The notes under the pieces: generated by a model
Seen by the model: only the letters and a program-made list of their open reading frames with translations
Databases searched by the model: none
Told to the model about the DNA's origin: nothing
Assembly: GCA_017411805.1 (NCBI GenBank)
Contig: JAFQPI010000063.1
Coordinates: 1 to 42,116, forward strand
Direction: 5' to 3'
Source of the DNA: Clostridia bacterium
GTDB lineage: Bacteria; Bacillota; Clostridia; Oscillospirales; CAG-272
DNA: 42,116 bases
Translations under genes and position numbers: made by a program
Part shown: piece by piece, positions 1 to 42,116 of the stretch
How the letters are laid out: the number at the start of each line of letters is the position of its first letter
How positions within the stretch are numbered: the stretch's first letter is position 1

Positions 1-121
1 GCGAGCAGTTTTGACGGAGCAGATTTTTTCGAGAACAAGGTTCTTTTCGATGATCATATATTAATATTATCAAGGAAAGAACTGTAGTTATCGGGAAAAT
101 CTGCCCGACAAAACCAATTAT
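1..121. other. Left-edge noncoding stretch
   Basis: No coding region is recognisable here. A short hairpin (TCGGG...CCCGA, about positions 91-108) lies before the first gene, and AT-rich sequence around 56-70 could hold a weak -10 element. No convincing -35/-10 pair is visible, so the promoter of the following gene may lie here or outside the window. Confidence 0.4.
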
Positions 122-142
122 GTTCGACTCCCGTACGGCTAA
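122..142 (+). repeat. 21-bp inverted repeat, left copy
   Basis: This sequence (core TTCGACTCCCGTACGGCT) recurs as a perfect reverse complement at 1253-1273, so the pair encloses one complete gene. The right end of this copy touches the ribosome binding site AAGGAGG of that gene. The core resembles the T-loop and 3' acceptor side of a tRNA, but no tRNA can be folded around it. Confidence 0.9.
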
Positions 143-153
143 GGAGGAAAAAG

Positions 154-1161
154 ATGCACAAACAATTGCTTTCAACCGCATTTGCGGCATTTCTGGCACT
201 TGCGTTCGTCTTCGGGATCATTTCTCCGATGGCAGAGAGTACGCAGAAAGATCAGACCTCGGAGGAGATCACGACGGAAGAATATGCCGACGAGCCATCG
301 GCGGCGCCACAGGAGACCGAAAAGCCCGAAATCGAAGAAACTACCGCGCCCCCCGAGACTTCGGACGCTGAAACTACCGCGCCGTCCGAGCCCGAGGAGA
401 GTACGAAGGAAGAGGAAAAGGAGAAAGACGAGCTCCTTTTGCCTATCTTGCCCGAGGGAGCAGTACCGCTATCGCTCTACATAAACGGCAGAGCGATAGA
501 GGATGGCTTTTGCTTTGAGCACGAGGGGAAAATATGGCTTCCCGTCGAGGGATTCGGGGGACTTTTTGACTATGATCTTCTCGCGGCTGAGGAGGGGAAG
601 AGCTATATCGTATCCGGGGAGCGCGCCATTCCCTGTTCTAAAAGGGACAGCGAGGTTACCGTTATCGAATGCGGGGTGCTTTGCGCGCCGATAGAGCCCC
701 TGCTTTCGGCGGCGGGGTTGAACGCGACCGAGATCATCGGAAACGAGATATGTATCTGGGGCGTTCCGACCTTCCCCGAGGCGGAGGATATATATGACGA
801 TGAGGATCTTTATTGGCTTTCACGGATCATTTCTGCGGAGTCGCGCGGCGAGCCCTTCATCGGTCAGCTTGCCGTCGGAACGGTGGTCATCAACCGCACC
901 CGCAGCGATTACTATCCCGACACGATCTATGAGGTTATTTTCGACCGCCTCGGTGGCGTGCAATTCACCCCCGCATCGACAGGAAGCGTCTACCGTGATC
1001 CGACCGAATCGAGCATTCTTGCCGCAAAGCTCTGCCTTGAGGGATTCTCGCTTGACGACGGTATCCTCTTTTTCTTCAACAGCCGCATTGCCGCGGGAAG
1101 CTGGATAACGGCTAACAGGACCTATACCATGACCGTCGGTCAGCACGATTTTTATTCTTGA
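154..1161 (+). CDS. Secreted SleB/CwlJ-type cell wall hydrolase
   Basis: Probable secreted peptidoglycan hydrolase of 335 residues. Residues 1-28 form a signal peptide (KQLL followed by a hydrophobic stretch). Residues 29-105 are a low-complexity linker rich in Glu, Thr and Pro (ETTAP-like units), typical of surface proteins. Residues 110-205 look like a small beta domain of the copper-amine-oxidase N-terminal-like type (LPVEGFGGLF). Residues 215-335 match the Hydrolase_2 family (SleB/CwlJ): the motif RIISAESRGEP carries the expected catalytic Glu, followed by GQLAVGTVVINR and a C-terminal FFFNSRIAAGSW segment. SleB enzymes are lytic transglycosylases of spore cortex, but relatives occur in vegetative cells, so a spore role is only possible. 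The ATG at 154 follows AAGGAGG with good spacing. The gene is monocistronic, ends before a long hairpin, and is enclosed by a 21-bp inverted repeat. Confidence 0.88.
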   Translation: MHKQLLSTAFAAFLALAFVFGIISPMAESTQKDQTSEEITTEEYADEPSAAPQETEKPEIEETTAPPETSDAETTAPSEPEESTKEEEKEKDELLLPILPEGAVPLSLYINGRAIEDGFCFEHEGKIWLPVEGFGGLFDYDLLAAEEGKSYIVSGERAIPCSKRDSEVTVIECGVLCAPIEPLLSAAGLNATEIIGNEICIWGVPTFPEAEDIYDDEDLYWLSRIISAESRGEPFIGQLAVGTVVINRTRSDYYPDTIYEVIFDRLGGVQFTPASTGSVYRDPTESSILAAKLCLEGFSLDDGILFFFNSRIAAGSWITANRTYTMTVGQHDFYS

Positions 1162-1169
1162 AAAGCGAA

Positions 1170-1242
1170 AAGGAATATTATATTTGAATCAGTTTGCACT
1201 CATAATAGAGTATTTGTAAACTATTTCAATATAATATTCCTT
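1170..1242. terminator. Long imperfect hairpin, likely bidirectional terminator
   Basis: AAGGAATATTATATTTGAA (1170-1188) pairs with the segment 1225-1242 (one base slippage), and AGTTT/AAACT inside extends the stem. It lies between the convergent hydrolase and LRR genes. There is no clean T-run, so it may be a terminator or a small palindromic insertion. Confidence 0.55.
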
Positions 1243-1252
1243 ATTGTTTTCT

Positions 1253-1273
1253 TTAGCCGTACGGGAGTCGAAC
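1253..1273 (-). repeat. 21-bp inverted repeat, right copy
   Basis: Perfect reverse complement of 122-142. It lies between the hairpin at 1170-1242 and the end of the LRR gene. Together with the left copy it delimits a 1.15-kb segment carrying one gene. Confidence 0.9.
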
Positions 1274-1332
1274 CTAATTGCCTCACGGCGATTACTTTTC
1301 GCGTATTTCGGCGTGCTTTTACTCGCAAGGTT

Positions 1333-2919
1333 TTAGTCATAGGCGCTTGGAGCTCGATCAACTATGAGCTTCGTGTCGCCGTCCGAGCAATGGACAACGT
1401 CGATATCCGAGCCTCCGAACCAATCGAATCCGCGCTTCATAGCGTTCCATTCGGCAACGGTACCCTCGTAGGTTATGCTCTTTACGTTCGGGCACTCCCA
1501 AAAAGCTGAGTCGCTTATACTGACGATATTCTTTGGTATAAAGATCTCGGTCAGATTTTCCCTGCCCCGAAATGCGCAGGCACCGATCTCGTTGATTCCG
1601 GCGTCTGTCGGGATCACTCCGTTCGAGGCACCGAGCAGAATTTTTTTGATGCCCGACGTCTGCTTGCTGAAGATAGAACGTCCGTCTGTTGAGTAGGTCG
1701 TGTTTTCGGGCGAGATGGATACTGTTTTCAGCTTGTCGCCCGTGCCGATGAAGGCGCTAGATGCAATTGATCTGAGGGTCGATGGGATGGTGATCGACTC
1801 AAGCGCGGGGCAGTATGCGAAAGTGGAGTATTCGATTGTGATTATTCCCTCGGGAATGACGACGGATCTCAATGATTGGCAGTTTGTGAATACGCTTCTT
1901 TCGATCTTTTGGACGTTATCGGGGATGACTACCTCGAGAAGAGAGACGCATCCGGCAAAACAGCCGCTCTCGAGTAGGGTGACTCCGCTCGGGATATCTA
2001 TATTTTTAAGTGACTTGCAATTGTTAAAGATCGATTCGGGTATTCTGGTTAATGACTTGGGCAGAGTGATTCTCTCGAGGCTCGTGCACGAGGAAAAAGT
2101 ATATCCCTCGATCTCGGTAGCCGACTCAGGGAGTCGCACCTCCCTGAGAGAAGAGCATTTGCCGAATGCACCGTTGCCGATAGAGACAACGCCCTCGGGA
2201 ATATAGACCTCGGAAAGGCTTTCGCATCTTGCGAAAGCGTCTGTGCCAATGCTTGTGACCGAATTCGGGAGGATCACGCTTTCAAGATTCTTGCAGTCCA
2301 TAAATGCCGAATCGCCGATCTCGCTGACGCTTTCGGGAATAAAGATACTTTTGAGCGATGAGGCTTTAAAGGCGTCAACGCCAATCTTGGTGATGGTATC
2401 GGGAAGGATCAGGGTGTCGATCGTTTTGCAATTTGCGAGGACTTCCTCACCGATCTCGGTGACCTTGAGTCCGTTATACTCGCTCGGGATCAGGATCACG
2501 TCGCTTTCGTCGGATACGATGGCAACGAGCTTGTAGCTCTTACGGTCTTCTGTTAGGTGAAAACGCGCGTCCTCGGTGGCAACGGTTGGGATCTCCTGGA
2601 TATGAGCGTCCTTGCCGCAAACCGTGCAGGACTTGACGTATTTCGTTTCGTCCGTAAGTACCCAATCGCCGAGACGGTGACCGAGCGGATAGAGATCGCG
2701 TTCCTCGACCTTGTCGCAGGTCGAACAGATGCGTTCTTGCTTACCGGGGGCGGTGCAGGTCGGCTCGGAGACGACCGACCATTCTCCGAATTCGTGAGAA
2801 TGCGGCTCGGGCTCTTTGCCGCCGATCCTGTGTCGGTTTCCGAGATACAGAGCTCCCGCAAGGATCGAGGCAACAATTATGAAAATGACTGCTAAAGTTA
2901 CGATCTCTTTCTTTTTCAT
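1333..2919 (-). CDS. Membrane-anchored BspA-type leucine-rich repeat protein
   Basis: A 528-residue protein of the BspA/LRR_5 group. The start ATG at 2919 is chosen because AAAGGAG lies 7-8 bases upstream; an in-frame upstream extension overlaps the promoter. Residues 6-26 form one transmembrane helix, so the rest is probably outside the cell. Residues about 37-105 carry two CxxC pairs in a repeat of HEFGEW / PTCTAPG type, a small cysteine module common in Clostridia surface proteins. Residues about 130-470 hold roughly 14 LRR units of the form LxxVxIPxSVxxIGxxAFxxC. The C-terminal cap has the pattern GTVAEWN...VVHCSDGD, shared with the sigma-linked LRR proteins at 25.2, 35.5 and 37.6 kb. Unlike those, it has no sigma factor next to it and lacks the KDxRLLEAxDYID start. 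A surface adhesin or ligand-binding role is an inference. Confidence 0.85.
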   Translation of the reverse strand: MKKKEIVTLAVIFIIVASILAGALYLGNRHRIGGKEPEPHSHEFGEWSVVSEPTCTAPGKQERICSTCDKVEERDLYPLGHRLGDWVLTDETKYVKSCTVCGKDAHIQEIPTVATEDARFHLTEDRKSYKLVAIVSDESDVILIPSEYNGLKVTEIGEEVLANCKTIDTLILPDTITKIGVDAFKASSLKSIFIPESVSEIGDSAFMDCKNLESVILPNSVTSIGTDAFARCESLSEVYIPEGVVSIGNGAFGKCSSLREVRLPESATEIEGYTFSSCTSLERITLPKSLTRIPESIFNNCKSLKNIDIPSGVTLLESGCFAGCVSLLEVVIPDNVQKIERSVFTNCQSLRSVVIPEGIITIEYSTFAYCPALESITIPSTLRSIASSAFIGTGDKLKTVSISPENTTYSTDGRSIFSKQTSGIKKILLGASNGVIPTDAGINEIGACAFRGRENLTEIFIPKNIVSISDSAFWECPNVKSITYEGTVAEWNAMKRGFDWFGGSDIDVVHCSDGDTKLIVDRAPSAYD

Positions 2920-2951
2920 TCGGAAGCTCCTTTTGATAATTTCTCGGATTA

Positions 2952-2980
2952 ATGATACCATATTTTCATGCGGATGTCAA
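2952..2980 (-). promoter_or_regulatory. Vegetative promoter of the LRR gene
   Basis: On the minus strand TTGACA (2975-2980) and TATCAT (2952-2957) are separated by exactly 17 bases, about 33 bases upstream of the ATG at 2919. Confidence 0.8.
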
Positions 2981-2990
2981 GCAAATCAAA

Positions 2991-3026
2991 AAGGGACTGA
3001 ATCACTCATTAATGAATCAGTCCCTT
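2991..3026 (-). terminator. Terminator of the CarD-like gene
   Basis: AAGGGACTGA (2991-3000) pairs with TCAGTCCCTT (3017-3026). On the minus strand it follows the stop codon at 3030 directly and is followed by a T-run, as expected of a rho-independent terminator. Confidence 0.85.
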
Positions 3027-3029
3027 CTA

Positions 3030-3536
3030 TTACTGCGCTTCGGCGATTCCCTCGGAGACGATACGGTGTATCTCCTCGCGGGCGATACCGAGAACTGCGG
3101 AAAGCTCTCCGTAGAGGCATTGCTTTGCGGTGTATTCAAAATCATTGTCGAGATCGGGGATACGGCGGCGCGTTTTTCTGAAAAGCTCGCGGCGTGCGCG
3201 GACGGTCTTGATTATACTGACAAAACCTTCGGGGGCTCCCTCGCGGATAGTCTCTCGGTATGCTTCCTTACGGTGCTTTTCTATAGCGACGGCGACCTTT
3301 TCGATCGCGGAAAGACGCGAGAGGAGCGCCTCTGCCTCTTCCTTTGAAATGAGGGGGCGCATAACGACCTGAACGTTGTCCACGGGAGTGTAAATTACAA
3401 GACTCGAATGGTCGGATATTGGTGTCAGCTTATAAAAGCTTCGCGTGTCCGCTGAATCAAAGGGCGAAGAGCATATTTCACTGACGCGACACACGCCGTT
3501 GGTGCCGTAAAACAGCAGATCTCCTATCTGAAACAT
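3030..3536 (-). CDS. CarD/CdnL-family transcription regulator
   Basis: A 168-residue protein with an N-terminal RNA polymerase interaction domain of the CarD_CdnL_TRCF family (FQIGDLLFYGTNGVCRV, then a Tudor-like beta barrel with FYKLTPISD and IYTPVDN) and a helical C-terminal half. CarD proteins bind the RNA polymerase beta subunit and stabilise the open complex at promoters. The start is placed at the ATG at 3536: an in-frame TTG at 3569 is only a few bases from the predicted transcription start, while AAGGAG lies 12 bases before 3536. The gene stands alone with its own strong promoter and terminator. Family assignment is good; the target promoters are unknown. Confidence 0.85.
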   Translation of the reverse strand: MFQIGDLLFYGTNGVCRVSEICSSPFDSADTRSFYKLTPISDHSSLVIYTPVDNVQVVMRPLISKEEAEALLSRLSAIEKVAVAIEKHRKEAYRETIREGAPEGFVSIIKTVRARRELFRKTRRRIPDLDNDFEYTAKQCLYGELSAVLGIAREEIHRIVSEGIAEAQ

Positions 3537-3582
3537 TTCAATTTCATACTCCTTCTGGGCATAATTCAATGATTATACATAT

Positions 3583-3611
3583 ATTATACACCAAAAAAAC
3601 GCATTTGTCAA
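3583..3611 (-). promoter_or_regulatory. Strong vegetative promoter of the CarD-like gene
   Basis: On the minus strand TTGACA (3606-3611) and TATAAT (3583-3588) are both consensus and 17 bases apart. Transcription would start near 3576, which favours the ATG at 3536 over the TTG at 3569. Confidence 0.88.
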
Positions 3612-3645
3612 ACAATTTATTCGCAAAAAATTGTAAATATTGCGC

Positions 3646-4122
3646 TCAATTCATATTTTTTAGCCTGTCTATCGTGTTTTGAAGGATAATTTCGGCAGAA
3701 AGGCTGTCTATGACGTTCTTCCTTCGTCCTCCGCGGGTATCGGTAGCGTTGAGATAGCGTGAGGCGGCAACGGTGGTCAGCCTCTCGTCGGTCATGGCAA
3801 CGGGGATACCTGCGGCGGCAGAAAGGCGGCGGGCAAAATCGCGGCATCGATCAGCGCGTGCGCCTTCGCTTCCGTCCATGTTTCGGGGAAGACCGACGAC
3901 GGCGGCAACAACGCCCTTTTCCTTTATTATCCTTGCTATCTCGGCGGCGGTCTTGTCTATACCGCCAACGCGGACGTTTCCGATGCCCGACGCGAGAAAG
4001 CGGGAGGCATCAGAGACGGCAAGCCCCGTTCTTGCCTCGCCGAAGTCAACTCCTATGAGGCGTCCCTTCGTCTCTTTTATTTCCGAGAGATCGGCAAGTG
4101 CGATCGAATCAAATTCTGACAT
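3646..4122 (-). CDS. ruvX: RuvX/YqgF Holliday junction resolvase-like nuclease
   Basis: A 158-residue protein of the YqgF family with an RNase H-like fold. The N-terminal motif GVDFGEARTG (residues 24-33) contains the catalytic Asp26. The second conserved strand VVGLPRNMDGSEG and the later MTDERLTT motif are also present, so the active site looks complete. In Escherichia coli the relative YqgF is essential and processes pre-16S rRNA ends; a role in Holliday junction resolution is the older annotation. The ATG at 4122 lies five bases after the stop codon of the AraC-type gene, so the two are probably cotranscribed at the end of the TIR-gtrA-comM-araC run. Confidence 0.9.
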   Translation of the reverse strand: MSEFDSIALADLSEIKETKGRLIGVDFGEARTGLAVSDASRFLASGIGNVRVGGIDKTAAEIARIIKEKGVVAAVVGLPRNMDGSEGARADRCRDFARRLSAAAGIPVAMTDERLTTVAASRYLNATDTRGGRRKNVIDSLSAEIILQNTIDRLKNMN

Positions 4123-4127
4123 TGTAA

Positions 4128-5003
4128 TTAATCCTTTGAGGCAGAAGAAATTGGTCTGTAGATCGGCAACAGCGATGCGCCGTCCGTTCTTGTTGCGCCG
4201 TCGCGGCGGAATTCACTCGGCGTCATGCCGCGGAATTTTGCAAAAGCGCGGTTGAAGGTACGGAGGGTGGAAAAACCGACCGCCTCGGCGATCTCCGTGA
4301 TCTGCATGTCCTCGCGGCGAAGCAGACGGCATGCGTGCGAGATGCGCAGCGAGTTGATATAATCGTTGAAGCGAATGCCGAGCTTGCCCGAGAAGAGATG
4401 CGAGATATAATATTTGCTCAGATGGAGCTCGGATTCAAGCACCTCGAGCGAGAGCTCCTCCGCGAAATGCTCGGAGCAGTAACCGACGACCTCGCGGACG
4501 GCTCTCGAGTCGCCCGTTCTCGGCGCGGAAAGGCTCATAAGCGGCAAAAGCTTACCGAAGAGAGCGAGCAGGCAGCCGCGTATCACAGAGTCGCTGTAAA
4601 GATCGCCGCCCGTGTGATGATGTCCGGTGAAGGTGAAGAGCGTTTTCGTCAGCGCGTTGATCTCGGGATCGAGACCCGCGCCCTTGATCAGAGCCGAGCT
4701 TGGCACGCGCGAGGTGAAGATCGGCAAAAATTCGGGCATAAGATCGGGCGAGACGATGAAGAGACGGTATTTCTCGGGATTTTTTGTGACAAAGCTGTGG
4801 ACTTGATTGGGAAAGGCGATGAAGATGTCGCCGGGCTCGATCAAGGTCTCTTCGGTGTCGGCAAGCCCGACGGTCTCTCCTTCGAGGAGCTGAACGAATT
4901 CGATATGGTAATGCAGATGCGGACTGCATCTGAGCTTGGCTTTATAGTTGTTGTCGCCTCGGCAGAAGAAATCGGAGGCGCGGTTTTCATATACTGCGGA
5001 CAT
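4128..5003 (-). CDS. AraC-family transcription regulator with cupin domain
   Basis: A 291-residue regulator. Residues about 20-110 form a cupin-like ligand-binding domain (PHLHYHIEF, then the metal-free beta barrel). Residues about 185-285 hold the two helix-turn-helix units of AraC proteins, including LSKYYISHLF and ITEIAEAVGF, and the family signature GMTPSEFR. The ATG at 5003 is preferred over an in-frame TTG at 5015, which lies inside the comM coding sequence; the ATG follows the comM stop by two bases and has GGGGGT upstream. Such regulators usually respond to small metabolites such as sugars, but no sugar gene is adjacent, so its ligand cannot be named. Confidence 0.88.
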   Translation of the reverse strand: MSAVYENRASDFFCRGDNNYKAKLRCSPHLHYHIEFVQLLEGETVGLADTEETLIEPGDIFIAFPNQVHSFVTKNPEKYRLFIVSPDLMPEFLPIFTSRVPSSALIKGAGLDPEINALTKTLFTFTGHHHTGGDLYSDSVIRGCLLALFGKLLPLMSLSAPRTGDSRAVREVVGYCSEHFAEELSLEVLESELHLSKYYISHLFSGKLGIRFNDYINSLRISHACRLLRREDMQITEIAEAVGFSTLRTFNRAFAKFRGMTPSEFRRDGATRTDGASLLPIYRPISSASKD

Positions 5004-5005
5004 GA

Positions 5006-6562
5006 TTACCCCCAATATTTTTTGTCAAGGCTTCGGAGGGTAATGGCCTCGGCGATGTGATTAGCCTCGATCTTTTCGGATGCCGCAAGGTCTGCGACCG
5101 TACGCGCCATGCGAAGAACTCTGTCGTATCCGCGCGCGGAAAGACCGAGTCGGTCGTATGCCATTCTCATGATCTCGACAGCCTGATCGGTGGGATGGCA
5201 GGTGCGGCGGATCGCGGAGGCATCGAGCTGTGCGTTTGAAAAGATTCCGAGACCGTCAAGCCCCTCGGAGGCAAGACGGCGATGCATAAATTCACGCGCG
5301 GCGATAACACGCTCGCGGATCTGTGCCGACGTTTCGGTATTCTCGGTGCGTGCCGAGATCTCGTCGTAGGAGAGGGAGGGGAGCTCGATCTGTATGTCGA
5401 TTCGGTCAAGCAGAGGACCGCTTATCTTCGATATGTAGCGCGCGACCTCGCCCTTTCCGCAACTGCATTTGCGGGTCGGATGGCCAAAATAGCCGCATCG
5501 GCAGGGGTTCATTGCCGCAACGAGCATAAAGGTACAGGGATAGGTCACACGGCCGAGCGCGCGGGTGATGGTAACTCGCCTGTCCTCGATCGGCTGGCGG
5601 AGGTTGTCGGTGATGCTCTTCGGAAACTCGGGGAGCTCGTCAAGGAAGAGTACACCGTTATGCGCGAGCGAGATCTCGCCGGGCTTCGGGTTTGCGCCGC
5701 CGCCGACGAGCGAGACCGCCGACATCGTGTGGTGCGGCGAGCGGAAGGGGCGCGAGGTAAGCAGCGACGAGCCCTCGGGGAGAGTTCCCGCAACCGAGTG
5801 GATCTTCGTCGTTTCGATAGCCTCATCGAAGGTAAGAGGAGGCAGGATCGTGGGCAGACGCTTGGCAAGCATTGATTTTCCCGTGCCGGGAGGTCCGATA
5901 AGAAGAATATTGTGTCCGCCTGCGGCGGCGATCTCCATGGCGCGCTTTGCCGCAAGCTGACCCTTGACGTCGGCAAAATCTATCCCTCCCGCGTAAGCGT
6001 CCTCAAAGGAATGCTTGTCCGACGGGGTGGGGGAGAGGGGCTTTTTGCCGTTGAGATGATCGACAATATCGCGGATGTGGCGGACGGCATAGACGGTTAT
6101 GCCCTCGACGGCAGCCGCTTCGCGCGCGTTTTCTGCGGGAGCGTAGAATTCACGGAAGCCGTCGCGCTTTGCGTCGGCGCACATGGAAAGCACGCCCTTG
6201 ACGGGGCGCACCTCGCCCGTCAGCGAAAGCTCGCCCGTGAAGCAGCGTCCCTCGAAGGAAACTCCCTGCATGACAATACCGCCGCATCGCATGATTCCGA
6301 GAAGCATGGGGACGTCAAAAGCCGAGCCCTCTTTTCTTCGGTCCGCGGGCGCGAGATTTATTGTAAATGATAGGTCGGGGAAGGGATATCCGCTGTTGAA
6401 GCAGGCGGATTTCATACGGTCGCGTGCTTCCTTGACTGCAGTATCGGGGAGACCGACCACCTGGCAGATCCCCTGATCCGAGGAGGGATAGCCGTCAACC
6501 TCGATCGTGACGCGGAAGCTGTCTATGCCCGCAAGCGCGGCGCTGTAAACTTTAGAGATCAT
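5006..6562 (-). CDS. comM: ComM/YifB-family AAA+ ATPase (Mg chelatase-like)
   Basis: A 518-residue protein with full-length family architecture. The N-terminal domain (about 1-170) is of the ChlI/Lon-protease-like fold (VVGLPDTAVKEARDRM). The AAA+ core has Walker A GPPGTGKS at about 223-230 and Walker B GVLFLDELPEF near 303-313. A cysteine cluster (PCRCGYFG...KCSC) follows, and a C-terminal Mg_chelatase_C helical region ends the protein. In naturally competent bacteria ComM is a helicase that promotes branch migration during integration of DNA; in other bacteria its role is unclear. It is transcribed with gtrA upstream (18-bp gap) and the AraC regulator downstream (2-bp gap). The ATG at 6562 has GGAG six bases upstream. 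Confidence 0.93.
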   Translation of the reverse strand: MISKVYSAALAGIDSFRVTIEVDGYPSSDQGICQVVGLPDTAVKEARDRMKSACFNSGYPFPDLSFTINLAPADRRKEGSAFDVPMLLGIMRCGGIVMQGVSFEGRCFTGELSLTGEVRPVKGVLSMCADAKRDGFREFYAPAENAREAAAVEGITVYAVRHIRDIVDHLNGKKPLSPTPSDKHSFEDAYAGGIDFADVKGQLAAKRAMEIAAAGGHNILLIGPPGTGKSMLAKRLPTILPPLTFDEAIETTKIHSVAGTLPEGSSLLTSRPFRSPHHTMSAVSLVGGGANPKPGEISLAHNGVLFLDELPEFPKSITDNLRQPIEDRRVTITRALGRVTYPCTFMLVAAMNPCRCGYFGHPTRKCSCGKGEVARYISKISGPLLDRIDIQIELPSLSYDEISARTENTETSAQIRERVIAAREFMHRRLASEGLDGLGIFSNAQLDASAIRRTCHPTDQAVEIMRMAYDRLGLSARGYDRVLRMARTVADLAASEKIEANHIAEAITLRSLDKKYWG

Positions 6563-6580
6563 TTTTTGCTCCGTTCCGTT

Positions 6581-7075
6581 TTACGATTGCTTTTTTTTGA
6601 AAACGAGAAGTTTTGAGAGAATATAGTTGAGAATCGTTACGAGAACGACCGAGATGCCCATCGCGATGAGATCGGCATCGAAGGTGATGATGATCGTGAA
6701 GGGCTTGTATCCGAGCGCGTTAAGGAGTGCGGGAACGCCGACTCCGAGACCGACCTCGACAAAGTAGGTGAAAAGGCGGGAGAGGGTAAATTCGCCGAAC
6801 TGGATGAGAACGGCGCGCTTGCCGCTGACCTTATCCTGAAATACCCAGCTTTTGTTGGTGAAGAAGGCAAAGATAACGCCCGCTACCCATCCGAGCGACG
6901 TGGCGATGGCGCGGAGCACAGCTGCTTTACCGCCTCCCTCGGAAAGATCAATCGAAAAAATCGGCGCAAAGCCGTATATCGTGCCGAGTCTGATGCCGTA
7001 AGCAACTACGGTCGTCATCAGACCGACGATGATGTAAACGATAATTTCACGGTATTTTTTGAACAGTTCTTTCAT
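6581..7075 (-). CDS. GtrA-family membrane protein
   Basis: A 164-residue integral membrane protein with four predicted transmembrane helices, beginning with the typical GtrA sequence KKYREIIVYIIVGLMTTVV and containing the helix ...FAFFTNKSWVF... characteristic of the family. GtrA proteins are thought to move undecaprenyl-phosphate-linked sugars across the membrane or act with a glycosyltransferase, but no glycosyltransferase lies nearby. The start codon ATG overlaps the stop codon of the double-TIR gene by four bases (ATGA), so both are translated from one message. Confidence 0.88.
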   Translation of the reverse strand: MKELFKKYREIIVYIIVGLMTTVVAYGIRLGTIYGFAPIFSIDLSEGGGKAAVLRAIATSLGWVAGVIFAFFTNKSWVFQDKVSGKRAVLIQFGEFTLSRLFTYFVEVGLGVGVPALLNALGYKPFTIIITFDADLIAMGISVVLVTILNYILSKLLVFKKKQS

Positions 7076-8094
7076 TTTTGCGATTCCTTAAATTTTTCAA
7101 TAATTTTATCGATCACGGCATCAAGATAAGCCATATCGAAACGAACGCCGTTGAATCTTGATACACTCTCGATCTCTGCGGGCAATCTTCTTGGAAATTC
7201 AAATCCGTCAAGCATGACGGGAATAATATTTTTATTTGAATTAATTGCGCAAGTAATTTCCTGCCTTACCCAATCCTTTTCATTGCGGCAACGCGCCAAT
7301 GCCCGTTTGGGTAAAACAAGAACGAAGTTGGTGCAATTGTTTATGGCGTCAATAATGCTGTTGTCAAAGTAACCTCCCTTGAGAGAATCGTAATCGTAAA
7401 ACACCGAATAACCGCGGTTTTTGAGCTCGCTGCAGATGAGCTTTGCCACAACGTCGCCGCCCTTACGGCGATAGCTTATAAAAACTTGATAACGCGGCTT
7501 GGTCGGTTCGGTATTTTGTGCCGTAGCTTCGGGCTTTATTGGAGCTGAAACGGGCGGTTTTGACTTTGGCGGTTTTGACTTTGGCGGTTCTGATTTTGGA
7601 GGCTCGGCTTTCGGGATTTCGGTTTCAGGCTGCTTTTTGGGCACGGGTACAGAATTCTTTTCGGTTTGGATCTCTTTTTTGGGAGCCGATGATTCAAAGC
7701 TCTTGATGCATGAGATCAATTGATCGGTGCTTGAAAACTTATAGGCGAACAGAGAAGGTGTTGAATCAAGCAATAACCGCATTGAAGGCGGCGCCTCCAC
7801 AGGTTCAAGATAGACCATAAGGATCTCTTTGTTCTGATGCAAGGCATACAAGATTTCATTTTTGCAGTTGGTGGATTTAAGCAGATTATTTGTGAGAAAG
7901 ACAATAGCTTTATAGCTGCGATCCAATTGCTTTGCTATATAATCCGGCCATTCATACCCGGCTTCGATACCTCTGTCGTACCAGAATCGTATCTTCTCGC
8001 GGTCAAGAGCCTCGAGTATTGGCAAAATTTTGTCGGTATCTGCATGTGCATAGCTGATGAATATGTAGTTTTCGTTTCCTTCGTAGATATTCAT
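7072..8094 (-). CDS. Double TIR-domain protein
   Basis: A 340-residue protein with two complete TIR domains. The first covers residues about 8-130 (YIFISYAHAD, then FWYDRGIEAG) and the second about 201-335 (YQVFISYRRKG, then VFYDYDSLKGG). Both keep a glutamate at the position used for NAD cleavage in TIR enzymes (Glu80 in KSTNCKNEI, Glu279 in DWVRQEI). Residues about 140-200 are a linker of repeated PPKSEPPKSK units. Bacterial TIR domains serve in antiphage NAD depletion or signalling; neither can be decided here, because no recognisable sensor, STING, SIR2 or CRISPR partner is next to it. The gene looks AT-richer than its neighbours and overlaps gtrA by four bases, which may reflect insertion at the head of an older operon. 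The ATG at 8094 has GAGG upstream. Confidence 0.87.
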   Translation of the reverse strand: MNIYEGNENYIFISYAHADTDKILPILEALDREKIRFWYDRGIEAGYEWPDYIAKQLDRSYKAIVFLTNNLLKSTNCKNEILYALHQNKEILMVYLEPVEAPPSMRLLLDSTPSLFAYKFSSTDQLISCIKSFESSAPKKEIQTEKNSVPVPKKQPETEIPKAEPPKSEPPKSKPPKSKPPVSAPIKPEATAQNTEPTKPRYQVFISYRRKGGDVVAKLICSELKNRGYSVFYDYDSLKGGYFDNSIIDAINNCTNFVLVLPKRALARCRNEKDWVRQEITCAINSNKNIIPVMLDGFEFPRRLPAEIESVSRFNGVRFDMAYLDAVIDKIIEKFKESQK

Positions 8095-8100
8095 TGTAAC

Positions 8101-8293
8101 CTCTGAAAGTTTTTAATTAAAGGAAGAGTGAAGGAGCACCATCCTTCTGCAGAGGAAGGGTTGACTCCTTCCAAACCGTCGGCAGGGGCGCAGCCGGTTT
8201 GAAGCACGGAGAGAGTTTCGCCCTCTGCGGAGGACGACTAAAGAAACTTTTTGAAGAAAGTTTCTTTAGAATCTTCAAAAACTTTTCTCTGTT
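8101..8293. repeat. Intergenic palindrome cluster
   Basis: No gene is seen. The gap holds several short palindromes, including AAACCG...CGGTTT and a perfect 13-bp stem (CTAAAGAAACTTT at 8238-8250 with 8257-8269, loop TTGAAG). The last may act as a terminator for the C26 peptidase gene that ends at 8294. Similar mosaic palindromes occur near 14.5 kb and at the right edge. Confidence 0.55.
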
Positions 8294-8995
8294 TTACTCT
8301 TTTGCCGCCTCAATGAACGCCTTGAAAATATTCTTCGCCGTATCGTCCGTGCGGAAGAATATCTCGGGATGCCATTGTACCGCCATAAAGAAACGGGAGG
8401 AAGAAAGCTGATTTTCGGGCTCGATCGCCTCGATCGTGCCGTCCTCGGCGCGTGCGGACACGACGAATCCGGGCGCGACGTCCTTTACCGCCTGATGATG
8501 GAAGGAATTCGTCTTGATGGCGGTCGTGCCGGCAAGCTTATGAAGAAGGGTGCCCTCCGTAACGGTTGCCGCGCGGAGATTCTGCGAGCCGGGCTCGGAC
8601 TGCTTGTGGCCGTCGATGTGCTGATAGAGGCTTCCGCCGAAGGCGACGTTGAGAAGCTGTTCTCCGCGGCAGATGCCGAGGACGGGACGGCTATCCTTCT
8701 TGATGAGCTCGGCAAGCGCAAGCTCAAAATCATCTCGGATGGGCGTGATCTCGACGTTGTCGAACTTGACCTCTTCGCCGTATCTCGCGGGCTCAACGTC
8801 AGCGCCGCCGGCAAAGAGGATGCCGTCGCAAAGAGAGAGGAATCTTTCCGCGTCAGCCGCGCCGCCCGTGTGGGGGAGAAAGACGGGGATTCCGCCCGCC
8901 GCGAGAACGGCGTCGAAGTATGTTCTCTTCATTTTAATATAGTCATCCGACATCGAGGCAGTGATTCCGATGACGGGTCTTGTTGTCTGATTCAT
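8294..8995 (-). CDS. Class I glutamine amidotransferase-like hydrolase (peptidase C26)
   Basis: A 233-residue enzyme of the gamma-glutamyl-gamma-aminobutyrate hydrolase (PuuD-like) family. It starts with PVIGITASM, has the family feature LFAGGADVEPARYGEE, the nucleophile elbow GICRGEQLLN with the catalytic Cys, GGSLYQHI, and the His-Glu pair in VQWHPE. All triad residues are present and the length is normal. These enzymes cleave gamma-glutamyl amide bonds, for example in polyamine breakdown or gamma-glutamyl peptide turnover; no puu gene is adjacent, so the substrate is open. It starts six bases after the stop codon of the metallophosphoesterase gene, suggesting one transcript. Confidence 0.88.
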   Translation of the reverse strand: MNQTTRPVIGITASMSDDYIKMKRTYFDAVLAAGGIPVFLPHTGGAADAERFLSLCDGILFAGGADVEPARYGEEVKFDNVEITPIRDDFELALAELIKKDSRPVLGICRGEQLLNVAFGGSLYQHIDGHKQSEPGSQNLRAATVTEGTLLHKLAGTTAIKTNSFHHQAVKDVAPGFVVSARAEDGTIEAIEPENQLSSSRFFMAVQWHPEIFFRTDDTAKNIFKAFIEAAKE

Positions 8996-9001
8996 TTTAT
9001 T

Positions 9002-9934
9002 TTACTCCAATATGATTTTTGTGATTTCCGTAGGATTGTTTACGCGGGGGATGATGTGCCTTTCTGTTGAAAGGCCGGAGGAAACGATCAAGGTCGAGTT
9101 TCCGAAATCGAAGCTTCCGATCGCGTATTTGGGGAAGAGGCCCGAATTTGCGCCCCAAACGGGTCCGAGAATGGGAAGAATGACGTGTCCGCCGTGAAGA
9201 TGACCCGCAAGCACGAGCTCGGGCTCAAATCCCGCGGGATATATTGCGTCGGTGAAGGAGGCGGGGCGGTGCTCCATAAGGATGATATATGAGTCGGTTT
9301 GGCAAAGCTCGGAGAGAAAGGCGGTGCAAGTGTTCGCGTCGGGCTTTCGCGTTTCGGCGCCGTTCGGCGTATAGAGACCGCCGAGACGGATTCGGTTTCC
9401 GCGAATTTCAAGGTCGACGTACTCGCGCTCAAGCAGGATCGCGCCCGCCTCAACGATGCGGTCAACGGCATCCCTGTCGTAGTGGTCAACGCGATCGATC
9501 TCGTGGTTGCCGAGCGAATAATATACCGGCGCGATCGAGGCAAGCTTTGATACGGCATCGGCGGTGATGAGGATATCCTCGCCGGTTTCGTGCTGATGAT
9601 TTATCATGTCGCCGCAAAGCAGGATCAGATCGGGCTCTTCCGCCTTTACGATGGAGATAAGATCCGAATTTTCTTTCCCGTGCTCACAGCCGTGAAGATC
9701 GGAGAGCATGATGATTCTGACGGGCGACAAGATCTTTTCCTCATCAAGGACGTATTCGCGCACGATAGGAGGGTCGCCGTTGATCCTTACGCCGCAAACG
9801 AGAAAGCCCTCGGCGCAAATAACGAGTATCATGCAGGCGAGAAGCAAGGTTTTAGAGATCATTTTGCGGATATGACGTCGGCGATGGCGTTTTATTCGTT
9901 TTTCTTTTGATATTGAGGTGTAATTCGGATTCAT
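9002..9934 (-). CDS. Membrane-anchored calcineurin-like metallophosphoesterase
   Basis: A 310-residue protein with a basic N-terminus, one transmembrane helix (about residues 28-48) and an extracellular metallophosphoesterase domain. The metal-binding motifs appear in the right order: LSDLHG, LLCGDMIN, SLGNHEID, MEHRP and AGHLHGGH. Close relatives are the YkuE/YaeI-type phosphodiesterases acting at the membrane, for example on lipid phosphates or cyclic nucleotides. The ATG at 9934 has AGGAG five bases upstream. The gene appears to lead a two-gene transcript with the C26 hydrolase. The exact substrate cannot be read from the sequence. Confidence 0.88.
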   Translation of the reverse strand: MNPNYTSISKEKRIKRHRRRHIRKMISKTLLLACMILVICAEGFLVCGVRINGDPPIVREYVLDEEKILSPVRIIMLSDLHGCEHGKENSDLISIVKAEEPDLILLCGDMINHQHETGEDILITADAVSKLASIAPVYYSLGNHEIDRVDHYDRDAVDRIVEAGAILLEREYVDLEIRGNRIRLGGLYTPNGAETRKPDANTCTAFLSELCQTDSYIILMEHRPASFTDAIYPAGFEPELVLAGHLHGGHVILPILGPVWGANSGLFPKYAIGSFDFGNSTLIVSSGLSTERHIIPRVNNPTEITKIILE

Positions 9935-9962
9935 GAATACTCCTGGTGAGGGGGAGCAGAGA

Positions 9963-10126
9963 GTTAAGTGTAAAGTGAAAAGTGAAAAGTGAAAAGTTAA
10001 TGAAAATTTCCTCGCTTCGCTCGGAAATTTTCATTATAATTATATTTCGGATATAACAGAGTTTAGGCAAAATAATTAAATATTTTTGCTTGCAAAAAAA
10101 TACCTCAACTCTGCATTCTGCACTTC
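9963..10126. repeat. Composite heptamer-hairpin element, copy 1
   Basis: Noncoding element made of a heptamer array with unit AGTGAAA (9963-10000), a hairpin TGAAAATTTCC...GGAAATTTTCA (10001-10033), an AT-rich spacer, a second hairpin TTTTTGC/GCAAAAA (10083-10098) and a short array with TGCATTC-like heptamers (about 10110-10126). The same parts in the same order, on the opposite strand, form the element at 16241-16388. Confidence 0.8.
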
Positions 10127-10128
10127 CC

Positions 10129-10722
10129 TTATTCCATATAAAGCTTTTTGGGCTTGGGATATCCCTCGGGATTCTCGAGATAAATATTGAATTCGCGCCA
10201 GATCGTGTCGGCGGCTTCCTCGGGGGAGATGGAGGTGGTGCAGAGGATAAGGTCGTAGTTATTAAGATCATGGTTGTCAACGCCGTAGAATTCACGGTAG
10301 CGGAGGCTTTCAGACTGCATACGCGCAAGTATCTTGGCTTCAGCGTCGGCGGCATCGGCGTATTCCTCGACGTTACCGCGGCTCGAGTCGCCCATGATCC
10401 GCTTGACAGAGACCTCGATCGGAACGTAGAGGTAGACCTTGAAGGAGCTTTCGGCAAAATGCCAAGCCATGCGCGAGTCGAAGAGTATCTTGTCGTCGCG
10501 GCGAGCGCGGGAGACCTCCGTGGTCTTATTGTCGATCATGTAGTCTGCGGTGCGATCGTTTTCGCACATTTTGTTGAATTCGAGCGCGCTCATTCCGCGC
10601 TCCTCGGCAAGCTGACGCATTATCGCGCCCGTATAGTAATGTTCAAAGCCGTATTTGGGGCAGAAGATCTTGGCAAGCGTGCTTTTACCGCTTCCGAGTC
10701 TGCCGGCGAGTGAAATATGCAT
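10129..10722 (-). CDS. Cytidylate kinase-like P-loop protein
   Basis: A 197-residue P-loop kinase of the cytidylate-kinase-like family (Pfam Cytidylate_kin2 type). Walker A is GRLGSGKST near the N-terminus (HISLAGRLGSGKST), followed by a substrate-binding region (YYTGAIMRQLAEERGMS), a DSRMAWHF segment and the lid arginines (RIMGDSSRGN). Members of this group often accompany nucleotide metabolism, but many have no proven substrate. The ATG at 10722 has AGGAG six bases upstream. It lies 61 bp downstream of the acyl-CoA synthetase gene and may be the last gene of that transcript. Confidence 0.85.
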   Translation of the reverse strand: MHISLAGRLGSGKSTLAKIFCPKYGFEHYYTGAIMRQLAEERGMSALEFNKMCENDRTADYMIDNKTTEVSRARRDDKILFDSRMAWHFAESSFKVYLYVPIEVSVKRIMGDSSRGNVEEYADAADAEAKILARMQSESLRYREFYGVDNHDLNNYDLILCTTSISPEEAADTIWREFNIYLENPEGYPKPKKLYME

Positions 10723-10783
10723 ATTGTTCTCCTATGTATCAAGTAATGTAGCAGAATGAAAAACGCAATTTTAGGTCGAGAAT

Positions 10784-12478
10784 TTACGTTCTTGCCAATT
10801 TTCTGAGATATTCGGCTTTTGCCTCCTCGGCAACGCCCGAGCGGCGCACCTTTCTCGATTGCGTCAGCTCGAAGTCACGGCGGCGCGTGACGAAAAAGTG
10901 GATCTTTTTGAAGGGAGCGACCGAGCGGTTGACCTCCTCGATCGCGCGGTTGAATTCTGCGTCCACCTGTCCGCGCGAATATTGCTTGCCGTATACTTCC
11001 TCGAATTCGGAGACCTCGGGGCGGAGAACGGCGACTATGTCGTAATCCTCGCGCGATTCGTTGACGTAACCGACGACAACTGCCTCGTTTACGAAGCGGT
11101 TGCGGCGAAGAAGAGCCTCAAGCTCCTCGGGGAAAATGTTTTTGCCCGTCGCGGTGACAAAGACGTTCTTCTTCTTGCCCGAGATATAGAGGAATCCGTC
11201 GCGGTCGATATGACCGAGATCGCCAGTATAGAGCCATCCGTCGCGCATATATGACGAGACCTGAGAGCCGTTTCCGAGGATTCCCGAGATGATATTGTCG
11301 CCCTTGTATCTGATCTCGCCGATGCCGTCGCCGCCGATATCGTAGATATCAATGATACCGTCGGGAACGCATACGCCGACGGACGAGTCGTTGTATGCAA
11401 AGTCGGTGGAGATGGAGATGAGGGGGAGAGTGTCGGTGAGGCCGTAGCTTTGCAAGGTGCGGAAGCCGAACTCGCGCAGACCGCGGATGATATCGGGATT
11501 GGCTATGCTTCCGCCCGAGATAAAGAGACGCAGTCTGCCGCCGAGAGAATCGTGGATCTCGTTGAATACGCGCTTTTTGAGGGCGAAGCTCGAGCCCGTC
11601 AGCTTGATCGCGGCGCGGACTTTCTTTTCGCTTCCCTTGAGGCGGATATTGTTTTTGATCTTTCTGTGGATCGTTTCAAGCAGATAGGGCACGCAGACCA
11701 TGACGGTCGGGCGAACCTCCTGGATGTTTCGTGACATATAGCGCAGACCCTCGCAGAAGGCAACGCATGCGCCCGAGATGAGGGGATAGAGGAATCCGCA
11801 GATCAGCTCGTAGATGTGATTGATAGGAAGGACCGAGAGAAAAACGTCCTCGGGATAGCAGATGACAGTCCTTGTGAGTTCGGAGAGATCAAAGCATACG
11901 TTTCTCTGCGAGAGCATGATGCCGTGCGGCTCGCCCGAAGAGGACGGGTTGAAGCAGATCGCGGCAAGATCGTCGGGATCGACCGAGAGACGCAGATAAT
12001 CGGTGTCCCCGCAGGAAAGCTTTGCCGTGCCCTCCTCGATCAGAGCTTCAAGGGTATTGAAGGAGTATTTTTTGATGCCCGAGGAGAGCGAGGAGATCTT
12101 TTCTTCGAATCGCGGCGAATAGAATATTGCCGCCGCGTCGGTTTTTGCCGCAATGAGCTCGATCTCTACTGCCGGAGAATCCTTGTCAACGGGAACGACT
12201 ACGCCGAGCCCCGAGATGCAGGTAAGAAAAACAGTTGCCCACTCGAGCGAATTATCGCCGAGGATCATGATCTTTTTGCCTGAAAAACCGAGCGAAAGCA
12301 GCTCGGTGCCGAGTCCCTCGACCTTATAAAGCAGCTCAGCATAGCTGATCTCGCGATATGCGCCCGCGAATTTCTGCATGATGGCAGGGCGGCCGCTGTA
12401 GCGTCTTGCGGCGGCGCGTATGGCAGATCGGATATTTTCGATCTTTTTTCCGTCGTGGTATTTGATGGGTAATTTCAT
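10784..12478 (-). CDS. AMP-forming acyl-CoA synthetase-like enzyme with unusual P-loop
   Basis: A 564-residue member of the ANL adenylating superfamily, close to long-chain fatty acid-CoA ligases. Recognisable parts are the N-terminal YREISYAELLYKV, the core A5 motif as QSYGLTDTLPLI, A7 as YTGDLG, A8 as DGFLYISGKKKNVFVTATG and the C-terminal lysine region SRKVRRS. The A3 phosphate loop, normally TSGTTGxPKG, reads NPSSSGEPHG: the conserved lysine is replaced by histidine and the Thr-rich part by serines. Activity may therefore be altered. The ATG at 12478 has GGAGG eight bases upstream, and the gene begins 23 bp after the nucleosidase stop codon, so it probably belongs to the luxS transcript. 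Substrate unknown, perhaps a fatty acid for membrane lipids. Confidence 0.85.
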   Translation of the reverse strand: MKLPIKYHDGKKIENIRSAIRAAARRYSGRPAIMQKFAGAYREISYAELLYKVEGLGTELLSLGFSGKKIMILGDNSLEWATVFLTCISGLGVVVPVDKDSPAVEIELIAAKTDAAAIFYSPRFEEKISSLSSGIKKYSFNTLEALIEEGTAKLSCGDTDYLRLSVDPDDLAAICFNPSSSGEPHGIMLSQRNVCFDLSELTRTVICYPEDVFLSVLPINHIYELICGFLYPLISGACVAFCEGLRYMSRNIQEVRPTVMVCVPYLLETIHRKIKNNIRLKGSEKKVRAAIKLTGSSFALKKRVFNEIHDSLGGRLRLFISGGSIANPDIIRGLREFGFRTLQSYGLTDTLPLISISTDFAYNDSSVGVCVPDGIIDIYDIGGDGIGEIRYKGDNIISGILGNGSQVSSYMRDGWLYTGDLGHIDRDGFLYISGKKKNVFVTATGKNIFPEELEALLRRNRFVNEAVVVGYVNESREDYDIVAVLRPEVSEFEEVYGKQYSRGQVDAEFNRAIEEVNRSVAPFKKIHFFVTRRRDFELTQSRKVRRSGVAEEAKAEYLRKLART

Positions 12479-12501
12479 TTAAACGTCCTCCGTGGGAGTT
12501 T

Positions 12502-13227
12502 TCAAAGAGCCCTTGAGAGCTCTGCCGCAATACGAGCGGCACGGTCGGCGGAAAGCTTTGCAAAGGTGGGGAAGTCCATCTCCGCCTCGCCGTCGGCACT
12601 GTCCGACATGGAGCGGAGAACCGAGAATTTTACCGAATAGAGGCGGCAGACCTGCGCGATCGCCGCGCCCTCCATTTCACAGCAAAGGGCGTCGGGGAAG
12701 GCAGATAGGATATCCTCGCGCGCGGCGTTGCTTGAAACGAATTTGTCGCCCGTTGCAACTGCGCCGCGTTTTACGGCAAATTCGCCGCCCGATACCGCTT
12801 TTGCCGCGCCTTCAAGCTTTGAGGAAAGCTCCGCATCGGCGGGCATGATGATCTCGGAGGTCGAATCGGGGTAGAAAACGCTGCCGCGCGCATCACCGAG
12901 AGAGCCGTATTCGAGGTCGTATTCGATGCAACAGTCCGCGATTATGACGTCGCCGACGGTGATTCCCTTGCCGAGCGCACCCGCAACGCCTGTGTTGAGG
13001 ATGAATTCGGGGGTAAATTCAAGTATCATAGCGGCGGTGCAGACGGCGGCATTGACCTTTCCGACGCCCGCGCGCGCGATTACGACGGGCGTGCCCGAAA
13101 GCAGACCCGCGTAGTAGGTGTGTTTGCCGATCTTACGGCTTTCCTTGTTTTCTAGCATGGATACGAGGAGCTCGACCTCGCTTTCCATCGCTCCGATTAT
13201 TCCGAGTTTGATATTTTTCATTGTCAT
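12502..13227 (-). CDS. mtnN: 5'-methylthioadenosine/S-adenosylhomocysteine nucleosidase
   Basis: A 241-residue nucleosidase that cleaves adenine from S-adenosylhomocysteine and methylthioadenosine. Family features are LGIIGAMESEVE at the start, ARAGVGKVNAA, NTGVAGAL, the catalytic/ribose-binding CEMEGAAIAQV and the catalytic Asp in RSMSDSAD. The product S-ribosylhomocysteine is the substrate of LuxS, whose gene lies directly upstream. The ATG at 13227 overlaps the luxS stop codon (ATGA), showing translational coupling of two consecutive steps of the activated methyl cycle. A second in-frame ATG lies two codons later. Confidence 0.93.
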   Translation of the reverse strand: MTMKNIKLGIIGAMESEVELLVSMLENKESRKIGKHTYYAGLLSGTPVVIARAGVGKVNAAVCTAAMILEFTPEFILNTGVAGALGKGITVGDVIIADCCIEYDLEYGSLGDARGSVFYPDSTSEIIMPADAELSSKLEGAAKAVSGGEFAVKRGAVATGDKFVSSNAAREDILSAFPDALCCEMEGAAIAQVCRLYSVKFSVLRSMSDSADGEAEMDFPTFAKLSADRAARIAAELSRAL

Positions 13228-13715
13228 ATTCCCGATCTTCCGCCTTCGTATTCAAAAGTGGGGAGAGTGCCCGCGCGGCGGTATTCGTCGAGCACGGAGA
13301 GGTATTTTTCGGCTTCCTTTTTAGCCGCGGGGAGCGAGAGAGCGCGGAAATTTCCGCATTCACGCCGCGCCGCGCCCGGCATTTTGCCCTCGTGGGCGAG
13401 GATTTTGTCGAGAGCCGAGCAGAGGGCGGCAAAATTTTCTGCATTTTTCTCGGTGCCGCCGCTCATAAGGAGATAAAATCCCGTGCGGCAGCCCATGGGA
13501 CCGACGTAGATGACGCGGTCGCCCGCCTCACCCGAGCGCATATAAGTCGCAAGCAGATGCTCAAGCGAGTGCGCGGCGAGGGGAGTTATGTAGTCGCCCG
13601 AATTGGGGCGGCGCATGCGAAGATCGTACGTGACGACGTCGCCGTCGATGCGCGAGACGTAGATGCCGCGCTCAAGGCGGTCGTGGTCAACGGTGAAGGA
13701 GGATATTTTTTTCAT
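13224..13715 (-). CDS. luxS: S-ribosylhomocysteine lyase LuxS
   Basis: A 163-residue enzyme converting S-ribosylhomocysteine into homocysteine and DPD, the precursor of autoinducer 2. The zinc ligands are His49 and His53 in HSLEH and Cys120 in ECGN, the general base is Glu52, and Cys76 in PMGCRTGF is the catalytic cysteine, so the active site is complete. The ATG at 13715 is chosen because it gives the normal family length and a typical start (KKISSFTVDH); upstream in-frame sequence lies within the preceding gene. That start overlaps the preceding stop codon by one base (TGATG). Confidence 0.95.
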   Translation of the reverse strand: MKKISSFTVDHDRLERGIYVSRIDGDVVTYDLRMRRPNSGDYITPLAAHSLEHLLATYMRSGEAGDRVIYVGPMGCRTGFYLLMSGGTEKNAENFAALCSALDKILAHEGKMPGAARRECGNFRALSLPAAKKEAEKYLSVLDEYRRAGTLPTFEYEGGRSGI

Positions 13716-14263
13716 CAGTAGCGTACCTTTGTCATGATGGTGTGCGACGAATTGTAATTGCGGCAGAGCTTGAGCATCTTTTCGGTCGCCTCGAAATAGA
13801 AGACGCATCTCTTGCCGTCGGCGGATTCGAACGCGGCGTAGTAAGCGTCGGGGGAGGAGGAGCTCGAGAGAGCCGAGTAGACGACCTCGGGATCATAGAT
13901 CTCGAGTCTTTCTGCCCATTCGCGGACGGTCATGGGCGCGATCATGAGACATTCCTTGATCGTGAAGGTGAGCTTTTCCTTGCGCGAGCGTCTGCCGTAG
14001 ATGATAGAGAAGGTGACCCTGCCCGAGGTGACCGAGTATTCGTATTCGGGCTTTACGTATTTCCAGGTAAAGAATACGAGCATCCATTCGGTGACGATGA
14101 CGAGTGCAAAGAGCTGGAAGAGCTGAGTGATGAAGGCGATAGCCATAAAGATGAGGGGGTAGATTATGTATAGTGCCATAAAGCCGATCCTCATGAGTCG
14201 GAATTTACCTTCGCTTTTCTGCTCGACGGTGTATTCGTAGGTTGATGTGAAATCGTTGTTCAT
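13715..14263 (-). CDS. Small membrane protein of unknown function (DUF6106-like)
   Basis: A 182-residue protein with two adjacent transmembrane helices (about residues 26-66) and a cytosolic beta-rich C-terminal part with KPEYEYSVTSGRVTF and GRRSRKEKL. The pattern EYEYxxxxGxxxFxxIYxxRRRK resembles an uncharacterised Clostridia family (DUF6106-like, from memory, not checked). It begins the luxS-mtnN transcript and overlaps luxS by one base, a coupling worth noting because the pair otherwise makes autoinducer 2; an exporter or sensor role is only speculation. The ATG at 14263 has GGAGG seven bases upstream. Confidence 0.8.
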   Translation of the reverse strand: MNNDFTSTYEYTVEQKSEGKFRLMRIGFMALYIIYPLIFMAIAFITQLFQLFALVIVTEWMLVFFTWKYVKPEYEYSVTSGRVTFSIIYGRRSRKEKLTFTIKECLMIAPMTVREWAERLEIYDPEVVYSALSSSSSPDAYYAAFESADGKRCVFYFEATEKMLKLCRNYNSSHTIMTKVRY

Positions 14264-14294
14264 AGGGAGACCTCCGCTATTATATAGATAATTA

Positions 14295-14323
14295 ATTATA
14301 CTATATAATTAGCAAAAAATCAA
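14295..14323 (-). promoter_or_regulatory. Promoter of the membrane protein-luxS-mtnN transcript
   Basis: On the minus strand TTGATT (14318-14323) and TATAAT (14295-14300) are 17 bases apart, about 30 bases before the ATG at 14263. Confidence 0.7.
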
Positions 14324-14342
14324 TACCAAATACAAAAAAACG

Positions 14343-14366
14343 CCCCGAAAACGTGAGTTTTCGGGG
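14343..14366 (-). terminator. Rho-independent terminator downstream of mnmE
   Basis: CCCCGAAAAC (14343-14352) pairs with GTTTTCGGGG (14357-14366), loop GTGA. On the minus strand it is followed by CG and a long T-run, so it ends transcripts coming from mnmE before the luxS-region promoter. Confidence 0.85.
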
Positions 14367-14500
14367 TTTGGATGGACAAATATTGCGGTTTACGGAGAAA
14401 TAGATTCTTCGGGCGGGAAAAGCGAGTTGTTCGGATTAATGACAAATCGTTGTTGCAGAAATTGCAGGAAGTTAAGTCAGACCTTGAGATGCGGGGGTGA

Positions 14501-14660
14501 CAAAGGCTGAAGCCTTTGCATTGAAATGGGGCTCTGCCTTAAGAAACCGTACGGCTCTGGCGGTTTTCCGTAGAAAAACGGCGGTGTTTAGCCGCCGAGA
14601 CAGAGTCGTGGCTTGCCGTAGGCAAGCATAAACTTCATGAAAAGTTTGATCAAACTTTTG
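14501..14660. repeat. Cluster of short unrelated palindromes
   Basis: Part of the 547-bp gap between 14264 and 14810, which holds no gene. Consecutive small hairpins include CAAAGGCT/AGCCTTTG (14501-14518), AAACCG/CGGTTT (14544-14566), CGGCGG/CCGCCG (14579-14597), GCTTGCC/GGCAAGC (14611-14627) and the perfect 20-bp palindrome AAAAGTTTGATCAAACTTTT (14641-14660). Nothing is recognised in 14367-14500. Confidence 0.75.
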
Positions 14661-14686
14661 GTCTTTTTTATAATTACAATAAGAAA

Positions 14687-14806
14687 ATTTCCGAGCCGTC
14701 AAGGCTCGGAAATTCACCTTTAACTTCGCCGTCAGGCGAACATTAACTCGGCGTAAGCCGATCTTAACTCGCGCTTTGCGCGATATTAACTCTCGCGTAG
14801 CGAGAC
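14687..14806. repeat. Array of hairpins joined by a TTAACT linker
   Basis: A 12-bp stem hairpin (14687-14698 with 14704-14715, loop GTCAA) is followed by four short hairpins of different sequence, each preceded by TTAACT at 14721, 14744, 14765 and 14787 (spacing 23, 21, 22). The stems are TCGCC/GGCGA, TCGGC/GCCGA, TCGCGC/GCGCGA and TCTCGC/GCGAGA: sequence varies while pairing is kept. The array starts right after the mnmE stop codon in the direction of transcription. Confidence 0.85.
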
Positions 14807-14810
14807 AGAA

Positions 14811-16211
14811 TCACTTCCCGACACAGAACCTCGAAAAAATTCCGTCCGCTATGTCCGCTCCGACCGCTCCGTGTCCCCGTCCGTCGAGCTCGCAAAGGCG
14901 GGCGGCGGCGTCCTCGAGACAGACTCCCGCGACGTCGGGTGGGAAGCCTTCGGAGAGAGACGACCATGCCTCGCCAAGTGCGTCGATCACGCGGACGAGT
15001 GCGTCATGCTGACGAGCCGACGCGATAACGGCGTCGCGCTCGGTGTCAAGCTCGCCGTCGATGAAAAGTCGGTTGATAAGTGCCTCAAGCTCATCGCATC
15101 CTGAGCCGCTCTTGACCGAAAGAGTTACCGTCAGCTCAAAGCGCGATGCAAGAGCGATTGCATCATTGTTTTTATCAAGATCGGATTTGGTCAGGACGGC
15201 GATGACCTTGCCGCCGTGAGACTCAAGACGCTTTGCGAGCGCGATATCGTCCTCGGAGGGCGCGCGGGATGAGTCGATAAGGAAGAGAACGAGCTCTGCC
15301 GAGTCGATCCTTTCCTCGGCACGGCGGATTCCGATGCGCTCGACCTCCTCTGCTGTTTCGCGCAGACCCGCGGTATCGGAGAGGAGAAGGGTCGCGCCGC
15401 CGAAGGAGACGGTCGCGGTCAGAATATCGCGCGTCGTGCCCTCGATGTCGGTGACGATTGCCTCGTCCGCGCCGACAAGGAGGTTGTAAAGCGTGCTTTT
15501 GCCCGCGTTCGTGCGTCCGCAGATGACTGTCGGAATGCCTTCTGCCACCGCGCGTCCCGTCGAGTAGGTAGCGGCGAGCTTTTTTGCGGAATTTATGAGG
15601 TCTGAGAGACGGGAGATCACTTCCTCGTCCGCGATCGAGCCGAGGTCTTCCTCGGGAAAGTCGACGCGGGCGTAAATGTCCTCGAGCAGGGTCGTGATCT
15701 CGCGGCGAAGTCCGTCGCAAGCCGTCGAGAGCGCACCGCTCATACCGCCTCTCGAGAGCTTGAGCTGTGCCTCGGTGCCCGCATCGAGGAGCATGCCGAG
15801 TGCTTCTGCCTCGTTGAGCGAGAGCTTGCCCGCGGCAAAGGCGCGGCGAGTGAACTCACCCGCCTCGGCGCGTCTCGCTCCCGCCGCAAGTGCCGCGCCG
15901 AGGACGGCGCGTGTGACGAGGATTCCGCCGTGACAGCAGATCTCAACCGTGTCCTCTCCAGTGAAGGAGTTTGGCGCGGCAAAGCGCGTGCAAAGACCCG
16001 TATCGATGCGTTTTTTGTCGGTGGGATCGACGATCTCGCCGAAGAGCGCCGTCCTTGCCGGCGACTCGGAGACGGGCTTGCCGTTTATTCTATTGAAGAT
16101 GCGGTCGCCGACGGCGTTTGCCTCGGGACCCGAGATGCGAACGAGCGCAACACCGCCCTTGCCCTGAGGAGTGGAGATGGCGGCGATCGTGCTGAATTCG
16201 GTTGTAAACAT
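14811..16211 (-). CDS. mnmE: tRNA modification GTPase MnmE
   Basis: A 466-residue GTPase which with MnmG installs the carboxymethylaminomethyl group on U34 of certain tRNAs. The N-terminal tetrahydrofolate-binding domain begins with TTEFSTIAAISTPQGKGGVA. The G domain shows G1 as GRTNAGKST, G2 within GTTRD, G3 as DTAGLR and G4 as TKSD, and the C-terminus has the catalytic Cys in FCVGK. The start is the ATG at 16211: in-frame codons continue 55 positions upstream but run through a repeat element and give no MnmE-like sequence. It is the last gene of the rpmH cluster, separated from jag by a terminator and a composite repeat, so it may have its own promoter inside that gap. Confidence 0.95.
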   Translation of the reverse strand: MFTTEFSTIAAISTPQGKGGVALVRISGPEANAVGDRIFNRINGKPVSESPARTALFGEIVDPTDKKRIDTGLCTRFAAPNSFTGEDTVEICCHGGILVTRAVLGAALAAGARRAEAGEFTRRAFAAGKLSLNEAEALGMLLDAGTEAQLKLSRGGMSGALSTACDGLRREITTLLEDIYARVDFPEEDLGSIADEEVISRLSDLINSAKKLAATYSTGRAVAEGIPTVICGRTNAGKSTLYNLLVGADEAIVTDIEGTTRDILTATVSFGGATLLLSDTAGLRETAEEVERIGIRRAEERIDSAELVLFLIDSSRAPSEDDIALAKRLESHGGKVIAVLTKSDLDKNNDAIALASRFELTVTLSVKSGSGCDELEALINRLFIDGELDTERDAVIASARQHDALVRVIDALGEAWSSLSEGFPPDVAGVCLEDAAARLCELDGRGHGAVGADIADGIFSRFCVGK

Positions 16212-16240
16212 TTTGTGATTACCTCGTAATATAGTTGGTA

Positions 16241-16388
16241 AATGCAAAATGCAAAATGCAGAATGCAAAATAAAGGTAGCTTTTTTCGCTACGCTCAAAA
16301 AGCAATTCAAATAGAAATGAAAATTTCCGAGCTTCGCGAGGAAATTCACCTTAACTTTACACTTTACACTATACACTTTTCACTTAAC
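16241..16388. repeat. Composite heptamer-hairpin element, copy 2
   Basis: Built of an array with unit ATGCAAA (16241-16271), a hairpin GCTTTTTT...AAAAAGC (16279-16303), a spacer, a hairpin TGAAAATTTCC...GGAAATTCA (16318-16339) and an array with units like TTTACAC and TTTTCAC bounded by TTAACTT and CTTAAC (16342-16388). It mirrors the element at 9963-10126 read on the other strand, and its central hairpin also matches the first hairpin at 14687. Confidence 0.8.
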
Positions 16389-16421
16389 AAACAGCCGCCG
16401 AGTGATCGGCGGCTGTTTGTT
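16386..16421 (-). terminator. Terminator at the end of jag
   Basis: A perfect 16-bp stem (16386-16401 with 16406-16421, loop GTGA, core ACAGCCGCCGA) begins inside the jag stop codon. Short T-runs flank it on both strands, so it could stop transcription in either direction. Confidence 0.8.
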
Positions 16422-17064
16422 ATTCAGCTGAGTTATCGAGATAGATAACGATCTTGCGGTTGTTTTCGCTGCCGATGGAGTTGGTGCTTACGCCCTTGAT
16501 GGTCTGAACCTCGGAGTGGATGATGCGTCTTTCGTAGGGGTTCATGGGCTCGAGCATAACGCTTCTCTTGTACTTGAGAACCTTATCAGCCTGCTTACGT
16601 GCGAGAGCGCGGAGGGTCTCCTCTCTCTTTGCGCGGTAGCCCTCGATATCAAGGGTGACCTTGAGGTATTCTCTCTTCTCGCCATCCTCGCGGCGGTTTG
16701 CTGCAAGGTTGAGGAGGTACTGGAGAGCGTCGAGGGTGTCGCCGTGGTGTCCTATGAGGATACCCGAGCCCTCGCCCGAAATATCAATGACGAGCTCGCC
16801 GTCGTCACCGTCGCGAACTTCGACGTTTGCGTTGAGCTGCATATCTGCGATAACGGTATTGATGAAATCAATTGCCGCCTGCTCTCCGCGGGGAATATAA
16901 TATGCGCTGATCTCGGCGTCGGTAGAGCCGATTCCGAGGAATCCGCGCTTTGCCTCGGCAATTACGGTGTACTTGATCTCGCCCTCGGGTGCGCCGAGCT
17001 GCTCAGCGGCAAGAGCGAGAGCTTCTTCAACCGATTTTGCCTTTACGGTTACTTCTTTCTTCAC
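16420..17064 (-). CDS. jag: Jag/KhpB RNA-binding protein
   Basis: A 214-residue RNA-binding protein, also called KhpB or SpoIIIJ-associated protein. The Jag_N domain is residues 1-50 (VTVKAKSVEEALALA, KRGFLGIG), the KH domain has the GxxG-type loop in LIGHHGDTLDALQYL (about 105-120), and the R3H domain contains NPYERRIIH near the C-terminus. In Firmicutes it forms a complex with KhpA and affects cell elongation and small-RNA function. The start codon is GTG at 17064, supported by AGAGG eight bases upstream and by the family start KKEVTVKAKS. It follows yidC by 33 bp, the usual arrangement. Confidence 0.93.
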   Translation of the reverse strand: MKKEVTVKAKSVEEALALAAEQLGAPEGEIKYTVIAEAKRGFLGIGSTDAEISAYYIPRGEQAAIDFINTVIADMQLNANVEVRDGDDGELVIDISGEGSGILIGHHGDTLDALQYLLNLAANRREDGEKREYLKVTLDIEGYRAKREETLRALARKQADKVLKYKRSVMLEPMNPYERRIIHSEVQTIKGVSTNSIGSENNRKIVIYLDNSAE

Positions 17065-17097
17065 AATAATTTCCTCTTAAAAATGTTAATTGAAATA

Positions 17098-18297
17098 TTA
17101 CTTTTCGTTTTTGTCGTGCTTGCGGTCGTCCTTGAGGGGAGCTTTCGAAATAGCCGAGGAATCATCTGTCTTGATCTCGGGCTTCTTTTCTTCCGCCTCT
17201 TCCTTAACGGGCGGGACGTAATCCTCGTCGTCCATATGGAAGAGAGAATTGGGGTTGTGCTTTGTGGCATCGGGATTTGCGGTTCCCTTGGGCTTCTTTT
17301 TGGTAGCCTTTGCGCCGTATTCCTTCTCGGCTGCCTTCAGCTCCTCCTCCGTAAAGGTGGGGATGGGCATAACCTTCGACATGATGAACTGCTTTACGGT
17401 ACCGAGGATGCTCTTGAAGATCCAGTAAACGCCGATAGCGGCGGGAACGATCGTGGAGATCCATACGCTCATCAGAGGCATCATGATATCCATGGTGTTG
17501 TTCGAGCAACCGGTCTGTGCGTCCTGCTGTGCGTCACCGGTGGTGGGCTGATAGGTTAGCTTACGGTTGAGCTTCATCGAAGCGAAGTAAACGAGGAAGG
17601 TAAGAACGGGAACGATCAGAAGCCAGCTCGGCTCCTTGATGCTGGGAACCTCTGCGAGGTTGAGTCCGAATACGTTGAAGTCGGGCATTCTGTCAGCAAC
17701 CGCGAGGAAAGCGTCGTAGGTCTCCTCGCCGGAGATGCCGAATCCCTTTGTCGAGCCAACGCTGTTGACGTATTCAACGACACCCGAGAAGAATTCGATG
17801 CCGTTTTCCTTGATCTTGGAGATGAGCTCGATGGTTCCTCTCTGCGTGTTTAGGGTAAGTCCGAGTCCGCCCTCTTCGACAGTTGCGATAGCGTAGGTCT
17901 GCATAGCCGTGATGGCATTTTTGCTGACGTGGAGCACGTGCTGGAGGGGGTTTATGACGACCTGATAGAGCGCGAGGATGATGGGCATCTGGATGAAGAG
18001 CTGCAGGCATCCCGCGAAGGGGCTGTAGTTCTCCTTCTGGTACATAGCCTGGATCTCCTCGGAGACCTTCATCTGAGTTGCTTTATCGGTTCTGCCCGCG
18101 TACTTTTTGCGGATCGCCATTTCCTTCGGACGGAGTTTTGCCTGTTTAATGGAGTTTCTCTGCTGCTTGATGGTGAAGGGGAGGAGAATGAGCTCAACTA
18201 TGATGGCGAAGATAAAGAGTGCCCAGACATAGTTTCCTGTGATCGAATCAAGCCAGCCAAGGAATGAACCTATCCAACCGAGGATGGTATCAAACAT
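17098..18297 (-). CDS. yidC: YidC/Oxa1 membrane protein insertase
   Basis: A 399-residue insertase that places proteins into the cytoplasmic membrane, alone or with SecYEG. It has five predicted transmembrane segments, the first near FIFAIIVELILLPF, followed by the conserved arginine-bearing segment FTIKQQRNS and the cytosolic hairpin (KEMAIRKKYAGR). The region QLFIQMPIILALYQVV is typical. The N-terminus lacks a clear lipobox cysteine, and the C-terminal tail (last about 80 residues) is charged and Lys/Glu-rich, as in many Gram-positive members. A longer periplasmic-type insertion between the second and third helices contains YVNSVGSTKGFG. Gene order yidD-yidC-jag is conserved. Confidence 0.94.
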   Translation of the reverse strand: MFDTILGWIGSFLGWLDSITGNYVWALFIFAIIVELILLPFTIKQQRNSIKQAKLRPKEMAIRKKYAGRTDKATQMKVSEEIQAMYQKENYSPFAGCLQLFIQMPIILALYQVVINPLQHVLHVSKNAITAMQTYAIATVEEGGLGLTLNTQRGTIELISKIKENGIEFFSGVVEYVNSVGSTKGFGISGEETYDAFLAVADRMPDFNVFGLNLAEVPSIKEPSWLLIVPVLTFLVYFASMKLNRKLTYQPTTGDAQQDAQTGCSNNTMDIMMPLMSVWISTIVPAAIGVYWIFKSILGTVKQFIMSKVMPIPTFTEEELKAAEKEYGAKATKKKPKGTANPDATKHNPNSLFHMDDEDYVPPVKEEAEEKKPEIKTDDSSAISKAPLKDDRKHDKNEK

Positions 18298-18338
18298 TTT
18301 TCTTTTTCTTCCGCACGGATGCGGAATTTCCTCTCGTG

Positions 18339-18638
18339 TTATTCGACGGAATCGGAGCCGTCGTCTCGGTCATTGTCACAGAGACTGATGCCTCTCGGGA
18401 CTGTATCCCTGTTTCGGAAGCCTCGTTCGGGCACGGGATCGTATCCGGGCGCGCAAAATGGATTGCAGCGAAGGATGCGCCATACCGTCAGAATGGTTCC
18501 GACTATGAAGCCACGTTTCTGATATGCCTCAAGGGCATAGGCAGAGCAGGTCGGCGTGAACCGACATGTGGGATGCGATTTCAGTCTTGAAAGGTATTTT
18601 CTGTAGAACTTAATAAGAGCGATACACAGATATTTCAT
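18339..18638 (-). CDS. yidD: YidD membrane protein insertion efficiency factor
   Basis: A 99-residue protein with the family signature: [14 protein letters not shown], then the cysteine-containing [17 protein letters not shown] and [18 protein letters not shown]. It is thought to assist YidC in membrane insertion. The C-terminal 25 residues are a charged tail ([16 protein letters not shown]) not conserved in the family. Its ATG overlaps the rnpA stop codon (ATGA), so it is coupled to rnpA. Confidence 0.94.
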
Positions 18639-19036
18639 TGGATCTCATCTTTTTGAGTCGGTTTTTTGATAAGACCGAGCTGCTTTAGACATTTGGTGAG
18701 ATCGCGCTTGACGTCCTGCATCTTCGCATCCGCGATCCTTGCGCGGGCGGCAATGACCAAGAGATTGCCGTATACGATCTCGTTTTCCGCCTCAATAAGT
18801 CTGTAAGCTTCGCGCATAAGCCTGCGCGCGCGGCTGCGTACAGTAGCCCCTCCGATCTTTTTGCCCGTGGTAAGTCCCAGGCGATTAAGCGGACGGTGGC
18901 ATGGGTCTGCCTTCATGAAGCGGTGGCTTTGGCGGTCGGGAAGAGTATAGACGGCGACGTATTTGCCCGCCTGCGACTTTCCGTTGCGATAAGCCTTCTG
19001 AAAAAGATGATTTTCCTTAATTGGTGTGTTTTTCAT
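18635..19036 (-). CDS. rnpA: Ribonuclease P protein component
   Basis: A 133-residue basic protein that binds the RNase P RNA and helps cleave tRNA 5' leaders. The diagnostic RNR motif appears as [18 protein letters not shown], preceded by [11 protein letters not shown]. An insertion of about ten residues ([17 protein letters not shown]) sits before the RLGL strand, seen in many Clostridia proteins. It lies downstream of rpmH with a 118-bp gap containing a long hairpin. Confidence 0.94.
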
Positions 19037-19076
19037 TGTACTTGTGCTTCCGTTGATTAAAAAAAGTTTGTTTTCG

Positions 19077-19132
19077 TCGAAATAACCGGCGTGGCAGACA
19101 GTTAAAATGTCGGCACTCGCCGGTTATTTCGA
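19077..19132 (-). promoter_or_regulatory. Long hairpin between rpmH and rnpA, possible attenuator
   Basis: TCGAAATAACCGGCG (19077-19091) pairs perfectly with 19118-19132, giving a 15-bp stem with a 26-base loop. On the minus strand a T-run follows about eleven bases later. It may reduce read-through from the strongly expressed L34 gene into rnpA or serve as a processing site. Confidence 0.6.
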
Positions 19133-19154
19133 TTAGCGATAAGAATAGTAAAGA

Positions 19155-19289
19155 TTAATAGGTAAGGCGCTTTCTGCCTTTAGCGCGACGTCTCTTGAGT
19201 ACTTCTCTGCCGTCACGGGTTCTCATTCTCTTTCTGAAGCCATGCTCCTTCTTGCGCTGACGCTTTTTGGGCTGATAGGTTCTGAACAT
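19155..19289 (-). CDS. rpmH: Ribosomal protein L34
   Basis: A 44-residue, highly basic protein read as [20 protein letters not shown] at the start and ending [11 protein letters not shown], the classic L34 sequence. It has a near-perfect ribosome binding site AAGGAGGTG (19296-19304) six bases before the ATG at 19289. In most Firmicutes rpmH is next to oriC and dnaA; here the upstream side carries sigma factor genes instead. It heads the rpmH-rnpA-yidD-yidC-jag block. Confidence 0.96.
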
Positions 19290-19394
19290 TTGTGGCACCT
19301 CCTTAAGTGATTATTCGGAAGCGTTTGGTATAATGCCAAAGGCAGCGACGATAGATAATGCTGCCAACTACGCTCACACACAATGACATCGTAT

Positions 19395-19424
19395 ATTATA
19401 ATATTAAATACCCCATTTTGTCAA
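19395..19424 (-). promoter_or_regulatory. Promoter of rpmH
   Basis: On the minus strand TTGACA (19419-19424) and TATAAT (19395-19400) are 18 bases apart, leaving a leader of about 100 bases before rpmH. The remaining gap from 19425 to 19553 shows no further feature. Confidence 0.8.
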
Positions 19425-19553
19425 GAGGTATTGCGGAAATTTTTTGTCATTTTCGCAAAAAAGCGAAAGATTTATCGAAAAGTTCACGGAAAGTTTTCAA
19501 TGTTACTAAAAGGCTTGCTCCCCTCGGGCAGCCGAAGGGAGCGGGAAAACAAG

Positions 19554-19763
19554 TCATTCGCCTGAAAGCTCATCGTCATTCTCGGGCGGAATATTGTTCC
19601 AGAGCGCGAGCATGACGTCGCTTACACATTCCTCGCGATCCTCCTTAATAGCCAGGATACCCGAGGTTACGTAATAACAGAGATCACCGAATTTTTTCTC
19701 GGTCTCCTTGATCGCGTCCTCGTTCCGAGACCAGAATAATTCAATAATTTTTTCGTCGGTCAT
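19554..19763 (-). pseudogene. Truncated ECF sigma factor (locus F)
   Basis: A 69-residue reading frame that matches only the first third of the neighbouring ECF sigma factors: TDEKIIELFWSRNEDAIKET, then EDREECVSDVMLALWNNIPP, i.e. region 2 without its end. It breaks off after IPPENDDELSGE, where intact paralogues continue with region 2.4, the linker and region 4. No partner gene follows. It keeps a good ribosome binding site (AAGGAGG) and the conserved bipartite motif upstream, but no vegetative promoter or TTGCACAAAA dyad is seen. Most likely a deletion remnant; a short regulatory product is possible. Confidence 0.75.
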
Positions 19764-19788
19764 GTACTTTCCTCCTTTTCGAATTTTC

Positions 19789-19828
19789 CCTTCACCTACA
19801 TAGACACGGTTTGAGACCGAAAAGTCAC
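19789..19828 (-). promoter_or_regulatory. Candidate ECF promoter motif of locus F
   Basis: On the minus strand GTGACT (19823-19828), 26 bases, then GGTGAAGG (19789-19796), preceded by an A-rich run. It matches the GTKACC-N25/26-RGTGAAGG pattern found before all sigma genes of this window. Confidence 0.6.
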
Positions 19829-19848
19829 GTTTTTTTATAAAAAAATTT

Positions 19849-20688
19849 TTATTCCCCTTGGATTTTAGTATTTTTAAGATAAGAATTGTAATCGTTATGT
19901 CTCTCTGATATTAAAGCAATATTATCATCGGTTAGATAACCTAAATCATACGCTTCTTCCAATCTCAAAATAGCATCGTCTTTGATAACATAAATTGATG
20001 CAGAATTGCTAAATGATATTGTATATCCCGCTATCTTATATTCAGTCATAACTGCTGCCATTCCGACCGAAACCAATATTACGCAATCATTGATTGTCCC
20101 ATAATATCTGCTATTATGATAATACTGTTCATTAAAGAAACAGTGTCTGACTATCTCATTAGCAAACTGACTTGCTCTTTTATCGGCTAATTCTGATGCT
20201 TCGGATTCGCTATATTTCTTGTTTACATTATTGATATAAAAGTCGTAAAATTCTTTATAACTGTTATCATATACTCTTTTATACCAAAGCTCATCTATTC
20301 TCAGCATCTCTTGAACTGTTAACAGCTCAAGATCATCAACGAACATGGGATAAGTGTATGGGACACCGTTTTCATCTGTTATAACATCCGACATATCATC
20401 CACCGTCCCGACACCCGCGGCGGAGTTGCCTCCCAACGATGCTATTAAATCGCCGAGCTTCGGAATACCGTTACTAAGCATGGGAGCGATTACCGAAAGC
20501 AAAACCATGCACGCCGCAAGGGCGGTGAATTGCTTCCAATACTTGAAGGGTGTCTTCCAAGTGCGGACGGGTTCTGCCGCAGTCATGGACGGCAGCTTCA
20601 GCATTACGGCAACGTCTCCTATGAGGTCGGTGTCGATGTAATCGAGCGCCTCGAGGAGCCTCGTATCCTTGATCATTTCGTTTTTCAT
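19849..20688 (-). CDS. Membrane partner of sigma A, putative anti-sigma factor with one surface module
   Basis: A 279-residue protein. The first 25 residues (KDTRLLEALDYIDTDLIGDV) carry the motif shared by all five partner proteins here. One transmembrane helix follows at about 52-72 (FTALAACMVLLSVIAPML). The outer part (about 120-275) is a single copy of an unnamed module: RIDELWYKR, SRYYGTINDCVILV, IAGYTISFSNSASIYV and RLEEAYDLGYLTDDNI. The ATG at 20688 overlaps the sigma stop codon by four bases (ATGA) and follows AAGGA; in-frame sequence further upstream lies inside the sigma gene. The segment for the outer domain (19849 to about 20340) is clearly AT-richer than the segment for the inner part. 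An anti-sigma role is inferred from position and topology; there is no zinc-binding HxxxCxxC motif. Confidence 0.8.
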   Translation of the reverse strand: MKNEMIKDTRLLEALDYIDTDLIGDVAVMLKLPSMTAAEPVRTWKTPFKYWKQFTALAACMVLLSVIAPMLSNGIPKLGDLIASLGGNSAAGVGTVDDMSDVITDENGVPYTYPMFVDDLELLTVQEMLRIDELWYKRVYDNSYKEFYDFYINNVNKKYSESEASELADKRASQFANEIVRHCFFNEQYYHNSRYYGTINDCVILVSVGMAAVMTEYKIAGYTISFSNSASIYVIKDDAILRLEEAYDLGYLTDDNIALISERHNDYNSYLKNTKIQGE

Positions 20689-21242
20689 AAGATAATTCCT
20701 TCCTTTCTTAAATAATCGGCAAGCTTTGCCCGCGTACGCATCAGAGTCATCTTGATCTTGCTCTCGCCGCAGGAGAATTGCTTTGCGATCTCTGAGGGCG
20801 ACATATCGAACCAATAGCGCATGAGAAAAGCACGCCTTTCAAAGTCGCCGAGGGTACGTAGAAATTTGCTTATGAGCTCGCCCGCGCGGCGCGATTCATA
20901 TTCCTCGGCGAGGTCCGTGCCGTCGTCGAGCATAGAGAGCAATTCCTCGTTAACTATTTGCACCTGCGCGCCGCGCTTCCATGCGTTGTTTGCGCGCGAT
21001 TTGTTTACTGCCTGCCGCCGCGTGACCTCGGAAATATACCCCGGGAGATTCTCGGGCTTTGCGGGCGGGATCGAGTTCCAGAGCGCGAGCATGACGTCGT
21101 TTACGCACTCATCCCGATCTTCTCGCAGACATAAGAAGTTCGACGCTATGTATCGGCAAAGACTGCCGTATTTATTCTCGATCTGACGCAAGGCTTCTTC
21201 ATCCCGTGCGAAAAACAGATCTATTATCTTCTCGTCCTTCAT
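20685..21242 (-). CDS. ECF-type sigma factor A
   Basis: A 185-residue sigma-70 family protein of the extracytoplasmic function type. Region 2 is residues about 4-70 (KDEKIIDLFFARDEEALRQI, EDRDECVNDVMLALWNSIPP), the linker has NKSRANNAWKRGAQVQIV, and region 4 is about 125-180 (ERRAFLMRYWFDMSPSEIAK, GESKIKMTLMRTRAKL). The ATG at 21242 is chosen because GGAGG lies six bases upstream and all paralogues start with MKDE or MTDE; an in-frame GTG upstream lies within the AGTGAAGG motif. It is transcribed divergently from sigma B and coupled to its membrane partner. Confidence 0.92.
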   Translation of the reverse strand: MKDEKIIDLFFARDEEALRQIENKYGSLCRYIASNFLCLREDRDECVNDVMLALWNSIPPAKPENLPGYISEVTRRQAVNKSRANNAWKRGAQVQIVNEELLSMLDDGTDLAEEYESRRAGELISKFLRTLGDFERRAFLMRYWFDMSPSEIAKQFSCGESKIKMTLMRTRAKLADYLRKEGIIL

Positions 21243-21262
21243 ATACTGCCTCCTTTCATGTT

Positions 21263-21301
21263 CCTTCACTTATATAGTAGTAAAAGATTTCCGCCGGTCA
21301 C
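21263..21301 (-). promoter_or_regulatory. Candidate ECF promoter motif of locus A
   Basis: On the minus strand GTGACC (21296-21301), 25 bases, then AGTGAAGG (21263-21270), with a TTTCAAAAAA tract before GTGACC. TATATA directly precedes AGTGAAGG and could serve as -10. Confidence 0.6.
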
Positions 21302-21332
21302 ATATTTTTTGAAAGTTTTTGATTTTTGTCGC

Positions 21333-21366
21333 ATTGCACAAAAGCGAAGATGTTCTTTTGTGCAAT
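21333..21366 (-). promoter_or_regulatory. TTGCACAAAA dyad in the leader of sigma A
   Basis: A 12-bp perfect stem, ATTGCACAAAAG (21333-21344) with CTTTTGTGCAAT (21355-21366), loop of ten bases. It lies just downstream of the vegetative promoter, so it is either an operator or an RNA hairpin. Confidence 0.8.
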
Positions 21367-21369
21367 ATT

Positions 21370-21398
21370 ATGGTATCATATTTCAAGCGGTTTGTCAA
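21370..21398 (-). promoter_or_regulatory. Vegetative promoter of sigma A
   Basis: On the minus strand TTGACA (21393-21398) and TACCAT (21370-21375), 17 bases apart. It is back to back with the sigma B promoter; the two -35 boxes are 13 bp apart. Confidence 0.65.
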
Positions 21399-21411
21399 TG
21401 GAAGATTTACA

Positions 21412-21440
21412 TTGACAAACCCGCGATTTCGTGTTATTAT
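21412..21440 (+). promoter_or_regulatory. Vegetative promoter of sigma B
   Basis: TTGACA (21412-21417) and TATTAT (21435-21440), spacer 17. The stretch 21412-21448 is repeated with one mismatch upstream of sigma C at 24498-24534. Confidence 0.75.
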
Positions 21441-21468
21441 TATAATGAAAGAATCACACCGTAATAAT

Positions 21469-21496
21469 GCACAAAAACCGCCGTGCGGTTTTGTGC
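21469..21496 (+). promoter_or_regulatory. GCACAAAA dyad in the leader of sigma B
   Basis: GCACAAAAACCG (21469-21480) pairs with CGGTTTTGTGC (21486-21496) with one bulged A. It is the most divergent of the five dyads but keeps GCACAAAA/TTTTGTGC. Confidence 0.7.
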
Positions 21497-21541
21497 GACA
21501 TGCCGAAAATTGAAATTTTCAAAAAAACTTTCCGAAAATCC

Positions 21542-21581
21542 GTTACCAAAGAGCCTTGTTTTACGGCTTATAGGATGAAGA
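21542..21581 (+). promoter_or_regulatory. Candidate ECF promoter motif of locus B
   Basis: GTTACC (21542-21547), 26 bases, then GATGAAGA (21574-21581), with TTTCCGAAAA before GTTACC. It ends about 15 bases before the ribosome binding site. Confidence 0.55.
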
Positions 21582-21602
21582 CATCCGAAGGGAGGTGCGC
21601 TT

Positions 21603-22160
21603 ATGAAGGATGAAAAAATTATTGAACTATTTTTTGCCCGCGACGAAGAAGCGATACGCGAGACACAGAATAAGTACGGAAATCTCTGCCTCTATATAGC
21701 CGCAAATTTTCTTGCACTCCGCGAGGACCGAGAGGAGTGCGTCAATGATACTTTGCTTGAGCTATGGCAAAGTATCCCGCCCGAAAAGCCGATAGATCTT
21801 CGCGCGTACGTGGCAACGATCGTCCGCAGCCGTGCAATAGACAAGTCGCGAGCGAACAACGCTTGGAAGCGCGGCGGCAACGTGCAGATCGTCGGCGAGG
21901 AATTCCTCTCTATGCTTGATGACGGATGCGATCTCGCAGAGGATTATGAATCTGTAAGGGCGGGAAGGGTCATAAATGATTATCTCGGAGCTCTCCCGAA
22001 GCCCGAGCGCGCGGTCTTCATCATGCGCTATTGGCTTGACGAGAGCATTACGAATATCTCAGCGCGGACGGGATTTTCCGAGGGGAGGATCAAGATGATG
22101 CTTATGCGTACGCGAAAAAAGCTTGAGGAAAGACTCAGATTGGAGGGTATTACGGTATGA
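21603..22160 (+). CDS. ECF-type sigma factor B
   Basis: A 185-residue ECF sigma factor and a close paralogue of A, C and E. Region 2 holds KDEKIIELFFARDEEAIRET and EDREECVNDTLLELWQSIPP; the linker has DKSRANNAWKRGGNVQIV; region 4 holds ERAVFIMRYWLDESITNISA and EGRIKMMLMRTRKKL. The ATG at 21603 has GGGAGG seven bases upstream. The linker-coding DNA around 21849-21884 is nearly identical to the same part of sigma C, which suggests recent duplication or gene conversion. The stop codon overlaps the start of the partner gene by four bases. Confidence 0.93.
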   Translation: MKDEKIIELFFARDEEAIRETQNKYGNLCLYIAANFLALREDREECVNDTLLELWQSIPPEKPIDLRAYVATIVRSRAIDKSRANNAWKRGGNVQIVGEEFLSMLDDGCDLAEDYESVRAGRVINDYLGALPKPERAVFIMRYWLDESITNISARTGFSEGRIKMMLMRTRKKLEERLRLEGITV

Positions 22161-24448
22161 AAAAGGACACAGCTTTTGAGGACAAGAGGCTTCTTGAAGC
22201 CATAAACCATATAGACTCCCGCTATATTTCCGAGGCGATGGAGTATTACGGTGACCTGCCCCCCGTCGGCGGCTTGCCCGAGAGGGACAAAAGGGTCACG
22301 CGCAAGTCGATAAGATACGCTCTCGCTATCGCGGCGTGCTTTTTGCTTATCGGCGCGGTGATACCGGTGGTGACGAATATTATTCAGAAGTTTTCCGGCA
22401 GCGCGGGGGGAAATCCCGAGGAAACCATTCTATCGCTTGAAGATTTCGTTTATGATACCGAGATCGACACCGATCACGTTATCACCGAGGCAGAGCTTGG
22501 AGCGATAAACAAACTCTGGCTCTATGAATTCGGTAAAAAGTTCGCTGAAACTCCCGAAGAGGCGATGAGGCGCGAGACGAAAGGAGACTTTTACTTCGGC
22601 AGATACGGCAGAACCTTCGTCTTTTACATAAAACAATTTAATATGGATATGGAATTCCGTTGGGGAAAGCACAACTTCGTTATGCCGTGGGGATTATTTT
22701 TCTTTATAAACGGAGATAAGGTATATACTCGCCAGGAGTTCATGGTGACAGATTTATTCACCCAAGAGCATATCGATACTCTGTATGACAGCTGTATGAA
22801 TTTTTATCCCACCTACGTACCCGTAATTACTCTTCCCGAGGGCGATCACGTGCTGAGCTCGGAGGAGCTTGCCGCAATGCAGGAGGCTTTCGACGGCTCG
22901 GTCAAATACAGTATTTTCGCATCTCTCGAAAGCACGATGGGAAGAAAACAGAACAGCTCATATTATTTCGGCAAATTCGGAGACACCGTCATAGTCTGGG
23001 TCAACGAGGTTGACGAGCTGAGACACGGCTTCGAGTGGAGCGGATATAATTTTGATTTTAATTTCGGAAGGCTGTATTTCTACGAAAACGGAAAGTTTTA
23101 TGACCATATCACCGCGGCGGAAAATAATATTATGACCGCGGAGGAGATCAAAGCCTTTTACGATCATTATTCCGAGCGTTTCGTGCCCTTCAACGCTATT
23201 CCCTACACCTGCCTTGAATTTACGGATGGCGTTGAGAAGCTTACCGATGCCGAGATGCGAAGCATAGACGAAGCTTACGCCGCTTGGAAATACGAACAGG
23301 AATACAAATACTATTATGAAATATATATCGAATCCAAGTACACCGAGCAGGAAGCGCACGAAAGCGCGGACAGAGCCGCATACAGACAATTAAGCAGAGA
23401 TAACCGCCACTTCTTCAAAGAGGAGAACTATCAGACCTTCCGTTATTACGGAAAGAAGGGGAATAAGGTGTTCCTTGTTGAAAAGGACCGCTATGCTGAC
23501 TGGAACGTTTTCGACCTCGCGGGATATAAATTCGTCATTGACGGCGGAGCGGGAGATGTTCTCGTCTACAGCGGCGGCGAGTTCACAGATCTGAGTGAGG
23601 CTTATGAAAAAGGAATGATCTCGAAAGAGGACGTCAAGTTCGTATATGAAAGACATCTGGCATATACGGAGTATTTCCGCGACGGAATGGAGGAGATCGC
23701 TCCGCCCGCAAGATTGAAGATCGGCGTGCCTTACAATGAATCACCCATCAAGCTCTCCGAAGAGCTTCAGCGCGAGATCGTATGGGAATATATTGCTGAT
23801 TCGACAAGGCTCGAGGAGGATCTGATGTCTTCCTATGCCGTACGCTGCTACGGCAGATCCGGCGACACCTACGCGGTTATGATCGACGGTCCTTGGTTAT
23901 ACACACAGGCTATGCGTTCTGAAATAGTTGCGGGATATACCTTCAGCTTCAGCGATGGACAGCAGATGTATATATATAAGCAAGGCGAATTCTACAGCCT
24001 CCGCAAGGCGTATGAGCTTGGAATCGTGACCGAGGAGGATATTGTTGCGATCAAGTGGGCGAAGACCGCGCCGTATACCTATGAAACCGCCACCGCGCCG
24101 ATCAAGATCGACGAGAAAGAAGTTGCTCTTTATATCAGCACCTATGCCGTATCAAAAGGCGGACATAAAAAGGGAGCGGTATATTCTATGAGGTGTTACG
24201 GAAAAGCCGAGCGAGGGTATGCGGTTTTCATCGATTGCACCGACAAGGTATACGCGGAAACAAGGACGGTTGAAACAGTCTGCGGATATGAGTTCATCTA
24301 TCCAACCGAGCAGACAATGCTCTTCTGTTATAATTGGAGCGATACTTCAAGTCTTGCAGAAGCCCTTGAAAACGATTATCTTGAGGAATCCGAGCTGAAG
24401 GAAATATATGAAACCTATCGGGCGGAGCATCCGGAGCTATATAAATAG
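22157..24448 (+). CDS. Membrane partner of sigma B with five copies of a surface module
   Basis: A 763-residue protein. Residues 1-30 carry the partner motif (EDKRLLEAINHIDSRYISEA); one transmembrane helix lies at about 53-76 (LAIAACFLLIGAVIPVV). The outer part consists of five degenerate copies of a module of about 105-140 residues, roughly at 108-215, 232-340, 361-503, 531-637 and 650-756. Each copy has an acidic start (LTDAEMRSIDEAY), a beta strand pair with RYYGKKGNKVFLV, an AGYxFxF strand, a YKQGEFYSL-type turn, then EAYELGIVTEEDI. The partner of sigma A has one copy of the same module. I do not know a named domain for it. It probably sits outside the membrane and binds a ligand or peptidoglycan; this is inference. 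Translation is coupled to sigma B (ATGA). Confidence 0.8.
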   Translation: MKKDTAFEDKRLLEAINHIDSRYISEAMEYYGDLPPVGGLPERDKRVTRKSIRYALAIAACFLLIGAVIPVVTNIIQKFSGSAGGNPEETILSLEDFVYDTEIDTDHVITEAELGAINKLWLYEFGKKFAETPEEAMRRETKGDFYFGRYGRTFVFYIKQFNMDMEFRWGKHNFVMPWGLFFFINGDKVYTRQEFMVTDLFTQEHIDTLYDSCMNFYPTYVPVITLPEGDHVLSSEELAAMQEAFDGSVKYSIFASLESTMGRKQNSSYYFGKFGDTVIVWVNEVDELRHGFEWSGYNFDFNFGRLYFYENGKFYDHITAAENNIMTAEEIKAFYDHYSERFVPFNAIPYTCLEFTDGVEKLTDAEMRSIDEAYAAWKYEQEYKYYYEIYIESKYTEQEAHESADRAAYRQLSRDNRHFFKEENYQTFRYYGKKGNKVFLVEKDRYADWNVFDLAGYKFVIDGGAGDVLVYSGGEFTDLSEAYEKGMISKEDVKFVYERHLAYTEYFRDGMEEIAPPARLKIGVPYNESPIKLSEELQREIVWEYIADSTRLEEDLMSSYAVRCYGRSGDTYAVMIDGPWLYTQAMRSEIVAGYTFSFSDGQQMYIYKQGEFYSLRKAYELGIVTEEDIVAIKWAKTAPYTYETATAPIKIDEKEVALYISTYAVSKGGHKKGAVYSMRCYGKAERGYAVFIDCTDKVYAETRTVETVCGYEFIYPTEQTMLFCYNWSDTSSLAEALENDYLEESELKEIYETYRAEHPELYK

Positions 24449-24457
24449 AATGAATTT

Positions 24458-24491
24458 GGGACCGAGTCATTAATTCCGACTCGGTCCCTTT
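24458..24491 (+). terminator. Terminator of locus B
   Basis: GGGACCGAGTC (24458-24468) pairs with GACTCGGTCCC (24478-24488), followed by TTT. It separates locus B from the locus C promoter, which begins only a few bases later. Confidence 0.85.
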
Positions 24492-24497
24492 AGCTTA

Positions 24498-24526
24498 TTG
24501 ACAAACCCACGATTTCGTGTTATTAT
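24498..24526 (+). promoter_or_regulatory. Vegetative promoter of sigma C
   Basis: TTGACA (24498-24503) and TATTAT (24521-24526), spacer 17. Nearly identical to the sigma B promoter region. Confidence 0.75.
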
Positions 24527-24554
24527 TATAATGAAGAAAAGTTTCAATGTCATC

Positions 24555-24586
24555 TTGCACAAAATCAAGCCTTCCTTTTTGTGCAA
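24555..24586 (+). promoter_or_regulatory. TTGCACAAAA dyad in the leader of sigma C
   Basis: TTGCACAAAA (24555-24564) and TTTTGTGCAA (24577-24586), loop of 12 bases, located about 30 bases downstream of the -10 element. Confidence 0.8.
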
Positions 24587-24609
24587 CAGGACGAAATTTA
24601 AAAATCGGC

Positions 24610-24649
24610 GCGACGGCAGGGGTATTTTTTGCGACATATAGGATGAGAG
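24610..24649 (+). promoter_or_regulatory. Candidate ECF promoter motif of locus C
   Basis: GCGACG (24610-24615), 26 bases, then GATGAGAG (24642-24649). It is the weakest match to GTKACC-N26-RGTGAAGG, but the spacing and the ATATAG segment before the second box are kept. Confidence 0.4.
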
Positions 24650-24672
24650 GACATCTGAAAGGAGGAAAGTCT

Positions 24673-25230
24673 ATGAAGGACGAGAAGATAATTGATCTGT
24701 TTTTCGCGCGGGACGAAGAAGCGCTGCGGCAGGTTGAGGAGAAGTACGGAGATCTCTGCAATTACGTTGCCTCGAATTTTCTTTGCATGCGTGAGGACAG
24801 GGAAGAGTGCGTAAACGACGCGCTTCTTGCCCTCTGGAATTCGATCCCGCCCGAGAAGCCCGAAAGTCTTTCGGCTTATATATCGTCGCTTGCGAGGAAT
24901 CTGGCGATAAGCCGCTCGCGCGCGAACAACGCTTGGAAGCGGGGCGGCAACGTGCAGGTGGTGAACGACGAGGTACTTGCCTTGATCCCGGATGATCGCA
25001 GCCTTGCCGATGAGTACGAATCGCGCCTTGCGGGCAGGGTCATCAATGATTTTATCGGAGAATTGAGCAAGAGCGAGCGCAAGGTCTTCGTTTTGCGTTA
25101 TTGGTTTGACGCGAGCGACCGTCAGATCGCGGATCAGACGGGATTCTCGCATTCGAAGATCAGATCCATGCTTGCGAGGTTGCGCAAGAGACTTGCCGAA
25201 AGGCTCGGAAAGGAGGGCATTATAGTATGA
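24673..25230 (+). CDS. ECF-type sigma factor C
   Basis: A 185-residue ECF sigma factor. Region 2 holds KDEKIIDLFFARDEEALRQV and EDREECVNDALLALWNSIPP; the linker has SRSRANNAWKRGGNVQVV; region 4 holds ERKVFVLRYWFDASDRQIAD and HSKIRSMLARLRKRL. The ATG at 24673 follows GGAGGAAAGTCT; in-frame sequence upstream runs through the leader hairpin and gives no sigma-like protein. It is coupled by four overlapping bases to a very large LRR partner. Confidence 0.93.
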   Translation: MKDEKIIDLFFARDEEALRQVEEKYGDLCNYVASNFLCMREDREECVNDALLALWNSIPPEKPESLSAYISSLARNLAISRSRANNAWKRGGNVQVVNDEVLALIPDDRSLADEYESRLAGRVINDFIGELSKSERKVFVLRYWFDASDRQIADQTGFSHSKIRSMLARLRKRLAERLGKEGIIV

Positions 25231-28200
25231 AACAGAAGGACTTCAAGGATTCAAGACTTATTGAGGCATTTGACTATATAGATCCGAAATATATCGCCGA
25301 GGTCGCGGACAGCCTGAAGCTGGCTCCCGCAGGCGGCGCACACGTTCATAGCGGAAGATTCAACAGACGCACCTGGCGGCATATCGTTGCGCTTGCGGCG
25401 TGTCTGCTCCTACTCGGCACGGTCATACCGGTGGTATCGCATCTGATAAGGTATCTTTCGAATGCGGGAACTACCTCGTCCGAGATCACCACGGAGCTTA
25501 CCGAGCCCGAGACCCCTCCCGAGGAAACGACAACTCCTCACCCCGAGAGCACAGAGGAAGAAACGACCACTCCGCCTACCGAGATCACGGAGGAAGAAAC
25601 GACGTCCGAGGAAACCACAGCCGAGGAAACGACTGCAGAAGAAACCACAGCCGAGGAAACGACTGCGGAAGAAACCACAGCCGAGGAAACGACTGCGGAA
25701 GAAACCACAGCCGAGGAAACAACTGCGGAAGAAACCACTTCCCCACACGAGCCCGAATACGACGGCACGCGCGGGCTTGAATACAAGATCAGCGACGACG
25801 GTACGTACGCTATTCTCGTAGGCATCGGCACTTGTACCGATAAGGACATCGTCGTTGCCACGTATTACAACGGCGTGCCCGTAAAGGTCATCGGAGAAAG
25901 TGCCCTGTTTGATGAAAAAGCCGACAGCATAAGAGTTTCCGATATGGTCGAGATCATCGAGGAAGAAGCTCTCGGCGCGGGGAAATATACCTCTTTGTAT
26001 ATTTCGGCGAGCGTTCGTCAACTCGAGGGCGCGTTTTCGAGTTGCGACAGTCTCGAGAAGATCGAGGTCGACAAAAATAATCCGATATACCGAAGCGTAA
26101 ACAACTGTCTGATCAATACTCAAACCAAAGCCCTGGTCCTTGGATGCATTAACAGCGTAATTCCCGCCGACGGAAGCGTGACTAAAATAGGCACCAAGGC
26201 ATTTGAAACCGTAAGATTCACAAATATCACGATCCCCGAGGGCATCACCGAGATCGGCAAAGAAGCCTTTGCGTGGTGTATGATGCTTGAGAGCATCACC
26301 ATCCCCGACAGCGTCAAGATCATAGGCGACTTGGCATTTTCCGATTGCGAAAGAGCCAAAACGGTCAAGCTCGGAAAAGGTGTTGAAAGCATCGGAAACG
26401 GCGCGTTTTACTGTTGCTTCCTCATCACCGAGATCGAGCTGCCGCAGAGCCTCAAGTATCTCGGAGGCAGTGCTTTTGCAAATTCTCGTATCAAAAGCCT
26501 GGTTATACCCGACGGAGTCAAGTTACCCGAAGGTGCTCACAATATGTTCGCCTCGTACAATTACCTTGAGAGCATCGTTCTGCCGAGCGGGATCGAATCC
26601 TTCGGCTCGTGGTTTTTCGGCGGCTGTGAAAACCTCAAGAGCATAACCATACCGAGCAGCGTCAAGGTAATAGGCGATTATGCCTTTTACGGTTGCCGCT
26701 CGCTAAAGGAGATAATCATTCCCGAAGGAGTGACGGAGATCGGTGAGGGCGCATTCAAGCAATGCACGGGGATCACCTCCATTGTCGTTCCCGAGAGCGT
26801 CAAGTCGATCGGGAATAAGGCTTTTGCGGGTTGCACCGAGCTTGTAAGCATCACTCTGCCATCCTCGATCACAGAGATCTCCGCTTCAAGCTTTTCCGAG
26901 TGCGCAAAGCTACAAAGTATCAATATTCCGAACGGTGTCACATCGATAGGAAGTTATGCATTCAGAAGCTGCACGTCACTTGAATCGTTGACCCTTCCCG
27001 ACAGCGTCAAAAGGATCGGCGAATATGCCTTCAACGGATGCTCCGCGCTCAAGGATATCGACCTCGGAGAAGGACTTGAGTCGATCGAAACGTGGGCGTT
27101 TGAAAACTGCACCTCGCTCAAGCAGATCGAATTTCCGGAGAGTATGAAGGAAATAGTGAAATACGCCTTCGTTCGCTCAGGACTCGAGTCGATCAGAATC
27201 CCGAACGGCATCAAGAGGATCAATGACGGCGTATTCGGTGCCTGCGCTTCGCTAAAGGACGTCTCCCTCCCCGAGGGCTTGACCGAGATCGGCTACAACG
27301 CATTTTCATATTGCACCTCTCTCGAAACTCTCGTTATACCGAATACGGTCACTATGATCGGCGGAGGAGTATTCGGGAATTGCACCGCTCTGAAATCGCT
27401 GACCATTCCCTCGAGCGTAAAAGTATTGCAAGGCTCAGAGCACTTTATGAATTGCACTTCTCTTGTCAGCATGACGATCCCCGAGGGGATAACGATGCAA
27501 TTCGAGTATTACAATATGTTTGACGGCTGTACAAGTCTCACCTCTGTCACCCTTCCCCGCGATCTGCCTCGCGTGTCGCGCGAAATATTCAAGAATTGTT
27601 CCGCTCTCACCGAGATCAATTACGGTGGAACCGTTGCCCAATGGAATAATTTGAAGAAGCAGGATAACTGGAACTCGGGCTGTGCGGCAACTGTCGTTCA
27701 TTGCACCGACGGCGACGTTGAAGTAAACGAATACGACGGCTCCCGCGGGCTTGAATATCGTATTGAAGGAGACCACGCCGTTCTTGTAGGCATCGGAACA
27801 TGTACCGATAAGGATATCGTTACGGCAACGACGTATAACGGTGTTCCCGTGACCGAGATCAATGCATTTGCTTTTGAAAACATAAGCAGCATTACTTCTG
27901 TCACGGTTTCGGAGGGAGTTACACATATCGGTCTCGATGCATTCGACAATCTCACCGACCTGCGCGCCGTATATTTGCCAAGCACACTTGAATCTATTTA
28001 CGGCGGCGAAGGAATTGCTTTCTATGAGTGTCACAATATTGAGATAATCTCGGTATCGCCTAACAATCCAAAATTCTATTCAATCGGCAACTGTATGATT
28101 GAAAAAGATTCAGGAACTCTTGTTTTCGGATGCAAGGCCAGCGTTATACCGACCGACGGTAGTATAAAAAGTATCGGAATTTTTGCATTCAGCGGACTGC

Positions 28201-28877
28201 AGTCAATCACAAGCATTGTAATTCCCGAAGGTGTTACCGTGATTGAAGGGTATGCTTTTTCAGGCTGCAAAAATCTCAAAAGCGTCAGTCTGCCAGGTAG
28301 CCTCACGGAAATCAAATGGAGTGCGTTCAGCAGTTGCGAAGCACTCGAAAGCATCCATCTCGGCGACAATGTGATCCACATCGGTAGTGGAGCATTCGGC
28401 GGATGCACATCTCTGCGCGAAGTTAGGCTTCCCTCAAAGGTTGAATCTTTTGGCGAAGAAATATTCGCGGGATGCGCCATAGAAAGCGTCATCATACCCG
28501 ATGGAGTTACCCATCTGCACGGCGGGATGTTTATAAATTGCAAGGATCTCAAAAGAGTAACGCTTCCCGAAGGCATTGAGAATATAGGATTGTATGCATT
28601 TACCCGTTGTACCGCTTTGACCGATATTGATGTGCCTGTAAGCGTCAGAGAGATCGGGCAATATGCTTTTTCCGAATGCACGGCACTTGAGCGGATAACT
28701 ATACCTCGCAATACCGAAAAGATCGATAAGTATGTTTTTTACGGCTGCACTTCTCTCGATAAGTTTTATTTCTTGGGTACGAAGGCTGAATGGGAAACAG
28801 TAAATAAGGGCGAAGGCTGGAACGAAGGCTGCCCATTTACCGTAATTCATTGCTCAGACGGCGACGTTGAAGCATAA
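25227..28877 (+). CDS. Giant membrane LRR partner of sigma C, putative surface sensor/anti-sigma
   Basis: A 1216-residue protein. Residues 1-27 carry the partner motif (KDSRLIEAFDYIDPKYIAEV), followed by one transmembrane helix at about 51-77 (IVALAACLLLLGTVIPVV). Residues about 82-173 are a Glu/Thr linker with ETTAE repeats. Two BspA-type LRR blocks follow, at about 178-830 and 834-1216. Each block starts with a cap GLEY...LVGIGTCTDKDIV...NGVPV, continues with LRR_5 units (IPDSVKxIGxxAFxxC), and ends with GTVAQWN...VVHCTDGD. BspA-like LRRs bind host or matrix proteins in other bacteria. Direct coupling to a sigma factor and the short inner domain suggest that ligand binding outside is passed to the sigma factor inside; this is inferred. 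Block 2 looks AT-richer than block 1. Confidence 0.85.
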   Translation: MKQKDFKDSRLIEAFDYIDPKYIAEVADSLKLAPAGGAHVHSGRFNRRTWRHIVALAACLLLLGTVIPVVSHLIRYLSNAGTTSSEITTELTEPETPPEETTTPHPESTEEETTTPPTEITEEETTSEETTAEETTAEETTAEETTAEETTAEETTAEETTAEETTAEETTSPHEPEYDGTRGLEYKISDDGTYAILVGIGTCTDKDIVVATYYNGVPVKVIGESALFDEKADSIRVSDMVEIIEEEALGAGKYTSLYISASVRQLEGAFSSCDSLEKIEVDKNNPIYRSVNNCLINTQTKALVLGCINSVIPADGSVTKIGTKAFETVRFTNITIPEGITEIGKEAFAWCMMLESITIPDSVKIIGDLAFSDCERAKTVKLGKGVESIGNGAFYCCFLITEIELPQSLKYLGGSAFANSRIKSLVIPDGVKLPEGAHNMFASYNYLESIVLPSGIESFGSWFFGGCENLKSITIPSSVKVIGDYAFYGCRSLKEIIIPEGVTEIGEGAFKQCTGITSIVVPESVKSIGNKAFAGCTELVSITLPSSITEISASSFSECAKLQSINIPNGVTSIGSYAFRSCTSLESLTLPDSVKRIGEYAFNGCSALKDIDLGEGLESIETWAFENCTSLKQIEFPESMKEIVKYAFVRSGLESIRIPNGIKRINDGVFGACASLKDVSLPEGLTEIGYNAFSYCTSLETLVIPNTVTMIGGGVFGNCTALKSLTIPSSVKVLQGSEHFMNCTSLVSMTIPEGITMQFEYYNMFDGCTSLTSVTLPRDLPRVSREIFKNCSALTEINYGGTVAQWNNLKKQDNWNSGCAATVVHCTDGDVEVNEYDGSRGLEYRIEGDHAVLVGIGTCTDKDIVTATTYNGVPVTEINAFAFENISSITSVTVSEGVTHIGLDAFDNLTDLRAVYLPSTLESIYGGEGIAFYECHNIEIISVSPNNPKFYSIGNCMIEKDSGTLVFGCKASVIPTDGSIKSIGIFAFSGLQSITSIVIPEGVTVIEGYAFSGCKNLKSVSLPGSLTEIKWSAFSSCEALESIHLGDNVIHIGSGAFGGCTSLREVRLPSKVESFGEEIFAGCAIESVIIPDGVTHLHGGMFINCKDLKRVTLPEGIENIGLYAFTRCTALTDIDVPVSVREIGQYAFSECTALERITIPRNTEKIDKYVFYGCTSLDKFYFLGTKAEWETVNKGEGWNEGCPFTVIHCSDGDVEA
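25611..25730 (+). repeat. Four 30-bp tandem repeats in the linker
   Basis: Four nearly perfect 30-bp units beginning GAAACCACAGCCGAGGAAAC, plus a partial fifth, encode ETTAEETTAE. Unit number could change by slippage without breaking the frame, which would alter the reach of the LRR blocks from the membrane. Confidence 0.92.
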
Positions 28878-28885
28878 AAGCAGAA

Positions 28886-28938
28886 ATTAATAAACTGATG
28901 CTGACTGCGCAAAGCGCAGTCAGCATCAGTTTATTAAT
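28886..28938. terminator. Perfect 25-bp stem hairpin, bidirectional terminator
   Basis: Positions 28886-28910 pair without mismatch with 28914-28938 around an AAA loop (core GATGCTGACTGCGC). It lies between the convergent LRR partner gene and the dehydrogenase gene. Confidence 0.85.
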
Positions 28939-28950
28939 ATACATTTATTA

Positions 28951-30273
28951 TCAACCGAATACCTTTTCGCAGACGTTATCAAGCTCGCCGATATCCCAGA
29001 GAAGTCTGGGGAGGACGTACTTGTCTCTGATATCCTTGGTGGATTTGAGGGTCATTGCGAGTGTGGAGGAATCGAGTCCGATCGCCTCGAGGGTCTTCGG
29101 CGCTTCGATCGAATCGAGGATAGCCTCGAATTGATCAACGGAGGGAAGCTCCTCGTCGATGATGCGGAGAACGTCGTCCCACTTCTCGAGGATGACCTCG
29201 AGTCTTGCCGCGTGCTTGTCAAGGTCGTATTTCTTTTCCTTGGATTCAAGCGCGATCATGGCCTCTGCGCCCTTGCCGACAAAAGTACGAAGCTGTTCGC
29301 TCCAATCGGCAAAGTCGAAATTCTTCGCGTAAGCGAGAGCCTTTTCGCGGTCGGGAGTAATATTCTTGAGCTCTTGATAGCACTTGATGGTGTTGAGAGT
29401 GCCGAGAGCGACCTGCATACCGTGCGAGGATGTGGGAGTGCCGAAATCGAGACCTCTCATATCCCAGATATGCGAGAAATAGTGCTCAACACCGCCGCCG
29501 GGACGCGAGCAGCCCGCGTAATCCATAGCCTTGCCGCAGTTGATGAGTCCCTCAAAGAGCATTTTCATGCTCTCGTCATTGTGCTCAAGGAGTCCTTTTG
29601 CGCCGTTTACGCAAGCGCGGAGCGACTGACGGGTGAACTCGGCGACCTCTTCGCAGTAATATTCGCCGTTGATAAGGTTCGAGAGTCTCCATTCGCAGAT
29701 GCTGACGTATTTTGCGAGCATATCGCCGAGACCCGCCTTAGCCATATGGATCGGTGCGCCGTTGAGAATATTGATATCGCCGATGATGACGTCGGGAGAC
29801 TTTGCGGGAACGGTGACCTTAACGCCCTCGATAGCCATGGAGGAGCTGCCTGCGGCATAACCGTCCATAAATGCTGCGGATGCTACGATAACGTAGGGAG
29901 TGTTCGTCTGATAAGCAAGGATCTTGCTGATATCGTTGATAACGCCCGAGCCGATCGCGATGATGATGTCGCTCTTGGCATCATAATGCAGAACGAGTGA
30001 GCCGACAGCCTTTTCGTCGGGCTCGAGGCGTCTTTCCTTGAAGACGTACTTGGAGCAGGAAATGCCCTCTGCCTCAAGCATAGCGGTGATCTTGTCGCCT
30101 GCGAGGGGATAGGTGTTGACGTCACCGATGAGAAATGCTTTTTTTGCGCCGTATGCCTTGGCGTATGCGGGGATGGCGTTGATCGCGCCCGCCTCGATGG
30201 TTACGTGCTCGACGGCTGTGGTGTGTTTCTTTCCGCAGGAGCAAACAACTGCGGGATCAAAATTGAAGCTCAT
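28951..30273 (-). CDS. sn-glycerol-1-phosphate dehydrogenase-like enzyme (AraM/EgsA type)
   Basis: A 440-residue member of the iron-containing alcohol dehydrogenase superfamily, closest in pattern to AraM/EgsA glycerol-1-phosphate dehydrogenases. The NAD-binding region is IIIAIGSGVINDISK, followed by IVASAAFMDGYAAGSSSM. Metal ligands are probably the Asp in KAGLGDMLAKY and the His residues in GGGVEHYFSH and TSSHGMQVALG. In Bacillus the enzyme makes glycerol 1-phosphate for heptaprenylglyceryl phosphate. The Cys-rich start (VCSCGKKH) is usual for this subgroup. The ATG at 30273 follows AGGAGG. It is a single gene between convergent and codirectional neighbours. Confidence 0.87.
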   Translation of the reverse strand: MSFNFDPAVVCSCGKKHTTAVEHVTIEAGAINAIPAYAKAYGAKKAFLIGDVNTYPLAGDKITAMLEAEGISCSKYVFKERRLEPDEKAVGSLVLHYDAKSDIIIAIGSGVINDISKILAYQTNTPYVIVASAAFMDGYAAGSSSMAIEGVKVTVPAKSPDVIIGDINILNGAPIHMAKAGLGDMLAKYVSICEWRLSNLINGEYYCEEVAEFTRQSLRACVNGAKGLLEHNDESMKMLFEGLINCGKAMDYAGCSRPGGGVEHYFSHIWDMRGLDFGTPTSSHGMQVALGTLNTIKCYQELKNITPDREKALAYAKNFDFADWSEQLRTFVGKGAEAMIALESKEKKYDLDKHAARLEVILEKWDDVLRIIDEELPSVDQFEAILDSIEAPKTLEAIGLDSSTLAMTLKSTKDIRDKYVLPRLLWDIGELDNVCEKVFG

Positions 30274-30361
30274 AAAAATATTTCCTCCTGATCGATATGA
30301 TCATATAATTTCTTATGTTCCGGCCGGGATCGTAAGATCTCGGCGATTTCGTAAACGCCTG

Positions 30362-30382
30362 AAAACGGATTATTTCCGTTTT
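30362..30382 (-). terminator. Compact terminator overlapping the TIR-TPR stop codon
   Basis: AAAACGGA (30362-30369) pairs with TCCGTTTT (30375-30382); the loop contains the stop codon. On the minus strand the stem ends in TTTT. Rather short, so only a candidate. Confidence 0.45.
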
Positions 30383-32808
30383 TTGAAGAGACTCGAGAAG
30401 AATTCTTTTCTCTTCTTCTTTGTAAGCGCACTTTTGAGACGCTTTTCCATTGCGGCGCGGTAAAGCGAATATTCGCAGTTTGCAGGGAACTGCTCCGCGA
30501 GCGACGCCCAGACTCCTACAGCCTTGGTCAGATATTCGGCTTCCTTTTCTCGGATCACGACTGAGGCGTTCATATACGTCTGCGCGAGGGAAACTCTGAC
30601 GGCGACGGAAGAGGTCTTTTTCGAGATATCCTCGTTCAGCTCGACCGAGCGCGAAAGGTAGTATGAAGCAGAGCCGGGGTCTTGCAGTCTGAGGTAGATC
30701 TCCGCCAGCCTTTCGCAGGCGATGGCAAGGCAGTTTTTGGCTTCCAGCGTTCCCGTTTTTGCCTCGAGCTCGTATCTGATCGAATAAGCGTCGACAAAGT
30801 AATCAAGAGCTTGGCGGAGAGTTCCGGTCTCAAGGCTGATCTCGCCGAGCTTGATATATTGCATGCTCAGGGAAAGCTTGTCGTCAAAGGTGTCGCTCTC
30901 TTCTGCAAGCTCGCGGCAGATCTCGGCTGACTTCAGAAAATATTTTTCCGCACCCGCGAGATCCTTTCTGTCGCAGAGGACGTCTCCGTAATGGTAGTAG
31001 CTCACGGCAAGGCCGCGCTTGTATTCGGAAGAATTGGTAAGCGAGGCGAGCTCCTTTGAGATCGCCATGGATTTCTGATGATATTCGTCGATCTCGTCGG
31101 CGAATTTCTGCGGATCGCGGCGGCGCAGGATATCGGCGATCCTTTCGTAGGAAACCGAAAGGCTGTGCTTGTCGAAGATATCGTCATTCTGCTCAAGGAG
31201 CTCAAGATCGTGCTGCAGCTTTTCGCGGAAGAGCTCCTCGGCTTCGCGTAGTTTTCCGTTTTCGCGCATAATATCGCCGAGGTTGAGGTAGCTGACCGAA
31301 AGATCGCGTTTTACCTGAAGATATGAGGTCTCGGCGGCATATTGCTTGTCCATTTGGAGCGCGATCGCGTAATGCTCCTCCGCGCCCTCGTTGTCGCCGA
31401 ACAGCACGCAGGCGTCTCCGACCTTTGTATAGCTCGCGGAAAGCGTGCGGCGCGACCAATCGGTTTCGAAAATATTGTTGATAAGGTGGCTTTCGGAAAG
31501 CAGCTCGCGGTATATCTCAGCCGTATCCTCAACCCGTCGCGCCTCGCAGAGGTAATCGCCGAGCAGCCACATCGAGTTAAGATAGTCGGAAGCCGCCTTC
31601 TCATGAAGTGTGTTGCGGAATTCCTTCTTTCGGAGCTCCTTGACACGCCTCTGCCATTCGATCGCCTTTTCGTAATCGCGCTTGATGCCGTCGCCCGTGC
31701 GGTATATGGTAACAAGCTTACTTGCCGCCTCGATAAGTCCGGCGTTTGCGGCTGAGGTTATCAGCTCGAGCGCGCGATCGGCGTTCTTTTCAACATCGAT
31801 TCCGCTGAGATAAGCAAGTCCGATGAAAAAATTGTGTTCGGGATCAAGATCGTTTTGGCGGAGCGCGATGTTGTTGAGGGCATCGCGGAGCGCGCCGGAG
31901 AGAATGGCTTCCTCGCGAGCGTCCACGGGGTTCGGGATGTCGGGATATTTATCTGAAAGCTTGCCTGTGTCGGTTTTGACGAGCTCTGCGGGGATGATCT
32001 TTATCTCGCCCTCGTCCCTGAGCTTGCGAGCCATGGGATATTCGGTGGTGATAATGTAGTTGTCGCACTCATTGCCGTCCTTGTCGCGCGATTTTTCAAG
32101 CAGACTCGGAGTTACTGCGAGAGCGAAGAGCTTGCTCTTTTTGAGTGCTTTTTCGATAGAATCGTTGAAATCCTCGCCCGGAGTGAGAAATTCGTCGTAC
32201 CAGATGGCAATATCGCGGCAGAAATCATTCTTATGGATCAGATCCATAAGCTCACGCGCGTAGAGGCGGTCCTTCTTGCGGTAGCTGAGGAATATGTAGG
32301 CGTCGAAAGCCTTGCGTATCTTCTCGGCGAGCTCGTCCCCTATGATGACGGATGAGAGGTAGCTCGCGAGCTTGTCCTCGTAGCTCAGCGCACTATTGTC
32401 GGTGGAATTGGGATCAAGAAACTGCAAGTTGCCGCATTTTTCGTTGAAGAGATTCTCAAGCCCCGATTCCATCATAAGAGGCAGGACAGAGACGGGCTTA
32501 TTAAGCGCAACCTTGAAATCAACGTCGAGCGCGGGATTCTGCTCGGTGAGAAGCTTTGCGGTGACGGGCATGACAAAAAGGTTCATCATCTCAAGAATTG
32601 CGAGAAAATCTCCGTCACGTTCCGCATATGGATCCTCAAGGTAGAAGAGGGCGCAGTTGCGGTTGCCCTGTTTTTCGAGAGTATCGAGAACGTAGGATAC
32701 GGTCTTTTCAAAATATTTACCGTAATCTTCGGGATGTGCGCAGAAATATACCTTCTGCTTGCCCTGCCACGTTTGATTTCCGCGGGTTTTGTAATTCAGA
32801 ATTGCCAT
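30370..32808 (-). CDS. TIR-domain protein with tetratricopeptide repeats
   Basis: An 812-residue protein, probably cytosolic. Residues about 17-130 form a TIR-like but divergent domain (QKVYFCAHPEDYGKYFEKT). Residues about 168-290 form a standard TIR domain (AYIFLSYRKKDR, IAIWYDEFLTPGEDF) with a glutamate at the NAD-cleavage position (Glu256 in IITTEYPMA). From about 310 on there are Sel1-like and TPR repeats (FFIGLAYLSGIDVEKNADRA, SVSYLNLGDIMRENGKLREA, SYYHYGDVLCDRKDLAGAEK). TIR-TPR proteins can act in antiphage defence or as signalling scaffolds. The ATG at 32808 has AGGAGG five bases upstream. It follows the FAD oxidoreductase by 12 bp, so both share a transcript, an unusual pairing. Confidence 0.86.
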   Translation of the reverse strand: MAILNYKTRGNQTWQGKQKVYFCAHPEDYGKYFEKTVSYVLDTLEKQGNRNCALFYLEDPYAERDGDFLAILEMMNLFVMPVTAKLLTEQNPALDVDFKVALNKPVSVLPLMMESGLENLFNEKCGNLQFLDPNSTDNSALSYEDKLASYLSSVIIGDELAEKIRKAFDAYIFLSYRKKDRLYARELMDLIHKNDFCRDIAIWYDEFLTPGEDFNDSIEKALKKSKLFALAVTPSLLEKSRDKDGNECDNYIITTEYPMARKLRDEGEIKIIPAELVKTDTGKLSDKYPDIPNPVDAREEAILSGALRDALNNIALRQNDLDPEHNFFIGLAYLSGIDVEKNADRALELITSAANAGLIEAASKLVTIYRTGDGIKRDYEKAIEWQRRVKELRKKEFRNTLHEKAASDYLNSMWLLGDYLCEARRVEDTAEIYRELLSESHLINNIFETDWSRRTLSASYTKVGDACVLFGDNEGAEEHYAIALQMDKQYAAETSYLQVKRDLSVSYLNLGDIMRENGKLREAEELFREKLQHDLELLEQNDDIFDKHSLSVSYERIADILRRRDPQKFADEIDEYHQKSMAISKELASLTNSSEYKRGLAVSYYHYGDVLCDRKDLAGAEKYFLKSAEICRELAEESDTFDDKLSLSMQYIKLGEISLETGTLRQALDYFVDAYSIRYELEAKTGTLEAKNCLAIACERLAEIYLRLQDPGSASYYLSRSVELNEDISKKTSSVAVRVSLAQTYMNASVVIREKEAEYLTKAVGVWASLAEQFPANCEYSLYRAAMEKRLKSALTKKKRKEFFSSLFKKRK

Positions 32809-32820
32809 GGAGGCCTCCTG

Positions 32821-34680
32821 TTAATTATAAGCTCTTACCTCAAATACAGTGACGTTTTCTGCGCCGTTGGTGGAGCGGATGACGAAATCGACTCTATCAC
32901 AGTCTGTGGGATCGAATTTATGTACGACGTGACGCTGATGGTTGCCGCGGACCTCGATGGTCTTGACGGTCTCGCCGTTCTTCTTGAAGACGACGTCGTA
33001 ATCCTTGACAAGCTCTGCGGGAACGCCGGGACGCTGCTGTACCTGGCGGTTGGGAGCCATCGTTACGCGGATGGGGTAGTTGAAATCGCTCTCGAAGGTC
33101 AGCGCGATCTCGGAGAGAGTCTTTGCCGAGTCGAAGGACATCGTAAGCACCTCGCCGCCCTCGCGGATTCCGTTGGATACCCAACCGTGGGAGTCATCAC
33201 CGAGTCTGCGGGAGATACCGTCGGTGACCTTTGCGGGCTCGCTGCCCTCCTTTGCGGAGGTTGCGGTGAAGGTCGCGGTGCGCGCAAGGTCAAGGATATC
33301 CTCGTTCTTGAAGCCGGGGATGAAGCAGTCGCGGCGGAGAAGGAGCTGCTGAAGCTCGGGAACGTGGGGCGCGAGTCCGCGCGGGTTGCATCCGTACTTC
33401 GTGCAGAGTGCGGCAGCCGCACCGACAGCCTGTCCGCCGACGGCGCAACAGCCTATGATACGGGTCGAGCACATACCGAGCTTGGTTGCCGAGATATTTC
33501 TGCCCGCCATAAAGAGGTTTTCTATATTCTTGGAGTAGTAGGAGCGGTAGGGAATTGTGTAAACGCCGTCGTAGAAGCGGCAGTCGCCCGAGGGCATAAT
33601 ATCGGTGTCAAGCAGACCGTGCGGACAATGGAGGTCAACGCACCAACCGCCGTATGCAACGGCATCCTCGAAGATGCGGTTGTCGAGAATATCGGTCTCG
33701 TTGAGAATGTAATCGCCCATCAGACGGCGAGATTCGCGTGTTCCGGGGAGCATACCGACCCACTCAAGGTCGTGATTCTCCGCGCCGTGGTCACCGCCGT
33801 TCTTGATGTGATCCCAAACGCCGTAGAGGGATGCAACAAGCTCGTCGCGGATGTTTTCGTAATCGGGGATGATGTCATCTTTGTCGCCCATCAACTCGAT
33901 CCAGAAATAGCCGTAGTCAACGCCGCGAGCCGAAACACCGCCGCAAGCCTCGTTCTTTTCGGGATCCTTACAGCCCGAAAAGTCTACCTTGTGATTCGCG
34001 CAATGCATACGGAAACGCAGATCGTGCTCGGTGTACTTCTTTGCGAAGGAGGGGGGCGTGAACTTTACGGGATGACCCATATTGCGCGCGCGGAAGAAGA
34101 TGGTGTTGCCCATGCGCTCGTTGTTGCCTACCTCGGGAGCGTCGAGCTCACCCGTCTCCGCCTTTGATTCGCTGCCCTGACGGTATTCTGCGCCCGCGTA
34201 GTAGCCGAGCGTTCCGTTACCCGTGCAGTCTGCGAAGAGGGGAGCGGTCAGACGGTAGCGCATCTCGGTCGTCTCCTGAACGCAGAGAGCCGCGGTGATG
34301 CGATCGCCCTCGGTCTCGCAGTCGTAGAGGACGGTGTTGTAGTAAACGGTAAGGTTTTCGGTGTTCTTTGCCGCCTCGAAGAGGATCATATCCCAGATCG
34401 AGTAGGAAAAATGCTCGTTGCGAGCCTTATTTTCGAGCATAAGCTCGTAAAGGAGACCGCTTTCGGCGAAGTCGGGCTTCTCAAGGCTGTGGTCCGCGCC
34501 CGAGATGTGGACTCTGACCTCGCTCGATGCGTTGCCGCCGAGGACGGGACGGGCGTGGACGAGCGCAGTCTTTGCGCCCGAGCGTGCAGCCTCGATAGCG
34601 GCGCAAATGCCCGACATACCGCCGCCGACGACGATAAAATCATAATTTCTTTCAGCAAATCTTTCGGAAATTCTTTTCAT
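32821..34680 (-). CDS. Large FAD-dependent oxidoreductase with C-terminal beta domain
   Basis: A 619-residue protein of the FAD_oxidored family. The dinucleotide-binding motif DFIVVGGGMSGICAAIEAAR is at residues 14-33, followed by RPVLGGNASSEVRVHISGA, a pattern typical of this family. The second FAD contact is near NLFMAGRNISATKLG and GGQAVGAAAAL. The last about 150 residues (from TATFTATSAKEGSEPAKVTD) look like a discoidin/F5-8C-type carbohydrate-binding domain. Family members occur in polysaccharide utilisation loci, acting on unknown sugars or glycosides. No signal peptide is seen. The ATG at 34680 has GAGG upstream and its own consensus promoter. Confidence 0.86.
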   Translation of the reverse strand: MKRISERFAERNYDFIVVGGGMSGICAAIEAARSGAKTALVHARPVLGGNASSEVRVHISGADHSLEKPDFAESGLLYELMLENKARNEHFSYSIWDMILFEAAKNTENLTVYYNTVLYDCETEGDRITAALCVQETTEMRYRLTAPLFADCTGNGTLGYYAGAEYRQGSESKAETGELDAPEVGNNERMGNTIFFRARNMGHPVKFTPPSFAKKYTEHDLRFRMHCANHKVDFSGCKDPEKNEACGGVSARGVDYGYFWIELMGDKDDIIPDYENIRDELVASLYGVWDHIKNGGDHGAENHDLEWVGMLPGTRESRRLMGDYILNETDILDNRIFEDAVAYGGWCVDLHCPHGLLDTDIMPSGDCRFYDGVYTIPYRSYYSKNIENLFMAGRNISATKLGMCSTRIIGCCAVGGQAVGAAAALCTKYGCNPRGLAPHVPELQQLLLRRDCFIPGFKNEDILDLARTATFTATSAKEGSEPAKVTDGISRRLGDDSHGWVSNGIREGGEVLTMSFDSAKTLSEIALTFESDFNYPIRVTMAPNRQVQQRPGVPAELVKDYDVVFKKNGETVKTIEVRGNHQRHVVHKFDPTDCDRVDFVIRSTNGAENVTVFEVRAYN

Positions 34681-34717
34681 TTTAATATGTACCTCATAGC
34701 CAAATTATTTCATTATA

Positions 34718-34746
34718 ATTATAGCACAAGGAAGGGGATTTGTCAA
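34718..34746 (-). promoter_or_regulatory. Promoter of the oxidoreductase/TIR-TPR transcript
   Basis: On the minus strand TTGACA (34741-34746) and TATAAT (34718-34723), spacer 17, both consensus. It diverges from the sigma D promoter; the -35 boxes are 25 bp apart. Confidence 0.88.
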
Positions 34747-34771
34747 TCGGATTATTTGCCGATATAGGTAC

Positions 34772-34800
34772 TTGACAAAAGACTTTTTGCATGATATCAT
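34772..34800 (+). promoter_or_regulatory. Vegetative promoter of sigma D
   Basis: TTGACA (34772-34777) and TATCAT (34795-34800), spacer 17. Confidence 0.8.
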
Positions 34801-34827
34801 TAAACAAGCAAAAAGCAGCGGGTCAGA

Positions 34828-34859
34828 TTGCACAAAAATTCCTCTTTCTTTTTGTGCAA
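34828..34859 (+). promoter_or_regulatory. TTGCACAAAAA dyad in the leader of sigma D
   Basis: TTGCACAAAAA (34828-34838) and TTTTTGTGCAA (34849-34859), loop of ten pyrimidine-rich bases. Confidence 0.8.
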
Positions 34860-34891
34860 GTCCACAAATTTGAAAAACTTTTCAAAAAGCT

Positions 34892-34931
34892 GAAACCAAA
34901 ATGCCCTTTTGCGGTACTTGATAAGTGAAGG
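34892..34931 (+). promoter_or_regulatory. Candidate ECF promoter motif of locus D
   Basis: GAAACC (34892-34897), 26 bases, then AGTGAAGG (34924-34931), with TTTTCAAAAAGC before the first box. Confidence 0.55.
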
Positions 34932-34983
34932 GCCCTATAGTCAAATCGGTTTGAATTGACAATCTTGAAAGGAGGAGAAGTCC

Positions 34984-35559
34984 ATGACAGATGAAAGGAT
35001 AATAGAGCTGTTTTTTGAGCGCGACGAAAAGGCGCTTTCGGAAATACAGGCAAAATACGAAAATTTCAGCCTCACGGTCGCCTCGAATATTTTATCTATG
35101 CGCGAGGACCGCGAGGAATGTGTAAACGACATGCTTCTGGCACTCTGGAATGCTATTCCTCCCGAAAGACCGCGTTCGCTCAAGTCCTATATTGCAAAGA
35201 TCGTGCGCAATCTGGCACTGAAAAAGTCGCGCTCCGAGAACCTATGGAGACGGTGCGTTAATTTCACAGACACCGTAGATGAATTTCTTGAGGAACTCCC
35301 CGACACCTTCGACCTTTGCGAGCAGTTTGAAGCGGCACTCGCGGGAAGGATCATCAATGAAATGCTTGAAACGCTTCCGGGGCATGAGCGGCAGATCTTC
35401 GTGCTCCGATACTATTTCGGCGAGAATGTTGCGGCTGTCGCGGATGATATGGGATTTACCGTAGGAAAGGTTAAATCCATTCTGATGAGAACCCGCAAGA
35501 AGCTTGCGGACAAACTAAAAAAGGAGGGTATTTTGTATGAAAAAGGGAAACAGAATTGA
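34984..35559 (+). CDS. ECF-type sigma factor D
   Basis: A 191-residue ECF sigma factor, the most divergent of the set. Region 2 holds TDERIIELFFERDEKALSEI and EDREECVNDMLLALWNAIPP. The linker differs from the others (KKSRSENLWRRCVNFTDTVD instead of NNAWKRGGNVQIV). Region 4 holds ERQIFVLRYYFGENVAAVAD and VGKVKSILMRTRKKL. The ATG at 34984 has GGAGG seven to eight bases upstream. Its last 23 bases overlap the start of the partner gene, instead of the usual four, so the C-terminus is longer by about six residues (EKGKQN). Confidence 0.92.
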   Translation: MTDERIIELFFERDEKALSEIQAKYENFSLTVASNILSMREDREECVNDMLLALWNAIPPERPRSLKSYIAKIVRNLALKKSRSENLWRRCVNFTDTVDEFLEELPDTFDLCEQFEAALAGRIINEMLETLPGHERQIFVLRYYFGENVAAVADDMGFTVGKVKSILMRTRKKLADKLKKEGILYEKGKQN

Positions 35560-36799
35560 AGACAAGAGGCTTCTCGGCGCGATAGATTATATTGATGACC
35601 GCTTTATTGCCGAAGCCGCACAAAAGATCAAGCAAAGATCCACAGCAACAGCTACGGAAAAAACAAGCAAGAAAAAGCATTTCGGCTATCTTTCGCGTCT
35701 TGCAGCATGCCTTATCATTATGGGAGCAGTGCTTCCGATCGTAACATATCTGCTGCGCCATTATGCCGATCATTCAGACCATCCCGCCGGCACCGCTTCT
35801 CCTCCCGCGGGTATCGCATCCGATAATACATCCTCCGTGCTATACGCCGATGACACCTCTGCGGAAAACGACCCTCTGCATGACGGAAGCAAGGGCTTGA
35901 TCTATCAGATCAACAATGACGGCACGAGCTACACACTTGTATCGCGCGGAAGCTGCAGCACCGCCGAGGTGCATGTTGCCTCAACCTACGACGGTCTGCC
36001 GGTTACCGCGATCGGAGACTTGGCTTTTGCTAATTTTACCGAGTGCGAGTTGCTCATTATCCCCGAAACGGTCACTTCGATCGGCATTGGTGCCTTCAAG
36101 GACTGCAAAAACCTCGAAAGCTGCGATATTTCGGACACTGTTGAAAGGATCGGAGCCAATGCCTTTGAAAATTGTATATCGCTGAATACCCTTTTCCTTC
36201 CCGACAGCCTTGAGGTTATAGAATCGGGATTGTTTAAGAATTGTACCTCGCTGAGAACTGTTGAGGCGCGAAACAAGCTGAAACGTATTGACGCAGGTGC
36301 CTTTGATGGCTGTACTGCGCTTTCCTCGCTGAATTTTAATGGTACAAAAAGCCAATGGGAAAGTGTTTCCTTGGACAATAATTGGAATACGGGCAGCGAC
36401 ATCCGTCGGATCGATGCCAACTCCGGAAGCTTCAGTTTAACTCCTTACGTTGGAAGTGACGGTCTTAAATACAAGTGCGACATTACGGCAACCGTTTTGG
36501 GCATTGGAAGCTGTAAAGAAAAGGATATAGTAATTGCCGACCGTTACAGAGACCTTCAGGTATGTTTCATAGGCAAAGAGGCATTCGCCGATTGCACCCA
36601 AATAGAAAGTGTCAAGATCCCCGATATTATGTGGATCATCGAGGAGCGTGCTTTCGCGGGCTGCACAAATCTTACCGATGTTTACTACCAGGGAACAATC
36701 GATGAGTGGCAATATGTCGTAAAAGAAGCCGATTGGAACAAGGATTGCCCCTTCACGGTAGTCCATTGTCTGGACGGAGATGTTTCTGTCTCTGACTGA
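35537..36799 (+). CDS. Membrane LRR partner of sigma D
   Basis: A 420-residue protein. Residues 1-28 carry the partner motif (EDKRLLGAIDYIDDRFIAEA), and one transmembrane helix lies at about 51-75 (LSRLAACLIIMGAVLPIV). The linker is short and rich in Ala/Pro/Ser, without ETT repeats. From about 115 on there are two LRR blocks with the same caps as in C and E: GLIYQINNDG...VASTYDGLPVTAIG, about six LRR_5 units, then GTKSQWESV; and GLKYKCDITATVLGIGSCKEKDIV, one or two LRR units, GTIDEWQYV...VVHCLDGD. It is the smallest LRR partner here and could represent the minimal sensor. Start codon ATG at 35537, within the sigma D gene. Confidence 0.83.
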   Translation: MKKGNRIEDKRLLGAIDYIDDRFIAEAAQKIKQRSTATATEKTSKKKHFGYLSRLAACLIIMGAVLPIVTYLLRHYADHSDHPAGTASPPAGIASDNTSSVLYADDTSAENDPLHDGSKGLIYQINNDGTSYTLVSRGSCSTAEVHVASTYDGLPVTAIGDLAFANFTECELLIIPETVTSIGIGAFKDCKNLESCDISDTVERIGANAFENCISLNTLFLPDSLEVIESGLFKNCTSLRTVEARNKLKRIDAGAFDGCTALSSLNFNGTKSQWESVSLDNNWNTGSDIRRIDANSGSFSLTPYVGSDGLKYKCDITATVLGIGSCKEKDIVIADRYRDLQVCFIGKEAFADCTQIESVKIPDIMWIIEERAFAGCTNLTDVYYQGTIDEWQYVVKEADWNKDCPFTVVHCLDGDVSVSD

Positions 36800-36813
36800 C
36801 CATAATATGATCA

Positions 36814-36841
36814 GATCCCTCCCGCAAAGGCGGGAGGGATC
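36814..36841 (+). terminator. Terminator of locus D
   Basis: GATCCCTCCCGC (36814-36825) pairs perfectly with GCGGGAGGGATC (36830-36841), loop AAAG. The following sequence is only moderately T-rich. Confidence 0.8.
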
Positions 36842-36866
36842 TTGCGTTATCAATAAGCTGTACCTA

Positions 36867-36895
36867 TTGACAAATCCGTTGCTTCGTGCTAATAT
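36867..36895 (+). promoter_or_regulatory. Vegetative promoter of sigma E
   Basis: TTGACA (36867-36872) and TAATAT (36890-36895), spacer 17. Confidence 0.75.
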
Positions 36896-36904
36896 TATTG
36901 CGGA

Positions 36905-36938
36905 ATTGCACAAAATCCCTCCTCGCTTTTTGTGCAAT
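36905..36938 (+). promoter_or_regulatory. TTGCACAAAA dyad in the leader of sigma E
   Basis: ATTGCACAAAA (36905-36915) and TTTTGTGCAAT (36928-36938), loop of 12 bases. Confidence 0.8.
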
Positions 36939-36980
36939 CATCCAAAAGATTGGCTTTTAGAGAAATATTTCCGAAAAATT

Positions 36981-37020
36981 GTTACCTTTAAGGTGCAAAA
37001 TGCAACTTATTTAGTGAAGG
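36981..37020 (+). promoter_or_regulatory. Candidate ECF promoter motif of locus E
   Basis: GTTACC (36981-36986), 26 bases, then AGTGAAGG (37013-37020), with TTTCCGAAAAATT before the first box. Confidence 0.6.
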
Positions 37021-37046
37021 GACATTTTTGCAAAGGAGGTAAGTCT

Positions 37047-37604
37047 ATGAAGGATGAAAGAATAGTTGAAATGTATTGGGAGCGCAACGAGGACGCCATC
37101 CGCGAGACAGAGAAGAAATACGGCGATTATTGCCACTATCTTGCGGAAAATTTCCTTTCGAGCCGCGAGGATCGCGAGGAATGTATAAATGACGCCATGC
37201 TTGCGCTCTGGAACAATATCCCGCCCGAGAGGCCGAAAAGTCTTTTTGCCTATCTCTCGGGTATAATCAGAAAGCTTTCTGCGGAGCGTTCGCGCTCAAA
37301 CAACGCCTGGAAGCGCGGCGGACAGGTTCAGATCGTCAGCGAGGAGTTCCTCATGATGCTCGATGACGGCAGCGACCTTGCGGCGGACTACGAGGCAAAG
37401 CGAGCGAGCGAGGTCATGAACAGATTCCTCGAGCGTTCGAGCGCGGGGGACAGAACGATATTTGTAATGCGATTCTGGTTCAATGAAAGTTATCGCGATA
37501 TCTGCGCGCGTACAGGCTTTGCCGAGGGCAAGGTAAAGGTTACGGTCTCGCGTATGCGTAAGAAGCTGCGCGAGGCGCTGAAAGAGGAGGGAATCATCGT
37601 ATGA
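37047..37604 (+). CDS. ECF-type sigma factor E
   Basis: A 185-residue ECF sigma factor. Region 2 holds KDERIVEMYWERNEDAIRET and EDREECINDAMLALWNNIPP; the linker has ERSRSNNAWKRGGQVQIV; region 4 holds DRTIFVMRFWFNESYRDICA and EGKVKVTVSRMRKKL. The N-terminus is closest to the truncated sigma F (both have W-x-R-N-E-D-A-I). The ATG at 37047 follows AAAGGAGGTAAGTCT; the reading frame is open far upstream through the leader, but that part has no sigma-like sequence. It is coupled by four bases (ATGA) to a 1054-residue LRR partner. Confidence 0.93.
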   Translation: MKDERIVEMYWERNEDAIRETEKKYGDYCHYLAENFLSSREDREECINDAMLALWNNIPPERPKSLFAYLSGIIRKLSAERSRSNNAWKRGGQVQIVSEEFLMMLDDGSDLAADYEAKRASEVMNRFLERSSAGDRTIFVMRFWFNESYRDICARTGFAEGKVKVTVSRMRKKLREALKEEGIIV

Positions 37605-40600
37605 ATAATTATAAGGATAAAAGACTCCTTGAAATGCTCGATTATTTGGATCCGAAATTTATCGAGGAGGCAGGAAAGTATTATAAACACGTTCCCGTCA
37701 GGGGAATTCCGAGCACAAAGAGCGATCCAAAGAAGCAGATCAAGTATATAGTCGCGCTTGCGGCATGTCTCTTGATGCTTGGCGCGTTCATTCCCATGGT
37801 GACCTATATAATTCAGAATCGCCCGTATATCGGCGGAATCCATGAGACAACGGGCGGCGATACCACTCTCGCGCCCGAGATCACGAGCGAGGAGATCACA
37901 AGCTCTCCCGAGCCCGAGTCATCCGCACCCGAGACCACAGAGCCCGAGCCTACGCACGAGACGACCGAGCCTCTATACGACGGCACGACCGCACCTCGTG
38001 AAGAAACATCCGCTCCCGAGGAAACGACCGCTGATGAAACGACCGCTGAGGAAACGACCGCCGTGCCCGAACCGGAACACGACGGCTCATACGGGCTTAA
38101 GTATCGGGTCGACGGAAATCGTGCCGTTCTCGTCGGAATCGGCACTTGTACCGACACCGATATCGTCATCGCGTCGAAATATAACGGAGTACCCGTGACG
38201 GAGATCGGTGACAGTGCGTTCCTTGGCTGTAACGGAATAAAGAGCGTTCTTATTCCCGAGAGCGTAAGCGCCATCGGCGCACACGCTTTCAGCTTGTGCG
38301 AAAATCTTGAAAGGGTTAATATTCCAAATAAGGTCACAAGTATCGAGACCTATGCCTTCCACGCCTGCAAGAGCCTGAAAGTCATTGATATCGGCAACGT
38401 GACAAAAATTGACGATTTTGCTTTCACTATGTGTGAAAATTTGGAGATGATTAACTTCGGAAAGAGCCTGCAGAGCATAGGTTATCAGGCGTTCATGCAT
38501 TGTTCAAGCCTCAAAGAGCTTACCCTCCCCGATAGCCTTACAACCATAGGTGATTGGGCGTTTGATTGCTCAAGCCTCAGACGTGTAAGCGTCGGCAAGA
38601 ACATCAAAAAGATCGGCGAGTCTGCCTTCCTCATGTGCTCGGAGCTTTCGGAATTCGTCTACCGAGGCACGCGCGAGTCCTGGAAGTCAGTGACGCTTGG
38701 AGAGGATTGGAAATCTCGGCAGATTACATTGATCAAATGCTCGGACGGTGATATCGATCTCAATGCGCCTCCCGAAGATGACGGAAGCCGCGGACTCGTC
38801 TATCAGCTCAGCAAGGACAAAAAGAGCGCGTCACTTGTCGGCATCGGCACCTGCACGGATAAGAATATCGTGATCGCGTCAACGTTTGGCGGTGTTCCCG
38901 TCGTCTCGGTCGCGGAAGGGGTATTCAAGGACGATCCGAATATCACGGGAATTCATATCCCCGCAACTGTCACGACTCTGAACGGACTTTTCTACAATTG
39001 CCAGAACGTCAAGAGTCTGACGGTCGATCCCGATCATCCGAGCTTCTATTCTGCGGGTAACTGTATAATAGATAAGCAAAGCAAGACGATCCTGGTCGGC
39101 TGCAACGGAAGCGTTATTCCGACCGACGGAAGCATACTGAGGATAGGAACATCCTCCTTTGACGGCTGCAACGGAATCACCGAATTGACTATTCCCGACG
39201 GCGTTCTCATTATCTACGATTATGCGTTTGATAACTGTATCAATCTGGGATCGGTAAAAATCCCCGACAGCGTCACAAAGATCAATAGTGCGTTTAACGG
39301 ATGCACGTCGCTCCGAAACGTTGAATTGCCTTCGGAAATGGAATGGGTCGGCGGATTTTCGGGATGTACTTCGATCAGGGAGATCACTTTGCCGAAAAAG
39401 GGAAAGCTTTCTTCGGGAGCGTTCAAGGACTGTACTGCGCTTGAAAGCGTGACCGTTCCTTCGGGTACAACCTCTTTGAACTCTACTTTTGAAGGTTGCA
39501 TAAGCCTTAAGAGCGTGATCCTGCCGGATACTCTGACGAGCATAAGCAAGTCCTCCTTCTTAAACTGCAAGTCACTCGAAAGCATAACGATCCCGAAAGG
39601 CGTAACAGAGTTGAATGATGCCGCGTTCAAAAATTGCCCGAAGCTTTTGACGGTCAATTTCGCGGGTACTGCCGAGGAATGGAGAAGCATCTTCAAGGCG
39701 GTCGATTGGAATCGGAATTGTAATTTCAGCGCCGTCCATTGTTCGGACGGAGACGCGCTTCCGGGTCCCGAATCGGACGGAAGCATCGGGCTTGAATACG
39801 TCTTTGATATCAAAAAACGATATGCAACCTTGATAGGCATAGGCACGTGTACCGATTCCGAGATCATTCTTCCCACAACGTACGGCGGGGTACCCGTAAC
39901 GGCGATCTCACAGGCTTTCGGCGGAAATTTCACAAGCATCGTGATCTCCGACAGCGTAACCGATATAGAAGAGGGCGCGTTTGCCGACTGTCCGAATTTG
40001 AGAAGCATACATTTCCCGTCGAGTGTGAATAACATCCCCGTGGATGGATTATTCAATTGCAAATATCTCGAATCCCTGAGCGTTGATCCCGAAAACCCGA
40101 ATTATACCTCGTCGGGAAATTGCATTATCGATAAGAGAACGGGTATTCTGATACTCGGAACAAATAACGGAACTATTCCCTCCGACGGAAGCGTCAATGA
40201 AATCGGAGCGAAGGCGTTTATTAACCGTTCCGGACTTACGGATATCGTCATTCCCGAGGGCGTGACTTCTATCGGAGAATACGCATTTGCAAATTGCACC
40301 GCACTTAAGTCGGTATCCATGCCGAATAGCTTGATTGAGATCAATCATCATGCTTTTTCGGGTTGTAGCTCACTTAAGGAAATGAAAATAGTGGCGGCAG
40401 TTGCGATCTTTGATTATGCCTTCAAGGACTGCACGGGGCTTGAGAGCATCGTCCTTCCCGATGGCTGCGAGGTTTTGCATGGGATGTTATTTGAAAACTG
40501 TATCGCCCTTAAGACGGTCAAGCTTCCCGCGACGCTGAAGAGTCTTAATTGCCTTTTTGTAAACTGTCCGTCGCTCGAAAGTATAACTCTCCCCGCTACT

Positions 40601-40765
40601 CTGACTCAGATCGATTCAAATCCCTTTGTCGATTGCGATAATCTGAGAGATTGCAGATTCGCGGGTAGCGTCGAAGAATGGAACGCGGTGGAAAAGCCTT
40701 TGTTCTGGAGCCGCGGCTCTGCTTTTACGATGATCCATTGCTCGGACGGAGATGCAACACCTTAA
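37601..40765 (+). CDS. Large membrane LRR partner of sigma E with three LRR blocks
   Basis: A 1054-residue protein. Residues 1-26 carry the partner motif (KDKRLLEMLDYLDPKFIEEA); one transmembrane helix lies at about 49-71 (IVALAACLLMLGAFIPMV). Residues about 80-158 are a Pro/Glu/Thr linker with ETTAE-type units. Three LRR blocks follow, starting near residues 160, 393 and 725. Each opens with GLxYxxxxxxxxLVGIGTCTD and NGVPV or GGVPV, has LRR_5 units, and closes with GT(R/A)EEW...HCSDGD. Some LRR units are irregular (SGTTSLNSTFEGC), suggesting divergence. It is followed by a strong terminator. A sensing role for the sigma E regulon is inferred. Confidence 0.85.
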   Translation: MNNYKDKRLLEMLDYLDPKFIEEAGKYYKHVPVRGIPSTKSDPKKQIKYIVALAACLLMLGAFIPMVTYIIQNRPYIGGIHETTGGDTTLAPEITSEEITSSPEPESSAPETTEPEPTHETTEPLYDGTTAPREETSAPEETTADETTAEETTAVPEPEHDGSYGLKYRVDGNRAVLVGIGTCTDTDIVIASKYNGVPVTEIGDSAFLGCNGIKSVLIPESVSAIGAHAFSLCENLERVNIPNKVTSIETYAFHACKSLKVIDIGNVTKIDDFAFTMCENLEMINFGKSLQSIGYQAFMHCSSLKELTLPDSLTTIGDWAFDCSSLRRVSVGKNIKKIGESAFLMCSELSEFVYRGTRESWKSVTLGEDWKSRQITLIKCSDGDIDLNAPPEDDGSRGLVYQLSKDKKSASLVGIGTCTDKNIVIASTFGGVPVVSVAEGVFKDDPNITGIHIPATVTTLNGLFYNCQNVKSLTVDPDHPSFYSAGNCIIDKQSKTILVGCNGSVIPTDGSILRIGTSSFDGCNGITELTIPDGVLIIYDYAFDNCINLGSVKIPDSVTKINSAFNGCTSLRNVELPSEMEWVGGFSGCTSIREITLPKKGKLSSGAFKDCTALESVTVPSGTTSLNSTFEGCISLKSVILPDTLTSISKSSFLNCKSLESITIPKGVTELNDAAFKNCPKLLTVNFAGTAEEWRSIFKAVDWNRNCNFSAVHCSDGDALPGPESDGSIGLEYVFDIKKRYATLIGIGTCTDSEIILPTTYGGVPVTAISQAFGGNFTSIVISDSVTDIEEGAFADCPNLRSIHFPSSVNNIPVDGLFNCKYLESLSVDPENPNYTSSGNCIIDKRTGILILGTNNGTIPSDGSVNEIGAKAFINRSGLTDIVIPEGVTSIGEYAFANCTALKSVSMPNSLIEINHHAFSGCSSLKEMKIVAAVAIFDYAFKDCTGLESIVLPDGCEVLHGMLFENCIALKTVKLPATLKSLNCLFVNCPSLESITLPATLTQIDSNPFVDCDNLRDCRFAGSVEEWNAVEKPLFWSRGSAFTMIHCSDGDATP

Positions 40766-40770
40766 AACTG

Positions 40771-40800
40771 ATCCCGCAGGCGAAAGTCTGCGGGATTTTT
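40771..40800 (+). terminator. Terminator of locus E
   Basis: ATCCCGCAG (40771-40779) pairs with CTGCGGGAT (40788-40796), followed by TTTTT. It lies six bases after the stop codon. Confidence 0.9.
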
Positions 40801-40874
40801 ATGCGAATTTCGGTTGCAAAGGCGAAAAAATGCCCGATGCGAACGTAGGTTGCGCAGATTCCACCTGTTGTTGG

Positions 40875-40903
40875 TTGAAAAAATCGAAAATTTATGGTAT
40901 AAT
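40875..40903 (+). promoter_or_regulatory. Promoter of the XRE-type regulator
   Basis: TTGAAA (40875-40880) and TATAAT (40898-40903), spacer 17, about 28 bases before the ATG. Confidence 0.8.
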
Positions 40904-40930
40904 AGAGCCAACAAACGTGAGGTGTGTGAA

Positions 40931-41824
40931 ATGGACAAACTCGAAAAACTCGGAGAAAGAATAAACAGATACCGCACCGAGCGCGGACTTTCACAGCTTG
41001 AACTTTCCGAACTGCTTGAGGTCTCGCGGCAGTCGATCTCGAAGTGGGAGACCGACGTTGCCGTTCCCGAGCTATCAAAGCTTGTGAGGATGGCGGAGAT
41101 ATTCGGTATCAGTCTCGACACTCTCGTCCTCGGCAAGGAGAGCGACAAAGCAGAGGAAAAGCCGATCGAAGCCCCCGCGCCCGTCGATGTGAAAAAGCCC
41201 TACAGCCCGATCAAGGCGGGGATGGGATTTATGTTCCTGGGAGTCGGAATCTTGCTGAGCGTTCTTTTATTGATCCTCACGGGAGATCTTTTCGCCGCGC
41301 TTGTGTTGTTCCTTCCGTTCGCTCTTTCGGCGTTTTTCTGCCTTGGACAGTACCAAAATGCCGCGCTTTGGTGTTCGGCAAGCTTCTTTTTTGTGATCGC
41401 ATGGTATCTTTATATACTGACGGGTTCGAGTTGGACAGGTTTGCTCAACCCGTTGATCTATACCGATGCGGTGAGTCCGTGGTTTGCGGTAATATCATGG
41501 GCGCTTTTTGCCGCTCTCGCCTTCTTGATTTGCATGACGGTGTTTGTATATCGCGGGCATAAGTTCGAGTATTCAAAAAGAAAACGTATCACTCTTGCCG
41601 TCGTAACACTGGCGATTTATCCGATAAAGACAATTTGCGGTTCCTTTTATAGCATGTATTTTCTTGCGATGCTCGACCAAAACCCGATTTTTAAGTACCG
41701 CCTGCTTATCCAAACAGCCGATTATCTGATCAAGCTTGCAGTTCTCTTTACCTTCACAGCTTGCCTCGTGCCGACCTTTTATTGGCTCCGCGGAATGATG
41801 AGAAAGAGGAAAGAGGATAAATAA
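40931..41824 (+). CDS. XRE-family regulator with membrane domain
   Basis: A 297-residue protein. Residues 1-70 form a helix-turn-helix of the XRE/Cro type (LGERINRYRTERGLSQLELS, LEVSRQSISKWETDVAVPEL). After a Glu/Pro/Lys linker (about 72-95) come about six hydrophobic helices (MGFMFLGVGILLSVLLLILT to the C-terminus), so the protein is tied to the membrane. Such regulators in Firmicutes often respond to membrane or cell-wall stress, but no target gene follows. The ATG at 40931 is chosen because a GAGG lies upstream at normal distance and the sequence begins as a typical HTH; in-frame sequence further upstream overlaps the promoter. Transcribed alone. Confidence 0.88.
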   Translation: MDKLEKLGERINRYRTERGLSQLELSELLEVSRQSISKWETDVAVPELSKLVRMAEIFGISLDTLVLGKESDKAEEKPIEAPAPVDVKKPYSPIKAGMGFMFLGVGILLSVLLLILTGDLFAALVLFLPFALSAFFCLGQYQNAALWCSASFFFVIAWYLYILTGSSWTGLLNPLIYTDAVSPWFAVISWALFAALAFLICMTVFVYRGHKFEYSKRKRITLAVVTLAIYPIKTICGSFYSMYFLAMLDQNPIFKYRLLIQTADYLIKLAVLFTFTACLVPTFYWLRGMMRKRKEDK

Positions 41825-41832
41825 ATGAAAAC

Positions 41833-41858
41833 AGCCCTTCCGCTTTCGCGGAAGGGCT
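41833..41858 (+). terminator. Terminator-like hairpin after the XRE gene
   Basis: AGCCCTTCCGC (41833-41843) pairs with GCGGAAGGGCT (41848-41858), loop TTTC. No T-run follows on the plus strand. Confidence 0.7.
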
Positions 41859-41904
41859 CAGACTGCTGACAAAGTAGCATAAAAAGCATTCATATAGCAA
41901 TATG

Positions 41905-42116
41905 CACAAAAAGCAGAAAGCTATGTTCGCACTCGCGATGCAGGGGTGAAGGGGGCGCAGCCCCCTTCAAGAAAGACGATGTCATCCTGAGGGCGCGAAT
42001 ACTTGCCGTTGGCAAGTGGCAATTCCGACTTCTCGGCTTACGCCTCCATTTTCCTTCGGAAAACCGTCGGAAATGCCCGCAGCCGTTTGCGCCCGGTAGG
42101 TCTGTTGCTTTGCAAC
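41905..42116. repeat. Right-edge noncoding palindrome cluster
   Basis: No gene is seen up to the window edge. Small palindromes include GAAGGGGG/CCCCCTTC, CTTGCC/GGCAAG and GTTGC/GCAAC. Their style matches the clusters near 8.2 and 14.5 kb. Confidence 0.5.

Follow-up and report, generated by a model that had tools for sequence, protein, structure and literature searches.

ECF sigma factors paired with membrane proteins sharing a short inner tail, a candidate anti-sigma domain, in a Clostridia bacterium

The outer parts of the RsgI proteins of Clostridium are carbohydrate-binding modules. In the RsgI/SigI system, a genome encodes several membrane anti-sigma factors, which sense different substrates (PMC12203970, PMC6056542). 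RsiV and RsiP of Bacillus (DUF4179) are described as single-pass anti-sigma factors that adjoin their ECF sigma and whose outer part is the receptor, for lysozyme in the case of RsiV (PMC6066255, PMC8844934). Regarding the sigma-binding side, the class I anti-sigma domains (RseA, RsiW) are reported to have 101 residues on average and four helices, to contact both sigma 2 and sigma 4, and to form co-evolving charge pairs in sigma 4, while in CnrY, which has a class II domain, a short inner region contacts sigma region 4 and region 2 (PMC7406223).

The window, that is the whole stretch of DNA that was analysed (42,116 nucleotides, contig JAFQPI010000063.1 of assembly GCA_017411805.1), comes from a Clostridia bacterium (GTDB Oscillospirales; CAG-272) which is probably a gut inhabitant. 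It contains five complete ECF sigma ORFs (s1 to s5), each of which overlaps the gene for a membrane protein (a1 to a5) with a common inner motif (Table 1). The overlap is 4 bp in four pairs and 23 bp in s4/a4. An earlier note on this DNA had described these overlapping genes and one sigma remnant, and the ORFs and the Pfam and HMM searches agree with it. PF04542 and PF08281 are above cut-off in s1 and s4, the two window sigmas that were put through hmmscan, TIGR02937 is above cut-off in the same scan, and Sigma70 region 2 (PF04542) is matched by all five window sigmas in the genome search. All five partners have a single strong hydrophobic helix close to the N-terminus, and a second, weak hydrophobic peak is seen in a1 and a5. 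The remnant and its promoter are identical over 259 of 265 bp (alignment count) to the start of an intact sigma gene on contig C41 (L033).

Table 1. Sigma genes, partner genes and promoter-like motifs of the window (-10 cores read by eye)
Feature	Position	Strand	Description
Truncated sigma copy	19554-19763	-	69 aa/codons, region 2 only; HMM E 2e-31
Remnant's ECF-type promoter-like motif	19790-19829	-	two-block motif match
a1, s1 partner	19849-20688	-	279 aa; inner motif, TM helix, one outer module
s1, ECF sigma	20685-21242	-	Sigma70_r2, Sigma70_r4_2 (Pfam)
s1/a1 ECF-type promoter-like motif	21264-21302	-	-10 core CTAC
s2/a2 ECF-type promoter-like motif	21541-21580	+	-10 core CGGC
s2, ECF sigma	21603-22160	+	Sigma70_r2; family HMM 339 bits
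a2, s2 partner	22157-24448	+	763 aa; inner motif, TM helix, several a1-type outer modules
s3/a3 ECF-type promoter-like motif	24609-24648	+	-10 core CGAC
s3, ECF sigma	24673-25230	+	Sigma70_r2; family HMM 338 bits
a3, s3 partner	25227-28877	+	1216 aa; inner motif, TM helix, Thr/Glu-rich linker, BspA-type LRR
s4/a4 ECF-type promoter-like motif	34891-34930	+	-10 core GTAC
s4, ECF sigma	34984-35559	+	Sigma70_r2, r4_2 (Pfam)
a4, s4 partner	35537-36799	+	420 aa; inner motif, TM helix, short BspA-type LRR
s5/a5 ECF-type promoter-like motif	36980-37019	+	-10 core CAAC
s5, ECF sigma	37047-37604	+	Sigma70_r2; family HMM 330 bits
a5, s5 partner	37601-40765	+	1054 aa; inner motif, TM helix, Thr/Pro/Glu-rich linker, BspA-type LRR

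The pairing of sigma and partner extends well beyond the window, and beyond chance. In the source genome, all 29 complete sigmas of this ECF family have a membrane partner of this kind, and a genome search with a profile of the inner domain returns the same 29 places plus one marginal match. In relatives, a sigma lies upstream of the inner-domain match in 118 of the 120 cases examined (4 of these 118 partners are at 141-941 bp from the sigma), and when the scan starts from the sigma a partner is found at 79 of 80 loci. The partners are thus not mostly apart from sigma genes, the outcome which the earlier note had named as one that would speak against its reading. The family has indeed expanded, as was proposed there, only the expansion is genome-wide and not confined to a 21-kb stretch: the window pairs sit in separate groups of the sigma tree that have counterparts in other genomes (some forks being weakly supported), hence the five pairs are old separate lineages and not recent local duplicates.

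What the partners have in common is a short inner tail of about 40-55 residues (in 208 partners, the median length ahead of the TM helix is 42 residues) which carries the motif RLLxAxxYIDxxxIxEA. This motif is present in all five window partners, in a looser form than the KDxRLLEAxDYID first proposed. The structural models of the tail, both of low confidence, have helices at residues 6-16 and 21-33 in a4 and a single helix at 9-29 in a1.

The outer parts, on the contrary, differ in kind. Proteins with BspA-type LRR are chiefly known for their surface location or role in adhesion, and are mostly treated as adhesins. LRR_5 (PF13306) is above the Pfam cut-off in a3 (E 2e-266), a4 (E 6.8e-38) and a5 (E 4.8e-140), and the LRR portion of the a4 model mostly has a pLDDT of 84 or more. 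Nothing is above the Pfam cut-off in a1 and a2, which have an outer module in common (cluster 1 in the outer-part clustering), and the a1 module gave no convincing fold match. PF13306 is found at E 0.05 or better in 9 of the 29 partners of the genome, a3, a4, a5 and six others; over the 208 partners, it is the outer part of 29, and there are 67 outer clusters altogether. The proposal of a surface-sensing family based on LRR holds in so far as LRR partners are paired with dedicated sigmas, LRR being only one of many outer types. The LRR label changes at least seven times along well-supported branches of the sigma tree, which supports the idea, already put forward in the earlier note, that outer parts have been exchanged between related sigmas. 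The window also encodes a stand-alone LRR membrane protein (1333-2961), in which the inner profile has no match.

A common ECF-type promoter-like motif is present in 19 of 30 upstream regions, against 0.88 in shuffled sequences, and is absent from the other 11; its spacing was chosen after inspection of these same upstream sequences. A regulon was not found.

We looked at co-evolution between the two proteins in 201 sigma–partner pairs. The strongest couplings between them connect the inner motif with one helix of sigma region 4, in register, and reach sigma 4.1 plus one sigma 2 column. The top pair, sigma column 131 with inner column 19, has a z of 11.0, more than the best pair within the sigma itself (z 8.3 for columns more than 4 apart), whereas the maximum z is 4.3 in ten shuffled pairings, 3.9 for TM columns and 3.4 for linker columns. 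Of seven overlapping data sets, six place it at the top and one places it second. Nine of the top ten inter-protein pairs fall in the proposed interface when all data are used, and just 5 or 6 in each of six subsets. In the window, the predicted facing residues are sigma 129 and partner residue 21 (a1, a3), 22 (a2, a4) or 19 (a5).

The charges at 131-19 are complementary in most of the pairs that are charged on both sides: 52 are (+,-), 35 (-,+), 7 (+,+) and 3 (-,-), the remainder being uncharged on one side. When the charge swap is followed on the sigma tree, the 17 independent pairs differ in the same direction in 9.7 cases, in the opposite direction in 0.7 and not at all in 6.7 (median p 0.008), and three control columns have no comparable bias. 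The tree-corrected test is weaker at 74-18 (4.6 to 0.2, median p 0.125) and 138-23 (3.7 to 0, median p 0.125), and at 131-19 with fully charged rows only (4.8 to 0.1, median p 0.06).

Couplings trained outside the source genome also favour the true partners. Among the 29 candidates, the cognate partner is ranked first for 18 of 29 sigmas, against 1 of 29 with TM columns and 3 of 29 with linker columns, and it is ranked first for all five sigmas of the window (a3, a4 and a5 being among these partners). The linker control nevertheless beats chance (mean rank 9.1 versus 15), so that the couplings carry some phylogenetic signal. With training restricted to non-LRR pairs, the genome's nine LRR sigmas include two that place their partner 9th and 11th; of the 29 LRR pairs pooled, 10 have the partner at rank one, 17 have it at rank three or better, and one has it last. 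Since the inner motif co-evolves with sigma region 4 and the own partner is ranked first, it is very probable that each partner binds its own sigma, in line with the contact that the earlier note had anticipated. Judging from these sequence data, they most likely act as anti-sigma factors.

Contact does not give the sign of the effect, and the inner tail could instead be a positive factor that stabilises or delivers the sigma (FecR-like pro-sigma activity), the signal turning it on rather than freeing it. The tight 4-bp coupling of the genes is compatible with either sign. However, the contact is predicted to extend over region 4.1 and to reach region 2, surfaces that meet RNA polymerase, for which reason we favour inhibition and regard activation as unlikely. 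That the coupling signal reflects the common ancestry of paired paralogues instead of physical contact is very improbable: sigma and partner are indeed inherited together, TM and linker columns hold weak pairing information, and the subsets put fewer of the top pairs in the interface, but TM and linker columns are equally related and fall far short of the inner motif in z and in ranking, the independent pairs on the tree favour basic with acidic at 131-19, and the couplings follow a single sigma helix in register. Nor do we give much credit to the idea that the partner is a mere target gene in the sigma operon (a surface adhesin, for example) with no role in control, which the reputation of BspA-type LRR proteins and the unpaired LRR protein of the window would suit, since the inner tail is retained across 67 outer clusters, occurs almost only behind sigmas and co-varies with them residue by residue.

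We consider it likely, therefore, that each pair works as a transmembrane signalling unit of its own, in which the partner is an anti-sigma factor that releases the sigma upon an outer signal. The docking site of the inner tail would be helix one of sigma region 4 (about residues 117-145 in the window sigmas), with a probable further contact in region 2 at residue 72, and the ECF sigma would thereby be kept at the membrane. The sigma would be freed when the outer part, be it a BspA-type LRR coil, the a1/a2 module, a beta propeller or another, meets its signal. The release would probably proceed by regulated intramembrane proteolysis; M50 peptidases are encoded in the genome. The freed sigma may then transcribe its own operon from an ECF-type promoter whose -10 core is particular to that unit. 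During evolution, the outer part would be exchanged behind an inner tail and a TM helix that are kept, and the co-varying contact residues would preserve specificity, so that many units can run side by side.

The existence of so many sigmas with their own membrane partners suggests that the cell has many surface-sensing channels, each separate from the others. More generally, we lean towards the view that a distinct, very short anti-sigma domain (motif LLxAxxxIDDxxIxEA), which binds the first helix of region 4, is a universal adaptor in gut Clostridia: it would put almost any outer domain, BspA-type LRR included, on an insulated ECF channel, with up to about 29 channels per genome and with a readable code of residues that determines the pairing. 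If this is true, some BspA-type LRR proteins are receptors with a direct line to transcription, the pairing code is a testable rule that explains how 29 related sigma channels in a single cell are kept from cross-talk, and the fixed inner tail with its exchangeable outer part is a general sensor socket, which could help to recognise sensing roles among outer domains of unknown function.

How does this system compare with those described before? Like RsiV and RsiP, the partners are single-pass proteins beside an ECF sigma, and the a1 model has, as they do, a short helix that follows the TM helix, while the outer domains are unlike theirs; PF13786 (DUF4179) is found in only one of 29 partners, below the cut-off (E 0.024, 15.5 bits versus 30.1). 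Multiple membrane partners per genome are also a feature of RsgI/SigI, a parallel drawn in the earlier note which stands as an analogy only: RsgI_N (PF12791) is absent from the 29 partners scanned and from the genome search, although the B. subtilis control matched, the sigmas here score as ECF, and the outer parts consist of LRR or of unnamed modules. The predicted contact with both sigma 2 and sigma 4 and the charge pairs that co-evolve in sigma 4 recall the class I domains, but the region before the TM helix is far shorter here, and no zinc-finger anti-sigma Pfam family matched in the 29 partners. The likeness to CnrY lies in a short inner tail predicted to contact sigma region 4 and region 2; no PDB chain was matched by sequence below E 0.5. 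Last, the literature searched contains no description of BspA-type LRR anti-sigma factors: the outer parts of a3, a4, a5 and the six other LRR partners of the genome resemble known BspA-type LRR proteins (PF13306), with the difference that here the LRR is fused to a predicted sigma-binding tail.

The window is contig C61, one of the 73 that make up a genome of 2.46 Mb with a completeness of 84.7%. The five ECF sigma genes of the window (s1–s5) and the five overlapping genes of their membrane partners (a1–a5) lie where the earlier note had placed them. The outer parts of these partners do differ in kind, with BspA-type LRR in three and copies of an unnamed module in two, and the remnant is indeed a truncated sigma copy that retains its own promoter motif. 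The linker of a3 between its transmembrane (TM) helix and the LRR contains nine tandem [AS]EETT units, an array whose length may differ between strains. The window also encodes two proteins with TIR stretches, which are possibly defence or signalling genes.

Features in the window and at other loci of the same genome
Feature	Location	Strand	Remark
s1; a1	20685-21242; 19849-20688	-	sigma; partner
s2; a2	21603-22160; 22157-24448	+	sigma; partner
s3; a3	24673-25230; 25227-28877	+	sigma; partner
s4; a4	34984-35559; 35537-36799	+	sigma; partner
s5; a5	37047-37604; 37601-40765	+	sigma; partner
Remnant	19554-19763	-	69-codon sigma fragment
[AS]EETT array	25605-25739	+	in a3
RTGAAGG block (examples)	19790-19829; 21264-21302; 34891-34930		after -10 core
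Stand-alone LRR_5 protein	1333-2961	-	E 2e-88
TIR_2 protein	7072-8094	-	two TIR stretches, E 4e-35
TIR + tetratricopeptide-repeat protein	30370-32808	-	
Distant ECF sigma	L012 5301-5891	-	followed by zf-HC2 membrane protein
Class I-type zf-HC2 membrane protein	L012 4338-5222	-	E 1e-9
Beta-propeller partner	L024 4038-6098	-	PF09826, E 5e-71
Beta-propeller partner	L027 4001-5992	+	PF09826, E 2e-22
Partner: inner motif + many-helix membrane protein	L018 2097-4613	-	838 aa; weak ABC-2 match, E 0.0038

The genome has 41 matches to sigma region 2, every one of which was retrieved or lies inside the window. Family sigmas, defined as complete and matched at E < 1e-20 by an HMM built from the window sigmas, number 29, and each is overlapped by a downstream partner gene (by 4 bp in 28 cases and by 23 bp in one). 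The next-best sigma (E 2e-15) is followed, after a 78 bp gap, by a protein of the zinc-finger anti-sigma type, so that both types coexist in this genome. A profile of the first 72 partner residues (A1), built from paired genes but searched blind to the sigmas, finds 30 matches: the 29 paired partners and a marginal one confined to the TM part. The 111 LRR_5 stretches of the genome were grouped by hand into about 24 genes, nine of which are partners; the others have no inner-profile match at their places. The window itself offers an internal contrast, a stand-alone membrane-anchored LRR_5 protein whose end cap resembles those of a3–a5, with no inner-profile match and no adjoining sigma gene found.

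The same association holds in relatives. The inner profile matches 25 of 38 related genomes (own genome not counted), with 21–28 copies in three same-genus genomes (the Clostridia MAGs RGIG402 from dairy cattle colon, RGIG9562 from yak colon and RGIG1801 from goat cecum) and at most 10 elsewhere. A family sigma lies upstream of 118 of the 120 matches examined in relatives, with a 4-bp overlap in 104, a spacing within 22 bp either way in 114, and a distance of 141–941 bp in four. None was seen for L249 or for L244, whose contig has just 55 bp left on that side. When 18 sigmas served as queries against 84,980 species genomes, at least 557 relatives were confirmed. Among the matches listed, 80 loci were kept (17 from the three same-genus MAGs). 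In 79 of these a partner is present that has a TM helix and, judged by eye, the inner motif, and in 75 the overlap is 4 bp. Class-wide, a match at E 1e-6 occurs in 27 of 290 other genomes, with no more than 20 candidates scored in each; the close form is thus uncommon.

Mean-field direct coupling analysis was applied to 201 concatenated pairs, 7 of 208 being left out for incomplete sigmas. The strongest coupling joins sigma column 131 to inner column 19 (z 11.0), followed by 138-23, 131-20, 139-23, 142-20, 127-20, 135-23 and then 74-18. Ten shuffled pairings gave z ≤4.3, TM columns 3.9 and linker columns 3.4. Sigma columns 119–147, along which the partner columns progress in register, correspond to residues 117–145 of the window sigmas and, by Pfam and PDB alignments, to the start of region 4, called 4.1 in RpoE numbering. 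The 131-19 pair tops six of the seven overlapping data sets (all, broad, non-redundant, two halves and non-LRR) and comes second in the remaining one, the close subset; nine of the ten top pairs fall inside the proposed interface with all data, and five or six in each subset. Charges at 131-19 are opposite in 87 of the 201 pairs and alike in 10. In 17 tree-independent comparisons they change together in 9.7, oppositely in 0.7 and not at all in 6.7 (median p 0.008, range 0.0005–0.23), versus 3.8/2.2, 2.3/4.9 and 2.9/1.9 together/opposite for three control columns; the other contacts go in the same direction, short of significance.

The couplings also help to tell partners apart. With training on 142 pairs from outside the own genome, each less than 70% identical to any test pair, the true partner ranks first for 18 of 29 own-genome sigmas (mean rank 2.45, chance 15), compared with 1 of 29 for the TM control (mean rank 12.7) and 3 of 29 for the linker control (9.1). 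Three further genomes give 12/20, 11/19 and 9/14, with 4, 2 and 2 for TM and 6, 2 and 3 for linker. All five window sigmas rank their own partner first. When only non-LRR pairs are used for training, the nine own-genome LRR sigmas give four first places, six in the top three and two at ranks 9 and 11 (a3 and a5 first, a4 second), and among 29 pooled LRR pairs the true partner ranks first in 10, within the top three in 17 and last in one. The residues at the 131-19 contact are R-D in s1/a1, E-R in s4/a4 and E-K in s5/a5, from which poor binding of s1 to a4 and a5 is predicted.

Merging gave 226 partners, of which 208 are unique. Single-linkage BLAST clustering of 207 outer regions yields 67 clusters, 39 of them singletons, and a local HMM detects LRR in 29 of the 208; only two of these (L143 and L268) come from outside the own genome and the three same-genus MAGs. 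The proposed swapping of outer parts is supported by a quick tree of 65 close sigmas, where the LRR label shifts at least seven times on well-supported branches, with 12 changes on the best tree versus 19.0 after shuffling; the closely related sigmas of L016:7550 and L167, for instance, have an LRR and an a1-type module. Other own-genome partners carry beta-propellers, and the many-helix partner is possibly a transporter directly controlling a sigma factor.

Each of s1–s5, like the remnant, is preceded by a two-block ECF-type promoter motif with, by eye, its own -10 core. The motif occurs in 19 of 30 own-genome upstreams (18 of the 29 sigmas, and the remnant), and in 500 shuffles the count averaged 0.88 and never exceeded 4. 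Since the pattern was shaped on own-genome sequences, the relatives are a fairer test: 59 of 110 upstreams versus 6.0 in shuffles. These motifs suggest autoregulation and separate promoter classes. Right after the -10 core comes a conserved RTGAAGG block, which probably lies around the transcription start.

Taken together, these sequence data strongly support the view that the inner tail binds its own sigma. Such a gene arrangement is ordinarily read as anti-sigma action, which is the putative role of the partners here. No Pfam model above cut-off and no NCBIfam model matches the window partners in their inner domain, and, in line with the earlier note, the literature searched yielded no anti-sigma factor with LRR as its outer part. 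The models of a1 and a4 were built on shallow alignments (12 and 8 rows). That of a4 has two inner helices (low confidence), a TM helix and the LRR part. In a1 the outer module, of helices and six strands, is confident (pLDDT mostly >80 at residues 121 to 270), with no convincing fold match found for the model. The kind of system, a membrane anti-sigma factor with an outer sensor, is already known, and the short helix just after the TM helix in the a1 model has a likeness in RsiV, for whose DUF4179 a short helix after the TM helix has likewise been described (PMC6066255).

What the first reader, a model, noticed from the sequence alone, without database searches (positions are those of the whole stretch)
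19554..40765. Five clustered ECF sigma / membrane-sensor modules plus one remnant
Seen in the sequence: five ECF sigma genes, each overlapping by 4 or 23 bases a gene for a single-pass membrane protein with the same inner motif, the same type of helix and a large outer region that differs in kind (an unnamed repeat module or BspA-type LRR blocks). Known: bacterial sigma/anti-sigma pairs often use a membrane protein with an outer sensing part, and RsgI proteins of Clostridium combine an inner sigma-binding part with outer carbohydrate-binding modules. Inference: this is a surface-sensing family in which LRR proteins control dedicated sigma factors, expanded by duplication and swapping of the outer part. 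I know of no described system in which BspA-like LRR proteins act as anti-sigma factors.
Basis: partly seen in the sequence, partly recalled or inferred. Interest (0 to 1): 0.9.

Follow-up and report, generated by a model that had tools for sequence, protein, structure and literature searches.

The report
Swappable surface sensors paired with sigma factors
A gut Clostridia genome carries about 29 gene pairs, each one switch for gene expression plus one membrane protein that probably holds the switch off, and the outer half of that protein (in nine cases a leucine-rich-repeat surface domain) has been exchanged repeatedly, which suggests an unstudied repertoire of surface sensors.

Summary
In detail: five ECF sigma genes, each overlapping a single-pass membrane protein gene, plus one sigma remnant. 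They belong to 29 such modules in this genome. Across held relatives 105 of 112 modules overlap by 4 nt, 110 of 112 partners look N-in, and 64 of 65 window-type inner segments adjoin a sigma gene (the exception is a clipped copy). The inner segment is short (median 49 residues), like minimal class II anti-sigma factors; no curated family matches it over cut-off. Nine of 29 outer parts are BspA-type LRR. Swapping is direct: a database protein is identical to a window partner through the membrane region (95 of 95 residues) and 28% identical outside. All five window operons, 20 of 29 in the genome, show an ECF-type promoter, so autoregulation is likely; one such promoter also precedes a surface-protein operon. 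An inverted repeat the finder did not mention occurs at nine exact sites in the genome, all before these sigma genes. Best explanation: transmembrane anti-sigma sensors released by proteolysis. Inhibition, ligand and protease are not shown; canonical RseP was not found in the four genomes rich in window-type modules. New variant of a known kind.

The parts
19563..19763 (-). Remnant: 5' piece of an ECF sigma gene with its promoter (promoter block starts at 19804); 19579-19846 is 97.4% identical to module C41:25987
19849..20688 (-). Partner a, 279 aa: inner segment 1-53, helix 54-72, one copy of the unnamed outer module (104-274)
20685..21242 (-). ECF sigma a, 185 aa
21257..21310 (-). ECF-type promoter of module a (TGTGACC ... 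TACTACTATATAAGTGAAGG)
21334..21365 (.). Inverted repeat TTGCACAAAA-N12-TTTTGTGCAA before sigma a
21370..21398 (-). Sigma-A-like promoter before module a (TTGACA-17-TACCAT)
   Evidence: consensus match only
21412..21440 (+). Sigma-A-like promoter before module b (TTGACA-17-TATTAT)
   Evidence: consensus match only
21467..21498 (.). Variant inverted repeat before sigma b
21534..21587 (+). ECF-type promoter of module b (CGTTACC ... CGGCTTATAGGATGAAG)
   Evidence: lowest score of the 22 sites
21603..22160 (+). ECF sigma b, 185 aa
22157..24448 (+). Partner b, 763 aa: inner segment, helix 55-73, four hits of the unnamed outer module (one nearly full length, three partial)
24498..24526 (+). Sigma-A-like promoter before module c (TTGACA-17-TATTAT)
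   Evidence: consensus match only
24555..24586 (.). Inverted repeat before sigma c
24602..24655 (+). ECF-type promoter of module c (CGCGACG ... TTGCGACATATAGGATGAG)
24673..25230 (+). ECF sigma c, 185 aa
25227..28877 (+). Partner c, 1216 aa: inner segment, helix 53-71, Thr/Glu-rich stalk, BspA-type LRR_5 (E 2e-266)
34772..34800 (+). Sigma-A-like promoter before module d (TTGACA-17-TATCAT)
   Evidence: consensus match only
34828..34859 (.). Inverted repeat before sigma d
34884..34937 (+). ECF-type promoter of module d (TGAAACC ... GGTACTTGATAAGTGAAGG); same type precedes a surface-protein operon on C15
34984..35559 (+). ECF sigma d, 191 aa
35537..36799 (+). Partner d, 420 aa: inner segment, helix 55-73, short LRR_5 region
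36867..36895 (+). Sigma-A-like promoter before module e (TTGACA-17-TAATAT)
   Evidence: consensus match only
36906..36937 (.). Inverted repeat before sigma e
36973..37026 (+). ECF-type promoter of module e (TGTTACC ... GCAACTTATTTAGTGAAGG)
37047..37604 (+). ECF sigma e, 185 aa
37601..40765 (+). Partner e, 1054 aa: inner segment, helix 50-68, Thr/Glu-rich stalk, LRR_5 blocks (E 4.8e-140)

Best explanation
Each module is an autoregulated ECF sigma factor with its own transmembrane anti-sigma sensor. Shown by sequence: overlapping gene pairs, one inner segment type, one membrane helix with positive charge on the N-terminal side, exchangeable outer parts, and, in most operons, an ECF-type promoter whose -10 follows the sigma type. 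Inferred: the short inner segment holds sigma2 and sigma4 as class II anti-sigma factors (CnrY) do; a cue sensed by the outer part (LRR, repeat module, beta-propeller) triggers proteolysis; the conserved xAA in the helix then serves as a ClpXP-type degron as reported for RsgI; the freed sigma turns on its own operon and a few surface genes. A sigma-A-like promoter upstream would supply the resting amount of the pair. The cue is not known; surface glycans or host or neighbour-cell proteins are the guess for LRR outer parts.
For: Adjacency: 64 of 65 distinct inner segments have a sigma gene ending within 80 nt; 118 of 118 full-length sigma genes with at least 300 nt downstream are followed by an ORF, 106 of them at -4. 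Topology: net positive charge before the helix in 110 of 112. Coupling: sigma distance versus inner-segment distance r 0.617 among 29 own paralogues (0 of 2000 permutations) against 0.34 for the outer juxtamembrane part. Outer swap at constant inner part: P0001/P0012 100% inner and helix, 28% outside; inner swap at constant outer part: P0036/P0034 50% inner, 96% outside. Autoregulation: the promoter profile trained on own upstreams passes the 99% control level in 35 of 40 near and 24 of 43 far independent upstreams against 2 of 83 reversed; the -10 follows sigma distance (r 0.49; 0.365 without the closest 15% of pairs; 0 of 1000 each), the spacer less (0.172, 0 of 1000) and not after that filter (0.025, 226 of 1000). 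Degron-like xAA in 99 of 112 helices, shuffled mean 66.8, maximum 79. One-ORF sigma-partner proteins exist; in the prediction for one of them (P0043) the inner segment has pLDDT 74-87, the following 30 residues 28-29, and sigma2/sigma4 lie closer to anti-sigma-bound chains (rmsd 5.6-15.8) than to RNAP-bound ones (21.8 and more).
Against: No direct contact or inhibition was tested. pTM of the fused model is 0.51, its membrane helix is not modelled, its frame fusion may be a sequencing error, and it is a relative, not a window pair; the tool gives no contacts. Among the 20 own near modules the inner segment (r 0.375, 25 of 2000) is hardly better than the juxtamembrane control (0.329, 42 of 2000), and the helix scores higher than either (0.695, 4 of 2000). 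Linked genes duplicate together, so correlation alone does not prove contact. The profile scan found the promoter at 20 of 29 own modules, not at nine. Canonical RseP (TIGR00054) is over cut-off in 7 of 13 genus genomes but in none of G000, G003, G004, G007, the four with 12-17 window-type inner segments (assemblies 72-86% complete); M50 proteins occur at three places in the own genome. Promoter searches found one target operon besides sigma genes.
Confidence: 0.78

Rival explanations
1. The partner is not an anti-sigma factor but the main target: each sigma gene drives its own operon so that a variable surface protein is made, and the inner segment is only a membrane-insertion or tethering signal. 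The family would be a surface-variation system.
For: 21 of 22 composite promoter sites lie at module sigma genes or the remnant (that DNA was picked around sigma and LRR genes, so it is a biased sample), and outer parts are exchanged often.
Against: The inner segment is conserved together with the sigma genes and tracks sigma clearly better than the adjacent outer part in 3 of 4 sets compared; it is kept across LRR, propeller and unrelated outer parts, and 12 other LRR ORFs in held own DNA do without it.
Confidence: 0.12
2. The partner is a positive co-factor or membrane anchor that activates the sigma factor when the outer part is occupied, without degradation.
For: No canonical RseP over cut-off in the four genomes with many window-type modules; inner segment shorter than class I anti-sigma domains (PMC7406223 passages).
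Against: Short anti-sigma factors such as CnrY are known (PMC7406223 passages); xAA in the helix is enriched, as in RsgI (PMC12203970 passages).
Confidence: 0.07
3. The clustering is an artefact of decaying, selfish or misassembled duplicates with no present function.
For: One remnant sigma gene; the genome is a fragmented assembly of 73 contigs, 84.68% complete.
Against: Frames are intact in 29 modules, -10 elements and sigma covary, and the same type recurs in three other genus genomes and in named assemblies.
Confidence: 0.03

Closest known systems
SigI/RsgI pairs of Clostridium thermocellum (PMC12203970; passages, some of them from the abstract)
   Same: Several paralogous sigma/anti-sigma pairs in one genome; inner N-terminal part, one helix, divergent outer sensor parts; xAA in the helix
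   Different: Sigma here is ECF, not sigma-I; no RsgI N-terminal family in the Pfam scans; outer parts are LRR, an unnamed module or propellers rather than carbohydrate-binding modules; 29 pairs here against eight pairs plus one lone RsgI there
RsiV/SigV and other DUF4179 anti-sigma factors of Firmicutes (PMC6066255; passages)
   Same: ECF sigma controlled by a membrane anti-sigma factor in Firmicutes, freed by proteolysis
   Different: Only one of five window partners gives a DUF4179 hit, below threshold (15.5 bits, cut-off 30.1); outer parts unrelated
[quoted passage not shown] entry 4cxf)
   Same: Short inner part with two helices that touches sigma4 and sigma2; two short helices predicted here
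   Different: No sequence similarity found; CnrY belongs to a metal-sensing system (recalled)
BspA-type LRR surface proteins (Pfam LRR_5)
   Same: Outer part of three window partners and nine of 29 in the genome
   Different: Here joined through a helix to a sigma-linked inner segment; no paper on such a pair in the listings (4 of 4, 15 of 15, 15 of 23 and 25 of 32 hits shown)

Membership tests
ECF sigma factors | Sigma70 region 2 and region 4 of an ECF-size protein | tested here: met
   PF04542 and PF08281 over cut-off in all five; TIGR02937 67.7 to 77.3 bits, cut-off 42.9
Transmembrane anti-sigma factors (functional class) | Gene next to the sigma gene, N-in single-pass membrane protein | tested here: met
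   (topology from hydropathy and charge only)
Transmembrane anti-sigma factors (functional class) | Binds and inhibits the cognate sigma factor | not testable with these tools
   only an indirect prediction on a relative
Class I anti-sigma domain (zinc-finger or RskA/RseA type) | Match to a known class I domain model; about 100 residues | tested here: not met
   no such Pfam family at E 1 in five window partners or among the eight families found in 29 partners at E 0.01; inner part median 49 residues
[quoted passage not shown]
   median 49 residues before the helix; two helices predicted, at low confidence alone and 74-87 in the fused relative
[quoted passage not shown]
   no PDB sequence match for the inner profile; no contacts obtainable from the model
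RsgI | RsgI N-terminal domain and a sigma-I partner | tested here: not met
   no such family in the Pfam scans; partner is ECF
RsgI | xAA site in the helix | tested here: met
   99 of 112, shuffled maximum 79; function as degron not tested
DUF4179 / RsiV | DUF4179 over the gathering score | tested here: not met
   15.5 bits against 30.1 in one partner, not reported in four
Regulated intramembrane proteolysis by RseP | Canonical RseP in the genome | tested here: inconclusive
   28.3 bits against 147.55 in the own genome; assembly 84.68% complete; M50 matches at three places, of which two ORFs tested gave no RseP model
BspA-type LRR (LRR_5) | LRR_5 over cut-off | tested here: met
   partners c, d, e

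The most novel reading that the evidence does not exclude
A receptor repertoire: some 29 one-to-one ECF sigma/transmembrane anti-sigma pairs in one genome, with outer parts (LRR blocks, a module of unassigned fold, propellers) recombined between inner segments and promoter dialects that follow the sigma type; about half of the window-type operons also share an upstream 30-bp inverted repeat that could place them under one common regulator.
Probability: 0.4. Interest if true: 0.8.

Novelty: new variant of a known kind. Interest (0 to 1): 0.62.

Why it matters
BspA-type LRR proteins are usually read as adhesins (recalled). If here they report contact to a dedicated sigma factor, a class of gut surface proteins becomes a class of sensors with a readable output: the sigma promoters can be used as reporters to screen for the ligand. 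The swapped outer parts on a constant inner part also give natural chimaeras for testing how outside binding releases a sigma factor.

Tried and rejected
Regulon by strict pattern: CTWATWWRRTGAAGG with one mismatch gave 9 sites, 6 at modules, control 5, too weak for a regulon. Promoter patterns of sigma c and e found only their own sites (control 1 and 0).

In-frame leader start: the conserved (A/G)TGAAGG after the -10 looked like a start codon, but its distance to the sigma start shows no frame preference (my count by hand, 6 of 24 in frame); rejected, left unexplained.

Anti-Shine-Dalgarno loop: loops of the inverted repeat are pyrimidine-rich on the sense strand (17 of 32, antisense 1 of 32), and pair with the SD better than their reverse complements (p 0.0004), but no better than shuffled loops (p 0.20); not supported. 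Arm changes in imperfect copies are mostly one-sided (66 against 4 symmetric), so operator or RNA hairpin stays open. No Rfam family reached its gathering score in the window.

First mixed alignment for the fused protein (A6) misplaced sigma rows and was replaced by A7. Covariation between single residues of sigma and inner segment was not attempted; too few pairs. A duplicate own row (q017) was in the first Mantel run and was removed for (one search used the list). Of 118 full sigma genes five were dropped (score at or below 120, or gap over 30 nt) before the set of 113. Four of 68 promoters have a mis-parsed -35. No shuffled control was printed for the tree changes.
Full report
OBSERVATION. 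The window is contig C61 of a 73-contig, 84.68% complete genome. Its five ECF sigma genes and partners are where the finder put them. All five sigma proteins match ECF models over the cut-off. Overlaps are 4 nt in four pairs and 23 nt in one. The remnant is the 5' third of a sixth sigma gene with its promoter; 268 nt are 97.4% identical to the module at C41:25987.

WHOLE GENOME. A profile of the five sigma proteins finds 29 intact relatives of this type plus the remnant (a more distant ECF gene, C65:35306, and seven weak hits left out). All 29 are followed by a membrane protein gene, 28 at -4 and one at -23 (the script chose the start nearest to -4). The inner profile finds 18 places below E 0.001. 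Pfam on the 29 partners at E 0.01: LRR_5 in nine, a beta-propeller family in two, DUF5050 in one, a weak ABC-2 family in one. The unnamed module of partners a and b is in 8 of 29 own partners and 22 of 112 in all, never together with LRR. On a quick sigma tree at least eight changes are needed to explain LRR versus other outer parts in 112 modules, six for the own ones (no shuffled control seen).

RELATIVES. One scan of named genomes gave 66 loci, mostly ruminant gut Clostridia assemblies. Window-type inner segments occur in 4 of 13 genus genomes, 12 to 17 each. In a family-wide draw of 118 genomes they occur in the own genome and, once each, in two others. Sigma genes whose partners begin with more distant motifs, such as IDDxxIEEA, occur in Oscillospiraceae and Lachnospiraceae assemblies. 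Of 118 distinct full sigma genes with at least 300 nt downstream, 118 have an ORF behind them and 106 overlap by 4 nt. Of 65 distinct window-type inner segments in held DNA, 64 have a sigma gene within 80 nt; the other is a clipped copy of a window gene.

INNER SEGMENT. It is short: median 49 residues before the helix, at most 56 in 102 of 112. Net charge before the helix is positive in 110 of 112. No PDB sequence matches (best E 1.7). This size is that of class II anti-sigma factors, whose two helices touch sigma4 and sigma2 (PMC7406223, passages). The helix region carries xAA in 99 of 112 (27 of 29 own), more than any of 500 shuffles (mean 66.8, maximum 79); in RsgI such sites are read by ClpXP after intramembrane cleavage (PMC12203970, passages). 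The parallel is an inference.

COUPLING AND SWAPPING. Sigma distances correlate with inner-segment distances: r 0.617 (29 own), 0.375 (20 own near), 0.431 (60 near, all genomes), 0.37 (52 far); with the outer juxtamembrane part 0.34, 0.329, 0.224 and -0.056; with the helix 0.581, 0.695, 0.563 and 0.193. 'Near' means a sigma score over 245 bits against the profile of the 29. So inner segments go with sigma better than the outer part does, but not clearly so in the own near set, and there and in the near set of all genomes the helix is linked more tightly than the inner segment. Exchange of parts is directly visible: P0012 equals window partner a in 95 of 95 residues through the membrane region and then shares 28%; P0004/P0017 and P0030/P0032 show the same; P0036/P0034 share 96% outside but 50% inside.

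PROMOTERS. Upstream of most sigma genes lies an ECF-type promoter: a -35 such as TGTAACC, TGAAACC or CGCGACG, a spacer, a -10 such as GGTACTT, GCGACAT or CGTCTT, then (A/G)TGAAGG. In 63 of 68 parsed cases 12-13 nt lie between the 8-nt -35 and 9-nt -10 boxes as I cut them. The profile was trained on 30 own upstreams including the remnant. On independent genomes it passes the 99% control level in 35 of 40 near and 24 of 43 far upstreams, against 2 of 83 reversed ones. In 323,078 bases of own DNA, picked around sigma and LRR genes, 22 composite sites were found, control 3: 20 before module sigma genes (5 of 5 in the window, 20 of 29 in all; one of them 229 nt upstream), one before the remnant, one before a 533-aa ECF-like gene on C71. 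The -10 follows sigma distance (r 0.49; 0.365 without the closest 15% of pairs; 0 of 1000 each). The -35 (0.277, then 0.065 with 65 of 1000) and the spacer (0.172, then 0.025 with 226 of 1000) lose it after that filter, and the TGAAGG part shows none. This supports that each sigma reads its own operon. The promoter of sigma d also occurs before two adjacent genes on C15 for secreted proteins of 498 and 469 aa with a TGD-helix-RKKR end like a sortase signal (signal type recalled). That is the one candidate target outside sigma genes.

A SECOND SHARED ELEMENT. The exact core TGCACAAA-N14-TTTGTGCA occurs at nine sites in the genome (pattern allowed N9-17; backward control 0); all nine lie before window-type sigma genes (with the places). 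In near modules 32 of 60 match at 16 of 20 arm positions or better, in far ones 2 of 52; two of the 32 best matches sit at -250 and -269. With the position limited to -160 to -100, 32 near modules again reach 16. In 7 of the 9 own modules with the exact repeat a sigma-A-like promoter with at least 10 of 12 consensus bases lies upstream of it; such matches are also common by chance (19 against 9.7 in shuffles of a 6-kb part). Whether the repeat is an operator or a leader hairpin is open.

STRUCTURE. For partner a the outer module is confident and has no convincing PDB match; the inner part alone is poor, 43-61. Database proteins with sigma and partner in one frame exist (P0027-P0029, P0031, P0037-P0043, P0054, P0059-P0062, P0098). 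Junctions differ between near-identical copies, so frameshifts, real or from sequencing, are likely. They allowed one prediction of a pair in one chain (P0043): inner helices 187-194 and 199-204 in blocks of 74-87, membrane region not modelled, pTM 0.51. Sigma2/sigma4 placement is nearer to anti-sigma-bound chains (rmsd 5.6-6.2 FlgM, 7.4-8.5 RsiG, 7.8 ChrR, 10.8 and 13.4 RsiW, 11.9 RskA, 14.3-15.8 RsbN, MucA, RseA) than to RNAP-bound ones (21.8 and more). This is suggestive only.

PROTEASES. Canonical RseP is over cut-off in 7 of 13 genus genomes but not in the four with 12-17 window-type inner segments, nor in G009 and G010. M50 matches lie at three places in the own genome; two of these ORFs gave no RseP model. 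The site-2 step is therefore open.

LITERATURE. Searches for ECF or anti-sigma together with LRR or BspA listed no paper on such a pair (listings only, the last two shown in part). The large ECF reclassification paper is not held, so a group number cannot be given and earlier mention there is not excluded.

VERDICT. The architecture, its expansion, the swapping and the autoregulatory promoters are well supported; anti-sigma function is the best reading at about 0.78; the sensed cue and the protease are unknown. It is a new variant of the known ECF/transmembrane anti-sigma kind.

Noticed in passing
C61:21335, 24556, 34829, 36907; C9:46720; C17:12953; C31:28317; C41:24388; C65:6882 (own genome): A 30-bp inverted repeat (TGCACAAA-N14-TTTGTGCA) found at nine exact sites in the genome, each before a window-type ECF sigma gene; operator or leader hairpin unknown.
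   Followed up: partly
Downstream of most module -10 elements (e.g. window 24643-24650, 37014-37020): A conserved (A/G)TGAAGG in the presumed first transcribed bases; it does not vary with sigma type and has no frame relation to the sigma start.
   Followed up: partly
L215:1200-4133 (own contig C15): Two tandem secreted, probably wall-anchored proteins without a Pfam family, behind a promoter of the sigma d type.
   Followed up: partly
window:1333-2961 and 11 further LRR ORFs in held own DNA: LRR proteins without the inner segment or a sigma gene; by a simple pattern 9 LRR ORFs are in modules, 12 are not.
   Followed up: partly
L063:1986-3587 (own contig C71): ECF-like sigma with a long extra C-terminal part (533 aa), behind a similar promoter.
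   Followed up: no
L050:2100-4613 (own contig C29): A sigma partner of 838 aa with about twelve hydrophobic segments instead of a single-pass protein; possibly the one weak ABC-2 match.
   Followed up: no
window:30370-32808: Protein with a TIR domain followed by Sel1 and TPR repeats between the two groups of modules.
   Followed up: no
G000, G003, G004, G007: No canonical RseP over cut-off in the four genus genomes that carry many window-type modules, while 7 of the other 9 have it.
   Followed up: partly
P0027-P0029, P0031, P0037-P0043, P0054, P0059-P0062, P0098: Database proteins with sigma and partner in one frame; junctions vary between near-identical copies.
   Followed up: partly
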